From: Histomonas meleagridis | Lineage: Eukaryota > Parabasalia > Tritrichomonadida > Dientamoebidae | Direction of reading: 5' to 3' | Length of the DNA stretch: 64,000 nucleotides | NCBI GenBank assembly: GCA_020186115.1 | Contig: WSYJ01000153.1 | Location: forward strand, 405,308 to 469,307 | Part shown: positions 1-64,000 of the stretch, in pieces | Numbering within the stretch: the first letter of the stretch is position 1 | Layout of the letters: each line of letters begins with the position of its first letter | Notes under the pieces: model-generated | What the model was told of the DNA's origin: nothing | The model's database searches: none | What the model saw: only the letters and a program-made list of their open reading frames with translations | Program-made: the position numbers and the translations under genes

Positions 1-363
1 AAATATTATATTAAAATACTAAATTATAGAAACAAATTATATATAAAATCATTAAATACCTTTAACATTAATATCAATTCCTTTTTGTTCAAGAAGTAAT
101 TTAATTATTTCTGTTCTACCATATTTCGATGCTATTATAAGTGCTGTTCTAAATAATTTAAATAATTTCCAAATATTGTTTTGTAATAGTAAATAAAACA
201 TATAAATATTACTTTTAGCGTTGATATCAATTCCTTCATGTTCAAGAAGTAATTTAACAATTTCAAAATTACCATTTTTTGATGCTAAAATAAGTGCTGT
301 ATAAATAATTTAAATAATTTACAAATATTATTTTGGAATATTAAATTATTAAAATATGTATTA
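1..363 (-). repeat. Degenerate ankyrin cassettes, split from 1672-2118 by a mariner element
   Basis: On the minus strand this stretch holds two ankyrin-type coding cassettes (about 58-149 and 211-302) separated by AT-rich spacer. The cassettes encode the pattern TAL.(A/S)...G..EIVKLLLEQ.GIDIN. The two TAL codons are 153 bases apart, not the exact 170 seen at the intact loci, so the array has decayed. The same array resumes at 1672 beyond the mariner insertion. It looks like the 3' end of the DUF3447 pseudogene at 2119-3312. Confidence 0.7.
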
Positions 364-365
364 TA

Positions 366-1669
366 GGGGGCGCAAAAAGTTCTGACCCCACCCCCGTTTT
401 TTGAAGAATAAAAAAGATATATTTTTTTAATTAACTTTTATTTATGGAAGTACTCTCCTTGATTCTCAATCACCCATTCAAACCTTTTTATCCATGCTTC
501 AAACACCATTTGAAGCTCTTCGAAAATGACACCGTCGAATATGCGTATAATTTCATTTTTTGAATCTTCTTCTAAATTTATCTCCACACCCTTTAGGTTT
601 TTTTTTGCCAATCCAAAGAACCAAAAATAGCATGGGCTTATATCTTGTGAATAAGGTGGGTGAGGGATTTCATTAATTTTTTCTTCTTGAGTTTTGAGTA
701 ACAAGTGACCCATTATGAATTGGTGAGTTATCCATATGTATCTTTATGTTTTTTCAAATGTGGCTGCTTCTTGTCATAGTCAACATTTGCAAAAAATGTA
801 AAATAATATAATCAATGAAGTATTGCTGATTAAATTTGCAATTAGGATATAATGTATTAATACATAGCATTTTTGTCCCATTGAAGATAACTGTAATCAT
901 TGTTTCTTTGGATTGGATTTTCTAGATACTATCGATGGCACCTGATCACGTGATTCAGCATATATTTCTCTATATTCATATGCATAATAGAACCACGACT
1001 CGTCATCAGTCATAATTGTATTAGAAAAGTTTTTTCTGGCTTTGATCAATTTATCTAAAATTTCTTTGCAATACTCGACCCTTTTTTTTTATAGTTATCC
1101 GATAGCATATGAGGAATCCACCTTTTTCGATAATTTTTTAAATCAAGGTCATTATTAATTAAAACAGATAAAATACAATTTGGTGAATTACCTAGTTATG
1201 CTGCAATATATTTTGAGAATAAAAATGGTTGTTCTTCAAGCATTTCTCTGATTTGATCAATTATATTAATTTTAAGCCTTCCACTCCTTGGTAAATCATT
1301 ACAACTTAGGTCACTTGAAGAAAATTTTTTACACCAGCGTTTGACACTTGAAAGTGAGATATTAGATTGAGGGAGAGCAGTACTTATTTCCCTATATTTT
1401 GATCGATATTCCATTCCTTGCAGAAAATAATATTTGACAACAATTTTGAGCTCCGACTTTTCCATTAAATTTTGTGGTGGAAAAAGTGACGATTTTGAAT
1501 GGGGAAAAAAATTCAATCACTTATATTTCAATATGTAAATAAAATTTTTAAAAAATATTTAAACATGCATTGAGTTTATACATTATAGTTTTTATTTATA
1601 TATAATTTATTTTTCTAGATCAAAAGGATATCAAGAAAAGGGGGTGGGGTCAGGACTTTTTGCACCCCC
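366..1669 (-). mobile_element. mariner-family DNA transposon with intact terminal inverted repeats
   Basis: The ends are 30-bp inverted repeats at 366-395 and 1640-1669. They begin GGGGG(C/T)GCAAAAAGT and differ at only two positions. TA dinucleotides flank both ends (364-365 and 1670-1671), the target duplication expected of Tc1/mariner elements. The total length of 1.3 kb is normal for mariner. The element sits in the spacer of an ankyrin-cassette array and its transposase on the minus strand is broken. Good terminal repeats with a dead transposase mean it could at most move in trans. Confidence 0.92.
438..1516 (-). pseudogene. mariner transposase pseudogene
   Basis: The reading frame enters at 1516 with a helix-turn-helix DNA-binding region (SSVKRWCKKF, then DLPRSGRLK), as in mariner N-termini. 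A middle piece around 910-1000 carries TDDESWFYY, matching the first catalytic aspartate block of mariner transposases (usual form TGDEKW). The last open piece, 713-438, carries HPPYSQDISPCYFWFFG, matching the third catalytic block (YSPDLAPSDYHLF-like) with its aspartate. Between 714 and 1195 no single frame stays open, so frameshifts and stops have broken the gene. Family usual length is about 340 residues and the span fits that. It lies inside the element at 366-1669. Confidence 0.88.
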
Positions 1670-1671
1670 TA

Positions 1672-2118
1672 TATCTTTAGCATTTATATCAATTCCTTTA
1701 TGTCCGAGAAGTAATTTAACAACATCTATTTGATTATTTTCAGTTGCTAAAATAAGTGCTGTTTTAAATAATTTATAAAAATCCCAAATATTATTTCAAA
1801 ATATCATGTTATTAAAAGTAATATTATTGAAAATAATTAAATACCTTTAGCATTTATGTTCAAGAAGTATTTTAACTATTTTTATATGACCATTTATAGT
1901 TGCAAACATAAGTGCAGTTTGAAATGATTTTTATAATTTCCAAATTTTATTTTGTAATTTTATGATATTGAAATTAATATTAATATTAATAAATAAACAT
2001 TGTTAGCATTAATATCAAATCCTCCTTGCTCAAGAAGTAATTTAAGTGCCTCAGAATGACCACGAAACAATGAAATCATAAATAACGTTTCAAATATTAT
2101 TTTGAATTTATAAAACAT
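1672..2118 (-). repeat. Decayed ankyrin cassettes downstream of the DUF3447 pseudogene
   Basis: Two to three ankyrin-like cassettes on the minus strand (near 1680-1762, 1852-1918 and 2005-2095) continue the array seen at 1-363. One has lost about 14 bases, and the spacing between TAL codons is 156 rather than 170. Codons have drifted, so this is a decaying part of the locus. Confidence 0.6.
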
Positions 2119-3312
2119 TTAAATAAGTTTTAAATAAAATAAAAAAATGTTTTTGTTTACGACATCAATTCTTTCTTCTTCAAGAATAAATTTAATAAGT
2201 TCAATATTTTCGATCTTTAAAGTTGAAGTAATTAATATCTTTTTAAACTTATTTTCAAGAAAACATTTAACTAAAAATAAATTACTAATTACTAATGATT
2301 CATATATAACACCATTAACTTCCATTCCTTTATTTTTAATAAAAAATAATAACAATTCATAATTATAAGAAGAAATACATTTTCTTATTAACATATTAAA
2401 ATTAGGAACTCCAAAAATTTTATTTTCATAAATATAATCAAAAATATCATTTCGATGAAATTCTATTACAATTTCAAGTGATTCCGAGAAAGACGAATGA
2501 TGTTGTTCACACAAATGAATAATTTCAAGATTTCCACCAGCAATTGCATATTTCCCAGTATTCACTAAGCGAGAATTATTTAAAATTAAATGTTTAAAAC
2601 ATTTAATTGAACCAAAAAATGCTGCATAGTCAATAAGTGTAACACTATTTTTATTAACAAATGAACATCTTTCATAAAGTGATGGATGAATTAGTTGACT
2701 AAAATTAAAATTTTCTTGTGATGATACTTCTTGAAGTTTTTCTATATCATCATTTCGAATTTGGCAATTTCATTCGGATTATGTCCTTCTTCAATGAATT
2801 GCTAATGTAGTTTCCAATCATTCTTTGTTAGTTCTTCAAGATTATCAGTTATCTCATCGTAAAATTGCTGGTTATTTAAAAAATTGATTTCGCTTTTGGT
2901 TTTATAATGTATAAAATATAATGTTTTTTTGTTCTTAACGAAATCTTTATGTATCATATCGGCTATCTATCATCTTTTCAAGTAAGTAATTTGATTCTTG
3001 TGTATCTGAATTAAAAAGGAATTGTGCAAAAATATTGATAATAGTTTGAGGAGGTTTATTATTTTCTTTTTGCTGTATAACTTTTATAAAATTTAAACAT
3101 ATGGTAAAATCAATTATCCTTGAAACAAAAGCTGAATAAATCAATTGACTAATGATCAGATTTATTGAATTTATGAAATTTTTATCAAACAAATTCAATA
3201 TTATTAGGGTCGATTCAACCATATTTTTTTCGTTTAAATCGTGAATAATTTTTTGAGCATCTACAAATTTATTGAGACAATTTAATTGGCTTTCACTTAA
3301 TTTGTATCCCAT
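2119..3312 (-). pseudogene. DUF3447/ankyrin-family gene, broken
   Basis: The N-terminal piece (3312-2947, 121 codons) matches the first 120 residues of the other DUF3447 genes in this window, including the block ending in TQES.YLLEKMI. A central part at 2566-2946 is recognisable in pieces (for example FVNKNSVTLIDYAAFF and NEIAK-like segments), but frameshifts and stops interrupt it. The C-terminal piece (2565-2119) resumes at NTGKYAIAGGNLEIIHLCEQHHSSF, the DUF3447 core, followed by ankyrin repeats. Intact relatives at 4562-5854 and 16929-18115 show what is missing. Function of the family is unknown; ankyrin repeats suggest protein binding. Confidence 0.85.
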
Positions 3313-4147
3313 TTAAGACGTGTGACACTTTTTGTAATCAACTGAAATTCTGATGATGTACTCACAATAGAATTAAATGAATGAAAAATCATCGTACTTA
3401 TATTCAAAGGTGACCATTTTTTAATTTGGATTTTGCAACTTCTATGATAGAAAAAAACTAGAATTGGATGAAATTGACTGCAAAATCATTGACCATGTTG
3501 AAGATTTTGACTTTAATGATTTAAATCTTCCTATCAATGATATACAAAAACAATTCATCATCACATTCTAAATCTTTTTGTAGTGAGTTTAAAGCAGTTG
3601 TTATATGTTTCGGGATTTTAATGATATTTTTCACAAGAATTTTCTTTTGCTCGCTTTTTATTCTGCGTAATGAATTCAAGATATCTTGAAGCTAAGTGAC
3701 AGAATCCTGACCATGATTTCTATGAAATGCCTACTCTTCTCCTTTGGTTATATTGGATGCATTATTTTTTCATAATAGCTTCTTATCACATTTTTTATTC
3801 TTTTAATTTTTGAGTTGAAAATTTTAATACCATTTTACCACTATTTGTTAGCGGCGCTTTTATTCTGTGTATAGTAACGCCAATATCCATTAGAGAAAAT
3901 GAAGTTATATAAAATGCATTTAGTAATTTACAAAGTTATACATCATATGAAAGTGCCATTCATGATATGGTTGAACTTCCATCAAATTATATGAAAATCA
4001 TACAATGAAATATGATATAAAATATTCTATTTATCAAATTTTGATTCATATAAATTTATATTAATCAAATTTCATGTGTTAATGATAATGTATGAAAACA
4101 AACTGAATTTATAAAATGTTTATTTCAATATTTAAATATTACCTCTT
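3313..4147. other. Intergenic, no gene recognised
   Basis: AT-rich stretch with stops in all frames and no recognisable coding or RNA motif. It lies upstream of the DUF3447 pseudogene and downstream of the next DUF3447 locus. Confidence 0.6.
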
Positions 4148-4684
4148 TTATCCTTGTGAATCTTTTAATTTTATTATGTCGTCACATTTATGATGTAGAA
4201 TTTTGTTTGCAAATAATCGAATAATTTCTGCATTTTTCTTTTCTGATGATATCATAAGCGCTGTTTTATATGTTTATAAGTAATTCCAAATGTTTATATG
4301 AAATTTCATATTTTTTAAAAATACTTTAAATAAAACAAATATATATCTTTAGCATTAATATCAATTCCTTCTTGTTCAAGAAGTAATTTAACTATTTCTG
4401 TATGACCTTTTTCAGATGCCCAAATAAGTGCTGTATCATATAATTTAAATAATTTCCAAATATTATTTTGAAATATTAAATTATTAAAATAAATATTAAA
4501 TAAAACAAATAAATATCTTTAGCATTAATATCAATTCCTTCTTGTTCAAGAAGTAATTTAACTATTTCTGTGTAACCATAATAAGATGCTCTAATAAGTG
4601 CTGTATCATATAATTTAAATAATTTCCAAATATTATTTTGAAATAAGAAATTATTAAAATAAATATCAAATAAAACAAATATAT
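4148..4684 (-). repeat. Three ankyrin cassettes at exact 170-bp spacing, last one with a stop
   Basis: Downstream of the DUF3447 gene on the minus strand, three ankyrin cassettes begin with TAL codons at 4604, 4434 and 4264, exactly 170 bases apart. The 80-base interval from codon 30 of the preceding repeat to the next TAL codon is also constant (4605-4684, 4435-4514, 4265-4344). The first two cassettes stay open through their 30 codons. The third drifts but stays open and ends at a TAA (4148-4150), as a terminal exon would. The spacers share TTTGTTTTATTT near the 5' side and GGAAATTATTTAAATTAT near the 3' side. See the findings for the intron-or-cassette question. Confidence 0.85.
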
Positions 4685-5854
4685 ACTTTTAGCATTAATA
4701 TCAATTCCTTTTTGTTTTAAAATGTATTTAACAAGTTCAATGTTTCCTGAAGATGAAGCAAAAACCAAAATATCTTCTGGAAGTTGATTATTTTTATGGA
4801 AATATTCAACTAAAAAAATATTTCCAGTTTTTGCTGCTTCATTAATGATATTTTCATTTATTTTCATTCCTTCGTTTTCTAAATATGTAAAAATTTCATA
4901 ATTAAAATATGAAACACATTTTTCTCCTAATTCTTCTAATTTATTAATTTCTTCAATTTTATTTTCATAAAGATAATGAAAAATATCATTTTGTTGAAAT
5001 TTAATTGCTGTTTCATATGCATTTTGAAAAGATGAATGATTCTGTTCACACAAATGAATGATTTCTTCATTTCCACCTGCAATTGCATATTTACCTGTGT
5101 TTTCTATATTTGCACCATTCATAAGTAAATATTTAAAACATTTAACAGAAGAAAAAAATGCTGCATAATCAATTAATGTAACATTATATTTATTAATAAA
5201 TGAACATCTTTCATAAAGTGATCGTTCAATTGTTTGATTAAAATCGAATTCATTTTGTGATGATATTTCTTGTAGTTTTTCGATTTCATCATTTCGAATT
5301 ATTTTTGCAATTTCATTTGGATTAATTCCTTCTTTAATCAATTGCTTATGAAGTGCAAAATCATTCTTCGAAAGTTCTTCATAAGAAATATTTTCCTCAA
5401 TAAATAAATATTCATATTCATCTGAGTGATCTTGATTAATATGAACAAAAAATGGTTCACATATATTTTGGATGATTTTTGTTTCAAGTAAATTATACTT
5501 AATCATGTAATTAAGTAGATAAAATGATTCTTGTGTGTTTTCTTTAAGTAGAAATTGAGAAAATAAATTTATTATTTTTGAGTTTATCTTATTATTTTCT
5601 TCATATTTTTCAATTTCTTGTAATAATCTCAAATATATATCAAAATTATTACTATTAATCAGAAGAGATGTATATATCATTCGGCTTATAATGAAATCAT
5701 AAGATATTGGATATTCTTTACGGAAATTGGTGGTAATATAATTTGCTGATTGAGCAAAATTACCGATATTCAAACCAAAGATTATGTTTTTGAGCGTTGT
5801 AAATGTTTCCCATTTGTTTTTATGTTTCTGGTTTGTTGTTTGCTTTTGGTGCAT
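4562..5854 (-). CDS. DUF3447/ankyrin-repeat protein
   Basis: This 430-residue frame is the most intact member of the family in the window. Residues 1-170 are a helical N-terminal region typical of trichomonad DUF3447 proteins. A linker with NEIAKIIRNDEIEKLQEISSQ follows at about 180-205. The DUF3447 core comes next (YERCSF, TLIDYAAFFSSVKCFKYLLMNGA, NTGKYAIAGGNEEIIHLCEQNHSSF), then degenerate ankyrin repeats ending in LVKYILKQKGIDINAK. The last 40 residues (from IYLFYLIF) are read from the AT-rich spacer and may not be real, because further ankyrin cassettes continue downstream in another frame. The true product may therefore extend to 4148. The family is large in trichomonads; its molecular role is not established. 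Start is the first ATG. Confidence 0.85.
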   Translation of the reverse strand: MHQKQTTNQKHKNKWETFTTLKNIIFGLNIGNFAQSANYITTNFRKEYPISYDFIISRMIYTSLLINSNNFDIYLRLLQEIEKYEENNKINSKIINLFSQFLLKENTQESFYLLNYMIKYNLLETKIIQNICEPFFVHINQDHSDEYEYLFIEENISYEELSKNDFALHKQLIKEGINPNEIAKIIRNDEIEKLQEISSQNEFDFNQTIERSLYERCSFINKYNVTLIDYAAFFSSVKCFKYLLMNGANIENTGKYAIAGGNEEIIHLCEQNHSSFQNAYETAIKFQQNDIFHYLYENKIEEINKLEELGEKCVSYFNYEIFTYLENEGMKINENIINEAAKTGNIFLVEYFHKNNQLPEDILVFASSSGNIELVKYILKQKGIDINAKSIYLFYLIFILIISYFKIIFGNYLNYMIQHLLEHLIMVTQK

Positions 5855-6122
5855 TTTGAACGAATAAACTACTCAATAAAATGTAAACATTTAATAGAAT
5901 TTTGTCTTTATTATCATATGATGAAAAAATATTCAAAATAAATGAACCAATATTTGAAAAAATTGCATATATCATTGATATTTACTCATTACCGAATATC
6001 AATGATAACATTGGCCTTTACATTAAGGCGCTGAATTGAGCCCAAAAATTGCCAAAAATCAAGAAATAAATTAAATAAACATACTTTTTACGTGTAATCA
6101 TTTTTTATTAAAAAAAATCCGT
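5855..6122. other. Intergenic, nothing recognised
   Basis: AT-rich gap between the divergent DUF3447 and Rab genes. No coding frame of note is present. Confidence 0.5.
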
Positions 6123-6235
6123 TCAATTGGCTGGCCCAACAATCCATGGATGTTGTCGTACATCTTTGAGCGCACAATAATATATCGCCCTGTAATTGCA
6201 AAGACAAGCGTCGATATCGAATCAATATTTCAGTC
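6123..6235 (-). pseudogene. Possible remnant of a protein-kinase C-terminal end
   Basis: A short minus-strand frame ends at a TGA (6123-6125) and reads AIYYCALKDVRQHPWIVGPAN before the stop. The segment LKDVRQHPWI resembles the last conserved block of serine/threonine kinase domains (R...HPW). It has no upstream kinase sequence, so if real it is only a leftover. The match is short and could be chance. Confidence 0.25.
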
Positions 6236-6343
6236 GATTAGTCACTTTCCATTTAAATTCGTGTACGATACAATATACAAACGGTCTGTATAATATGTAT
6301 CGTTACATACATTTTTTGAATCAGTTCAATTGTAAACCAAAAG

Positions 6344-6351
6344 TCACTTTT
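6344..6351 (+). promoter_or_regulatory. Initiator (Inr) of the Rab-like gene
   Basis: TCACTTTT matches the trichomonad initiator consensus TCAYTWYT at all eight positions. Transcription would start at the A (6346), giving a 16-base leader before the ATG at 6362. Such short leaders are normal in Trichomonas. This is among the better clues to the organism. Confidence 0.75.
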
Positions 6352-6361
6352 TTCAGTTGAC

Positions 6362-6937
6362 ATGGCAGCTCCGAAGGCTGTTTTCCTTGGGGATACTGGC
6401 ATTGGCAAAACAACAATTTTACTTCGGATTTACAAGGACAAATTTACATCACAAACTGAAAGTACCATCGGTGTTTCTTTTATCACAAAAACTTTCCAAT
6501 CTTCAAGTGGAAAGCAAATTGATATACACTTTTGCGACACTGCCGGACAAGAAAGATTTAGAAGCATTGTTCCTATGTATGTACGGGATTGTGCAGCAGC
6601 AATTATAGTATGCAGCGTTGATAATTACGGAAGTATTGAACATCTCCAAGAATGGTATGATTTATTAGACCAAAATAACAAAGAGTGTCCGTACATTTAT
6701 GTGTTGCTCAATAAGTGCGATCTCCCAATTGATAAAAATAATGAAAAAATGGTTGAAGCATGGGCCAATGGGAAAGAAATAACCATGTTTAAAGTAACGG
6801 CAACCATTCGAGAAAGCATTGAACCGTTTCTATATCAACTTGTTGAAGATATTGCAAAATTAAGTGCGCCAGGTAATTCCCAATCAGTCTCTGTCAAAGC
6901 AGAAAATGGTGAAGAGAACAAAAAATGTTGTTCATAG
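6362..6937 (+). CDS. Rab-like small GTPase
   Basis: A 191-residue protein of normal Rab length, acting in vesicle traffic at membranes. Visible motifs: P-loop GDTGIGKTT (about residues 10-18), switch I TIGVSF, switch II DTAGQERFRS, base-binding NKCD, and a C-terminal CCS for double geranylgeranylation. Two positions are unusual. The tryptophan before DTAGQE in nearly all Rabs is cysteine (FCDTAGQE), and the usual SAK loop reads TAT. The P-loop and DTAGQE glutamine are intact, so GTP binding and hydrolysis are plausible. Start is the first ATG after a perfect initiator. UAAA lies about 15 bases after the stop. The Rab subfamily cannot be assigned by eye. Confidence 0.95.
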   Translation: MAAPKAVFLGDTGIGKTTILLRIYKDKFTSQTESTIGVSFITKTFQSSSGKQIDIHFCDTAGQERFRSIVPMYVRDCAAAIIVCSVDNYGSIEHLQEWYDLLDQNNKECPYIYVLLNKCDLPIDKNNEKMVEAWANGKEITMFKVTATIRESIEPFLYQLVEDIAKLSAPGNSQSVSVKAENGEENKKCCS

Positions 6938-7380
6938 TATCCATTTGTTGATAAAATATTTTGTTTCGTTATTAATTTTCGTTCATTTTCTAAAACTTCT
7001 CGAAACTGCAGCTTTTTCACCAAGACCTGTTGCATTTTTGCATAGTTTTTTTCTTCTAAATTTATCAGCCAAAGTTACACGTTTTCACGCGAAAAAAAGA
7101 GAACCAACAACTTGCTCATTCAAATTTCATCCATTCAATCACGTTGCAATATTTCAATAAACAATTTTTTCCATTCATTCAAAATTGAATGCAGAGATTC
7201 TATTTTAAAGCGCTGTGAAGCAACTGTAAAAATGGCTTTCGATTTCATTCACAATAAAGTTAAGCGAAATCTAATTTCATTACGACAGCTCCATGAAAAC
7301 GATTTTTTTTCTATATCATTTGATTATATAACTTAATAATAATTTTTTTCATAATTTCGAAGTGCTTTACATTATAAAAA
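6938..7380. other. Intergenic between convergent Rab and CYFIP genes
   Basis: No supported gene. Short frames here lack any recognisable motif. It contains the 3' ends of the two converging genes. Confidence 0.6.
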
Positions 7381-10300
7381 TTATTTATTTACATCATCAC
7401 CATCTGACACTATATCCTTAAAAGATGCTATTGCCCAGTCCACAGCCGAAGTCCCCATTTTCGTCACTGCCAAAAACTCCAAAATTTTCTCGTTGCTTGT
7501 TCCCGAGAAATCTGTTTGTTTATATCTCTGCACTTTCCTACATATTCCCAACAACTTGTACATCTTTTCCTGCTTCGCCAACAGTATCACAATTGCAGCG
7601 CATATGAAAACGCCTTGTCCATATTTAGCGAATCCATTACTTTCATTTTGTTGACGATTAGTTTCCATTAGACAATAGACGAATTCTATGATTGACCAAT
7701 ACGACGCGAAACATTTCATATCATTTATATCATTTTTATTGTCGTCGTCAATGAATACATTAATTTCTTTTAATAAATCTGATTTGAACAATTCGAAAAT
7801 CATTTTCAATAAATTGTTTTCATATAAATTCGGTCGACTTATTAAAGCTTTCATTGCATTTTGTTGTTCGACGTCAAACAAATTTATTATTTCAGTATGT
7901 GGATTACCTTCTTCATCATTACACTTTAAGTAATCTAATAGTAACGCTATCTCATGATATTTCATTGATAATGATTGATCAATCATTAATGATATCATAA
8001 ATATATTACCAATTCTTTGCATTGATGACAAAAGTTTTATAAAGTCCAAATCTTTAAATAAGAATTTATATGCATTTTCATAGCGTAAAAATGCTGTTTG
8101 TGTATTAGTACCAAATGGTGAATCTTTAATTCGTGTTAATTTAGGTATTAAGTTTTGATATTTTATTAGAAAGTTTTCGAATAGTTTCGGTATTTGTTGT
8201 ATTATCATTTGATTTAATATAGTGATAGAACCACTTGAAAAATCTTTAAAGAATATATAAAAATGTTGCGTCGATATAAAACCTATTGTTGGCTCTAAAA
8301 TTTCTTTTAATATTTTACCTAAACTTAATTTGCCTAATAAATCAGCTGATAATTGTTGTTTCTTAGGTGGTATAAAACGTAAAGGGTTTATAAATAAGAT
8401 AAACTTTGGTATGATTTGATGTAATAAATGTTGAAGTACATCTTTTAAATATTTGGAATAAAATGTTTGTAAACTTTCGTTCTTTGAAGCACGAATTATA
8501 TCTTTAAAAGGCATTAAAGGTAATCCTTGTTCAATCATCATATGATGTGTTCGATATATTATATTTATCATATGAGAAATAGTTAATGCTGCTGATATAC
8601 CTAATGTTTTACCCATACCATATAATCTAGAGACAAAATTATTTAATTCTTGATCTACACGTGGCGATATTAATGTTTCTAATGCAACTTGTTTAGATAA
8701 TAAACTATATTGATTTTGTAATAATAATGTACGTAATCGATAAGCTTGTGATTTAGGTAAATGTTTATGTTTGTTCTTAAGATTAACCTTAATCGAATCA
8801 GGAATATGATGTAACGTAGCAAATGTTTTAAATGCATTAAATGTAAATTCCCCAATTAATACTGATAATGTATCTAAACAAACATTAGCTTCTGCGCAAA
8901 TTTCATTAAATATTAAACTCGACTTTAATTTATGTATTGAGATATATGCGGCATCATCATAAATAGATAATGGATAAAATATAATATCAGTAATATCTGG
9001 TTGATCATAATTGTCTAATGCAAACTCACATAAGATAAATGGTAATGATGCACGGACTGGAAATTGGACTTCTTGATTAAGATCTAATTGTACTTCTTTG
9101 AAATAAAATGAACTTTGATCTGATGCAACTAATAATGTTTGATCTAAATCTAAAAGTTCGATCCAATTCTGACTCGTTTGTATGAAACTTTTAAGGATAA
9201 TCGAACAATCTTCAACCCATGAATGGCCGCCTCTCTTTTTAATTTGTTGTGACATTGATAATATTAATGTTAATAAATGTTGCGTTTGAATACGTATAAA
9301 CTCTATAAGTTGTGGAGATGGTGATGCAATTCGAACATGAATTTCATGTTTACCTGCATCTGGTTTCTTAAATAACATTTCTTCATTTTGCGTCCAATCT
9401 CCTGCAATCGTTCGAATATATGTTATCATATTCCGAAAATATTGTTTGTTCTTTTTGATCTTATAATATACTTTTTCTAATGAATTTTTGACAAATTCTT
9501 GAAATGTTAAATGGATTGAGTTACAGATCTTTTGATAGATAACTGAGATATTACCAAGTATAAAGTCATGTAATTCACGACATAACGCTAATAATTGTAA
9601 AATGGCCCTTAACTCAGATTGTGTAAATCCATGGCGAACTGTTCGCTCATATGGTTTCATCGAACTTGGCTCAAAACATGGATTTTGGATACGATATGAA
9701 TATTGTTCTCGAATAATATTCGTTGTTGATGAGATAAGTTTGATGGATTCTGACAAAACGGTTATTATGATGAGATGTGAACGGTTTTGAACTTTTTGAC
9801 TCATGGCAATTTCGGTTTGCAATTGTGTGAGTAAATCTAAGAATTTAAACCGTAAATCTTTATGTAACGTTTCTAGATCAATGGCTTTGGGTTGAATTTG
9901 ATCAGATAAGATCGTGACATTAAAATAATTAACAAAATCATATGAATATTCATAGATAAGTGGTACACATGTAGAACGTTGGAAAAATGTTTTGACTAAA
10001 GGAATATCGACGGGATTAACAATGTTTGGACAAAGTTTAACAAAAAATGCAAAGGAAATTATATGAGAATATCTGGTTTCATATATTAATGGAGTGGTTT
10101 GAAGTGATTCAAGTAAATATCGATATGAAGATGTGGAAGCATGTGCTAATTTATCAGGAGGAAGAAGTTTCATTTTGGAAACTAAGCTGTCCATAACAGG
10201 AGAAATGTCTTCAAGCCATTTTTTAGTTAATGGATCTACAACATTACCATGTGGAAATTCAACATTGAAAATTCGATCAAACTCACTAAGATCTGTATAA

Positions 10301-10824
10301 ATCTGCTTCTTGACTCCACGAATTGAGTCAAGGCAAAATAGTTTATAAATGAGCATAAATATATTATCAAGAAGTTCGGTAGAATAATCTGCAGTTTTAA
10401 CAAAAACATTAAAAATACAGTTAGTACTGTCTTTAACATGTTCAATAGTTGTGACTAAAAATTCCATCAATGGCTTAAGATATAATAGCGCAACTTGACT
10501 AATTTTACTATAATCACATGGGCTTGATTGAAAATAGTTTTTCAAAGGAGCCATAATTGACCTACGTGAATAAAATTTATATATACATTTATCAATTTTG
10601 GATTGAAAATCTTTAAGAAGAATAATTGACTTAATATCGTTAGATGCGGCTAAATCTGTGTTATGATAAACTTCATGGTTTAAACATGATTCTGTTGGAA
10701 TTCTAAGAAAAGTTGCGTTTGGCGCTGAATTTGGTGTTGTGCTAACTATCTCCAGATCTCTTAGATCTGTTACATCACGGCCCTCAGTTTTTTGTGCTTG
10801 AAAGAGGGATCCAACTCTTGACAT
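7381..10824 (-). CDS. CYFIP/Sra-1 (PIR121) homologue, WAVE complex subunit
   Basis: A 1147-residue protein, close to the roughly 1250 of animal and plant CYFIP/Sra-1. In those organisms it is the Rac-binding scaffold of the WAVE/SCAR complex, which drives Arp2/3 actin branching at the plasma membrane. Segments with the family's character: QFPVRASLPFIL followed by IIFYPLSIYDDAA (about residues 590-630), GNIFMISLMIDQSLS (about 940-955), a tryptophan-containing FASYWSIIEFVYCLMET block (about 1045), and GQGVFICAAIVILLAKQ leading into the C-terminus (about 1070-1090). An N-terminal FAFFVKLCPNIVNP fits the DUF1394-type region. Recognition is by eye, but several blocks occur in the right order and spacing. 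No frameshift is present. TAAA overlaps the stop. The start at 10824 is the first ATG. Confidence 0.85.
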   Translation of the reverse strand: MSRVGSLFQAQKTEGRDVTDLRDLEIVSTTPNSAPNATFLRIPTESCLNHEVYHNTDLAASNDIKSIILLKDFQSKIDKCIYKFYSRRSIMAPLKNYFQSSPCDYSKISQVALLYLKPLMEFLVTTIEHVKDSTNCIFNVFVKTADYSTELLDNIFMLIYKLFCLDSIRGVKKQIYTDLSEFDRIFNVEFPHGNVVDPLTKKWLEDISPVMDSLVSKMKLLPPDKLAHASTSSYRYLLESLQTTPLIYETRYSHIISFAFFVKLCPNIVNPVDIPLVKTFFQRSTCVPLIYEYSYDFVNYFNVTILSDQIQPKAIDLETLHKDLRFKFLDLLTQLQTEIAMSQKVQNRSHLIIITVLSESIKLISSTTNIIREQYSYRIQNPCFEPSSMKPYERTVRHGFTQSELRAILQLLALCRELHDFILGNISVIYQKICNSIHLTFQEFVKNSLEKVYYKIKKNKQYFRNMITYIRTIAGDWTQNEEMLFKKPDAGKHEIHVRIASPSPQLIEFIRIQTQHLLTLILSMSQQIKKRGGHSWVEDCSIILKSFIQTSQNWIELLDLDQTLLVASDQSSFYFKEVQLDLNQEVQFPVRASLPFILCEFALDNYDQPDITDIIFYPLSIYDDAAYISIHKLKSSLIFNEICAEANVCLDTLSVLIGEFTFNAFKTFATLHHIPDSIKVNLKNKHKHLPKSQAYRLRTLLLQNQYSLLSKQVALETLISPRVDQELNNFVSRLYGMGKTLGISAALTISHMINIIYRTHHMMIEQGLPLMPFKDIIRASKNESLQTFYSKYLKDVLQHLLHQIIPKFILFINPLRFIPPKKQQLSADLLGKLSLGKILKEILEPTIGFISTQHFYIFFKDFSSGSITILNQMIIQQIPKLFENFLIKYQNLIPKLTRIKDSPFGTNTQTAFLRYENAYKFLFKDLDFIKLLSSMQRIGNIFMISLMIDQSLSMKYHEIALLLDYLKCNDEEGNPHTEIINLFDVEQQNAMKALISRPNLYENNLLKMIFELFKSDLLKEINVFIDDDNKNDINDMKCFASYWSIIEFVYCLMETNRQQNESNGFAKYGQGVFICAAIVILLAKQEKMYKLLGICRKVQRYKQTDFSGTSNEKILEFLAVTKMGTSAVDWAIASFKDIVSDGDDVNK

Positions 10825-11614
10825 TAAAAAAAAGTTCTCAAAACTCGCCGATCGGCAGCGGTTGTATCATTTAATTTGTTTATTTACTCTCTCAATTTAC
10901 CCTCAGAATCCATTTCTAACGCTCAGAAAAAGGTCAACGTTGAAAAGTTGGAAATATCGGAATTTCGCTGACTCGTCAGCATAAATTCAAGTAAACACCA
11001 ATCTAAAGTAATCTCTTTATATAAAACAGAATTCTTTTTGCAATAATAGTTAAATATGTGAAATAATCAGAAAATTTATAAAAATCATATATTTCTATAT
11101 GATAAAGAACATAAAATGGAAGTATTATTCTGATATATAAATCTTAACGTAATTTAATTTTATGAAAAAAAAATGTATAAAAGTTTAGTTTTCGTAAATG
11201 TCTGAAACTTTAATTTTAATTATTAGGAAGATAAGATAGTAGAATATTAAGAACAATAAATAAACAAAGAAATCCTCCTATATTGCCTGATTAGCCTTTG
11301 TTGATGAAATTATTTTACAAAATTTTAATTTCATTTAAAAATGATGAAGCATAATATTATTTTAAGATTCGTATTAGGTTGTATTAATATTATTGAGATA
11401 TCTTTCTATTTTTATTAAAATAATTTTCAACGAATATTTATCTGATCGATAACTTTTTGAGGTATTTTACCCATAGTTTTCAAGTACGATTAAATCTATA
11501 TTGAATCTTTTGCCTGATGAACTTATTCAGAAATAACAGCGTAGTCAAAGATGTTTTCAATTTCTGCCGAATAAATTTATCAAAATTGATTTGACATTTT
11601 CAATACTTTGCAAT
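10825..11614. other. Divergent intergenic region between CYFIP and SAC genes
   Basis: 790 bases without a supported gene. It should hold both promoters because the genes diverge. A TCAATACTTT just upstream of the SAC ATG is an imperfect initiator. Confidence 0.55.
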
Positions 11615-14605
11615 ATGGGATCTTACGACCTTATCCTTACGAAAAGGGGTATTCACTACCTAGTGATGACTCCAGAATCCAGTAATTCTACTTATGTTGT
11701 TTCTATAAGCTCAGCTACAGGTAGACCATTCTATGCTGGAATTCCTCTCGCAGATTTATACCCAAATCATCTATTTGCGATAGATGACATAGCTAAAAGG
11801 TGTGGATATTACAAGAGGTTTTCTTCCACAAAAGGTCTTATTGGAATTGCAAAGCATAAAAATGAAGTTTTAATTGGTTTTGTTGAAGCATCTGAAGTAG
11901 TAGGATGGATTCCTGGAGGTCATCTTATTAACAAAATCACTGGTACAAAATTTATTTCAATTCATTCTCGACATGAAACAACATTTGAAAAGTTTCAAAT
12001 AAATGACAACCATATATTCTGCGAATCATATGATATAACGAGACCATTTCCTTCATCACATAAAAGTACAGACCCAGATTTAGGATTCATTTGGAACGCA
12101 GAATGGATAAAGCCATTTCAACAAATAGGGCTTGGATTTTGTTGTATTCCACTAGTGCAAGGCTATGCTAATTCATCAAACTTTACAAAACCATTTGGAT
12201 TTTCTTTGACATATATTATCAGAAGGTCATCATTAAATCCAGGTGTTAGATACATGGCACGTGGTCTAAACAAGAACAATGATCCAGGAAATGAGGCTGA
12301 ATGCCAAATAATCATTGAAAGAGATGATAATTATTATACACATTTTTGGCGACGTGGTTCAATTCCAATTCGTTGGAAGACTGAAATACCTCTGGTTGTT
12401 GGAACTCCTGTTCATTCTACACGGAAAAACTTTTCAAAAGGTACAAAAGAATATTTCCAAAAACTTTTCGATCGATATGGTCAAGAACAAACTATATCAT
12501 GTATTTCGTTACTTTCTGCTAATGAGATGGAACTTTTTAAGGCGTATGAAACCGCAATTCAAGATATTCCAAATGTCCAAGTTATTCAATACGACTTCAA
12601 CAAGAGGTCAGCCGAGCTCAAAAAGAGAGCGTTGTATAAGGAATTACATGACATACTTCAACCTTTGATTGATAATTTTGGATTTGCACATATAGATCAA
12701 CAAAACGATCATCAATCCAAACAAAACGGATTTTGCCGATTTAACTGTGCAGATTCACTTGATCGAGTTAATATTGTTTCATTCTATTATACTCTTTTTC
12801 TCATTCGAAAGTGGCTCGAGACAAAACCGCCGCAAACCGTTGTCGATTTCATTGCGAAATCATTTTATGATTCAGGGAATATTATTTCAATGTTATACAC
12901 CAATACAATGGCCATTAAGACCACATTTCTTCAAGCATATTCTAATGTTATTCCACCAACGCAAACAGATGCAGCGATTACTGTTCAACGAAGGTACCAA
13001 AATGTAGCAGTAGATCCACAACGTAATGAAGAAATTGTCTCATTTTTGAATCCTAATCCACTCTCAAACAAAATTCTCTTTGATTCTATTCATACATTTA
13101 TTATTAATTCCCATTTTCCACATGAATTATTTGATCCATTTTTACTTCGTAGTCGAATTATCAACGACAAAAAAGTCACTTTAATGTTACCGACATATTT
13201 ACGGATATCCAAAATCATTTTATTCAGGTGTACTGCGTCGAAACTTCTTGTATCAGTTGGCCAAAACATTAATGAGCAACAAACAGTTGCTGAGTTTTAT
13301 GTCCCATTTTCTAAGTTAAACATAATATTTACGTTACGAATCTTAGAAAAGTTTGGACTAACTAATTTAAGTGATAAACTTATTCGCTTTGTAACATTAG
13401 AATTTGTTACTGATAAGCCGACATTTAATTGTGGTGAAATATCATTAGAATATGAAATGATATTTAATCCATATCAAGCAATAAATTATACATTTAATTA
13501 TGACAAAGAAAATTTGGAAAATTATGAAAATAAATTTAATGAATTCTTACAATCAAATAAATATTTAAAGGATATATTAACTTTAGAACAAAAAAGAATC
13601 GAATTAAATATATCAGAAGAAGAAAGATTGAAATTATCTTTAAAGAACTCATTGAACCCTTTCATTTCTGATCCAATCGGAAGAATTATGGACTCGTGCA
13701 ACCACAAAAGATGTTCTTTCTGCGGTAAATCTGATGTACCTTTAGATAGTTATAAATTAACTCTCAAAAGACAAACGCCAAAATTATATTATTGTCAAGA
13801 ATGTAATGAATTCGCTCTTAAATATTTAAATATGAATGACATTTATAATGAAAATAATTATGTAACAATAGAACCAATAAAATTAAAGCCTTTGTTGGAA
13901 TTAGAACCAAAAAGAAATAGAATGGAAAGATTAACGTACCCAACAACCGCAGTTTTCTCTGAATTCGGGCAAAATAAATTAATTGAAGGAGAAAAATATT
14001 TACTCGAAAAACCGACAAAATTTGAACTGTGTTTTGCCAAAACCGCAATTGTCTCTGAAATTCTGCTATCGTCAACAGAAGCAAAAAGTTTTAAATTAAA
14101 ATATGAAAATGAAGAAATTACACCAAACGAAAATTCATTTGTTTTAAAGGAACCAGTAATAACACAAAAATTCGAGTTTGTGGTTGAAGGTGAAAATGTC
14201 GAATTATGTGATTTCAAAATTTTCGGAGTTTTCATTCAAGACCCACCAAATGATCTTGAAAAAGCCGAACGAACAATACTCCAAAATATTGAGTCATATG
14301 GATATGAATGGAATGAAGAACAAAGAACTGCAACATTTAAGTTCGATGGAAATAAATCGATTTCCAAAATTGGCGTTGAAACAATTTGTGTTGAAGATAC
14401 AAAAGCGTTTGGGCAATCAATAATTCTTCATTTTATGAGAGATAATGATATTGTTAATGACATTCATTTGATTTTACCTTACGTAAAAGAAGGAACAATA
14501 CTTTGGTACAATATCGAAATTAATGATTTTAACAGAATCGAAATGTATTATACGGATAGAGTCCAAAAAATACGACCGAACCTATTTGGCTTTGTTTTCA
14601 AATAA
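11615..14605 (+). CDS. SAC-domain phosphoinositide phosphatase
   Basis: A protein of 996 residues from the first ATG at 11615. The N-terminal half is a SAC domain. It ends in the catalytic motif RFNCADSLDRVN, a CX5R signature with Cys at about residue 378 and Arg at about 384, matching the family form RxNCxDxLDRTN. SAC enzymes remove phosphate from phosphoinositides at internal or plasma membranes. After a middle region follows a cysteine cluster (about residues 695-735: C..H, CSFC and later YYCQEC) that looks like a zinc ribbon. A beta-rich C-terminal part comes after that. The long extension after the SAC domain recalls the plant SAC9 layout, but I see no WW domain. TAAA lies three bases after the stop. 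Confidence 0.92.
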   Translation: MGSYDLILTKRGIHYLVMTPESSNSTYVVSISSATGRPFYAGIPLADLYPNHLFAIDDIAKRCGYYKRFSSTKGLIGIAKHKNEVLIGFVEASEVVGWIPGGHLINKITGTKFISIHSRHETTFEKFQINDNHIFCESYDITRPFPSSHKSTDPDLGFIWNAEWIKPFQQIGLGFCCIPLVQGYANSSNFTKPFGFSLTYIIRRSSLNPGVRYMARGLNKNNDPGNEAECQIIIERDDNYYTHFWRRGSIPIRWKTEIPLVVGTPVHSTRKNFSKGTKEYFQKLFDRYGQEQTISCISLLSANEMELFKAYETAIQDIPNVQVIQYDFNKRSAELKKRALYKELHDILQPLIDNFGFAHIDQQNDHQSKQNGFCRFNCADSLDRVNIVSFYYTLFLIRKWLETKPPQTVVDFIAKSFYDSGNIISMLYTNTMAIKTTFLQAYSNVIPPTQTDAAITVQRRYQNVAVDPQRNEEIVSFLNPNPLSNKILFDSIHTFIINSHFPHELFDPFLLRSRIINDKKVTLMLPTYLRISKIILFRCTASKLLVSVGQNINEQQTVAEFYVPFSKLNIIFTLRILEKFGLTNLSDKLIRFVTLEFVTDKPTFNCGEISLEYEMIFNPYQAINYTFNYDKENLENYENKFNEFLQSNKYLKDILTLEQKRIELNISEEERLKLSLKNSLNPFISDPIGRIMDSCNHKRCSFCGKSDVPLDSYKLTLKRQTPKLYYCQECNEFALKYLNMNDIYNENNYVTIEPIKLKPLLELEPKRNRMERLTYPTTAVFSEFGQNKLIEGEKYLLEKPTKFELCFAKTAIVSEILLSSTEAKSFKLKYENEEITPNENSFVLKEPVITQKFEFVVEGENVELCDFKIFGVFIQDPPNDLEKAERTILQNIESYGYEWNEEQRTATFKFDGNKSISKIGVETICVEDTKAFGQSIILHFMRDNDIVNDIHLILPYVKEGTILWYNIEINDFNRIEMYYTDRVQKIRPNLFGFVFK

Positions 14606-15780
14606 GTAAACAGAATATTTGCATCAATTTTTTTTTTTTTGACAATTTCCGAATTTTCTTTAGACATTATATTAATTACTAAAAGTTATCTGGAAAACAC
14701 TTAAAAATTGATATTATATTTGATTTGAAGTTTTGTTGGGTTGTTCTGAACAAAATTCTTACTGAAGAAGAAAAGCAAAAACGAAGTTGCATTGAAGGTC
14801 CGAATCGTCAGAGAAATTTAATATGGGACTAGAAGGGAAATTATAAAATATTCAATTTGGATATCCAAATTTAACAAAGAAAAGAAAATTTTATTTAAGG
14901 GACTGCTCCTTATACGTTAAGTATCACTGTCAATGTCTAAACGGTCACTAAAAAGCCCTTTTACACTTTTAGTGAAGAGCTTTTGAACATGTTTAAATTT
15001 TTGAAAATACAATGCATTAAATCTCTTAAACCACTGAACTCAGCAAGTAGTAAGGTAAGGAAAGAAACCACAAATAAAAAGAAATCAAATTCATACTGAT
15101 GCGCATTAATCGCGCATTAATGCGATGTGCTGTGGTACTCTGGTTGAGTTGAGATGTTTTATATATGTGAAGAAAAAGTAAAAATAATCATAAACAAAAT
15201 TTCTTCAATATCTATTATTAACTAAATTTTATTACTGGACATCAAGGTTTATTGTTTTTTATGGGTTATCCCATCTTATAGTAAGGCACTAAGCCCGCAA
15301 AATTTTCCCTTCTTAAGCAAAGCTAAGCCCCAACAGAGATCCAACATTGTTGTTGAGCAAATCCATATATTCTGAAATGGAAATATATCTGATAACAATG
15401 TTTTTGATGCTTTCATCAAAGAATCAATAAATAAATTTAAAATATGGCAAAAACAAGGTTGCAAATGAATTTGTGGTTATGAAAAATATGTGGAAGATCT
15501 ACTTTTTGGGTTTGCCAATTATTAAATAATAAAAGTGTAAAACCAAGAAACCTTCGATTTGAAGCATATGTTCACTCATCTAGTGAAAGTGTTGAGCTTT
15601 CACATGAATTTATTAAAATTTTTGCCTGCTCATAAATATTTGATAAATTTTCAACGAGAGTTTGTCTATAAGGTAAACTTGAGAACAGTTCTCCTAAATC
15701 TTCATCTTCAACCTAGAGAAAAGACAAACTATTGTTAAAAAAAAATTCACAATGACGTTTCCAAGAAACTCAACTTTGAA
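14606..15780. other. Long intergenic region, no gene
   Basis: No frame with recognisable content. A 12-bp perfect palindrome CGCATTAATGCG lies at 15113-15124, next to a partial direct copy (15101-15110). The rest is AT-rich without structure I can name. Confidence 0.6.
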
Positions 15781-16310
15781 TTTTTTCAAATTTTTAACAT
15801 TAATTCCTTCTTTATCTAAAAGTAATTTTACTATTTCTATATTATTATTTCTAACTGCTATATGAAGTGCTGTTTCAAAATATTAAAACATATTCCAAAT
15901 TATTAAAGCATATTCAAAATTATTCAAATGAATATCTTTTGCATTAACATCAATTCCTTCTTTATCTAAAAGTATTTTTACTATTTCTATATTATTATGT
16001 TCAACTGCTATATGAAGTGCTATTCCAAATTATTATAACATATTCTAAATTATTAAAACATATATCAAGTTATTAAAACATATTCTAAATTATTAAAACA
16101 TATTCTAAATTATTAAAACATATTACAAATTATTAAAACATATCATAAATTATTAAAACATATAAAAAATTATTAAAACATATTCTAAATTATTAAAACA
16201 TATTTCAAATTATTCAAATGAATATTTTTTACATTAACATCAATTCCTTTATCTAAAAGTAATTTTACTATTTCTATATTATTATTTCTAAATTATTAAA
16301 ACATATTACA
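15781..16310 (-). repeat. Divergent ankyrin cassettes with a 20-bp minisatellite as spacer
   Basis: Three minus-strand ankyrin cassettes (about 15785-15873, 15945-16023 and 16225-16290) read like TALHIAVRNNNIEIVKLLLDKEGIN and use D.KEG instead of EQEG, so they form a separate subfamily. The first two TAL codons are 150 bases apart. The spacer consists of the unit AAATTATTAAAACATATTCT. Between the second and third cassettes this unit is repeated about ten times with a 20-bp period (about 16021-16215). No N-terminal DUF3447 part belongs to it here. Confidence 0.75.
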
Positions 16311-16670
16311 TAATCGTTTTCAACAGACCGTCGAACACAAATCGAAGCCTTCATTTCAATAAAATTTTTGAAGCAACTCTCACTCTATTTTTATTCTTAG
16401 TATTACAAATATAGAAAAATTTTCTCATAAAACATTGGGCTGACTCTTTTAAAATGAAAATATCTCATTTTATAATCATTTAATATTCTTTAATATAGAT
16501 TATTTGGAATGAAATTACAATGTATAATATTATATTTTATTTGTGGCTTACATGAACACATAATTTGTAAATATAATTTTTTTTTTAATGATTTTTTATT
16601 TCATTTCTCTATCATAGATAAAATAGCTTACTTTTTATATGCTGAAAGAAGTTTAGCTATATCAGTTCTA
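16311..16670. other. Intergenic, nothing recognised
   Basis: AT-rich sequence between two ankyrin-cassette groups. A short plus-strand frame at 16509-16757 has no family resemblance and runs antisense into cassettes. Confidence 0.5.
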
Positions 16671-16949
16671 ACATCAAAAGGTGCCCAAATAAGTGCTGTT
16701 CTAAATAATTTAAATAATTTCCAAATATTATTTAGAAATATAAAATTATTAAAATAAATATTAAATAAAACAAATAAATATCTTTAGCATCAATATCAAT
16801 TCCTTCTTGTTCAAGAAGTAATTTAAATATTTCTATACTACCATTAGAAGATGCTGACATAAGTGCTGTTTTAAATATTTTTAATAATTACCATTTATGA
16901 TTTTATAACAAAAAATTATTAAAACGAATTATAAACAAAGTAAATCAAC
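16640..16949 (-). repeat. Two ankyrin cassettes 170 bp apart downstream of a DUF3447 gene
   Basis: TAL codons lie at 16869 and 16699 on the minus strand, again exactly 170 bases apart. The spacer after codon 30 of the gene's last repeat is 16870-16949, again 80 bases, although its sequence is clearly diverged from those at the other loci. The first cassette is open for 30 codons. The second decays after about seven codons. Confidence 0.8.
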
Positions 16950-18115
16950 ATTTTGCGCATTAATATCAATTCCTTTTTGTTTAAGAAGATATTTAACAAG
17001 TTCAATATTTTTTGATTCTGCTGCGTATACCAAAATATCATCTGGTATTTTGTTTGCTTTAATAAAATGTTTTACTAAATAGAAATTCCCAAGGTTTGCA
17101 AGCAGATCAAGAATTCTATCATTAATTTTTACTCCTTTTTCTTGTAAAAAGGCAAAAATTTCGTTATTCCCATTCATAATACTTAAAATAACCAAAATGT
17201 TTCTGTCTAGAACTTCAACAATTTCATTTTCATAAAGATATTTAAAGACATCATTTTTATATAAAATAATCGCTGTTTCATATGCATCAATAAATGATGA
17301 GTGATTTTGTTCACATAAATGAATGATTTCTTCATTTCCACCTGCAACTGCATATTTACCTGTATTTTCGATATTTGCATTGTTCATAAGTAAATATTTA
17401 AAACATTTAACAGAAGAAAAAAATGCTGCATAATCAATTAATGTAACATTTTTTTGATTAACAAATGAACATCTTTCATAAAGTGATGGTTCAATTGTTT
17501 GATTAAAATCAAAATTTGTTTGTGATGATATTTCTTGAAGTTTTTCGATTTCATCATTTCTTATTATTTTTGCAATTTCACTTGGGTTATGTCCTTCTTT
17601 TATATATTTCTTATGAAGTTCCCAATCATTCTTTGATAGTTCTTGAAAATTATCAAAAATTTCCTTAAATTCGTCTCTGTTTTTGTAATTTTGTATTTCT
17701 GATTTAGACATATATTGAAAAAGATATGGATTTTCTTTTAGAATTTTTGGATCACCTAATTTTTCTTCATAAATTCTCATTAATGGATAATACATTGTAT
17801 TATCATCGATGGAAATAAGTACTGTTGGAAAAACATCTAAAATTTTGGAACTGATATTATTTTTTTCTTGAAATGATTCAATTTCTTTCATAAAATTCAA
17901 ATATACATCAAAATCAATTGACGTTGCACAAAGAATGAAATCATATAGGAAATAACTTGGTTAAAAGAAAATGGATGTTTATAATCAAATATTTCAATAA
18001 TTGAATTTGTTGATTTAGAAATGTTTTCTTTATTTAAACCAGTAATTGTTTGATGGATTGTTTGCATAATTTCCATATCATTTAGTTTTGGCGCTTGATT
18101 GTTTGCTGATTCCAT
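16929..18115 (-). CDS. DUF3447/ankyrin-repeat protein, one frameshift
   Basis: Two overlapping frames (18115-17897 and 17900-16929) together give the full DUF3447 layout, so one single-base indel near 17,930 separates them. The first part begins MESANNQAP and holds the N-terminal helical region. The second holds HNPSEIAKIIRNDEIEKLQEISSQ, the DUF3447 core (TLIDYAAFFSSVKCFKYLLMN, NTGKYAVAGGNEEIIHLCEQNHSSF) and ankyrin-like repeats ending KYLLKQKGIDINAQN. It is closely related to the gene at 4562-5854. Whether the frameshift is real or a sequencing error cannot be told here. It lies outside the giant inverted repeat, whose left end is about 210 bases upstream of its start. Confidence 0.8.
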
Positions 18116-18360
18116 TTGCCTTGTATTTCGGTTTTGCCAAAGAACAGAAATTTGTCAAATGACAATATGCGTGGAAACCGTTCATCTTGACTAATGCGAA
18201 TTATTTAAAAATTGGCATCAAGAAAACTTAACTTAAGGCATCTCGAATAACTATGTTTTCACTAGCTGTGGTGGTAGCTAGACTTTTAAGGTTGACAATA
18301 AACCCATCAAGGGAAGAGAGATTTTTTCTTGTAATGTTTCGGCATCCTGGCGTTTTTCTT

Positions 18361-18996
18361 TAGATAATTTTTTTTTTGAAGACAATTAAAATTTGGTTAC
18401 ACTTATTTAATAATATGTTATTTAAATAATTTAAATTCTAATGGAAAAATAGCATTTATTATTATTATTTTTTCAAAAGTAATTATAGATCAATTAACAG
18501 GAAAATCATTGTGTATATATTTGTAATGGGAAAGAAATCATTAAATCAAAATAATTAGAACACATTTGATATATATTCTTATAAAGTTAAAGGGGAATGA
18601 TTCTTAGGGAATATTCAAAATATCTAATTTATAAAAAATGAATTACTATTAAATAATAAGTATAAAAATTAATAAATAAAAGAAAATTTTATTTTAATAA
18701 AAGAATAAAGTAAAAAGAAAAAAATTACGAGTAGAAAAAAGAAATAAAAAATTAATAAAAAAGGGAATCATATTAGTATATGTTGCTGACATGATATAGG
18801 AAAAAACATGTATCGGTATGATTACGATGTGGTAAACTTCCATTAGAATTGATTTGATTTATTGTGGCATTACATCAACAAATATGGAAAATTAAAGCAA
18901 TGTGAATCGAAATAATAAAAAATATAATATTTGAAAAAATAAAGTTACAAGCAAATCAAATGTTTGGATTTGAAGCAATTTTTTTTTAATAATATC
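18361..18996. other. AT-rich upstream region of the sugar transporter
   Basis: No coding frame. Very high A+T, with several long A runs. The mirror is at 63,195-63,830. Confidence 0.55.
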
Positions 18997-20146
18997 ATGG
19001 GTTTCTTTTCAGTAGATTTAAGAAATGCAATATTTATTGGATTCGGATCATTTATTTTAGGTCAAGGAATTTCTTATTATTCTGTAATTCGAGCTGATTT
19101 TAACAACAAATTAGAATTACCTGATTCTTATTCAATATACTTTAATGTTATTTTTCATTTTTCTGCGATTTTTAGTGGAATAGTTATTTTCTTTTTAGTG
19201 CCTTTGCTTGGTAGGAAAAAAATGATTTTTGTAACAAGTATTCTATCATCAATTTTATATATTTTTATAGCTGCATGTACACCAAACATTATTCCACTTG
19301 CATTTGTTGGGAGAGCACTTTCAGGTCTTTGTGCTGGGATTTTATCAGGATTATGTTTTATGTATATAATTGATTTTTCGCCAACAAAGCATATAGTATC
19401 TTATGGAGCCATTGGCCAATTAATGATATCGAATGGCATTTTATATGTAAGTATAGTTGCTGCATTTTGGGAGTGGAAAGTTTATACATCGTTTTGTTTT
19501 TTACCACAACTTATTTTATGTTTAGTTATACATTTTGTTCCAGAAGTTCCAAAAAATGAAAATTACGAAAAAAGCACAATTAAAAACATGTTTCAAAAGA
19601 AATATTTTAAACTTCTTTTTCAATCTTTCATGTTAATGCTTTTTCAACAACTATCGGGAATAGATCCTTACATGTATGGAATCATTAATAAATAAAGAAG
19701 CAGATGATATAACAATGGAATGGAATGTTTCTTCATTGATCTTTGCATTTGGCCAAACATTTTCAATAACTCAATCAATATGTTTAATTGTTTTAACTTT
19801 CTATATGAAAAGTGATAAAGTAACAATAACAACTTTAGTTGCTTATTTTTGTTGTATATTTTTTTATGGTTTAGGAATGGGTGCAATCCCTTGGATGTAT
19901 CCAGCAGAGATATTTCCTGACTCTCTTAGGTTGTTTGCTATATCAATTGTAACAACTTTTAAATGGGTGATTTCTTCAATACTTATTTATGTATGGGGAA
20001 TTTACCAAGATAAAATTTCACGTTGGACATTTTTAGCTTTTTGCTTCAAGCCTTTTGGCTTCAGGTATATTCGGATTGTTCTTTATGAGGGAAACAAAAG
20101 GAACAGAATTAGGTGAAATAGCTTTTAATGAAGATTTATCAAATTG
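18997..20146 (+). pseudogene. Sugar-porter (MFS) transporter, frameshifted, left copy
   Basis: The span encodes a 12-helix sugar porter of about 380 codons, slightly short for the family (450-500). Seen in order: an N-terminal membrane segment GFGSFILGQGISYY; the loop motif LLGRKKM (GRxGRK-like); VGRALSGLCAGILSGL; IDFSPTKH in place of E.SP...RG; and VPEVPK in place of PESPR. After a break come GAIPWMYPAEIFPDSLR and RETKG near the end, both sugar-porter signatures. One frameshift near 19,690 is present in both arms. A second, in a T run near 20,040, is only in this arm. The ATG at 18997 starts MGFFSVDLRN; the frame is open a little further upstream without an ATG. Confidence 0.85.
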
Positions 20147-20714
20147 AAAAATTCAGAATGTGTGACTAAACTTTATGATTATATTAATCTGAATGTTTAT
20201 GATTTTTATTGATTTTTAAACATTATCAATATGCTTAATATCAAATTACTTTAAGTTTTTGGATTTTTGTAAAAATTAATTAACTTTATCATACCTTTAC
20301 AATGACAACATGTTAAAATTTGGATGCATTAACTCTAAATAAGGCAATTAGATGAATTAATTTCAAATGCATGTGAAATTGTCATCAGAAATATAGGCTT
20401 TTAACTGAACTAGATTTTAAAACTAATCTGAAAATAAGATCAGAAATAATTCAACTTCAACTCAATTAAGAAATTTTATCTCTACTAAGCTGTTGGTTCT
20501 TTAAATCAGTGAAACAAATTTTTTAAGTTATCCTTTAGATCATCAGCAAATTTTTTGGTAGAAATGGACTTAAATCATGAAAGTTATCATGTATTCTTTA
20601 TAAGTCTTAATCTCCTAAGAAGACATAATAATTAAAATATTATCAAACATATAAATATTTAATTTGTTTTAAAATATAATGAAAAATATTTGAATATCAT
20701 TTATTTTTTGGATA
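20147..20714. other. Intergenic, nothing recognised
   Basis: No coding frame or repeat other than low-complexity A/T. Mirrored in the right arm. Confidence 0.5.
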
Positions 20715-20803
20715 TCTTTAGAATCAACATCAATTCCTTTTTGTTGAAGAAGTAATTCAATTACTTCAAAATGGTCATTTTGAGCTGCATACATAAGTGC
20801 TTT
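20715..20803 (-). repeat. Solitary ankyrin cassette
   Basis: A single 30-codon ankyrin cassette on the minus strand reads ALMYAAQNDHFEVIELLLQQKGIDVDSKD. It has spacer-like sequence on both sides but no DUF3447 gene next to it. The mirror copy is at 61,388-61,478. Confidence 0.7.
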
Positions 20804-20831
20804 ATAATAAATTTTAAATAATTTCCAAATT

Positions 20832-21225
20832 TTATTTTAAAATCTCAAATTAAGAAAACAAATTCCAAATACAATTTTTAAACATTTTTTAGATAAATAT
20901 CATCTACTTTATGTTCAAGCGAAAGTCAAATATTTCAAAATTGATGAATTTATTGGAAAAAACAATTCGATAAATTCAATCGAATTTTTCATTTCTTCGT
21001 TTTATTCTCATGAATATAATAATGAAAGATATCAAAAAAATATCATAATAAAGGCATCTTGAACAAAATTCCATAAGAATTTAATTATCAAATTTAGATT
21101 TTGAATAATGCACATGCATTGTTTGACTTTAACTACAATGACTAAATATTACATCTTATATGCTATAAACAATGAAAACGTTCTAATGTGACTTCATTCT
21201 GAAAACCAAAAAGTTATACCAAAAA
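20832..21225. other. Intergenic upstream of the C2-domain gene
   Basis: No gene. The stretch just before the ATG (about 21,165-21,225) differs from its mirror by several substitutions, one of the few places where the arms visibly differ by base changes. Confidence 0.5.
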
Positions 21226-21957
21226 ATGTTCGAAATCTTCATTATCTCTGCTGAAGGTTTCACAAATTCTTCGACACAAAAGCCCCCAAGCCCATATGTC
21301 AAAGCTTATTCGTACACATCAGGTGTACGTTTTTTTTATAAAACAGATCATGTTAAAAAACATCAAATCCAGTCTGGGATGAAAAACTTAAGGAACCGAT
21401 TGTTTTTTTTATTCTGAAGGCTTGACATCAGAAATTTATGATCATTATGTTTTTCAAAAGGATAAATTGATAGGAACTGTTAAATGGTACCATTAACCTC
21501 AGAGAACCATAATACAAAAGTAAACCTCCCTGTTGAATGCGAAAAAGATTCTTCTATGATGGAAGAAGAACTTATTAATCCGAGTATAACGATTCAATAT
21601 TATTTACCAAATACAAATTTTACAATCAGTCCAAAACCAAAGCCTCATACATCCTATCACCTATTCTTTACATACCCAGAACCATATTTCCCTAATCCTA
21701 ATGAATTTAAAATATTTACACGTGAATATAACGAAAAAAAAGATTTTATCAAATGTATTCCGCTTAACACCGAACTTGAATCAATTCCATATTACCAAAA
21801 TTCGGAAGGTCTTTGTTATGGTCCGAATGGATTAACACCATTTTTCCGCTTCCAGACAACTTATATTTCATCCAAATCCATCATTGTTCTTTTCATTACT
21901 TCTTCCACGTATTCTGGTGACATCACACTTAATGTTCTTTACATTCCACTAAATTGA
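21226..21957 (+). pseudogene. C2-domain protein, frameshifted, left copy
   Basis: Two frames (21226-21417 and 21484-21957), with a short bridge in other frames, add up to one gene of about 243 codons. The start EIFIISAEGF, then PSPYVKAYSYTSG, a T.NP.WDE-like segment and LEIYDHYVFQKDKLIGTVKVPL give the usual strand order of a C2 domain, which binds phospholipids, often with calcium. The C-terminal 150 residues (SITIQYYLPNTNFTIS and onward) are beta-rich and not recognised. The right copy keeps the C2 end and tail in one 177-residue frame and differs by substitutions (S/P, N/K). The function of this particular protein is unknown. Confidence 0.7.
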
Positions 21958-22148
21958 ATAGAAAACGATTATTCGAGAAATTCATAAACGGCCTCCCGGG
22001 AATTTTTTTTCAAGAAATCTCGTGGTTGAATGGAATACTTACGATTAAAAATAAACAATATTTCTACCTAATGATATACTTTTTATTTTTTGAAATATTA
22101 AGATTTTTGATAAAATATGTCAGATAATTAAATTTTATATTAAAATGA

Positions 22149-22247
22149 GATGAAAAAATCGTTCTATTACATTTTTACAAATTTGTCTTATATGGTCCTG
22201 TAAAAGAAGAAATTGAAGAAGAAGAAGAAGAAAAGGAAGAAAATTAA
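22149..22247 (+). pseudogene. Remnant of a gene end with an acidic tail
   Basis: A 32-codon frame directly after a TGA reads HFYKFVLYGPVKEEIEEEE and ends in a glutamate-rich tail before TAA. The pattern of hydrophobic stretch, GPV and acidic tail looks like a true protein C-terminus whose upstream part is gone. No family could be named. The same remnant is present in the right arm (about 59,940-60,040). Confidence 0.35.
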
Positions 22248-22604
22248 GAATAATGAATAAATCATCATATAAGCAAAATTATTTTTTGAAATTAATATGC
22301 TAAATTCTATTTAATAATGTGGTAATATATTTTCTAAAATAAATTTAGAATCCAAGAAAATAAGAGAGAAAAAACAAACTCAAGATGCATTGAAAAAACA
22401 CATCAAAAAAGTAGAGTTGATATATTTATAAAAAATTTAGTGTAATTGAATAAATAAATAATAATTAAAGAAAATTATAAGCAAAGAGTAGTAATTTATC
22501 TTACTTTAAATTTAATTTTTGCCTTCAGCAAAAATCAAATCCCAGGTTAAAAAATAGAAAGTTAATCTTCAATTAACTCATATAGTTAAAGAACAAAGGG
22601 GTTA

Positions 22605-23690
22605 TAGTCAAATTTGAATAGTATAACGAATAAAAATCACACAATTATCTTATATCGTTTCCGATAACGAAATCGTCGATGAGGGGATATTGATTTATTT
22701 TAATAGAATATGTAGAATCGATTATCATATATTATTAACTACATACAATTTCGGTTGCCATATATAAATTGTTGATTATAATATATTTGGAATCTGAATT
22801 AAAAACATTAATCAAAAAAAAACAAAAAAAGAAGAAATTAATTTTACAAAATTTGAAATGAATAGTATTAAATGATATTTTAATTATGGGTTTTCTGCTA
22901 TCGGCAAAAAACAAATCCTAGGTCAAAAATCAAAGTAAATTTACTATGATCACTTGATCATTGTAATTAATGAATTACATCGTTATCGGTTAACGATCTA
23001 TTCGTAGTCAAATTTGAATTAAAGAACGAACAAAAATCATTCAATCAGTTGAAGGAAAAAAATACGATGAGATAAAGATTTTGTTATGTGACATAAGTAT
23101 CGGGAGCAGATGAATACACAGGATGACTGATAATTTATCAATTTATTATAAATTATCATGCGAAGGGGAAAAAAGTACCGTTGAAATAATTCAATAATGA
23201 AAAAACTGTTATTTAATTTATAAAAGTTATCGTTAGAAAGTGTTGTATCGTTTGGTCAACCAATTTATGGCCGAATGTGCATTCACATATCGAAAATAAC
23301 TTATATACGACAATTACATGAATATGTCATCGAAATATTTGAAATTTTTTGAGCTTATTAATATATTCGATAGATCTGAAGAGAATTTAATATCAAGATT
23401 TTATAATAATCAAATAAAATATGTAATATTTCATCATTTCCCAAATAATTTCTGAATTTCTTATTACTTAATAGATCAAGATATTATTCTTAGTTTTTTA
23501 TTAATCATAGATGCAACTATGTATTTATATTTTATATATCCATAATATCAAGATCGTAGGATGATCTTTATATACGATCATAATCCGATATTAAGTTATC
23601 GATATCATTTTACATGTTCAAGCGGTTCGAAGTCAAATTTGAATGGGTGGACGAATAAAAATAACACAATCAGCTTGTATCGTTCTCAAA
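22605..23690. repeat. Three dispersed copies of a 45-60-bp motif
   Basis: The motif AGTCAAATTTGAAT followed by a short gap and ACGAATAAAAATCACACAAT recurs at about 22605-22668, 23006-23053 and 23628-23690 with drift. The first and third copies also share TTATATCGTTTCC / TTGTATCGTTCTC after it. Origin unknown. Confidence 0.65.
23480..23578 (+). repeat. 98-bp direct repeat, copy 1
   Basis: It shares TTAATCATAGATGCAAC and ATCAAGATCGTAGGATGATC, followed by TATATACGAT, with 24480-24578, exactly 1.0 kb further on. Both copies are conserved across about 98 bases with drift. Confidence 0.75.
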
Positions 23691-24479
23691 GACAATTTTA
23701 AAATAAAGCTCGCTCAGAAAACCGTGGTATTAAATCATTTTCGGAAAAATAGAGAAATCAACATCATTACATAGAATGTACAAAACAATTGAGAATTGTA
23801 ATACATATAAAATCTGAAAGCACATGAGTAATAAGAGATAAAAGGAATCGATAAATGTATCTCAAGTCAGTATTTTAAAGATAATTTGCAAATTGCATTT
23901 GTATAGATATTTATTCAATGTAATTGAAGATTTTGCTAAAATACGAGAATTTAAAAATTGAAAAAAAAAAATACATCAAATGAATACAATGATCAAAAAT
24001 CGTTTTTTCTATAAAAAATGTATCGTTTGTCCCAGAAATATGTACTTACACAGAAACTATTTTATTGATTATAAATTATTAATCAGGCTAAATAAGTACA
24101 TCATTAAGGTATTACAAAAATTATCACATCATTCATTATTTCAATAAATTCATAAATTCAAGAAAATCAAGATTTCATATAATTATTCGGAATAGATGAC
24201 AAATCACGATTCTATGATAAAATATCAATATTTTTATTTTTTAACAAACCAAGAATCATTTAATTTGGCTGTTGACAAATTACAATGATGTAGATAAATA
24301 AATAACGTATCTTTTCGAGGGAAAAGTAAAATTTTGATAATATTTTTATTATTTTATACCATCATTCAAATTCGCTCCTATCGTCACTTATCGTTGCTGC
24401 TATCGTTCAATATAAACTATGCAAAAGTCGATTTCTGTCACTTTTTGGAATGAAAGAATAAATTTATCTCGTGCTAATC

Positions 24480-24578
24480 ATAATATAATTCTTAGATTTA
24501 TATTAATCATAGATGCAACCATGTATATATATTATATATTTATGATATCAAGATCGTAGGATGATCGCTATATACGAT
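24480..24578 (+). repeat. 98-bp direct repeat, copy 2
   Basis: Second copy of the repeat at 23480-23578. Copy 2 has ATCGCTATATACGAT where copy 1 has ATCTTTATATACGAT. Confidence 0.75.
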
Positions 24579-25305
24579 GGGTGGAAATCGCAAGTCGAGT
24601 TAAGTCTAGTCTAATTGTAAATAAGAATTCGTCAAAACATTCGACAAAGTTAACACAAAGAAGAAGGCGAAATAATTAATGATAAAACATAATGAAAGAA
24701 TAGGAATTAACTTTTATGTGTTTTTGAGAGTTACTCTTGTGGTGTTATATGAACATAACAATAAAAATTTAAACCATTTTGTTTATACAAAAAATGCTGC
24801 ACATCACAAACTCGTGAACCCTAGATATTAGTTTATGAATTTCATCCTTTGAAAGTAAGCATTGGTGGCAAAAGTTATGAAAGTTATACCTCTAAAAAAC
24901 TCATGAAATATCCAAATTAGAATGGTTCAGCCATGATTGAAATCTTCCGGCTTTTGTTTAATATCCGATCAATTTATATTCAATAATAAAAATATTAATA
25001 TCTTTAATAAAAAAAATTGATCAAAAGCAATTTAAAATAAAATGTGCTGAAGAATGTTTATTATGATATAAAAAAATGAAATAAATTTTTCAACTTTTTT
25101 TATGTGTCAGGTGTTTTTCTTCCGAATTGAAAAGTATTGTGATCGTTTATCGAACAGTCATAGAACCAATGATTGGAAAATTATCATTTAATTTACGGGA
25201 ATAAAACCTGAAAACTATTGTAATTATATCTCACTTATTAATATTGAAACTTTATTGTTCTCTGAGATTTAAATTTAAAAAAAAAAAATCGTAGATAAAA
25301 AAGTG

Positions 25306-25313
25306 TCATTAAG
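25306..25313 (+). promoter_or_regulatory. Initiator-like site of the DUF3447 gene
   Basis: TCATTAAG matches the trichomonad initiator at the core TCA(C/T)T(A/T) but not at the last two positions. The A at 25308 would give a 12-base leader before the ATG at 25320, a normal length. Confidence 0.45.
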
Positions 25314-25319
25314 TAAGAA

Positions 25320-26624
25320 ATGAATAATAATTCTTCAACTACAAATAATATAAAAAGAGATAATATTCATATTGAAAGTCACACCATTAGTCTCGAAGAA
25401 CTTATTTCTCTCAAAAAATTGATATTTAATTTAACAGAAGAGAATCTTGTTTTTTCAACTCAACAAACAATGAAATTATTTGATTTAACTTTTCCACATT
25501 CATTTAATTTTATTATAAGTAATTTAGTTTACTTTGCATTTTATTCACAACATAAAGAAAGTTCAATTTATGTTAAATATTTACAATCAATTTAAAAAGA
25601 AGAAGAAATATATAAAAACATTCCAAAAATCATTGAATTTTTTTATAAATATATTTCTGAAATTAAATCACAAGAAGCATATTATTTAATTGATAAAATG
25701 ATTGAATACAATTTAATCCATAAAGATATTATTAAAAACATTAAATCAAAATATTTTGCACATTACAGAGCGAAAAAAGAAAACAAAAAACGAAAAAAAC
25801 TTCATGATAAATTTTATAATTATTATATTGATAATTATAAAAACTTTCGAAGAATGATTTTGAACTTCATAAGCAATTAGTTAAAGAAGGGCATAACCCA
25901 GATGAAATTGCGAAAATAATTCGAAATGATGAAATAGAAAAACTTCAAGAAATATCATCACAAACAAACTTTAATTTTAATCAAACAATTGAACCATCAC
26001 TTTATGAAAGATGTGATTTTATTAATGGAGAAAATGTTTCACTAATTGATTATGCAGCATTTTTTGTATCAATTAAGTGTTTTAAATATTTACTTATGAA
26101 TGGTGCTAATATAGATAACACAGGTAAATATTCAGTTGCAGGGGGGAAATGAAGAAATCATTCATTTATGTGAACAAAATCATTCATCATTTGAAGATAC
26201 ATATGAAACAGCAATTGAATTTCATCGAAATGATATCTTTAAATATCTTTATGAAAATAAAATAGAAGAAAAATCAGATAATGATTTGATGGTTTATTGT
26301 ATTCACAGTGGAAATTATGAAGTTCTTTCATTTTTAGAAGAAAAAGGAATGATAATTAATGATAATATCATTAATGAAACAGCAAAGATTGGAAACTTAT
26401 ATATTATTAAACATTTTGTCAAAAATACGAAAATTCCAAAAAATATCTTAATTTTTGGTGTAGAATCAGGTAATGTTGAACTGGTTAAATATATTCTCGA
26501 ACAAAATGGAATTGATATTAATGCTAAAGATATTTATTTGTTTTATTTGATATTTATTTTAATCATTTTATATTTCAAGATAATATTTGGAAATTATTTA
26601 AATTTTTTTGGACAGCACTCGTGA
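25320..26624 (+). pseudogene. DUF3447/ankyrin-family gene, broken, left copy
   Basis: The start MNNNSSTTN and the N-terminal helical region are open to 25595, where an in-frame TAA stops it. The same stop is in the other arm, so it is old or a shared error. The frame continues unchanged after it (KEEEIYKNIPKIIEFFYKYI). A lost A near 25,845 shifts the frame in this arm only. The DUF3447 core (YERCDFINGENVSLIDYAAFF, then NTGKYSVAGG) follows, and an extra G near 26,145 shifts again. The last part (26136-26531) ends LVKYILEQNGIDINAKD and runs into spacer. This arm keeps a 103-bp core segment that the right arm has lost. Confidence 0.85.
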
Positions 26625-28216
26625 AAGCATCTTTTAATCGTCATATAGAAATAGTTAAATTACTTCTTGAACAAAAAGGAATTGATATTAATTCTCAAAA
26701 TATTAATTTGTTTAATTTATTATTTAGTTTAATGATATAATATTCCAAAATAACAATTGGAAATTGTTAAATATCATTAAAACAGCACTTATGTATGCAA
26801 CTATATTTGGGGAAATAGAAATAGTTAAATTACTTCTTGAAAAAGAAGGAATTACTTTTAATGACACTGATATTTATTTATTAAATCTTACGTTCATTAC
26901 ATTATTTTAGAATTTAATTTTCATATAAGGAAATTATTCGAAATACTTAGAACGGCATTTATTTTCTCTTCTTTTTATGGTAACTTAGAAATTTTTAAGT
27001 TATTTCTTACGCAAAAAGATATTAAGTTAAATGTTAAAGATGTCCATTTGTTTTGTTTGAAATTCATATTCATAATTTATTATTTCAAAATAATATTTGG
27101 AAATTATTTAAATTATTTAGAACAGCACTTATTAGAGCATCTGAAAATGGTCATATAGAAATAGTTAAATTACTTCTTGAACAAGAAGGAATTGATATTA
27201 ATACTAAAAATATTTATTTATTTTATTTAAAATTTATTTTAATAATTTTGGATTTCAAAATAATGTTTGAAAATTATTTAAATTATTTTTTACAGCATTT
27301 ATGTATGCATCTTCAAATGGTTATACAGAAATAGTTAAATTACTTCTTGAGCAAGAAGGAATTGATATTAATACTAAAAATATTTATTTGTTTTATTTAA
27401 TATTTATTTTAATAATTTTGGATTTCAAAATAATGTTTGAAAATTATTTAAATTATTTTTTACAGCACTTATGTATGCATCTCAATTTGGTAATAAAGAG
27501 GTAGTTAAATTACTTCTTGAACAAGAAGGAATTGATATTAATGCTAAAAATAATTATTTGTTTTATTTCAAATTTATTTTAATAATTTGATATTTCAAAA
27601 TAATATTTGGAAATTATTTAAATTATTTGAAACAGCACTTATGTTAGCATCTCAAAATGGTCATACAGAAATCGTTAAATTGCTTCTAGATCAAAAAGAT
27701 ATTGATATTAATACTAAAAATATTTATTTGTTTTGTTTAAAATTTATTTTAAAAATTTTATATTTCAAGATAATATTTGGAAATTATTTAAATTTTTTTG
27801 GACAGCACTCGTGAAAGCATCTTTTAATCGTCATACAGAAATAGTTAAATTACTTCTTGAACAAGAAGGAATTGATATTAATGCTAAAGATATTTATATA
27901 CTTTATTTAAAATATATTTTTATAATTTTTTATTTCAATAATATATTTGGAAATTATTTAAATTATTTGATACAGCACTTATTAGAGCATCTTGGAATGG
28001 TCATACAGAAATAGTTAAATTACTTCTTGAACAAGAAGGAATTGATATTAATACTAAAATTATTTATTTGTTTTATTTCAAATTTGTTTTAATAATTTTA
28101 TATTTCAAAATAATATTTGAAAATTATTTAAATTATTTCAAACAGCAATTATTTTAGCATCTTTAAATGGTTATACAGAAATAGTTAAATTACTAAATGA
28201 AAAAGGGAATAATTAA
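26612..28216 (+). repeat. Ten ankyrin cassettes at an exact 170-bp period
   Basis: TAL codons (ACA GCA CTT or close) begin at 26612, 26782, 26952, 27122, 27292, 27462, 27632, 27802, 27972 and 28142, so nine successive intervals are all exactly 170 bases. Each unit is 30 ankyrin codons (TALM.AS.NGHTEIVKLLLE followed by QEGIDIN.K) and an 80-base AT-rich spacer. None of the cassettes contains an in-frame stop. The tenth ends at a TAA (28214-28216). Because 170 is not divisible by three, no single frame reads through. The spacer after the upstream DUF3447 gene (26532-26611) is also 80 bases. The spacers share TTTGTTTTATTT and GGAAATTATTTAAATTATTT but vary elsewhere. Confidence 0.92.
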
Positions 28217-28383
28217 AATTTCATAATATTGGCAACTATTTGACTTGAAATATTTACTTCTTCGAAGTGTTTAAACTTAAGTTTCTTTAAATCTTCAGTA
28301 TGCTTTTTATCGATGGCGGATTGAATTCTTTTTTCAGCTTGTTGAATTTTTTGATTCCAACTTAATTTCTTTGTGTTATACAT
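28213..28383 (-). CDS. Small hypothetical protein, tail to tail with the ankyrin array, left copy
   Basis: A 56-codon minus-strand frame starts MYNTKKLSWNQKIQQAEKRI and ends VANIMKF. It is basic, lysine-rich and probably helical. The open frame continues upstream of the ATG to about 28,480 with protein-like content (NSSSEFITEPNRLRI), so it may be the end of a larger lost gene. Its TAA (28213-28215) overlaps the stop of the last ankyrin cassette (28214-28216). The frame is identical in the right arm. No family recognised. Confidence 0.45.
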   Translation of the reverse strand: MYNTKKLSWNQKIQQAEKRIQSAIDKKHTEDLKKLKFKHFEEVNISSQIVANIMKF

Positions 28384-28613
28384 GATACGTAGTCTATTAG
28401 GTTCAGTAATAAATTCACTTGAAGAATTTAAAGTGTGTAATATATTTGTTGAGGCTTTTGTTTGATAGATTTTATTTTATATTAATATAAACTGGTTCTC
28501 AGCGGTTGTACTACTTTTTTCACAAGTTTATTAAATTCAGATTTTGAAAGTTGCCCGCTAAAATTTGAGGTCTTCATTTGATATTATGGCGGTAATATTT
28601 CCCGTTCATTTTC

Positions 28614-29954
28614 ATGATAAGCGAACAACTTATACAAGATATTAAAAGCCTTTCTAACAAAGAAGAGCAGATTGCGACAATGCTCAAGTATGGTTGCACG
28701 TATGAAGTAATAAGAAGACAGTTAAATGTAAGTAAATCAACAATATCAACAGTCAAAAAGCAAATTGATGCAAATTGTTTTACTCCAAAAAAAACCAATT
28801 ATGCATAAAAGAGATCTTTGCAGAACCGAAGTCGAAACATTAAGAATTCAATAGCCTAACGTATCAGATTCAAGAATTGCAGAACTTATAGAGAAAAATC
28901 TAGGAATTGTTATATCACGTTCTACAGTCAACAGGATTGAACATGCATTGAATTTTAAATATCTCCCAATGAAGCACAAGCAAAACCTATCAGAATTACA
29001 AAAAAGGAACCGAGTCCTTTTTTGTCACAGAATTTTGAAAGATGAGATTCTAGGAGAAGATATTATATTTTCTGATGAATCTAGGTTCGTTCTAGGAACA
29101 GATCGGAGGTGGGTTTGGCGAAGGAAGGGAGAAGATATTCCTGGAATTTATGAAATATGTGATAAATTTCCCTAAATCAATTATGGTTTTCGGTGCGATT
29201 GGAAAAAATTATAAATCAGCACTTACCATAGTAACAAAATCAATAGATGCAGGTAATTATCAAAAAATATTAATAGATAGCAAAGTTATTGATTATCTAT
29301 CATTACCAGAATCAGTACATTTGTTATTCCAGCAAGATGGTGCAAGTGCCCATAGAGCTTCTATTGGATTCATTAGAAAATATTGTAATTTACTCGATAA
29401 ATGGCCATCAAATTCACCAGATTTAAATGTAATCGAACATTTATGGGCGATTTTGAAGCGAAAAAGTTGAAGAAGTGAATCCCCCAGATTTAGATTCACT
29501 TATTGACACAATTATTGAAGCATGGGAATCAATAAGCATTACAACAATCAATAATTTAATAATAAGTTTTAGAAAAAGATGTGCATTATGTCTAAAGTAT
29601 AATGGGGAATCAATCAACGGTCATTTTAGTGATATCATAGATATACCAACAAAAGAATATTTAGAAGTTGCAGGTACACTTGAAGATGAATTCCAAAGCG
29701 TCGTACTTAGTAAATTTACTGAAGAAGAAGAAAATGCATACGAAGAAACAATGGCGAAAATTGAAGAAGAACCAAATTGGACAGAAAAACTTGATAGAAG
29801 GTTATATAAATACATCGTGGAAGACGGATTAGCATTCAAAGAGGCCGCCAAGCGTTTGAAAACAAAAAATATAGAGTCCGTGAAAAAAGATTTGAAGAAG
29901 TTTGTATCCAACGTGCTTCTCATCGGTTGTACCAGTAAACCATTGAAAGTCTGA
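28614..29954 (+). pseudogene. Tc1-like transposase with a C-terminal extension, left copy
   Basis: N-terminal helix-turn-helix (about residues 1-60: SNKEEQIATMLKYGCTYEVI, then RRQLNVSKSTIS), then a second HTH region, then the catalytic core. Visible: FSDESRF (first D), FQQDGASAH (second D) and [15 protein letters not shown] (E). Only 32 residues separate the second D from the E, against 34 in Tc1. The last 140 residues (GHFSDIIDIPTKEYLEVAGT onward, ending SVKKDLKKFVSNVLL) are not part of normal Tc1 transposases. A TAG near 28,852 and an extra A near 29,465 are shared by both arms. An A-run change at 28,795 and an extra T near 29,168 are only in this arm. TCATTTTC directly before the ATG resembles an initiator. 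No terminal inverted repeats were found. Confidence 0.85.
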
Positions 29955-29973
29955 TTTTTTTGTTTGTTTTTTT

Positions 29974-30033
29974 AACACACACACACAGCGCTATGTGAGC
30001 TTCGTGCTACGCACTCGCTCCCACTCGCGCTAC
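29974..30033. repeat. CA repeat followed by a GC-rich imperfect hairpin, copy A
   Basis: A (CA)n run at 29974-29986 is followed by about 46 bases that fold back (AGCGC...GTGAGC pairing with GCTCCCAC...GCGCT). It is far richer in G+C than its surroundings. A second copy with different stem bases lies at 30262-30326. Confidence 0.7.
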
Positions 30034-30261
30034 ATAAACTAAAGGATGAACGGCTAAAATCGATTGAATTATCATAAATCGGTTGGTTTTGATTGAAAGT
30101 AATTAAATATATTTAAATTCATGATGACATTTATTTTTTAAATGTGTGATGCATGAATCCGGCTGAGTTGTTGTTAATCCTATGTGGAAAGTTGTAAATT
30201 CTATGTCGAATGTTGTGTTTTGATGTAAAAAGTACTGTTTAAAATTGAAAGGTGAAAATGT

Positions 30262-30326
30262 CACCACACACACACACACAGCGCTATTGAAGCTTCGCGT
30301 GATACGCTCGCTTCAAGCCGCGCTAC
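30262..30326. repeat. CA repeat followed by a GC-rich hairpin, copy B
   Basis: Same layout as copy A: (CA)n, then AGCGC, then a fold-back arm TTGAAGC pairing perfectly with GCTTCAA, then GCGCT. Where copy A pairs GTG(GG)AGC, copy B pairs TTGAAGC, so both strands of the stem changed together. Confidence 0.7.
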
Positions 30327-30625
30327 ATAAAAGAAAGCATTAACGATAGAGGATGATTGAAAATTAGGATTAACGGTCACATTCAAAGATAAGCATGTGT
30401 GAAATATAATCCTAAATAGTTACTTGTAACGTAACGTTACCTGTAACTTTGACAATTTGGAAAAAAGAAGAAGAATAAAGAACATGAGATGCAAAAACCA
30501 AGGTTACGTTACGTTACAGGTTATAAATTAAGCTTAGTGTTGAAGTAGTAATTTGATTTTTTGATTGAAAGTAATAAAATATATTTAAATTCATGATGAC
30601 ATTTATTTTTTAAATGTGTGAGGCA

Positions 30626-30629
30626 TGAC

Positions 30630-30660
<31 letters not shown>

Positions 30661-32064
30661 AAAAGTTATTAGCTAAAGGAAATTCGGAAAAGCTGAATGA
30701 GTTTCTCCATTTTAGTGATTTGACGTGAATATTGCATGTTTACTGGAGCTGATGATGATAACGGATGAGTTGTTGTTAATGCTACGTGGAAAGTTGTTAT
30801 TAACTGAGGTTGTGAATGTAAAAAGTACTGTTTAATTTTCAAAGGTGATTTTTTAACCCTTTTTTTGAACCCTCAACGAAACGGAGAAAATAAGCATTTT
30901 TTGAAGGATTTAACGCAAAAGTTGACGGTTGATATATCGGTAAGAATTTGTTGTTAATCCTATGTGGATTTTAGTGTTTGGAGCTTAAAGTTGTTATTAA
31001 CTGAGGTTTTGAATGTAAAAAGTACCTTTTAATTTTCAAAGGTGATTTTTTAACCCTTTTTTTGAACCCTCAACGAAACGGAGAAAATAAGCATTTATTG
31101 AAGGATTTAACGCAAAAGTTGACGGTTGATTTATCGGAAAGAATTTAGTGTTTTGATGTTAATCCTATGTGGAAAGTTGTGTTTGGAGCTTAAAGCTGTT
31201 ATTAACTGAAGGTTTTTATCAAAAAAGTACCTTTTAAAAATCAAAGGTTAAAAAATCACTTTTTTTTAACCCTCAACGAAACGGAGAAAATGAGCATTTT
31301 TTGAAGGATTTAACGCAAAAGTTGACGGTTGATATATCGGTAAGAATTTGTTGTTAATCCTATGTAGATTTTAGTGTTTGGAGCTTAATGACAAACTAAC
31401 TAACTAACTAACCTAACAAAAAAAATTCGAGAAAGCCTTTTCGTAAAAGTCTATATATTTTTGAGGTTGAATTCTAACTTGATGATTTGACGTGAATTTT
31501 GCAAGTTTACGGGAGTTAATGACTATAAGCTAACGGAAAAGGCTTATTTCTATGTTGAATGTTGCATTTACTGCTTCAAACTTGTAATTTTCAGCTGATT
31601 TGACACAATCAAAAATGATGATGCCTCAGATATGACTGTTTTTGAAAAGTCTTTCTCGAATTTTTTTTGTTAGGTTAGTTAGTTAGTTAGTTTGTCATGT
31701 ATAAAAATAAATATTAATATCAGTACTGCTTTTCAAAAAATTCTTTCGTCAACTTTTGCGTTAAATCCTTCAATAAATGTTAATTTACTTCGTTTCGTTG
31801 AGGGTTCAAAAAAAGGGTTAAAAAATCACCTTTGAAAATTAAAAGGTACTTTTTACATTCAAAACCTCAGTTAATAACAACTTTAAGCTCCAAACACTAA
31901 AATCTACATAGGATTAACAACAATCCATCCGTTATAGTCAACAACTCCCGTAAACTTGCAATATTCACGTCAAATCACTAAAATGGAGAAACTCACGGAA
32001 CAATTTTTGAGTTTCGTTTAGCTAGTTTCGTTTTTAGTTAGTTAGTTAGTTAGTTAGTTTGTCA
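30626..32064. repeat. Foldback element with ATGACAAACTAACTAAC ends, left copy
   Basis: The ends are inverted copies of TGACAAAC(TAAC)n. Inside, a series of blocks (GATTTGACGTGAATATTGCA, then TTAACTGAGGTTTTGAATGT, then AACCCTCAACGAAACGGAGA) occurs as direct copies on the left side and inverted copies on the right. A smaller foldback (31389-31696) with ends TGACAAACTAAC...CCTAAC is nested in the middle. No protein-coding frame. Mirrored at 50,209-51,665. Confidence 0.8.
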
Positions 32065-32204
32065 TGTATAAAAAATAAATTCATGTCCGACTCACATATC
32101 AAACGAATCGCAAAAATTATGTACTATTCAATGCTTATAATTTCATGTTTTAAAATTGATGACATCATAAATTTATTTTTAGATTTTTGTAATTAACACT
32201 TAAA

Positions 32205-32790
32205 AATTGAACAGCGTAAACTTGTTTCATTCGTGTGTGATAAGTGATTTGTCGATTTTAGCAATCAACGATGATAAATTGAACGAACGTAAACTTGTTT
32301 CAAATAATGTTATATCATTCGTGTATAGTAATTGAATGTGTCGAATGTTGCAATAAACGATTGTAATTCAACGAACGTAAACTTGCTTTAAAATAATGAT
32401 ATATCATTAATTCCTTTGTCGAATGTTGTAACAAATGCTGATAAATTGAACGAACGTAAACTTGTTTTAAAATAATGATATATCATAAATTCCTTTGTCG
32501 ATATAAGCATAAACGCCTTAAATCAACATAGTCATTAATGTTTTTCATTGAATCCTTTGTCGAACTTTGCAAAAACACTGATAAATTGAACGAACGTAAC
32601 TTGTTTCGTTCGTATTGAATCGTAAGTGATTTGCAAATTTTGAGCGTTTGATGCTTAAAAATTGTTGTTTTAAAATAATGATTATTCATAAACTCCTTTG
32701 TCGAACTTTGCAAAAACACTGATAAATTCAACGAACGTAAACTTGTTTTAGTTCACGTGAGTCGTTAATGGTTGTGTCGATTTTAGATTT
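32205..32790. repeat. Iteron-like array (GAACGAACGTAAACTTGTTT), left copy
   Basis: At least six imperfect copies of a 70-90-bp unit contain GAACGAACGTAAACTTGTTT, often followed by AATAATGATATATCAT and CCTTTGTCGA. The array lies just downstream of the primase-helicase gene. Similar units recur at 37,370-37,660 and 39,190-39,260. Confidence 0.7.
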
Positions 32791-32844
32791 TTTTTTAAAT
32801 AATGAGGTAGCAAAGTAACCGGTAATTTTTATATTAACAGTATA

Positions 32845-33210
32845 GTGTCGGAGACCTCCGACATCCGACATGAATTTTGATTTGTGACTTGTTACTGTTA
32901 CCAGCACATTTTACAGAATTCTGTTTATAAGAATAAATTAACAGAAGAAACAACAGACAAAAACAACTAGATGAAAGAATAACAGAAGAAACAAGAATAT
33001 AATACTTATAAATGTACTGTTAAATGAAGGTATCAAATGCTGTTAATTTTGTTACCGCTATTGTTACCATCACCTTTAACAGTAATTATAGAAAACAATG
33101 ACTCATTCAAATCAAAAACAGCAAAGAAAACTCCGATTCACACATAATTGACTTTGAAAATTGTTACCATCACCTTTAACAGTAATTATAGAAAACAATG
33201 ACTCATTATT
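32845..33210. repeat. Hairpin and duplicated 45-bp segment near the primase-helicase end
   Basis: GTCGGAGACCTCCGAC (about 32,849-32,864) is a perfect inverted repeat with a 2-base loop. It is followed by ATCCGACATGAATTTTGATT, a context shared with 37,749-37,810. Further on, the segment GTTACCATCACCTTTAACAG with about 25 more bases occurs twice (about 33,063-33,107 and 33,161-33,206). Confidence 0.65.
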
Positions 33211-33260
33211 TAGAATCATTAACTTTTATCATTAAATTCAAAAAATAATTACAATATAAT

Positions 33261-35666
33261 TTATCTCTTAACATCAAACTCTCCATTAAATTCTTCATTA
33301 AATTCTTCGTCGATTTTTCTTTCTATAAAATACACGTGTATTTCTTCCAAATATTTTATACTGCATTTTATAAATTTCTTTTTCCATCAGCTCTCTTTCA
33401 AATGATTTCTTACTTAGTTTAAAACGATCCTATTTTTGAGTACTGAACGTATAACCGGTTCATTTCTGATACTGTTATATATTCTATTTCTTCGTCATGA
33501 TATATTGCATTCTTCCAACATTCTTGAATATCATCAAGGAAATCTTCAAGTGGCGATTCTTTAATGCCTCTAAGTTGATTTTTGAACAATCGACGAGTCG
33601 TAACGGTCAAATAAATTTCTTTTCACAAAATCATTTAGATCTAAAGACATTAAATAATTATATAAAGATAATGGAAAATTAATGTTGTCAATAACATCTT
33701 TATCCTTAACAAATTCAGATTCAAAAATACTTCTTTCTTTAAATCTTATTATACAAAATCTTGACAGCAAGGCTTGATCTCCTGAATTCAACATACCGTA
33801 TAAATCCGCGTGATTTGTGTTTAATACGTCGATGGCAAAATCATTTTCTTGGCGTGTATCACGATTCATCGATCGCACCGTTTGTGAGTTATTAGTCAAT
33901 CGTTTGATGATATTATTAGTTGTTTTATTTGAATAATTATCAGTTGAAAACTCATCATAAGAACGATAAAGCTTTTTGGCAAAACCACCGTTGTGCTTCT
34001 CACTTAGTTGTAGTTCATTTATTCCGACTAAGGCAAAATCTCGATAAAGTTTTTTTGAATGAATTGTCGATATATGTTTTTCCAGAATTTCCGGTTGAAG
34101 AATATTTAATAAAGAATACTGGAGCTTTTTTACGAAACTTTAAAGTAAAAGCTGCTATTTTAAGTAGATGATGAAAAGCTTTTATTGCTTCATCATCAAA
34201 AAGTTGATCTTCAATTAATTGAATCCATTTACTAATAAGATCAGGTTTATCTTCTATTGAGGTATAACTCATTGTGATTGAGGGAGCTCTAAAGAGAGAG
34301 AAAATTTTGTCATCATCGCCAATAACTTCAAATTTAACAAAACTTTTGAATCTATCTCTATTCTTAACGTTTCGTAATTCTTTAAACAAAGATATAGTTT
34401 TTGTGTCTGAAATCTTTTTATGCCTTTTACGCATCAGTTCTTTTTCTTCGTTTGTTGTTGGCAGTGTGATGTCAAAATTGAAATAATTCTGAAGTGATTT
34501 TGAATCTAAAATTTGAAAATCAATTTTTTCCATCATTGAAAACTTTAATAATATAATCTCCCCAATCAGTGAACGCCAAACATTTTATAAGGTTATTTAT
34601 ATAGTCATCAACTGTTGAAAAACTAATCATTTCTTTCAAATAATCAGAAAAACAGTATTTAGAATTTAAAAACTCATCTTTAGAAACATTATTTTTTTTA
34701 ATTAACGGCAATATAAATTTATTATAATAATCATTATTATGAATTTTTAATATCTTTAATAACACGCCATGATGTTTAGATTTTTTATTTCTATTTCTTG
34801 CTATTTGTTCAAAGAATTTATTTTTTAGCATTAACTGTTAAATCAGCTGTTTCATAAATTTTCATAAACGCATCGTTTATTAAATCGCGATTGATTGTTT
34901 CACTTTCAAAAGAATTAAAACCGCAAATTACAGGAAGCAGAGAAATTTCTTGATCTACTGATTTATTGCAGTCGTTGTGGATTTCAAGATTTTTTAAAAC
35001 CATTAACTAAAGCATTAAATAATTTTTAATTCATTCTCTGGATTTCTTTCTTCTGTTTCTTCTTCAAATAATTCTTCGCTCCGAAGGAGCTCAGGCTTGA
35101 AGAGCCGTTCATTAAAATTCAATTCTTCATTAAAAACAGTAACTTTTTCGTTTTGTTTCTCAATCAAACTTTCAAAATCAATTCCAATCTCATCAAAAAG
35201 TATATTTTTTTAAATCATCAAAAGTCATTAATTCATCATTATTGCAATCGTTTATTAATATATACTCACCAATAACTCCATCGTGATTCTTTGCTTTACT
35301 TCCCGGTAATACTACTATCGATCGTTTCTCTCTATCTATCGGAACGAATAAATCAACATCGAACAATTCACAACTGAAGCATTTAATAAATCTATTCTTA
35401 TTTAAAGACATCGATTGATCCCAAAAACTATAAATATGAATTCCTCCTGACGCAGTTTTTACAATTTTACACTTATTAAAAGCTTTAGAATTAAAAAGAT
35501 TTCAAAACTTCTTCTTGTTCACATTTAACGTCTATATCAACAATCGCGTACGGCGATAAATTAGCAAGTAAAGCTTCTCCGGTTCTTTTTCCGATCTTTA
35601 CTCCATCGTGTTTTTTCATAATTACGCAAAGTGATTTTTGTCACCTATGAATGTATCGTTATTCAT
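33261..35666 (-). pseudogene. Primase-polymerase / SF3 helicase fusion, left copy
   Basis: About 800 codons on the minus strand, in fragments because of single-base shifts. N-terminal archaeo-eukaryotic primase (PrimPol) motifs: VDIDVK, SGGIHIY and FDVDLF. A linker follows, then a superfamily 3 helicase with Walker A SSTGNSGKT, Walker B SYDEF, the sensor motif VLNTNH and an arginine region SGDQALLSR. This is the D5-like replication protein layout of large DNA viruses, some phages and plasmids: the primase part starts DNA synthesis and the helicase part unwinds. This arm keeps a 333-bp middle segment (about 34,402-34,735) missing from the right arm. One frameshift in a T run (near 35,195) is in both arms; others are arm-specific and lie in homopolymers. 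The stop at 33261 needs a final frameshift. Confidence 0.85.
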
Positions 35667-35755
35667 ATTCTTTTTAATGCTGCTAAAAAAGTAATTACAA
35701 CATTAAAACTAAGCTTAATTACAAAACATATTTTTTTTTTTTTTACGACTAATAA

Positions 35756-36027
35756 ATGGAAACCATTAATGATATTAATAACACAGAAAATAACAAAAAA
35801 CATAGATTAACAAAAAATCAAAAAAGATTGTATATTGATTTTCTAATGCGAGATGATATAAAAGAAATTTTTAAAAACAATTCCAAAACGTTCACAATTG
35901 AATTTTTTTAAGAGAAGCTTTTGAAAAAGAAACTGGAATTAAAATATCTCGTCATATAGCTTATTTAATAAAACCTGATAACATACCAACAGTTATTTAT
36001 GGAGGTCAAACTTATATTGTGTGTTAA
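35756..36027 (+). CDS. Small hypothetical protein of the element, left copy
   Basis: About 90 codons with one frameshift in a T run (near 35,910). It begins METINDINN, has a basic stretch (HRLTKNQKRLYIDF), then FKNNSKTFTIEFF, and after the shift REAFEKETGIKISRH, ending GGQTYIVC before TAA. The short basic helices and small size could suit a DNA-binding protein, but no family is recognised. It is transcribed away from the primase-helicase gene, 90 bp upstream of it. The right copy has lost the ATG and gained a long A run. Confidence 0.5.
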
Positions 36028-36117
36028 ATATTATTTTTGTCAACGCTCAAAAACACATCTTGCATTAACGTTATCATCAGCTTTATCATCATCAGCTTTA
36101 TCATTCAACGAAAGCAT

Positions 36118-36870
36118 TAATTAAAGAACTCTCGACACATCATTTTTGTTCTTATCATTCAACGAAAAGCATTAATTAAAGAACTCTCGACACATCATTT
36201 TTGTTCTTATCATTCAACGAAAAGCATTAATTAAAGAACTCTCGACACATCATTTATGTTCTTATCATTCAACGAAAAGCATTAATTAAAGAACTCTCGA
36301 CACATCATTTATGTTCTTATCATTCAACGAAAAGCATTAATTAAAGAACTCTCGACACATCATTTATGTTCTTATCATTCAACGAAAAGCATTAATTAAA
36401 GAACTCTCGACACATCATTTTTGTTCTTATCATTCAACGAAAGCATTAATTAAAGAACTCTCGACACATCATTTTTGTTCTTATCATTCAACGAAAAGCA
36501 TTAATTAAAGAACTCTCGACACATCATTTATGTTCTTATCATTCAACGAAAGCATTAATTAAAGAACTCTCGACACATCATTTTTTGTTCTTATCATTCA
36601 ACGAAAAGCATTAATTAAAGAACTCTCGACACATCATTTATGTTCTTATCATTCAACGAAAAGCATTAATTAAAGAACTCTCGACACATCATTTATGTTC
36701 TTATCATTCAACGAAAAGCATTAATTAAAGAACTCTCGACACATCATTTATGTTCTTATCATTCAACGAAAGCATTAATTAAAGAACTCTCGACACATCA
36801 TTTTTGTTCTTATCATTCAACGAAAGCATTAATTAAAGAACTCTCGACACATCATTTTTGTTCTTATCAT
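36118..36870 (+). repeat. Tandem repeat, about 14 copies of 55 bp, left copy
   Basis: The unit contains AAAGAACTCTCGACACATCA, then TTTTTGTTCTTATCATTCAA, then CGAAAAGCATTAATT. It repeats about 14 times with lengths of 54-56 bases and small differences (TTTTTG or TTTATG; one A more or less). Flanks are short CATCAGCTTTAT repeats. It separates two element genes. The right arm has only 11 copies. Confidence 0.92.
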
Positions 36871-36948
36871 CAGCTTTATCATCAGCTTTACATCAACGCC
36901 AAATTTATTAATTTTAAATTATCATTTTATAATTTTATTTTTATATAA

Positions 36949-37350
36949 ATGGAGTTATTAATTCCAGAAGAATTTTTAAGATATAATATATCATTTTGTT
37001 TTGAAGATGAAGAATTCACTAACGCAAACACTATTATAGAAAATATATTTAGAATTTACGGCAAACAAAATTTTATAGAGTTTTACTTCGACTTTGACGA
37101 ATCACAAACGTTTGACAATATAGTGTATCGCATTAGAATAAAGAACATAAAATTTGGTGATTCAAGCATAACGTTTGAAATTCCCGTTTATATTTACGTT
37201 ACTAACACAAAGCATAGAACGCTGACAAAGAACAATAACAAAGTCGTTTATTTTACAAAAACTATGAGACGTTCAGGAATGAAGATGGAGTCGTCATTAA
37301 ATATTATTATTATTATTTTAGTTGAAAAATCACTAATTAAAAATCAATAA
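36949..37350 (+). CDS. Hypothetical protein of the element, left copy
   Basis: The frame starts MELLIPEEFLRYNISFCFED, is acidic and aromatic-rich, and continues with beta-like segments (IEFYFDFDE, SSITFEIPVYIYVTNT). In this arm a lost A near 37,262 shifts the last 32 codons. The right copy ends instead after 125 codons in YYYYYFS, which is more likely the true end (corresponding to 37,326 here). No family recognised. TTTATTTTTATATAAATG directly precedes the start, like the leader of the HNH gene and the central gene. TCATTTTA at 36922-36929 resembles an initiator. Confidence 0.6.
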   Translation: MELLIPEEFLRYNISFCFEDEEFTNANTIIENIFRIYGKQNFIEFYFDFDESQTFDNIVYRIRIKNIKFGDSSITFEIPVYIYVTNTKHRTLTKNNNKVVYFTKTMRRSGMKMESSLNIIIIILVEKSLIKNQ

Positions 37351-37359
37351 TGAATACGT

Positions 37360-37660
37360 TGATTTAAAACATGTGGATTTAAGCGCGAACGACTTAAAAA
37401 TACTTCTTATGTTTACTTATATGTTAATCCTATGTCGATTTTAGCATCAAATGCATAAAAATACTTCTTTCATTCTGTGAATATGTTAATCCTCTGTCGA
37501 TTTTAGCATCAAACGCATAAAAATTGAACGAACGTAAACTTGTTTCATTCACTTTATATCAATAACGAATATGTCGATTTTAGCATCAAACGCATAAAAA
37601 TACTTCTTATGTTCGTGTTATATCAATAATGATTTCGTCGATTATAAAATTACTGTTAAA
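37360..37660. repeat. Dispersed TGTCGATTTTAGCATCAAACGC repeats, left copy
   Basis: Four units of 60-80 bp combine a TGTCGATTTTAGCAT segment, CAAACGCATAAAAAT and a TACTTCTT or GAACGAACGTAAACTTG end. They relate to the array at 32,205-32,790. Confidence 0.65.
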
Positions 37661-38025
37661 ACATAAGGCGGTATGATTCGACCACCATCAATTTTTTTAA
37701 AATTCTTTTGGTAACAAAGTAACAAGTCACATTCATACTCTATAAAAGTGTCGGACGACGCCGCCTTCCGACATGAATTTTAATTTGTAACTTGTTACTG
37801 TTACCGTTAAGAACAACAACAGAAATAGCATAAAAATACTTCTTCATTTACTGATGAATAACTAATGAAATCGTTAATCCTTTGTCGAAACTAATAATTA
37901 CCTCTTAAAAATACTTCTTCATTTACTGATGAATAACTAATGATACGTCGATTATAAAATTACTGTTAAAACATAAGATGACAGGATCCTGTCGCCATGA
38001 ATTTTTTAAATTTTATGACACTGTG
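37630..38025. repeat. Conserved flanks around variable GC-rich cores, left copy
   Basis: Two copies of ATAAAATTACTGTTAAAACA and a few more bases on the left, and AT(C/G)AATTTTTTAAA on the right, enclose different cores of the same length: 19 bases at about 37,672-37,690 and 19 at about 37,979-37,997. The second core contains the perfect palindrome GACAGGATCCTGTC. A related hairpin with GTCGGA...TCCGAC arms lies at about 37,752-37,774. Confidence 0.65.
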
Positions 38026-38093
38026 CAATTTTGCACACCCTTGATTTTAAAGTTAATTTTAAATCATTAATGTAAATTTTTACTGATTATAAA

Positions 38094-38391
38094 ATGAGTA
38101 AGTTAACAGTTGACCGCAAAATAAAATACGAAAGAATCAAGTGATAGATTTTATCGTTTGGTATGATACATTGAAAGATAGTTTAAAAAAATATGAGCCG
38201 TTCAAAAATTCAAGAGCTTTATTTAAATGACTCTGGCGTCGTTGTCTCAAATAATTTTTGTAGCACAAATATTTAAAAACGACTATTTGATAAAGGGTAA
38301 TAAAGTTTATAGGTTATATGGCTTGATTAATGACGGCGTTAATGAAAACAAAGACGGAGAGAATGAAGAAGAAGACAAAGAAATACATTAA
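38094..38391 (+). pseudogene. Small hypothetical gene of the element, broken, left copy
   Basis: The frame starts MSKLTVDRK and breaks in an A run. It continues as VIDFIVWYDTLKDSLKKYEP, breaks again, and the last part reads MTLASLSQIIFVAQIFKN then DYLIKGNKVYRLYGLINDGV with an acidic tail (NEEEDKEIH) and TAA. In the right arm the second break is replaced by an in-frame TAA immediately followed by ATG, so the last 56 codons could be a gene of their own. No family recognised. Confidence 0.4.
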
Positions 38392-38501
38392 CGAAAAGGA
38401 TTATTTTGAAACGTGTCAAAACAAGAATTTTTTAGTGTGAATGACAAAATTAATTGAAAAATATAATTGAAAAATATAATTGAAAAAATATAACTTGTAA
38501 A

Positions 38502-39057
38502 TTAAACGAAGCCATAAATTTTCTTAAATTTTGCATAATAAATCCTGACTTGTTTATTATTTATGTCGCGTGCATTGACGAAAGCATAACTGCGCTTATT
38601 ATAACAGATTGTTAATTTTCTGAACTGTAAACCGTTCCAAAAGTAAAACGCGTCTGTTTCGTCGTCATAGTAATAATCCTCAAATTGATAATTATTATAC
38701 TCTCTAACTTCAATTGAATCTTCATTGATTTCATCAAAATACTCAAAATCTTTCCTATATGATGCTCTATTCTTTGAATTTTCTGAAGCAGAAACCCAAC
38801 GGAGATTATTAATGTTATTATTAGTTTTATTATGATCTATATGATCAATAAATGGCTTATTTTTCATGATTCGGTATGAATTGTTCTGCAATGATTCGTT
38901 GTTTGAGATATACTTTGCTATTTAAGTAACATTGAACATATCCTGTATTCATTACTGATTCTTTAATAATTCTTTTATTACTTTTTCTTCGAATCTGAAA
39001 AGGAAATTCTGTGAAAATTTCATAATTACAATCACAAATACAATCAATCCAGCTCAT
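38502..39057 (-). pseudogene. NUMOD4/HNH endonuclease, frameshifted, left copy
   Basis: About 185 codons. Residues 1-45 (SWIDCICDCNYEIFTEFPFQ) resemble a NUMOD4-type module. Then comes an HNH domain: HRIIAEQFIPNHE (QRIIAEQF in this arm), PFIDHIDHNKTNNNINNLRW, SENSKNR, with the paired D-H and the N typical of HNH homing-type endonucleases. The C-terminal 80 residues (IEVREYNNYQFEDYYYDD onward) are also found in the central gene at 41,150-41,608. An extra A near 38,868 breaks this copy. HNH nucleases of this kind cut DNA, often at the site where they insert. The start at 39057 follows the leader TTTATTTATATAAAAATA. Confidence 0.85.
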
Positions 39058-39179
39058 TATTTTTATATAAATAAAAAAATTAAATTTTTTAAAAATTAAA
39101 CTTAATTTTTGAAATCTCAAAATCATTCGGAAAATGCTAAATTACTGGAGTTGTTGAGGTCGTGCAAAAATGCAGTACC

Positions 39180-39560
39180 TTATGAAACATCAACCGCTTA
39201 AAAATGAACGAACGTAAACTTGTTTCAAAAATAATGATATATCATAAATTCCTTTGTCGAATGTCGCATCAAACGCTTAAAAATACTTTATCTGTTCGTG
39301 TTTTTTCATTAACGACAAACGTAAATTTGAAACAAGTATTTTTAAGTGTGAATGACTTAAAATTTGATATTCAGTAATTACAAAAACAATAATGAAAATC
39401 ATTAACGACAACGTGAATTTGAAACAAGTATTTTTAAGTGTGAATGACTTAAAATTTGATATTCAGTAATTACAAAAACAATAATGAAAATCATTTAACG
39501 ACAAACGTAAATTTAAAACGTGTGAATTTAAGCGCGAAATGACTTAAAAATTGATTTCGC
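39180..39560. repeat. Dispersed repeats with ATTAACGACAAACGTAAATTTG, left copy
   Basis: A block with GACAAACGTAAATTTGAAAC, then AAGTATTTTTAAGTGTGAAT and GACTTAAAATTTGATATTCA occurs in two long copies (about 39,310-39,400 and 39,400-39,495) and one partial copy to about 39,560. A GAACGAACGTAAACTTGTTT unit precedes them at 39,203. Confidence 0.65.
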
Positions 39561-39588
39561 AATAATAATAAGATGTAAACATATTCAA

Positions 39589-39821
39589 TTACTGAATCAT
39601 TAACGACAAAACATTCGTATAATTTATTAAACGCGGATCTACGTATGTTCCTCTTAAATAGTTTTCTTTACAGAAAATCCTTTATTTAATTGATAAATTG
39701 GCTGTTTCTCTTGCTCGCCCTTTTTCGGGCTACCATAATATTCTTTGCAAAATTCATCATAAAATTCTTGCCAAGAGTGATTTTCAAAAATTGTATATAT
39801 ATTTTTTGATGATTCATTCAT
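39589..39821 (-). pseudogene. Truncated KilA-N-domain protein, one base lost, left copy
   Basis: Same 77 codons as at 42,943-43,176, but one G is missing near 39,665, breaking the frame. See the right copy for motifs. Confidence 0.6.
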
Positions 39822-39839
39822 CCGAAGTTATTTGATGAT

Positions 39840-40790
39840 ATGTGGATTTGAGCGCTAGATGTTTAAATCTTGATGATTCATTCATCCGAAGTTATTGATT
39901 GTGTCGAAAAGTTCTTATTCTTGATGTTACATTTGTGATTGTGTCGAAAAGTTCTTATTAACTGAGGTTTTGATGTAAAAAGTATCTTTTAATTTTTAAA
40001 AATATTTTTTTAACCCGAAAAAGTTAACCTCTTACAAACTCGAGTAAATCAGCGTTTTTCGGATGATTTGACGTGAATATTGCAAGTTTACTGCAGTTAC
40101 TGAAAGGTTAACTTTTTTTGTTTTTTAACCTTGAATTTTTTATATATATTTTTTTGATGAATGAAGTCTCATTAACGACTAAACGTGAATTTGAAACAAG
40201 TATTTTTTCAGTAGAATGACAAGAAAATACAAGGACGTTTATGATATTATTAATTCTATGTTTGATTTTTTTTATTATTTTAATAATGACAAACTAACTA
40301 ACTAACTAAAAAAGTTATTAGCTAAAGGAAATTTCAAATTGACGATTGAGTTTCTCCGTTCAGATGATTTGACGTGAATATTGAGTGTTTACGTGAGCTG
40401 CTGATGATCCATTAACTACTAAAACGTGAATTTAGAAACATGTATTTTTTCAGTAGAATGACAAGAAAATACAAGGACGCGAATGATATATATTAATCCT
40501 ATGTTTGTTTTTTTATAAAATAAATACTACCTGATAACTTGATATACCAGGTAGTTACCAGGTAATATTGCGATTAGCTAAAGGAAATTTCAAATTGACG
40601 ATTGAGTTTCTCCGTTCAGATGATTTCACACGAATATTAAGTGTTTACGTGAGCTGTTAATAATCATTAACGTTAGAAATTGATTTAAAACAACAATTTT
40701 TGAGCATAAATGACTCATTTCCACATATCATTCAATGACTCATTAACGTGAATGTTGATTTTTACAAGTTTCTTGTTCTTCAATCTTCGG
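39840..40790. repeat. Foldback-type and dispersed repeats, left copy
   Basis: Fragments of the foldback element at 30,626-32,064 (AATGACAAACTAACTAAC at 40,288; GATTTGACGTGAATATTG at 40,065 and 40,364; a stretch with AACCTCTTACAAACTCGAG) are mixed with two copies of GTAGAATGACAAGAAAATAC followed by AAGGACG (about 40,212 and 40,454). At 40,526-40,566 ACTACCTG...CAGGTAGT forms a hairpin followed by a direct TACCAGGTA repeat. Confidence 0.65.
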
Positions 40791-40798
40791 ATAATAAA

Positions 40799-41040
40799 TG
40801 ATTGTGTCGAATGAATCTTATATTTTGTTCTTCGTTAATGATTGTGTCGAATGAATCTTATATTTTGTTCTTCGTTAATGATTGTATCAAATGAATCTTA
40901 TATTTTGTTCTTCATTAATGATTGTGTCGAATGAATCTTATTTCTTGTTATTCATTAATGATTGTATCAAATGAATCTTATATTTTGTTATTCAATCTTC
41001 GGATAATAAATGATTGTGTCGAATGAATCTTATTTCTTGA
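40799..41040 (+). repeat. 40-bp tandem repeat, six copies, left copy
   Basis: Unit: ATTGTGTCGAATGAATCTTA followed by TATTTTGTTCTTCGTTAATG. Five copies are in strict 40-bp register and a sixth follows after an 11-base insertion. Some copies have TGTATCAA in place of TGTCGAA-containing sequence. These repeats border the centre of the giant inverted repeat. Confidence 0.92.
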
Positions 41041-41149
41041 TTCTCTGAAGATTTAAGTGTTTGATGTTGTCGTTGACGTTATAAACATTCATGCTTCTAT
41101 TCACAATAAAACTAACGGTTCGGATGAACAAATTACAAAAATAAAAGTT

Positions 41150-41608
41150 TCAGCGCAATCCCACAAATTTAAAATATTCCGATAATCGCACAATGACCAA
41201 ACCGTAATTAATATCACGCAAGAAAACAATAGCGTTTCCCAAACGGTCATAATTCACACGCAAACGATGATAAAGGATACCATCAAAGAAATAAAAACCA
41301 TGAACGCGAATATCAAAATAATAATTCTCAAACTTTGAATTTTTAAATTCTCTGACTTCAATCGCATCGAAAGGAAGATCAGCTAAAGTTTCAAGCTCAT
41401 ATTCTTCTTCGTCGTCGTCTTTTGAAATTTGCTTTTTGTCATAAAATTCCGGATTAGTTATTTTCTTTAAAATTTCTAATTTTTCGTTGAGTTTTAATGT
41501 TTTGATTTTTTGAATCAAATTTTCTGTTATAATTTCTTCTTCTCGCTCAATTGAATCAACAACTTCATATTCTTCTTCTTCGTCTGAAATATGCTTTTTA
41601 AAGCTCAT
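41150..41608 (-). CDS. Acidic protein sharing the C-terminal domain of the HNH protein
   Basis: A 152-residue intact frame. Residues 1-80 are highly charged (DEEEEYEVVDSIEREEE, later KDDDEEEYELETLADLP), probably helical or disordered. Residues 80-152 (IEVREFKNSKFENYYFDI and onward, HGFYFFDGILYHRLRV, IVFLRDINYGLVIVRL) align well with the last 80 residues of the NUMOD4/HNH protein, but the HNH nuclease part is absent. So it may be a regulator or antagonist, or carry a shared binding module; this is inference. It is the only single-copy gene in the inverted repeat. The leader TTTATTTATATAAAATG matches that of the HNH gene. Start is the first ATG. Confidence 0.75.
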   Translation of the reverse strand: MSFKKHISDEEEEYEVVDSIEREEEIITENLIQKIKTLKLNEKLEILKKITNPEFYDKKQISKDDDEEEYELETLADLPFDAIEVREFKNSKFENYYFDIRVHGFYFFDGILYHRLRVNYDRLGNAIVFLRDINYGLVIVRLSEYFKFVGLR

Positions 41609-41630
41609 TTTATATAAATAAAAAAAATGA
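41590..41630 (-). promoter_or_regulatory. Shared leader motif TTTATTTATATAAA
   Basis: Directly upstream of the ATG on the minus strand is TTTTTTTTATTTATATAAA. Almost the same sequence precedes the HNH gene (39,057 and 43,709) and, as TTTATTTTTATATAA, the gene at 36,949 / 45,822. Likely a common promoter or leader element of the mobile element. Confidence 0.6.
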
Positions 41631-41726
41631 AAAATAATATTAAAAATGAACTTATCATTATATTAACATAATAGAAAATATTTTATAACGTCAACGACAA
41701 CATCAAACACTTAAATCTTCAGAGAA

Positions 41727-41968
41727 TCAAGAAATAAGATTCATTCGACACAATCATTTATTATCCGAAGATTGAATAACAAAATATAAGATTCATTTGA
41801 TACAATCATTAATGAATAACAAGAAATAAGATTCATTCGACACAATCATTAATGAAGAACAAAATATAAGATTCATTTGATACAATCATTAACGAAGAAC
41901 AAAATATAAGATTCATTCGACACAATCATTAACGAAGAACAAAATATAAGATTCATTCGACACAATCA
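41727..41968 (-). repeat. 40-bp tandem repeat, six copies, right copy
   Basis: Mirror of 40,799-41,040 with the same register and the same 11-base interruption. Confidence 0.9.
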
Positions 41969-41974
41969 TTTATT

Positions 41975-42930
41975 ATCCGAAGATTGAAGAACAAGAAACT
42001 TGTAAAATCAACATTCACGTTAATGAGTCATTGAATGATATGTGGAAATGAGTCATTTATGCTCAAAAATTGTTGTTTTAAATCAATTTCTAACGTTAAT
42101 GATTATTAACAGCTCACGTAAACACTTAATATTCGTGTGAAATCATCTGAACGGAGAAACTCAATCGTCAATTTGAAATTTCCTTTAGCTAATCGCAATA
42201 TTACCTGGTAACTACCTGGTATATCAAGTTATCAGGTAGTATTTATTTTATAAAAAAACAAACATAGGATTAATATATATCATTCGCGTCCTTGTATTTT
42301 CTTGTCATTCTACTGAAAAATACATGTTTCTAAATTCACGTTTAGTCGTTAATGAATCATCAGCAGCTCACGTAAACACTCAATATTCACGTCAAATCAT
42401 CTGAACGGAGAAACTCAATCGTCAATTTGAAATTTCCTTTAGCTAATAACTTTTTTAGTTAGTTAGTTAGTTTGTCATTATTAAAATAATATGAAAAATC
42501 AAACATAGAATTAATAATATCATAAACGTCCTTGTATTTTCTTGTCATTCTACTGAAAAATACTTGTTTCAAATTCACGTTTAGTCGTTAATGAGACTTC
42601 ATTCATCAAAAAATATATATAAAAAATTCAAGGTTAAAAAACAAAAAAAAGTTAACCTTTCAGTAACTGCAGTAAACTTGCAATATTCACGTCAAATCAT
42701 CCGAAAAACGCTGATTTACTCGAGTTTGTAAGAGGTTAACTTTTTTCGGGTTAAAAAAATATTTTTAAAAATTAAAAGATACTTTTTACATCAAAACCTC
42801 AGTTAATAAGAACTTTTCGACACAATCACAAATGTAACATCAAGAATAAGAACTTTTCGACACAATCAATAACTTCGGATGAATGAATCATCAAGATTTA
42901 AACATCTAGCGCTCAAATCCACATATCATC
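41975..42930. repeat. Foldback-type and dispersed repeats, right copy
   Basis: Mirror of 39,840-40,790, including the CAGGTAGT hairpin (about 42,201-42,241) and the TTAGTTAGTTAGTTTGTCAT end at about 42,458-42,478. Confidence 0.65.
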
Positions 42931-42942
42931 AAATAACTTCGG

Positions 42943-43176
42943 ATGAATGAATCATCAAAAAATATATATACAATTTTTGAAAATCACTCTTGGCAAGAAT
43001 TTTATGATGAATTTTGCAAAGAATATTATGGTAGCCCGAAAAAGGGCGAGCAAGAGAAACAGCCAATTTATCAATTAAATAAAGGATTTTCTGTAAAGGA
43101 AAACTATTTAAGAGGAACATACGTAGATCCGCGTTTAATAAATTATACGAATGTTTTGTCGTTAATGATTCAGTAA
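42943..43176 (+). CDS. Truncated KilA-N-domain protein, right copy
   Basis: 77 codons starting MNESSKNIYTIFENHSWQ. The end NYLRGTYVDPRLINYTNV matches the most conserved part of KilA-N domains (GTYVHP.L...IA.W). These domains bind DNA and are common in phages, large eukaryotic DNA viruses and their integrated relatives. A full KilA-N domain would go on for some 25 residues (WISP.YA..V), but here the frame ends MIQ-stop, so the domain is cut short. It lies between the foldback repeats and the dispersed repeats before the HNH gene, transcribed in the same direction as the HNH gene. The call rests on one motif, so other DNA-binding folds remain possible. Confidence 0.55.
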   Translation: MNESSKNIYTIFENHSWQEFYDEFCKEYYGSPKKGEQEKQPIYQLNKGFSVKENYLRGTYVDPRLINYTNVLSLMIQ

Positions 43177-43179
43177 TTG

Positions 43180-43600
43180 AATATGTTTACATCTTATTAT
43201 TATTGCGAAATCAATTTTTAAGTCATTTCGCGCTTAAATTCACACGTTTTAAATTTACGTTTGTCGTTAAATGATTTTCATTATTGTTTTTGTAATTACT
43301 GAATATCAAATTTTAAGTCATTCACACTTAAAAATACTTGTTTCAAATTCACGTTGTCGTTAATGATTTTCATTATTGTTTTTTGTAATTACTGAATATC
43401 AAATTTTAAGTCATTCACACTTAAAAATACTTGTTTCAAATTTACGTTTGTCGTTAATGAAAAAACACGAACAGATAAAGTATTTTTAAGCGTTTGATGC
43501 GACATTCGACAAAGGAATTTATGATATATCATTATTTTGAAACAAGTTTACGTTCGTTCAATTTTTAAGCGGTTGATGTTTCATAAGGTACTGCATTTTT
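43180..43600. repeat. Dispersed repeats, right copy
   Basis: Mirror of 39,180-39,590: two long copies of the ATTACTGAATATCAAATTTT block and one GAACGAACGTAAACTTG unit in reverse. Confidence 0.65.
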
Positions 43601-43708
43601 GCACGACCTCAACAACTCCAGTAATTTAGCATTTTCCGAATGATTTTGAGATTTCAAAAATTAAGTTTAATTTTTAAAAAATTTAATTTTTTTATTTATA
43701 TAAAAATA

Positions 43709-44264
43709 ATGAGCTGGATTGATTGTATTTGTGATTGTAATTATGAAATTTTCACAGAATTTCCCTTTTCAGATTCGAAGAAAAAGTAATAAAAGAATTA
43801 TTAAAGAATCAGTAATGAATACAGGATATGTTCAATGTTACTTAAATAACAAATTATATCTCAAACACAGAATTATTGCAGAACAATTCATACCGAATCA
43901 TGAAAATAAGCCATTTATTGATCATATAGATCATAATAAAACTAATAATAACATTAATAATCTCCGTTGGGTTTCTGCTTCAGAAAATTCAAAGAATAGA
44001 GCATCATATAGGAAAGATTTTGAGTATTTTGATGAAATCAATGAAGATTCAATTGAAGTTAGAGAGTATAATAATTATCAATTTGAGGATTATTACTATG
44101 ACGACGAAACAGACGCGTTTTACTTTTGGAACGGTTTACAGTTCAGAAAATTAACAATCTGTTATAATAAGCGCAGTTATGCTTTCGTCAATGCACGCGA
44201 CATAAATAATAAACAAGTCAGGATTTATTATGCAAAATTTAAGAAAATTTATGGCTTCGTTTAA
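43709..44264 (+). pseudogene. NUMOD4/HNH endonuclease, right copy
   Basis: From the ATG at 43709 (MSWIDCICDCNYEIF) to the stop at 44264. This arm has an extra C near 43,764 that shifts the first 18 codons, while the remaining 165 codons are intact and show the complete HNH domain (HRIIAEQFIPNHENKPFIDH, DHNKTNNNINNLRWVSASEN). The left arm is broken at a different place, so each arm is intact where the other is broken. This suggests errors rather than true loss. Confidence 0.85.
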
Positions 44265-44373
44265 TTTACAAGTTATATTTTTCAATTATATTTTTCAATT
44301 ATATTTTTCAATTAATTTTGTCATTCACACTAAAAAATTCTTGTTTTGACACGTTTCAAAATAATCCTTTTCG

Positions 44374-44674
44374 TTAATGTATTTCTTTGTCTTCTTCTTC
44401 ATTCTCTCCGTCTTTGTTTTCATTAACGCCGTCATTAATCAAGCCATATAACCTATAAACTTTATTACCCTTTATCAAATAGTCGTTTTTAAATATTTGT
44501 GCTACAAAAATTATTTGAGACAGCGACGCCAGAGTCATTTAAATAAAGCTCTTGAATTTTTTGAACGGCTCATATTTTTTTAAACTATCTTTCAATGTAT
44601 CATACCAAACGATAAAATCTATCACTTGATTCTTTCGTATTTTATTTTTTGCGGTCAACTGTTAACTTACTCAT
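44374..44674 (-). pseudogene. Small hypothetical gene of the element, broken, right copy
   Basis: Mirror of 38,094-38,391. Two more A's early in the gene shift it. In the middle, FKKFKSFI is followed by TAA and at once by ATG, after which MTLASLSQIIFVAQIFKN runs to the end in one frame. Confidence 0.4.
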
Positions 44675-44739
44675 TTTATAATCAGTAAAAATTTACATTA
44701 ATGATTTAAAATTAACTTTAAAATCAAGGGTGTGCAAAA

Positions 44740-45410
44740 TTGCACAGTGTCATAAAATTTAAAAAATTCATGGCGACAGGATCCTGTCATCTTATGTTTT
44801 AACAGTAATTTTATAATCGACGTATCATTAGTTATTCATCAGTAAATGAAGAAGTATTTTTAAGAGGTAATTATTAGTTTCGACAAAGGATTAACGATTT
44901 CATTAGTTATTCATCAGTAAATGAAGAAGTATTTTTATGCTATTTCTGTTGTTGTTCTTAACGGTAACAGTAACAAGTTACAAATTAAAATTCATGTCGG
45001 AAGGCGGCGTCGTCCGACACTTTTATAGAAGTATGAATGTGACTTGTTACTTTGTTACCAAAAGAATTTTAAAAAATTGATGGTGGTCGAATCATACCGC
45101 CTTATGTTTTAACAGTAATTTTATAATCGACGAAATCATTATTGATATAACACGAACATAAGAAGTATTTTTTATGCGTTTGATGCTAAAATCGACATAT
45201 TCGTTATTGATATAAAGTGAATGAAACAAGTTTACGTTCGTTCAATTTTTTATGCGTTTGATGCTAAAATCGACAGAGGATTAACATATTCACAGAATGA
45301 AAGAAGTATTTTTATGCATTTGATGCTAAAATCGACATAGGATTAACATATAAGTAAACATAAGAAGTATTTTTAAGTCGTTCGCGCTTAAATCCACATG
45401 TTTTAAATCA
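44740..45410. repeat. Variable-core sites and dispersed repeats, right copy
   Basis: Mirror of 37,360-38,025, with the same two 19-base cores (GACAGGATCCTGTC palindrome at about 44,774-44,787), the GTCGGA hairpin near 44,995-45,020 and four TGTCGAT-containing units. Confidence 0.65.
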
Positions 45411-45444
45411 ACGTATTCATTATTGATTTTTAATTAGTGATTTT

Positions 45445-45822
45445 TCAACTAAAATAATAATAATAATATTTAATGACGACTCCATCTTCATTCCTGAACG
45501 TCTCATAGTTTTTTGTAAAATAAACGACTTTGTTATTGTTCTTTGTCAGCGTTCTATGCTTTGTGTTAGTAACGTAAATATAAACGGGAATTTCAAACGT
45601 TATGCTTGAATCACCAAATTTTATGTTCTTTATTCTAATGCGATACACTATATTGTCAAACGTTTGTGATTCGTCAAAGTCGAAGTAAAACTCTATAAAA
45701 TTTTGTTTGCCGTAAATTCTAAATATATTTTCTATAATAGTGTTTGCGTTAGTGAATTCTTCATCTTCAAAACAAAATGATATATTATATCTTAAAAATT
45801 CTTCTGGAATTAATAACTCCAT
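45445..45822 (-). CDS. Hypothetical protein of the element, right copy
   Basis: A 125-residue frame starting MELLIPEEFLRYNISF and ending GVVIKYYYYYFS. It is rich in aromatic and acidic residues with predicted beta strands. It is intact here, whereas the left copy is shifted by one base near its end. No family recognised. Confidence 0.65.
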   Translation of the reverse strand: MELLIPEEFLRYNISFCFEDEEFTNANTIIENIFRIYGKQNFIEFYFDFDESQTFDNIVYRIRIKNIKFGDSSITFEIPVYIYVTNTKHRTLTKNNNKVVYFTKNYETFRNEDGVVIKYYYYYFS

Positions 45823-45914
45823 TTATATAAAAATAAAATTATAAATTGATAATTTAAAATTAATGACTTTGGCGTTGATGTAAAGCTGAATGATAAAGCT
45901 GATGATAAGAACAA

Positions 45915-46510
45915 AAATGATGTGTCGAGAGTTCTTTAATTAATGCTTTCGTTGAATGATAAGAACAAAAATGATGTGTCGAGAGTTCTTTAATTAATGC
46001 TTTTCGTTGAATGATAAGAACATAAATGATGTGTCGAGAGTTCTTTAATTAATGCTTTTCGTTGAATGATAAGAACATAAATGATGTGTCGAGAGTTCTT
46101 TAATTAATGCTTTTCGTTGAATGATAAGAACATAAATGATGTGTCGAGAGTTCTTTAATTAATGCTTTTCGTTGAATGATAAGAACAAAAATGATGTGTC
46201 GAGAGTTCTTTAATTAATGCTTTCGTTGAATGATAAGAACATAAAATGATGTGTCGAGAGTTCTTTAATTAATGCTTTTCGTTGAATGATAAGAACAAAA
46301 ATGATGTGTCGAGAGTTCTTTAATTAATGCTTTCGTTGAATGATAAGAACAAAAATGATGTGTCGAGAGTTCTTTAATTAATGCTTTTCGTTGAATGATA
46401 AGAACATAAATGATGTGTCGAGAGTTCTTTAATTAATGCTTTTCGTTGAATGATAAGAACAAAAATGATGTGTCGAGAGTTCTTTAATTAATGCTTTCGT
46501 TGAATGATAA
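45915..46510 (-). repeat. 55-bp tandem repeat, about 11 copies, right copy
   Basis: Mirror of 36,118-36,870 with 11 rather than 14 units. The 163-base length difference equals three units. Confidence 0.92.
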
Positions 46511-46580
46511 AGCTGATGATGATAAAGCTGATGATAACGTTAATGCAAGATGTGTTTTTGAGCGTTGACAAAAATAATAT

Positions 46581-46852
46581 TTAACACACAATATAAGTTT
46601 GACCTCCATAAATAACTGTTGGTATGTTATCAGGTTTTATTAAATAAGCTATATGACGAGATATTTTAATTCCAGTTTCTTTTTCAAAAGCTTCTCTTAA
46701 AAAAATTCAATTGTGAACGTTTTGGAATTGTTTTTTAAAATTTCTTTTATATCATCTCGCATTAGAAAATCAATATACAATCTTTTTTTTTTTTTTTTTA
46801 ATCTATGTTTTTTGTTATCTTCTGTGTTGTTGGTATCATTATTGGTTTCCTT
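46581..46852 (-). pseudogene. Small hypothetical protein of the element, degraded, right copy
   Basis: Mirror of 35,756-36,027. The start codon is replaced (GAAAAGG instead of AATGG), and a run of about 17 A's on the coding strand (near 46,784-46,800) replaces part of the basic region. The frameshift in the T run is the same. Confidence 0.5.
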
Positions 46853-46944
46853 TTCTTATTAGTAAAAATATTAAAAAATATGTTTTGTAATTAAGCTTAG
46901 TTTTTAATGTTGTAATTACTTTTTTTAGCAGCATTAAAAAGAAT

Positions 46945-49013
46945 ATGAATAACGATACATTCATAGGTGACAAAATCACTTTGCGTAATTATGAAAAACA
47001 CGATGGAGTAAAGATCGGAAAAAGAACCGGAGAAGCTTTACTTGCTAATTTATCGCCGTACGCGATTGTTGATATAGACGTTAAATGTGAACAAGAAGAA
47101 GTTTTGAAATCTTTTAATTCTAAAGCTTTTAATAAGTGTAAAATTGTAAAAACTGCGTCAGGAGGAATTCATATTTATAGTTTTTGGGATCAATCGATGT
47201 CTTTAAATAAGAATAGATTTATTAAATGCTTCAGTTGTGAATTGTTCGATGTTGATTTATTCGTTCCGATAGATAGAGAGAAACGATCGATAGTAGTATT
47301 ACCGGGAAGTAAAGCAAAGAATCACGATGGAGTTATTGGTGAGTATATATTAATAAACGATTGCAATAATGATGAATTAATGACTTTTGATGATTTAAAA
47401 AAATATACTTTTTGATGAGATTGGAATTGATTTTGAAAGTTTGATTGAGAAACAAAACGAAAAAGTTACTGTTTTTAATGAAGAATTGAATTTTAATGAA
47501 CGGCTCTTCAAGCCTGAGCTCCTTCGGAGCGAAGAATTATTTGAAGAAGAAACAGAAGAAAGAAATCCAGAGAATGAATTAAAATTATTTAATGCTTTAG
47601 TTAATGGTTTTAAAAATCTTGAAATCCACAACGACTGCAATAAATCAGTAGATCAAGAAATTTCTCTGCTTCCTGTAATTTGCGGTTTTAATTCTTTTGA
47701 AAGTGAAACAATCAATCGCGATTTAATAAACGATGCGTTTATGAAAATTTATGAAACAGCTGATTTAACAGTTAATGCTAAAAATAAATTCTTTGAACAA
47801 ATAGCAAGAAATAGAAATAAAAAATCTAAACATCATGGCGTGTTATTAAAGATATTAAAAATTCATAATAATGATTGACTATATCTTTGTTTAAAGAATT
47901 ACGAAACGTTAAGAATAGAGATAGATTCAAAAGTTTTGTTAAATTTGAAGTTATTGGCGATGATGACAAAATTTTCTCTCTCTTTAGAGCTCCCTCAATC
48001 ACAATGAGTTATACCTCAATAGAAGATAAACCTGATCTTATTAGTAAATGGATTCAATTAATTGAAGATCAACTTTTTGATGATGAAGCAATAAAAGCTT
48101 TTCATCATCTACTTAAAATAGCAGCTTTTACTTTAAAGTTTCGTAAAAAAGCTCCAGTATTCTTTATTAAATATTCTTCAACCGGAAATTCTGGAAAAAC
48201 ATATATCGACAATTCATTCAAAAAACTTTATCGAGATTTTGCCTTAGTCGGAATAAATGAACTACAACTAAGTGAGAAGCACAACGGTGGTTTTGCCAAA
48301 AAGCTTTATCGTTCTTATGATGAGTTTTCAACTGATAATTATTCAAATAAAACAACTAATAATATCATCAAACGATTGACTAATAACTCACAAACGGTGC
48401 GATCGATGAATCGTGATACACGCCAAGAAAATGATTTTGCCATCGACGTATTAAATACAAATCACGCGGATTTATACGGTATGTTGAATTCAGGAGATCA
48501 AGCCTTGCTGTCAAGATTTTTGTATAATAAGATTTAAAGAAAGAAGTATTTTTGAATCTGAATTTGTTAAGGATAAAGATGTTATTGACAACATTAATTT
48601 TCCATTATCTTTATATAATTATTTAATGTCTTTAGATCTAAATGATTTTGTGAAAAGAAATTTATTTGACCGTTACGACTCGTCGATTGTTCAAAATCAA
48701 CTTAGAGGCATTAAAGAATCGCCACTTGAAGATTTCCTTGATGATATTCAAGAATGTTGGAAGAATGCAATATATCATGACGAAGAAATAGAATATATAA
48801 CAGTATCAGAAATGAACCGGTTATACGTTCAGTACTCAAAAATACGATCGTTTTAAACTAAGTAAGAAATCATTTGAAAGAGAGCTGATGGAAAAAGAAA
48901 TTTATAAAATGCAGTATAAAATATTTGGAAGAAATACACGTGTATTTTATAGAAAGAAAATCGACGAAGAATTTAATGAAGAATTTAATGGAGAGTTTGA
49001 TGTTAAGAGATAA
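46945..49013 (+). pseudogene. Primase-polymerase / SF3 helicase fusion, right copy with 333-bp deletion
   Basis: The N-terminal primase part is intact here for 156 codons from the ATG at 46945: VDIDVK at residues 42-47, SGGIHIY at 72-78 and FDVDLF at 101-106, the three metal- and nucleotide-binding motifs of PrimPol. After a frameshift shared with the left arm, a linker runs to about 47,875. There 333 bp present in the left arm are missing. The helicase follows in one 220-codon frame with SSTGNSGKT (near 48,175), SYDEF, and VLNTNH (near 48,450). Two further shifts lead to a C-terminal basic part (ERELMEKEIYKMQYKIFGRN) and the stop at 49,011. As it stands neither copy is functional. Confidence 0.88.
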
Positions 49014-49059
49014 ATTATATTGTAATTATTTTTTGAATTTAATGATAAAAGTTAATGAT

Positions 49060-49460
49060 TCTAAATAATGAGTCATTGTTTTCTATAATTACTGTTAAAG
49101 GTGATGGTAACAATTTTCAAAGTCAATTATGTGTGAATCGGAGTTTTCTTTGCTGTTTTTGATTTGAATGAGTCATTGTTTTCTATAATTACTGTTAAAG
49201 GTGATGGTAACAATAGCGGTAACAAAATTAACAGCATTTGATACCTTCATTTAACAGTACATTTATAAGTATTATATTCTTGTTTCTTCTGTTATTCTTT
49301 CATCTAGTTGTTTTTGTCTGTTGTTTCTTCTGTTAATTTATTCTTATAAACAGAATTCTGTAAAATGTGCTGGTAACAGTAACAAGTCACAAATCAAAAT
49401 TCATGTCGGATGTCGGAGGTCTCCGACACTATACTGTTAATATAAAAATTACCGGTTACT
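49060..49460. repeat. Duplicated 45-bp segment and GTCGGAG hairpin, right copy
   Basis: Mirror of 32,845-33,210: two copies of the CTGTTAAAGGTGATGGTAAC segment (about 49,068-49,112 and 49,166-49,212) and the hairpin GTCGGAGGTCTCCGAC near 49,413-49,428. Confidence 0.65.
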
Positions 49461-49489
49461 TTGCTACCTCATTATTTAAAAAAAAATCT

Positions 49490-50070
49490 AAAATCGACAC
49501 AACCATTAACGACTCACGTGAACTAAAACAAGTTTACGTTCGTTGAATTTATCAGTGTTTTTGCAAAGTTCGACAAAGGAGTTTATGAATAATCATTATT
49601 TTTAAAACAACAATTTTTAAGCATCAAACGCTCAAAATTTGCAAATCACTTACGATTCAATACGAACGAAACAAGTTACGTTCGTTCAATTTATCAGTGT
49701 TTTTGCAAAGTTCGACAAAGGATTCAATGAAAAACATTAATGACTATGTTGATTTAAGGCGTTTATGCTTATATCGACAAAGGAATTTATGATATATCAT
49801 TATTTTAAAACAAGTTTACGTTCGTTCAATTTATCAGCATTTGTTACAACATTCGACAAAGGAATTAATGATATATCATTATTTTAAAGCAAGTTTACGT
49901 TCGTTGAATTACAATCGTTTATTGCAACATTCGACACATTCAATTACTATACACGAATGATATAACATTATTTGAAACAAGTTTACGTTCGTTCAATTTA
50001 TCATCGTTGATTGCTAAAATCGACAAATCACTTATCACACACGAATGAAACAAGTTTACGCTGTTCAATT
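49490..50070. repeat. Iteron-like array, right copy
   Basis: Mirror of 32,205-32,790, with at least six AAACAAGTTTACGTTCGTTC units, often next to ATTCGACAAAGGA. Confidence 0.7.
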
Positions 50071-50208
50071 TTTAAGTGTTAATTACAAAAATCTAAAAAT
50101 AAATTTATGATGTCATCAATTTTAAAACATGAAATTATAAGCATTGAATAGTACATAATTTTGCGATTCGTTTGATATGTGAGTCGGACATGAATTTATT
50201 TTTATACA

Positions 50209-51665
50209 TGACAAACTAACTAACTAACTAACTAACTAAAAAAGAAACTAGCTAAAGGAAATTCAAAATTGTTCCGTGAGTTTCTCCATTTTAGTGATTT
50301 GACGTGAATATTGCAAGTTTACGGGAGTTGTTGACTATAACGGATGGATTGTTGTTAATCCTATGTGGATTTTAGTGTTTGGAGCTTAAAGTTGTTATTA
50401 ACTGAGGTTTTGAATGTAAAAAGTACCTTTTAATTTTCAAAGGTGATTTTTTAACCCTTTTTTTAACCCTTTACGAAACGGAGAAAATGAGCATTTATTG
50501 AATGATTTAACGCAAAAGTTGACGAAAGAATTTTTTGCTAAACATAAATGATATTAATATTTATTTTTATACATGACAAACTAACTAACTAACTAACCTA
50601 ACAAAAAAAATTCGAGAAAGACTTTTCAAAAACAGTCATATCTGAGGCATCATCATTTTTGATTGTGTCAAATCAGCTGAAAATTACAAGTTTGAAGCAG
50701 TAAATGCAACATTCAACATAGAAATAAGCCTTTTCCGTTAGCTTATAGTCATTAACTCCCGTAAACTTGCAAAATTCACGTCAAATCATCAAGTTAGAAT
50801 TCAACCTCAAAAATATATAGACTTTTACGAGAAGGCTTTCTCGAATTTTTTTTGTTAGGTTAGTTAGTTAGTTAGTTTGTCATTAAGCTGCAAACACTAA
50901 AATCTACATAGGATTAACGTCAAATTCTTACCGATATATCAACCGTCAACTTTTGCGTTAAATCCTTCAAAAAATGCTCATTTTCTCCGTTTCGTTGAGG
51001 GTTAAAAAAAAGTGATTTTTTAACCTTTGATTTTTAAAAGGTACTTTTTTGATAAAAACCTTCAGTTAATAACAGCTTTAAGCTCCAAACACAACTTTCG
51101 ACATAGAATTTACAACAAAACACTAAATTCTTACCGATAAATCAACCGTCAACTTTTGCGTTAAAGCCTTCAATAAATGCTCATTTACTCCGTTTCGTTG
51201 AGGGTTCAAAAAAAGGGTTAAAAAATCACCTTTGAAAATTTAAAAGGTACTTTTTACATTCACAACCTCAGTTAATAACAACTTTAAGCTCCAAACACTA
51301 AAATCCACATAGGATTAACAACAAATTCTTACCGATATATCAACCGTCAACTTTTGCGTTAAATCCTTCAAAAAATGCTTATTTTCTCCGTTTCGTTGAG
51401 GGTTCAAAAAAAGGGTTAAAAAATCACCTTTGAAAATTAAAAGGTACTTTTTACATTCAAAACCTCAGTTAATAACAACTTTAAGCTCCAAACACAACTT
51501 TCCACGTAGCATTAACAACAACTCATCCGTTATCATCATCAGCTCCAGTAAACATGCAATATTCACGTCAAATCACTAAAATGGAGAAACTCATTCAGCT
51601 TTTCCCGAATTTCCTTTAGCTAATAACTTTTTTTTTAGTTAGTTAGTTAGTTAGTTAGTTTGTCA
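50209..51665. repeat. Foldback element, right copy
   Basis: Mirror of 30,626-32,064, again with TGACAAAC(TAAC)n ends and a nested smaller foldback at 50,574-50,882. Confidence 0.8.
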
Positions 51666-51965
51666 TGCCTCACACATTTTAAATATAAATGTCATCATGA
51701 ATTTAAATATATTTTATTACTTTCAATCAAAATATCAAAAAACTACTTCAAAACTAAGCTTAATTTATAACCTGTAACGTAACGTTACCTTGGTTTTTGC
51801 ATCTCATGTTCTTTATTCTTCTTCTTTTTTCCAAATTGTCAAAGTTACAGGTAACGTTACGTTACAAGTTAATATTTAGGATTATATTTCACACATGCTT
51901 ATCTTAGAATGTGACCGTTAATCCTAATTTTCAATCATCCTCTATCGTTAATGCTTTCTTTTATG

Positions 51966-52028
51966 TAGCGCGGCTTGAAGCGAGCGTATCACGCGAAGCT
52001 TCAATAGCGCTGTGTGTGTGTGTGTGGT
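51966..52028. repeat. GC-rich hairpin and GT repeat, copy B, right arm
   Basis: Mirror of 30,262-30,326. Confidence 0.7.
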
Positions 52029-52257
52029 GACATTTTCACCTTTCAATTTTAAACAGTACTTTTTACAACAAAATACTAAAATCCACATAGAATTTACAAC
52101 TTTCCACATAGTATTAACAACAACTCAGCCGGATTCATGCATCACACATTTAAAAAATAAATGTCATCATGAATTTAAATATATTTAATTACTTTCAATC
52201 AAAACCAACCGATTTATGATAATTCAATCGATTTTAGCCGTTCATCCTTTAGTTTAT

Positions 52258-52317
52258 GTAGCGCGAGTGGGAGCGAGTGCGTAGCACGAAGCTCACATAG
52301 CGCTGTGTGTGTGTGTT
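52258..52317. repeat. GC-rich hairpin and GT repeat, copy A, right arm
   Basis: Mirror of 29,974-30,033, ending about 20 bases from the transposase stop codon. Confidence 0.7.
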
Positions 52318-52335
52318 AAAAAACAAACAAAAAAA

Positions 52336-53675
52336 TCAGACTTTCAATGGTTTACTGGTACAACCGATGAGAAGCACGTTGGATACAAACTTCTTCAAAT
52401 CTTTTTTCACGGACTCTATATTTTTTGTTTTCAAACGCTTGGCGGCCTCTTTGAATGCTAATCCGTCTTCCACGATGTATTTATATAACCTTCTATCAAG
52501 TTTTTCTGTCCAATTTGGTTCTTCTTCAATTTTCGCCATTGTTTCTTCGTATGCATTTTCTTCTTCTTCAGTAAATTTACTAAGTACGACGCTTTGGAAT
52601 TCATCTTCAAGTGTACCTGCAACTTCTAAATATTCTTTTGTTGGTATATCTATGATATCACTAAAATGACCGTTGATTGATTCCCCATTATACTTTAGAC
52701 ATAATGCACATCTTTTTCTAAAACTTATTATTAAATTATTGATTGTTGTAATGCTTATTGATTCCCATGCTTCAATAATTGTGTCAATAAGTGAATCTAA
52801 ATCTGGGGGATTCACTTCTTCAACTTTTTCGCTTCAAAATCGCCCATAAATGTTCGATTACATTTAAATCTGGTGAATTTGATGGCCATTTATCGAGTAA
52901 ATTACAATATTTTCTAATGAATCCAATAGAAGCTCTATGGGCACTTGCACCATCTTGCTGGAATAACAAATGTACTGATTCTGGTAATGATAGATAATCA
53001 ATAACTTTGCTATCTATTAATATTTTTTGATAATTACCTGCATCTATTGATTTTGTTACTATGGTAAGTGCTGATTTATAATTTTTTCCAATCGCACCGA
53101 AAACCATAATTGATTTAGGAAATTTATCACATATTTCATAAATTCCAGGAATATCTTCTCCCTTCCTTCGCCAAACCCACCTCCGATCTGTTCCTAGAAC
53201 GAACCTAGATTCATCAGAAAATATAATATCTTCTCCTAGAATCTCATCTTTCAAAATTCTGTGACAAAAAAAGGACTCGGTTCCTTTTTTGTAATTCTGA
53301 TAGGTTTTGCTTGTGCTTCATTGGGAGATATTTAAAATTCAATGCATGTTCAATCCTGTTGACTGTAGAACGTGATATAACAATTCCTAGATTTTTCTCT
53401 ATAAGTTCTGCAATTCTTGAATCTGATACGTTAGGCTATTGAATTCTTAATGTTTCGACTTCGGTTCTGCAAAGATCTCTTTTATGCATAATTGGTTTTT
53501 TTGGAGTAAAACAATTTGCATCAATTTGCTTTTTGACTGTTGATATTGTTGATTTACTTACATTTAACTGTCTTCTTATTACTTCATACGTGCAACCATA
53601 CTTGAGCATTGTCGCAATCTGCTCTTCTTTGTTAGAAAGGCTTTTAATATCTTGTATAAGTTGTTCGCTTATCAT
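52336..53675 (-). pseudogene. Tc1-like transposase with C-terminal extension, right copy
   Basis: Mirror of 28,614-29,954. In this arm the first 79 codons are in one frame up to the shared TAG after ETLRIQ, and the catalytic core ([27 protein letters not shown]) is one 144-codon frame. The shared extra A then breaks the link to the C-terminal extension (159 codons). An additional A-run change near 53,263 shifts part of the region before the core. Both arms thus share two lesions and each has its own. Confidence 0.85.
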
Positions 53676-53905
53676 GAAAATGAACGGGAAATATTACCGC
53701 CATAATATCAAATGAAGACCTCAAATTTTAGCGGGCAACTTTCAAAATCTGAATTTAATAAACTTGTGAAAAAAGTAGTACAACCGCTGAGAACCAGTTT
53801 ATATTAATATAAAATAAAATCTATCAAACAAAAGCCTCAACAAATATATTACACACTTTAAATTCTTCAAGTGAATTTATTACTGAACCTAATAGACTAC
53901 GTATC

Positions 53906-54076
53906 ATGTATAACACAAAGAAATTAAGTTGGAATCAAAAAATTCAACAAGCTGAAAAAAGAATTCAATCCGCCATCGATAAAAAGCATACTGAAGATTT
54001 AAAGAAACTTAAGTTTAAACACTTCGAAGAAGTAAATATTTCAAGTCAAATAGTTGCCAATATTATGAAATTTTAA
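53906..54076 (+). CDS. Small hypothetical protein, right copy
   Basis: Same 56 codons as 28,213-28,383 (MYNTKKLSWNQKIQQAEKRI). The stop overlaps that of the ankyrin array on the other strand. The open frame continues upstream to about 53,810. Confidence 0.45.
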   Translation: MYNTKKLSWNQKIQQAEKRIQSAIDKKHTEDLKKLKFKHFEEVNISSQIVANIMKF

Positions 54077-55677
54077 TTATTCCCTTTTTCATTTAGTAAT
54101 TTAACTATTTCTGTATAACCATTTAAAGATGCTAAAATAATTGCTGTTTGAAATAATTTAAATAATTTTCAAATATTATTTTGAAATATAAAATTATTAA
54201 AACAAATTTGAAATAAAACAAATAAATAATTTTAGTATTAATATCAATTCCTTCTTGTTCAAGAAGTAATTTAACTATTTCTGTATGACCATTCCAAGAT
54301 GCTCTAATAAGTGCTGTATCAAATAATTTAAATAATTTCCAAATATATTATTGAAATAAAAAATTATAAAAATATATTTTAAATAAAGTATATAAATATC
54401 TTTAGCATTAATATCAATTCCTTCTTGTTCAAGAAGTAATTTAACTATTTCTGTATGACGATTAAAAGATGCTTTCACGAGTGCTGTCCAAAAAAATTTA
54501 AATAATTTCCAAATATTATCTTGAAATATAAAATTTTTAAAATAAATTTTAAACAAAACAAATAAATATTTTTAGTATTAATATCAATATCTTTTTGATC
54601 TAGAAGCAATTTAACGATTTCTGTATGACCATTTTGAGATGCTAACATAAGTGCTGTTTCAAATAATTTAAATAATTTCCAAATATTATTTTGAAATATC
54701 AAATTATTAAAATAAATTTGAAATAAAACAAATAATTATTTTTAGCATTAATATCAATTCCTTCTTGTTCAAGAAGTAATTTAACTACCTCTTTATTACC
54801 AAATTGAGATGCATACATAAGTGCTGTAAAAAATAATTTAAATAATTTTCAAACATTATTTTGAAATCCAAAATTATTAAAATAAATATTAAATAAAACA
54901 AATAAATATTTTTAGTATTAATATCAATTCCTTCTTGCTCAAGAAGTAATTTAACTATTTCTGTATAACCATTTGAAGATGCATACATAAATGCTGTAAA
55001 AAATAATTTAAATAATTTTCAAACATTATTTTGAAATCCAAAATTATTAAAATAAATTTTAAATAAAATAAATAAATATTTTTAGTATTAATATCAATTC
55101 CTTCTTGTTCAAGAAGTAATTTAACTATTTCTATATGACCATTTTCAGATGCTCTAATAAGTGCTGTTCTAAATAATTTAAATAATTTCCAAATATTATT
55201 TTGAAATAATAAATTATGAATATGAATTTCAAACAAAACAAATGGACATCTTTAACATTTAACTTAATATCTTTTTGCGTAAGAAATAACTTAAAAATTT
55301 CTAAGTTACCATAAAAGAAGAGAAAATAAATGCCGTTCTAAGTATTTCGAATAATTTCCTTATATGAAAATTAAATTCTAAAATAATGTAATGAACGTAA
55401 GATTTAATAAATAAATATCAGTGTCATTAAAAGTAATTCCTTCTTTTTCAAGAAGTAATTTAACTATTTCTATTTCCCCAAATATAGTTGCATACATAAG
55501 TGCTGTTTTAATGATATTTAACAATTTCCAATTGTTATTTTGGAATATTATATCATTAAACTAAATAATAAATTAAACAAATTAATATTTTGAGAATTAA
55601 TATCAATTCCTTTTTGTTCAAGAAGTAATTTAACTATTTCTATATGACGATTAAAAGATGCTTTCACGAGTGCTGTC
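54073..55677 (-). repeat. Ten ankyrin cassettes at 170-bp period, right copy
   Basis: Mirror of 26,612-28,216 with the same number of cassettes, the same 170-bp spacing and no indel against the left arm across 1.6 kb (paired positions keep a constant sum of 82,288-82,289). This stability contrasts with the frameshifted genes around it. Confidence 0.92.
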
Positions 55678-56865
55678 CAAAAAAATTTAAATAATTTCCA
55701 AATATTATCTTGAAATATAAAATGATTAAAATAAATATCAAATAAAACAAATAAATATCTTTAGCATTAATATCAATTCCATTTTGTTCGAGAATATATT
55801 TAACCAGTTCAACATTACCTGATTCTACACCAAAAATTAAGATATTTTTTGGAATTTTCGTATTTTTGACAAAATGTTTAATAATATATAAGTTTCCAAT
55901 CTTTGCTGTTTCATTAATGATATTATCATTAATTATCATTCCTTTTTCTTCTAAAAATGAAAGAACTTCATAATTTCCACTGTGAATACAATAAACCATC
56001 AAATCATTATCTGATTTTTCTTCTATTTTATTTTCATAAAGATATTTAAAGATATCATTTCGATGAAATTCAATTGCTGTTTCATATGTATCTTCAAATG
56101 ATGAATGATTTTGTTCACATAAATGAATGATTTCTTCATTTCCCCCTGCAACTGAATATTTACCTGTGTTATCTATATTAGCACCATTCATAAGTAAATA
56201 TTATTAAAATTAAAGTTTGTTTGTGATGATATTTCTTGAAGTTTTTCTATTTCATCATTTCGAATTATTTTCGCAATTTCATCTGGGTTATGCCCTTCTT
56301 TAACTAATTGCTTATGAAGTTCAAAATCATTCTTCGAAAGTTTTTTATAATTATCAATATAATAATTATAAAATTTATCATGAAGTTTTTTTCGTTTTTT
56401 GTTTTCTTTTTTCGCTCTGTAATGTGCAAAATATTTTGATTTAATGTTTTTAATAATATCTTTATGGATTAAATTGTATTCAATCATTTTATCAATTAAA
56501 TAATATGCTTCTTGTGATTTAATTTCAGAAATATATTTATAAAAAAATTCAATGATTTTTGGAATGTTTTTATATATTTCTTCTTCTTTTTAAATTGATT
56601 GTAAATATTTAACATAAATTGAACTTTCTTTATGTTGTGAATAAAATGCAAAGTAAACTAAATTACTTATAATAAAATTAAATGAATGTGGAAAAGTTAA
56701 ATCAAATAATTTCATTGTTTGTTGAGTTGAAAAAACAAGATTCTCTTCTGTTAAATTAAATATCAATTTTTTGAGAGAAATAAGTTCTTCGAGACTAATG
56801 GTGTGACTTTCAATATGAATATTATCTCTTTTTATATTATTTGTAGTTGAAGAATTATTATTCAT
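55664..56865 (-). pseudogene. DUF3447/ankyrin-family gene, broken, right copy with 103-bp deletion
   Basis: Mirror of 25,320-26,624. The N-terminal in-frame TAA (56590-56592) is shared. Here the next part is open longer than in the left arm (to NDEIEKLQEISSQTNFNFN). About 103 bp are then missing at 56,202, removing the first half of the DUF3447 core (YERC...CFKYLL). After that a frame from NGANIDNTGKYSVAGGNEEI is open through the ankyrin repeats. Confidence 0.85.
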
Positions 56866-56878
56866 TTCTTACTTAATG

Positions 56879-59800
56879 ACACTTTTTTATCTACGATTTT
56901 TTTTTTTTAAATTTAAATCTCAGAGAACAATAAAGTTTCAATATTAATAAGTGAGATATAATTACAATAGTTTTCAGGTTTTATTCCCGTAAATTAAATG
57001 ATAATTTTCCAATCATTGGTTCTATGACTGTTCGATAAACGATCACAATACTTTTCAATTCGGAAGAAAAACACCTGACACATAAAAAAAGTTGAAAAAT
57101 TTATTTCATTTTTTTATATCATAATAAACATTCTTCAGCACATTTTATTTTAAATTGCTTTTGATCAATTTTTTTATTAAAGATATTAATATTTTTATTA
57201 TTGAATATAAATTGATCGGATATTAAACAAAAGCCGGAAGATTTCAATCATGGCTGAACCATTCTAATTTGGATATTTCATGAGTTTTTTAGAGGTATAA
57301 CTTTCATAACTTTTGCCACCAATGCTTACTTTCAAAGGATGAAATTCATAAACTAATATCTAGGGTTCACGAGTTTGTGATGTGCAGCATTTTTTGTATA
57401 AACAAAATGGTTTAAATTTTTATTGTTATGTTCATATAACACCACAAGAGTAACTCTCAAAAACACATAAAAGTTAATTCCTATTCTTTCATTATGTTTT
57501 ATCATTAATTATTTCGCCTTCTTCTTTGTGTTAACTTTGTCGAATGTTTTGACGAATTCTTATTTACAATTAGACTAGACTTAACTCGACTTGCGATTTC
57601 CACCCATCGTATATAGCGATCATCCTACGATCTTGATATCATAAATATATAATATATATACATGGTTGCATCTATGATTAATATAAATCTAAGAATTATA
57701 TTATGATTAGCACGAGATAAATTTATTCTTTCATTCCAAAAAGTGACAGAAATCGACTTTTGCATAGTTTATATTGAACGATAGCAGCAACGATAAGTGA
57801 CGATAGGAGCGAATTTGAATGATGGTATAAAATAATAAAAATATTATCAAAATTTTACTTTTCCCTCGAAAAGATACGTTATTTATTTATCTACATCATT
57901 GTAATTTGTCAACAGCCAAATTAAATGATTCTTGGTTTGTTAAAAAATAAAAATATTGATATTTTATCATAGAATCGTGATTTGTCATCTATTCCGAATA
58001 ATTATATGAAATCTTGATTTTCTTGAATTTATGAATTTATTGAAATAATGAATGATGTGATAATTTTTGTAATACCTTAATGATGTACTTATTTAGCCTG
58101 ATTAATAATTTATAATCAATAAAATAGTTTCTGTGTAAGTACATATTTCTGGGACAAACGATACATTTTTTATAGAAAAAACGATTTTTGATCATTGTAT
58201 TCATTTGATGTATTTTTTTTTTTCAATTTTTAAATTCTCGTATTTTAGCAAAATCTTCAATTACATTGAATAAATATCTATACAAATGCAATTTGCAAAT
58301 TATCTTTAAAATACTGACTTGAGATACATTTATCGATTCCTTTTATCTCTTATTACTCATGTGCTTTCAGATTTTATATGTATTACAATTCTCAATTGTT
58401 TTGTACATTCTATGTAATGATGTTGATTTCTCTATTTTTCCGAAAATGATTTAATACCACGGTTTTCTGAGCGAGCTTTATTTTAAAATTGTCTTTGAGA
58501 ACGATACAAGCTGATTGTGTTATTTTTATTCGTCCACCCATTCAAATTTGACTTCGAACCGCTTGAACATGTAAAATGATATCGATAACTTAATATCGGA
58601 TTATGATCGTATATAAAGATCATCCTACGATCTTGATATTATGGATATATAAAATATAAATACATAGTTGCATCTATGATTAATAAAAAACTAAGAATAA
58701 TATCTTGATCTATTAAGTAATAAGAAATTCAGAAATTATTTGGGAAATGATGAAATATTACATATTTTATTTGATTATTATAAAATCTTGATATTAAATT
58801 CTCTTCAGATCTATCGAATATATTAATAAGCTCAAAAAATTTCAAATATTTCGATGACATATTCATGTAATTGTCGTATATAAGTTATTTTCGATATGTG
58901 AATGCACATTCGGCCATAAATTGGTTGACCAAACGATACAACACTTTCTAACGATAACTTTTATAAATTAAATAACAGTTTTTTCATTATTGAATTATTT
59001 CAACGGTACTTTTTTCCCCTTCGCATGATAATTTATAATAAATTGATAAATTATCAGTCATCCTGTGTATTCATCTGCTCCCGATACTTATGTCACATAA
59101 CAAAATCTTTATCTCATCGTATTTTTTTCCTTCAACTGATTGAATGATTTTTGTTCGTTCTTTAATTCAAATTTGACTACGAATAGATCGTTAACCGATA
59201 ACGATGTAATTCATTAATTACAATGATCAAGTGATCATAGTAAATTTACTTTGATTTTTGACCTAGGATTTGTTTTTTGCCGATAGCAGAAAACCCATAA
59301 TTAAAATATCATTTAATACTATTCATTTCAAATTTTGTAAAATTAATTTCTTCTTTTTTTGTTTTTTTTTGATTAATGTTTTTAATTCAGATTCCAAATA
59401 TATTATAATCAACAATTTATATATGGCAACCGAAATTGTATGTAGTTAATAATATATGATAATCGATTCTACATATTCTATTAAAATAAATCAATATCCC
59501 CTCATCGACGATTTCGTTATCGGAAACGATATAAGATAATTGTGTGATTTTTATTCGTTATACTATTCAAATTTGACTATAACCCCTTTGTTCTTTAACT
59601 ATATGAGTTAATTGAAGATTAACTTTCTATTTTTAACCTGGGATTTGATTTTTGCTGAAGGCAAAAATTAAATTTAAAGTAAGATAAATTACTACTCTTT
59701 GCTTATAATTTTCTTTAATTATTATTTATTTATTCAATTACACTAAATTTTTTATAAATATATCAACTCTACTTTTTTGATGTGTTTTTTCAATGCATCT

Positions 59801-60226
59801 TGAGTTTGTTTTTTCTCTCTTATTTTCTTGGATTCTAAATTTATTTTTAGAAAATATATTACCACATTATTAAATAGAATTTAGCATATTAATTTCAAAA
59901 AATAATTTTGCTTATATGATGATTTATTCATTATTCTTAATTTTCTTCCTTTTCTTCTTCTTCTTCTTCAATTTCTTCTTTTACAGGACCATATAAGACA
60001 AATTTGTAAAAATGTAATAGAACGATTTTTTCATCTCATTTTAATATAAAATTTAATTATCTGACATATTTTATCAAAAATCTTAATATTTCAAAAAATA
60101 AAAAGTATATCATTAGGTAGAAATATTGTTTATTTTTAATCGTAAGTATTCCATTCAACCACGAGATTTCTTGAAAAAAAATTCCCGGGAGGCCGTTTAT
60201 GAATTTCTCGAATAATCGTTTTCTAT
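56879..60226. other. 3.3-kb non-coding region with dispersed repeats, right copy
   Basis: Mirror of 21,958-25,305 with the same repeat pairs and the acidic-tail remnant (about 59,940-60,040). No intact gene. Confidence 0.65.
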
Positions 60227-60962
60227 TCAATTTAGTGGAATGTAAAGAACATTAAGTGTGATGTCACCAGAATACGTGGAAGAAGTAATGAAAAGAACAA
60301 TGATGGATTTGGATGAAATATAAGTTGTCTGGAAGCGGAAAAATGGTGTTAATCCATTCGGACCATAACAAAGACCTTCCGAATTTTGGTAATATGGAAT
60401 TGATTCAAGTTCGGTGTTAAGCGGAATACATTTGATAAAATCTTTTTTTTCGTTATATTCACGTGTAAATATTTTAAATTCATTAGGATTAGGGAAATAT
60501 GGTTCTGGGTATGTAAAGAATAGGTGATAGGATGTATGAGGCTTTGGTTTTGGACTGATTGTAAAATTTGTATTTGGTAAATAATATTGAATCGTTATAC
60601 TCGGATTAATAAGTTCTTCTTCCATCATAGAAGAATCTTTTTCGCATTCAACAGGGAGTTTTACTTTTGTATTATGGTTCTCTGGGGTTAATGGTACTTT
60701 AACAGTTCCTATCAATTTATCCTTTTGAAAAACATAATGATCATAAATTTCTAATGTCAAGCCTTCAGAATAAAAAAAGGAAAAACAATCGGTTCCTTAA
60801 GTTTTTCATCCCAGACTGGATTTGATGTTTTTAACATGATCTGTTTTATAAAAAAAACGTACACCTGATGTGTACGAATAAGCTTTGACATATGGGCTTG
60901 GGGGCTTTTTGTGTCGAAGAATTTGTGAAACCTTCAGCAGAGATAATGAAGATTTCGAACAT
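60227..60962 (-). pseudogene. C2-domain protein, frameshifted, right copy
   Basis: From the ATG at 60962 (MFEIFIISAEGF). The part from LEIYDHYVFQKDKLIGTVKV to the stop is a single 177-codon frame here. It differs from the left arm by substitutions giving P for S and K for N, so the copies have begun to diverge at the protein level. The C2 beginning is still in another frame. Confidence 0.7.
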
Positions 60963-61387
60963 TTTTTTGGTATCACATTTTAGTTTACAGAATGAAGTCA
61001 CATTAGAACGTTTTGATTGTTTATAGCATATAAGATGTAATACTTAGTCATTGTAGTTAAAGTCAAACAATGCATGTGCATTATTCAAAAATCTAATTTG
61101 ATAATTAAATTCTTATGGAATTTTGTTCAAGATGCCTTTATTATGATATTTTTTTGATATCTTTCATTATTATATTCATGAGAATAAAACGAAGAAATGA
61201 AAAATTCGATTGAATTTATCGAATTGTTTTTTCCAATAAATTCATCAATTTTGAAATATTTGACTTTCGCTTGAACATAAAGTAGATGATATTTATCTAA
61301 AAAATGTTTAAAAATTGTATTTGGAATTTGTTTTTCTTAATTTGAGATTTTAAAATAAAATTTGGAAATTATTTAAAAATTTATTAT

Positions 61388-61478
61388 AAAGCACTTATGT
61401 ATGCAGCTCAAAATGACCATTTTGAAGTAATTGAATTACTTCTTCAACAAAAAGGAATTGATGTTGATTCTAAAGATA
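61388..61478 (+). repeat. Solitary ankyrin cassette, right copy
   Basis: Mirror of 20,715-20,803. Confidence 0.7.
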
Positions 61479-62042
61479 TCCAAAAAATAAATGATATTCA
61501 AATATTTTTCATTATATTTTAAACAAATTAAATATTTATATGTTTGATAATATTTTAATTATTATGTCTTCTTAGGAGATTAAGACTTATAAAGAATACA
61601 TGATAACTTTCATGATTTAAGTCCATTTCTACCAAAAAATTTGCTGATGATCTAAAGGATAACTTAAAAAATTTGTTTCACTGATTTAAAGAACCAACAG
61701 CTTAGTAGAGATAAAATTTCTTAATTGAGTTGAAGTTGAATTATTTCTGATCTTATTTTCAGATTAGTTTTAAAATCTAGTTCAGTTAAAAGCCTATATT
61801 TCTGATGACAATTTCACATGCATTTGAAATTAATTCATCTAATTGCCTTATTTAGAGTTAATGCATCCAAATTTTAACATGTTGTCATTGTAAAGGTATG
61901 ATAAAGTTAATTAATTTTTACAAAAATCCAAAAACTTAAAGTAATTTGATATTAAGCATATTGATAATGTTTAAAAATCAATAAAAATCATAAACATTCA
62001 GATTAATATAATCATAAAGTTTAGTCACACATTCTGAATTTT
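61479..62042. other. Intergenic, nothing recognised
   Basis: Mirror of 20,147-20,714, no coding frame. Confidence 0.5.
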
Positions 62043-63194
62043 TCAATTTGATAAATCTTCATTAAAAGCTATTTCACCTAATTCTGTTCCTTTTGTTTCC
62101 CTCATAAAGAACAATCCGAATATACCTGAAGCCAAAAGGCTTGAAGCAAAAGCTAAAAATGTCCAACGTGAAATTTTATCTTGGTAAATTCCCCATACAT
62201 AAATAAGTATTGAAGAAATCACCCATTTAAAAGTTGTTACAATTGATATAGCAAACAACCTAAGAGAGTCAGGAAATATCTCTGCTGGATACATCCAAGG
62301 GATTGCACCCATTCCTAAACCATAAAAAAATATACAACAAAAATAAGCAACTAAAGTTGTTATTGTTACTTTATCACTTTTCATATAGAAAGTTAAAACA
62401 ATTAAACATATTGATTGAGTTATTGAAAATGTTTGGCCAAATGCAAAGATCAATGAAGAAACATTCCATTCCATTGTTATATCATCTGCTTCTTTATTTA
62501 TTAATGATTCCATACATGTAAGGATCTATTCCCGATAGTTGTTGAAAAAGCATTAACATGAAAGATTGAAAAAGAAGTTTAAAATATTTCTTTTGAAACA
62601 TTTTTTTTAATTGTGCTTTTTTCGTAATTTTCATTTTTTGGAACTTCTGGAACAAAATGTATAACTAAACATAAAATAAGTTGTGGTAAAAAACAAAACG
62701 ATGTATAAACTTTCCACTCCCAAAATGCAGCAACTATACTTACATATAAAATGCCATTCGATATCATTAATTGGCCAATGGCTCCATAAGATACTATATG
62801 CTTTGTTGGCGAAAAATCAATTATATACATAAAAACATAATCCTGATAAAATCCCAGCACAAAGACCTGAAAGTGCTCTCCCAACAAATGCAAGTGGAAT
62901 AATGTTTGGTGTACATGCAGCTATAAAAATATATAAAATTGATGATAGAATACTTGTTACAAAAATCATTTTTTTCCTACCAAGCAAAGGCACTAAAAAG
63001 AAAATAACTATTCCACTAAAAATCGCAGAAAAATGAAAAATAACATTAAAGTATATTGAATAAGAATCAGGTAATTCTAATTTGTTGTTAAAATCAGCTC
63101 GAATTACAGAATAATAAGAAATTCCTTGACCTAAAATAAATGATCCGAATCCAATAAATATTGCATTTCTTAAATCTACTGAAAAGAAACCCAT
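62043..63194 (-). pseudogene. Sugar-porter (MFS) transporter, frameshifted, right copy
   Basis: Mirror of 18,997-20,146. The C-terminal part is complete here: after GAIPWMYPAEIFPDSLR the frame continues through FASSLLASGIFGLFFMRETK to TELGEIAFNEDLSN and stop. The shared break at about 62,510 remains. Arm-specific indels at about 62,830 and 62,608 break the N-terminal half, which is intact in the left arm. Confidence 0.85.
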
Positions 63195-63865
63195 GATATT
63201 ATTAAAAAAAAATTGCTTCAAATCCAAACATTTGATTTGCTTGTAACTTTATTTTTTCAAATATTATATTTTTTATTATTTCGATTCACATTGCTTTAAT
63301 TTTCCATATTTGTTGATGTAATGCCACAATAAATCAAATCAATTCTAATGGAAGTTTACCACATCGTAATCATACCGATACATGTTTTTTCCTATATCAT
63401 GTCAGCAACATATACTAATATGATTCCCTTTTTTATTAATTTTTTATTTCTTTTTTCTATTCGTAATTTTTTTCTTTTTACTTTATTCTTTTATTAGGAT
63501 AAAGTTTTCTTTTATTTATTAATTTTTATACTTATTATTTAATAGTAATTCATTTTTTATAAATTAGATATTTTGAATATTCCCTAAGAATCATTCCCCT
63601 TTAACTTTATAAGAATATATATCAAATGTGTTCTAATTATTTTGATTTAATGATTTCTTTCCCATTACAAATATATACACAATGATTTTCCTGTTAATTG
63701 ATCTATAATTACTTTTGAAAAAATAATAATAATAAATGCTATTTTTCCATTAGAATTTAAATTATTTAAATAACATATTATTAAATAAGTGTAACCAAAT
63801 TTTAATTGTCTTCAAAAAAAAAATTATCTAAAGAACAACGCCAGGATGCCGAAACATTACAAGAA
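63195..63865. other. AT-rich upstream region of the right sugar-transporter copy
   Basis: No coding frame; mirror of 18,326-18,996. Confidence 0.5.
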
Positions 63866-64000
63866 TATCTTCGATAGGATATACACTTAACTGCAACATG
63901 CAGTGGTACCATAGTTATTCGAGATATACTTATGCCAAATTGATCACGTTAATGACCCATTAGTCGTGATAATGGTTCACTGCGAGCCAATGACCATCAT
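63866..64000. other. Right flank just outside the inverted repeat
   Basis: Reverse-complement similarity to 18,180-18,325 is still visible (for example CATAGTTATTCGAGA at 63910-63924 against 18241-18255), but with many changes and a 26-base offset. No gene in the part that is visible. Confidence 0.5.

Follow-up and report, generated by a model that had tools for sequence, protein, structure and literature searches.

The 22.3-kb element bounded at positions 29974–52317 of the window (the whole 64,000-nucleotide stretch of DNA analysed here, to which all unprefixed coordinates refer), with ends accurate to within one base, is probably a palindromic satellite of the Polintons (Mavericks) of its host, Histomonas meleagridis, a single-celled parasite of turkeys. 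It has the ends of an autonomous element, the Polinton, but the integrase of that element was not found in it.

Self-alignment identified a terminal inverted repeat of about 11.1 kb (left arm, 29974–41085, + strand), its inverted counterpart (right arm, 41682–52317, − strand) and, between the arms, a unique centre of 596 bp (41086–41681) with no inverted counterpart. The end of the left arm was set by comparison with contigs C74, C61 and C99 and about 30 further ends. The element belongs to a family, the members of which are 21.6–22.3 kb long, each being an inverted duplication of one gene set. The copies in C74 and C61 are end-bounded, and those in C4 and C38 are partial. The C74 copy lies inside a 984-kb contig, with unrelated flanks on its two sides, two termini and a target duplication, and the C61 copy, with its mirrored gene order, lies inside a 903-kb contig. 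Contig C4 (15.5 kb) consists of element sequence throughout and breaks off within the arms, at points that almost mirror each other. The unique centre recurs in C74 and C4 (99%) and in C38 (79%), and was not found in C61. The initial annotation of a defined, repeated element in a parabasalid was thus borne out, with its ends set and several copies found; the opposing case, in which the genes would be only scattered host genes, was tested and did not occur. A chance cluster of host genes was likewise rejected, on the basis of the existence of at least three separate copies, their common ends and selection.

The replication gene is present in both arms, as a left copy in several frames (33274–35661, −; approximate bounds, mirrored from the right arm) and a broken right copy about 324 bp shorter (46945–49013, +). 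The fold of a homologue of its product matches the PrimPol of pRN1 and then NrS-1/D5. On this fold, which is decisive for the PrimPol part, the replication protein is a PrimPol-SF3 fusion. The two domains had been annotated in the same gene, and this assignment stands, the refuting case of separate genes having been tested without occurring. The PrimPol part matched no Pfam family and, in PHROGs, a primase at an E value of 0.0016 and nothing more; two helicase pieces yielded no match to PDB sequences up to E 1, and when the helicase alignment was used to scan viral contigs, 41 stretches fitted a pattern, none of which was confirmed. The element genes are under purifying selection (dN/dS of 0.08–0.22 in six of six comparisons between copies, covering five genes), and the PrimPol-SF3 replication protein is kept under selection across the family.

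Profile matches placed an HNH_3 endonuclease gene in each arm (38502–39141, −, in two frames; 43625–44264, +, also split across frames), together with a KilA-N fragment (39592–39827, −, in two pieces; right counterpart at 42937–43173, +), as initially annotated. The HNH gene is 71–74% identical to genes within C99, C82 and C11, and the KilA-N fragment aligns, at 74% identity, with part of a longer C116 frame adjoining PolB. The unique centre contains an ORF with a 170-aa frame (41150–41662, −), the C-terminal half of which is paralogous (26–41%) to the C-terminal region of the HNH proteins; its dN/dS is 0.08 (C38 versus C74). ORF comparison revealed a 125-aa ORF (dN/dS of 0.15 for the C38 versus C4 copies), the frame of which is altered near its end in the left arm (36949–37350, +) and present at 125 aa in the right arm (45445–45822, −). 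Two ORFs of other copies are broken here, one of 89 aa (35756–36025, +; mirror at about 46590–46862) and one of 104 aa (38078–38391, +; mirror at about 44374–44687), both with approximate bounds. The small ORFs gave weak matches only in Pfam and PHROGs.

Four types of tandem array are mirrored between the arms. A 55-bp array with the iteron-like core TGTGTCGA was found by repeat detection in 14 copies on the left (36098–36870, +) and 11 copies on the right (45902–46510), and the same core, TGTGTCGA, occurs in a 40-bp array (40797–40994, +; mirror 41773–41970). The others are a 92-bp array (39306–39555; mirror 43210–43460) and a subterminal 197-bp array (30790–31388; mirror 50883–51521), to which related DNA is present at Polinton ends.

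End comparison showed the left terminus (29974–30036, +) to consist of (AC)6 followed by a type-1 hairpin, GCGC...GCGC, and the right terminus (52255–52317, −) to be its mirror. About 290 bp farther in is a nested terminus of type 2 (30266–30330, +; mirrored at 52025–51961), and its hairpin has the type-1 shape, with compensating stem changes. The (AC)n-hairpin pattern also bounds the Polintons C99, C53, C82 and C11, and precedes C1:1352704. The element ends, comprising (AC)n and hairpin over about 180–215 bp, match Polinton ends of the same genome at 95–98%; for the Polinton ends L026 and L030 this identity extends over the terminal 182–184 bp, and L030 has an additional 559 bp matching the element at 97.7%. 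A genome search with ACACACACAGCGCTATG, allowing up to two mismatches, yielded 110 matches, versus one for the reversed control. Facing end pairs were matched by hand among 100 of these 110 places, giving 13 pairs, or 12 after removal of C27, a fold-back. Among the matches listed, integrase, MCP and PolB were all present in four pairs (C11, C53, C82 and C99), integrase and MCP in C75, MCP and PolB in C36, PolB only in C114, and PrimPol-SF3 without integrase, MCP or PolB in C61, C74 and C88; C1 and C8 had none of the four. The C74 copy has a 5-bp target-site duplication (ATTCA), as does Polinton C99 (CCTAC) if its (AC)8 is read as AC plus (AC)7; the probabilities of chance occurrence, for one comparison, are 0.0025 and 0.00035, respectively. 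There is no such duplication at the C61 copy, and no duplication of the left flank of the window copy was seen in the first flank bases of C73, a candidate for its missing right flank.

The Polintons of this genome carry an rve integrase, PolB and a double-jelly-roll capsid protein, the model of which had the mavirus MCP as its best Foldseek match (E 2e-12); they presumably belong to the Metamonada MCP group of Polinton/Maverick elements (Bellas et al. 2023, PMC10120064). The C38 integrase had 73 matches in the genome (93 of 93 candidates scored), PolB had 11 PF03175 and 58 local matches, and the local Polinton MCP, used as the capsid query, had at least 85 (80 of 123 candidates scored), none of them inside the C74, C61 and C88 elements. 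As regards a packaging ATPase and protease, a weak Pox_A32 match was seen next door on C38. A Polinton proper was rejected, since integrase, PolB and capsid were not found in the element; the initial annotation had already noted the lack of capsid and PolB. That annotation favoured a satellite- or plasmid-like replicon entering the genome. The satellite part is retained, whereas entry as a plasmid fits less well than a Polinton-associated satellite, because the ends, part of the subterminal DNA, the HNH gene and the KilA-N fragment are related to local Polintons.

The window palindrome is wider than the element, spanning 18–64 kb at the contig end and reaching 11.6 kb into the flanks. A Tc1/mariner remnant in the adjoining host flank, outside the element (28596–29954, +), is mirrored at 52336–53693, where it matches DDE_3 (E 3e-13). 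The two copies of the flank next to the element differ at 0 of 3884 sites, with six gaps; farther out there are 19 mismatches in 7649 sites, all at left-arm positions 18355–21525, which in the right copy face the contig end. Of the 21 gaps in this outer part, 18 are in homopolymers. The wider palindrome is probably an assembly fold-back, although a real inverted duplication of very recent origin may also account for it. The view that the element includes a true 45-kb palindrome of the chromosome was rejected, given the unrelated C74 flanks, the absence of mismatches near the element and the mostly homopolymeric outer gaps. This fold-back, and a similar structure in C27 near a contig end, could suggest that the element palindrome is itself an assembly product, the real element being a single 11-kb arm plus centre. 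We consider this highly improbable, given the C74 copy, with its unlike flanks, two termini and target duplication inside a long contig, and the mirrored gene order of C61. Moreover, subterminal stretches of the window arms differ at 51 of 2116 sites, indicating that two arms exist. Mismatch between arms was 0.61% in C74 and 0.47% in the window, below that between the window copy and C74 (2.66–2.91%).

The element might also be an ordinary non-autonomous Polinton derived by internal deletion, with the Polinton's own helicase and an inverted duplication arising by chance. Ends, HNH and KilA-N pieces in common with Polintons would be expected under this unlikely scenario, and helicase relatives do occur on contigs carrying Polinton genes (C101, C42, C86 and C92). 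Nevertheless, these are only 24–36% identical to the satellite protein, which has homologues of its own at 30–88%, whether or not these lie in Polintons. The 125-aa gene has no relative (E ≤ 0.001) inside the six MCP-bearing end-bounded elements, its nearest non-satellite match (46%) lying at C99:254468, outside the C99 end pair, and the same palindrome is found in at least three separate copies. Slightly less likely still is an independent existence as a linear replicon or virus-like plasmid, with rare integration, Polinton ends acquired by recombination and no involvement of the Polinton integrase. PrimPol replication is known from plasmids, including pRN1, the fold match obtained here, C4 holds the element alone and C61 lacks a target duplication; but C74 has clean ends and a duplication of the same length as at Polinton C99, and C4 stops within the arms as a broken contig would.

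The satellite reading suggests a life cycle. The primase-helicase would copy the element as linear DNA, using a polymerase supplied by the host or a Polinton, and displaced single strands could fold into a panhandle, with the two arms as stem and the centre as loop; such folding would create and maintain the palindrome and homogenise the arms. As the element ends are the same as those of Polintons, the Polinton integration machinery is probably borrowed, the rve integrase recognising the common ends and inserting the element in trans. Duplication gives approximately Polinton length (four Polintons with integrase, MCP and PolB measure 22.8–24.3 kb, versus 21.6–22.3 kb for the satellites), so Polinton capsids may carry the element DNA. 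More speculatively, this could be the first Polinton satellite, from a lineage that retained only its primase-helicase replicon and adopted the ends of Polintons, snap-back replication doubling an 11-kb half-genome to the length packaged by the capsid and thereby generating the near-perfect palindrome; we advance this fuller scenario only tentatively.

The element resembles the Polintons of this genome in its termini, hairpin type, HNH gene and length, and its C74 copy resembles C99, the one Polinton tested, in having a 5-bp target duplication. It differs from Polintons/Mavericks in that integrase, PolB and capsid were not found, nearly the whole element is inverted repeat and it has its own PrimPol-SF3. 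Protein-primed viruses, such as adenovirus, produce palindromic defective genomes in which one end is duplicated in inverted orientation around a short unique centre, at near full genome length. The element shares this arrangement, but it forms a family that is stably inherited and selected, and its core genes have no obvious origin in a helper. Transpovirons (PMC7031253, PMC11071308) depend on viruses of protists and are likewise linear replicons lacking a capsid, with a helicase gene, inverted repeats and central tandem repeats; they are about 7 kb long, with 380–520-nt repeats and a pPolB-SF1 helicase, whereas the element is 22 kb long, integrated and palindromic, with arms of about 11 kb and, by fold, PrimPol-SF3. 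A transpoviron was rejected because size and repeats do not match and the helicase found is of another type. Polinton-like viruses with AEP-S3H have a replication protein of the same type (PMC11071308), but no capsid gene was found in the element with the local Polinton MCP query.

No Polinton satellite was found in the literature searched for such satellites and related elements (titles and abstract openings, with few subscription papers or preprints), so this absence is weakly supported. Polintons are generally regarded as virus-like, yet, to our knowledge, hardly any particles or parasites of them are known. A satellite that has Polinton ends and genes under selection would indicate, at the genomic level, that a second element exploits Polinton replication and integration. 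It would add a kind of hanger-on alongside virophages, Polinton-like viruses and transpovirons, and it offers a protist in which integration in trans and palindromic replication can be tested directly. If this is indeed the first Polinton satellite, with a palindrome of capsid length, the Polintons of H. meleagridis would be active viruses with parasites of their own.

Self-alignment of the window (C88:405308-469307, the right edge of which is the contig end; assembly of 43.3 Mb in 121 contigs) revealed an inverted repeat at 18326-63865 with a unique centre at 41086-41681, and comparison with other copies of the element separated this palindrome into two layers. The C74 copy, inside a 984-kb contig, has the same palindrome and the same centre, but two unrelated flanks, and its homology is bounded on both sides by (AC)7-AGCGCTATG. 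The window contains the same terminus, with (AC)6, at 29974/29975, and its mirror image at 52316/52317. The initial annotation had placed a candidate replicating element at 29974-52317; the analysis confirms this observation, with both coordinates correct to within a base and coinciding with the termini obtained by copy comparison.

The second layer, an inverted duplication at the contig end (18326-29973 and 52318-63865), lies outside the element. Its left and right copies have no mismatches adjoining the element (0/3884), versus differences between arms at 51 of 2116 sites in the subterminal stretches of the element; farther out, they differ at 19/7649 positions, and of the 21 outer gaps, 18 are in homopolymers. 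This outer palindrome may be a recent real duplication, but it is probably an assembly fold-back, because the contig ends there and contig C27 has a similar structure near its own end (481982), with termini at 472159+, 474264+, 476083- and 478192-. A Tc1/mariner (DDE_3) remnant occupies 28596-29954, its frame stopping about 20 bp short of the end of the element. Also outside the element, at 26484-28194 and 54095-55804, are tandemly arrayed 170-bp units, the peptides of which we take to be ankyrin-like; because this period cannot be divided by three, an insert may be present in each unit, perhaps through decay or as an intron.

Computation showed the structure of the element, the family to which it belongs, the ends that it shares with Polintons, selection on its genes and the likeness of its arms. 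By helicase homology, the copies in the assembly are those of C74 and C61, each with two arms, the window copy, C4 (a 15.5-kb contig consisting of the element only) and a diverged copy on C38, the right arm of which is broken off beside Polinton genes; C13 and C2 hold fragments, and C61:59067-60058 an older relative. In the two-armed C61 copy, the HNH, KilA-N and central genes are missing; among the genes searched for across the genome, the known shared core therefore consists of PrimPol-SF3 and the 125-aa protein. On the 27.7-kb contig C38 (L018-L020), the diverged arm abuts integrase, capsid, PolB and DUF5906 helicase genes and a weakly matched A32-like ATPase.

The ends are of two types, which have the same hairpin stems, with compensating changes at several pairs; this suggests that hairpin shape matters. 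Each arm of the window copy carries a nested type-2 end about 290 bp farther in than its type-1 end; the C61 copy has one end of each type. Counts of the iteron-like sequence TGTGTCGA are 22 for the left arm, 19 for the right arm and 20 for C74, with single occurrences in the 30-kb left flank and in the right flank, and two in a further 40 kb of host DNA. Its presence in arrays of differing period fits a candidate binding site for the replication protein; its absence from the C38 copy (0 occurrences) argues against a conserved role.

Arm-versus-arm mismatch was 0.61% for C74 and 0.47% for the window, and mismatch between these two copies was 2.66-2.91%. The arms of C74 thus evolve together, subject to the caveat of polishing bias; C74 is the clean case, because the right side of the window is doubtful. 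The C4 arms differ by 1.06% from each other and by less (0.51-0.88%) from the window arms. A displaced 22-kb strand could fold back over its arms, with the centre as the loop, and repair could then make the arms match. Symmetric defective adenovirus genomes indicate that palindromes can form in protein-primed linear DNA.

C74 is flanked on both sides by ATTCA (chance for one comparison, 0.0025), and the C99 Polinton by CCTAC, provided that (AC)8 is read as AC + (AC)7 (0.00035 for one comparison). Flank comparison identified no target duplication at C61 or at the 4.6-kb element on C8. Polintons elsewhere are reported to generate 6-bp duplications. A capsid-gene match (C99:283886-285322) begins directly at the outer edge of the right end of the C99 Polinton, which may therefore have inserted into the capsid gene of another Polinton.

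Other elements are present in the genome. At C114:263277-306706 (43 kb between ends) and at the C25 and C34 contig ends, an HNH gene lies about 0.5-1.2 kb inside each end. The 5-mer ATTTG adjoins the element ends at the C25 end and C34 start, which may together make up a single insertion split in two, and likewise at C30. Eleven PF03175 PolB matches (C17, C36, C98, with a frame of 1980 aa, C16, C21, C89, C54, C23 and C85), lie apart from almost all PolB matches of the local Polintons and may represent a second family of PolB-bearing elements. Two short end-bounded elements, C1:553250-560015 (6.7 kb) and C8:273042-277663 (4.6 kb), have no integrase, capsid, PolB or helicase matches and are likely to be further non-autonomous Polinton relatives.

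According to two studies (PMC11071308, PMC7031253), transpovirons are capsid-less giant-virus parasites of about 7 kb with short repeats and pPolB-SF1 helicases, and some Polinton-like viruses carry AEP-S3H proteins. Bellas et al. (PMC10120064) report capsid genes of a Metamonada group, and the main text of that study has no occurrence of “Histomonas”, “palindrom” or “non-autonomous”. Among the papers listed by literature searches for Polinton satellites and related elements, no title or opening of an abstract mentions a satellite of Polintons. We class the element as trans-dependent, not as a Polinton, and infer its integration in trans, its mode of replication and its packaging.
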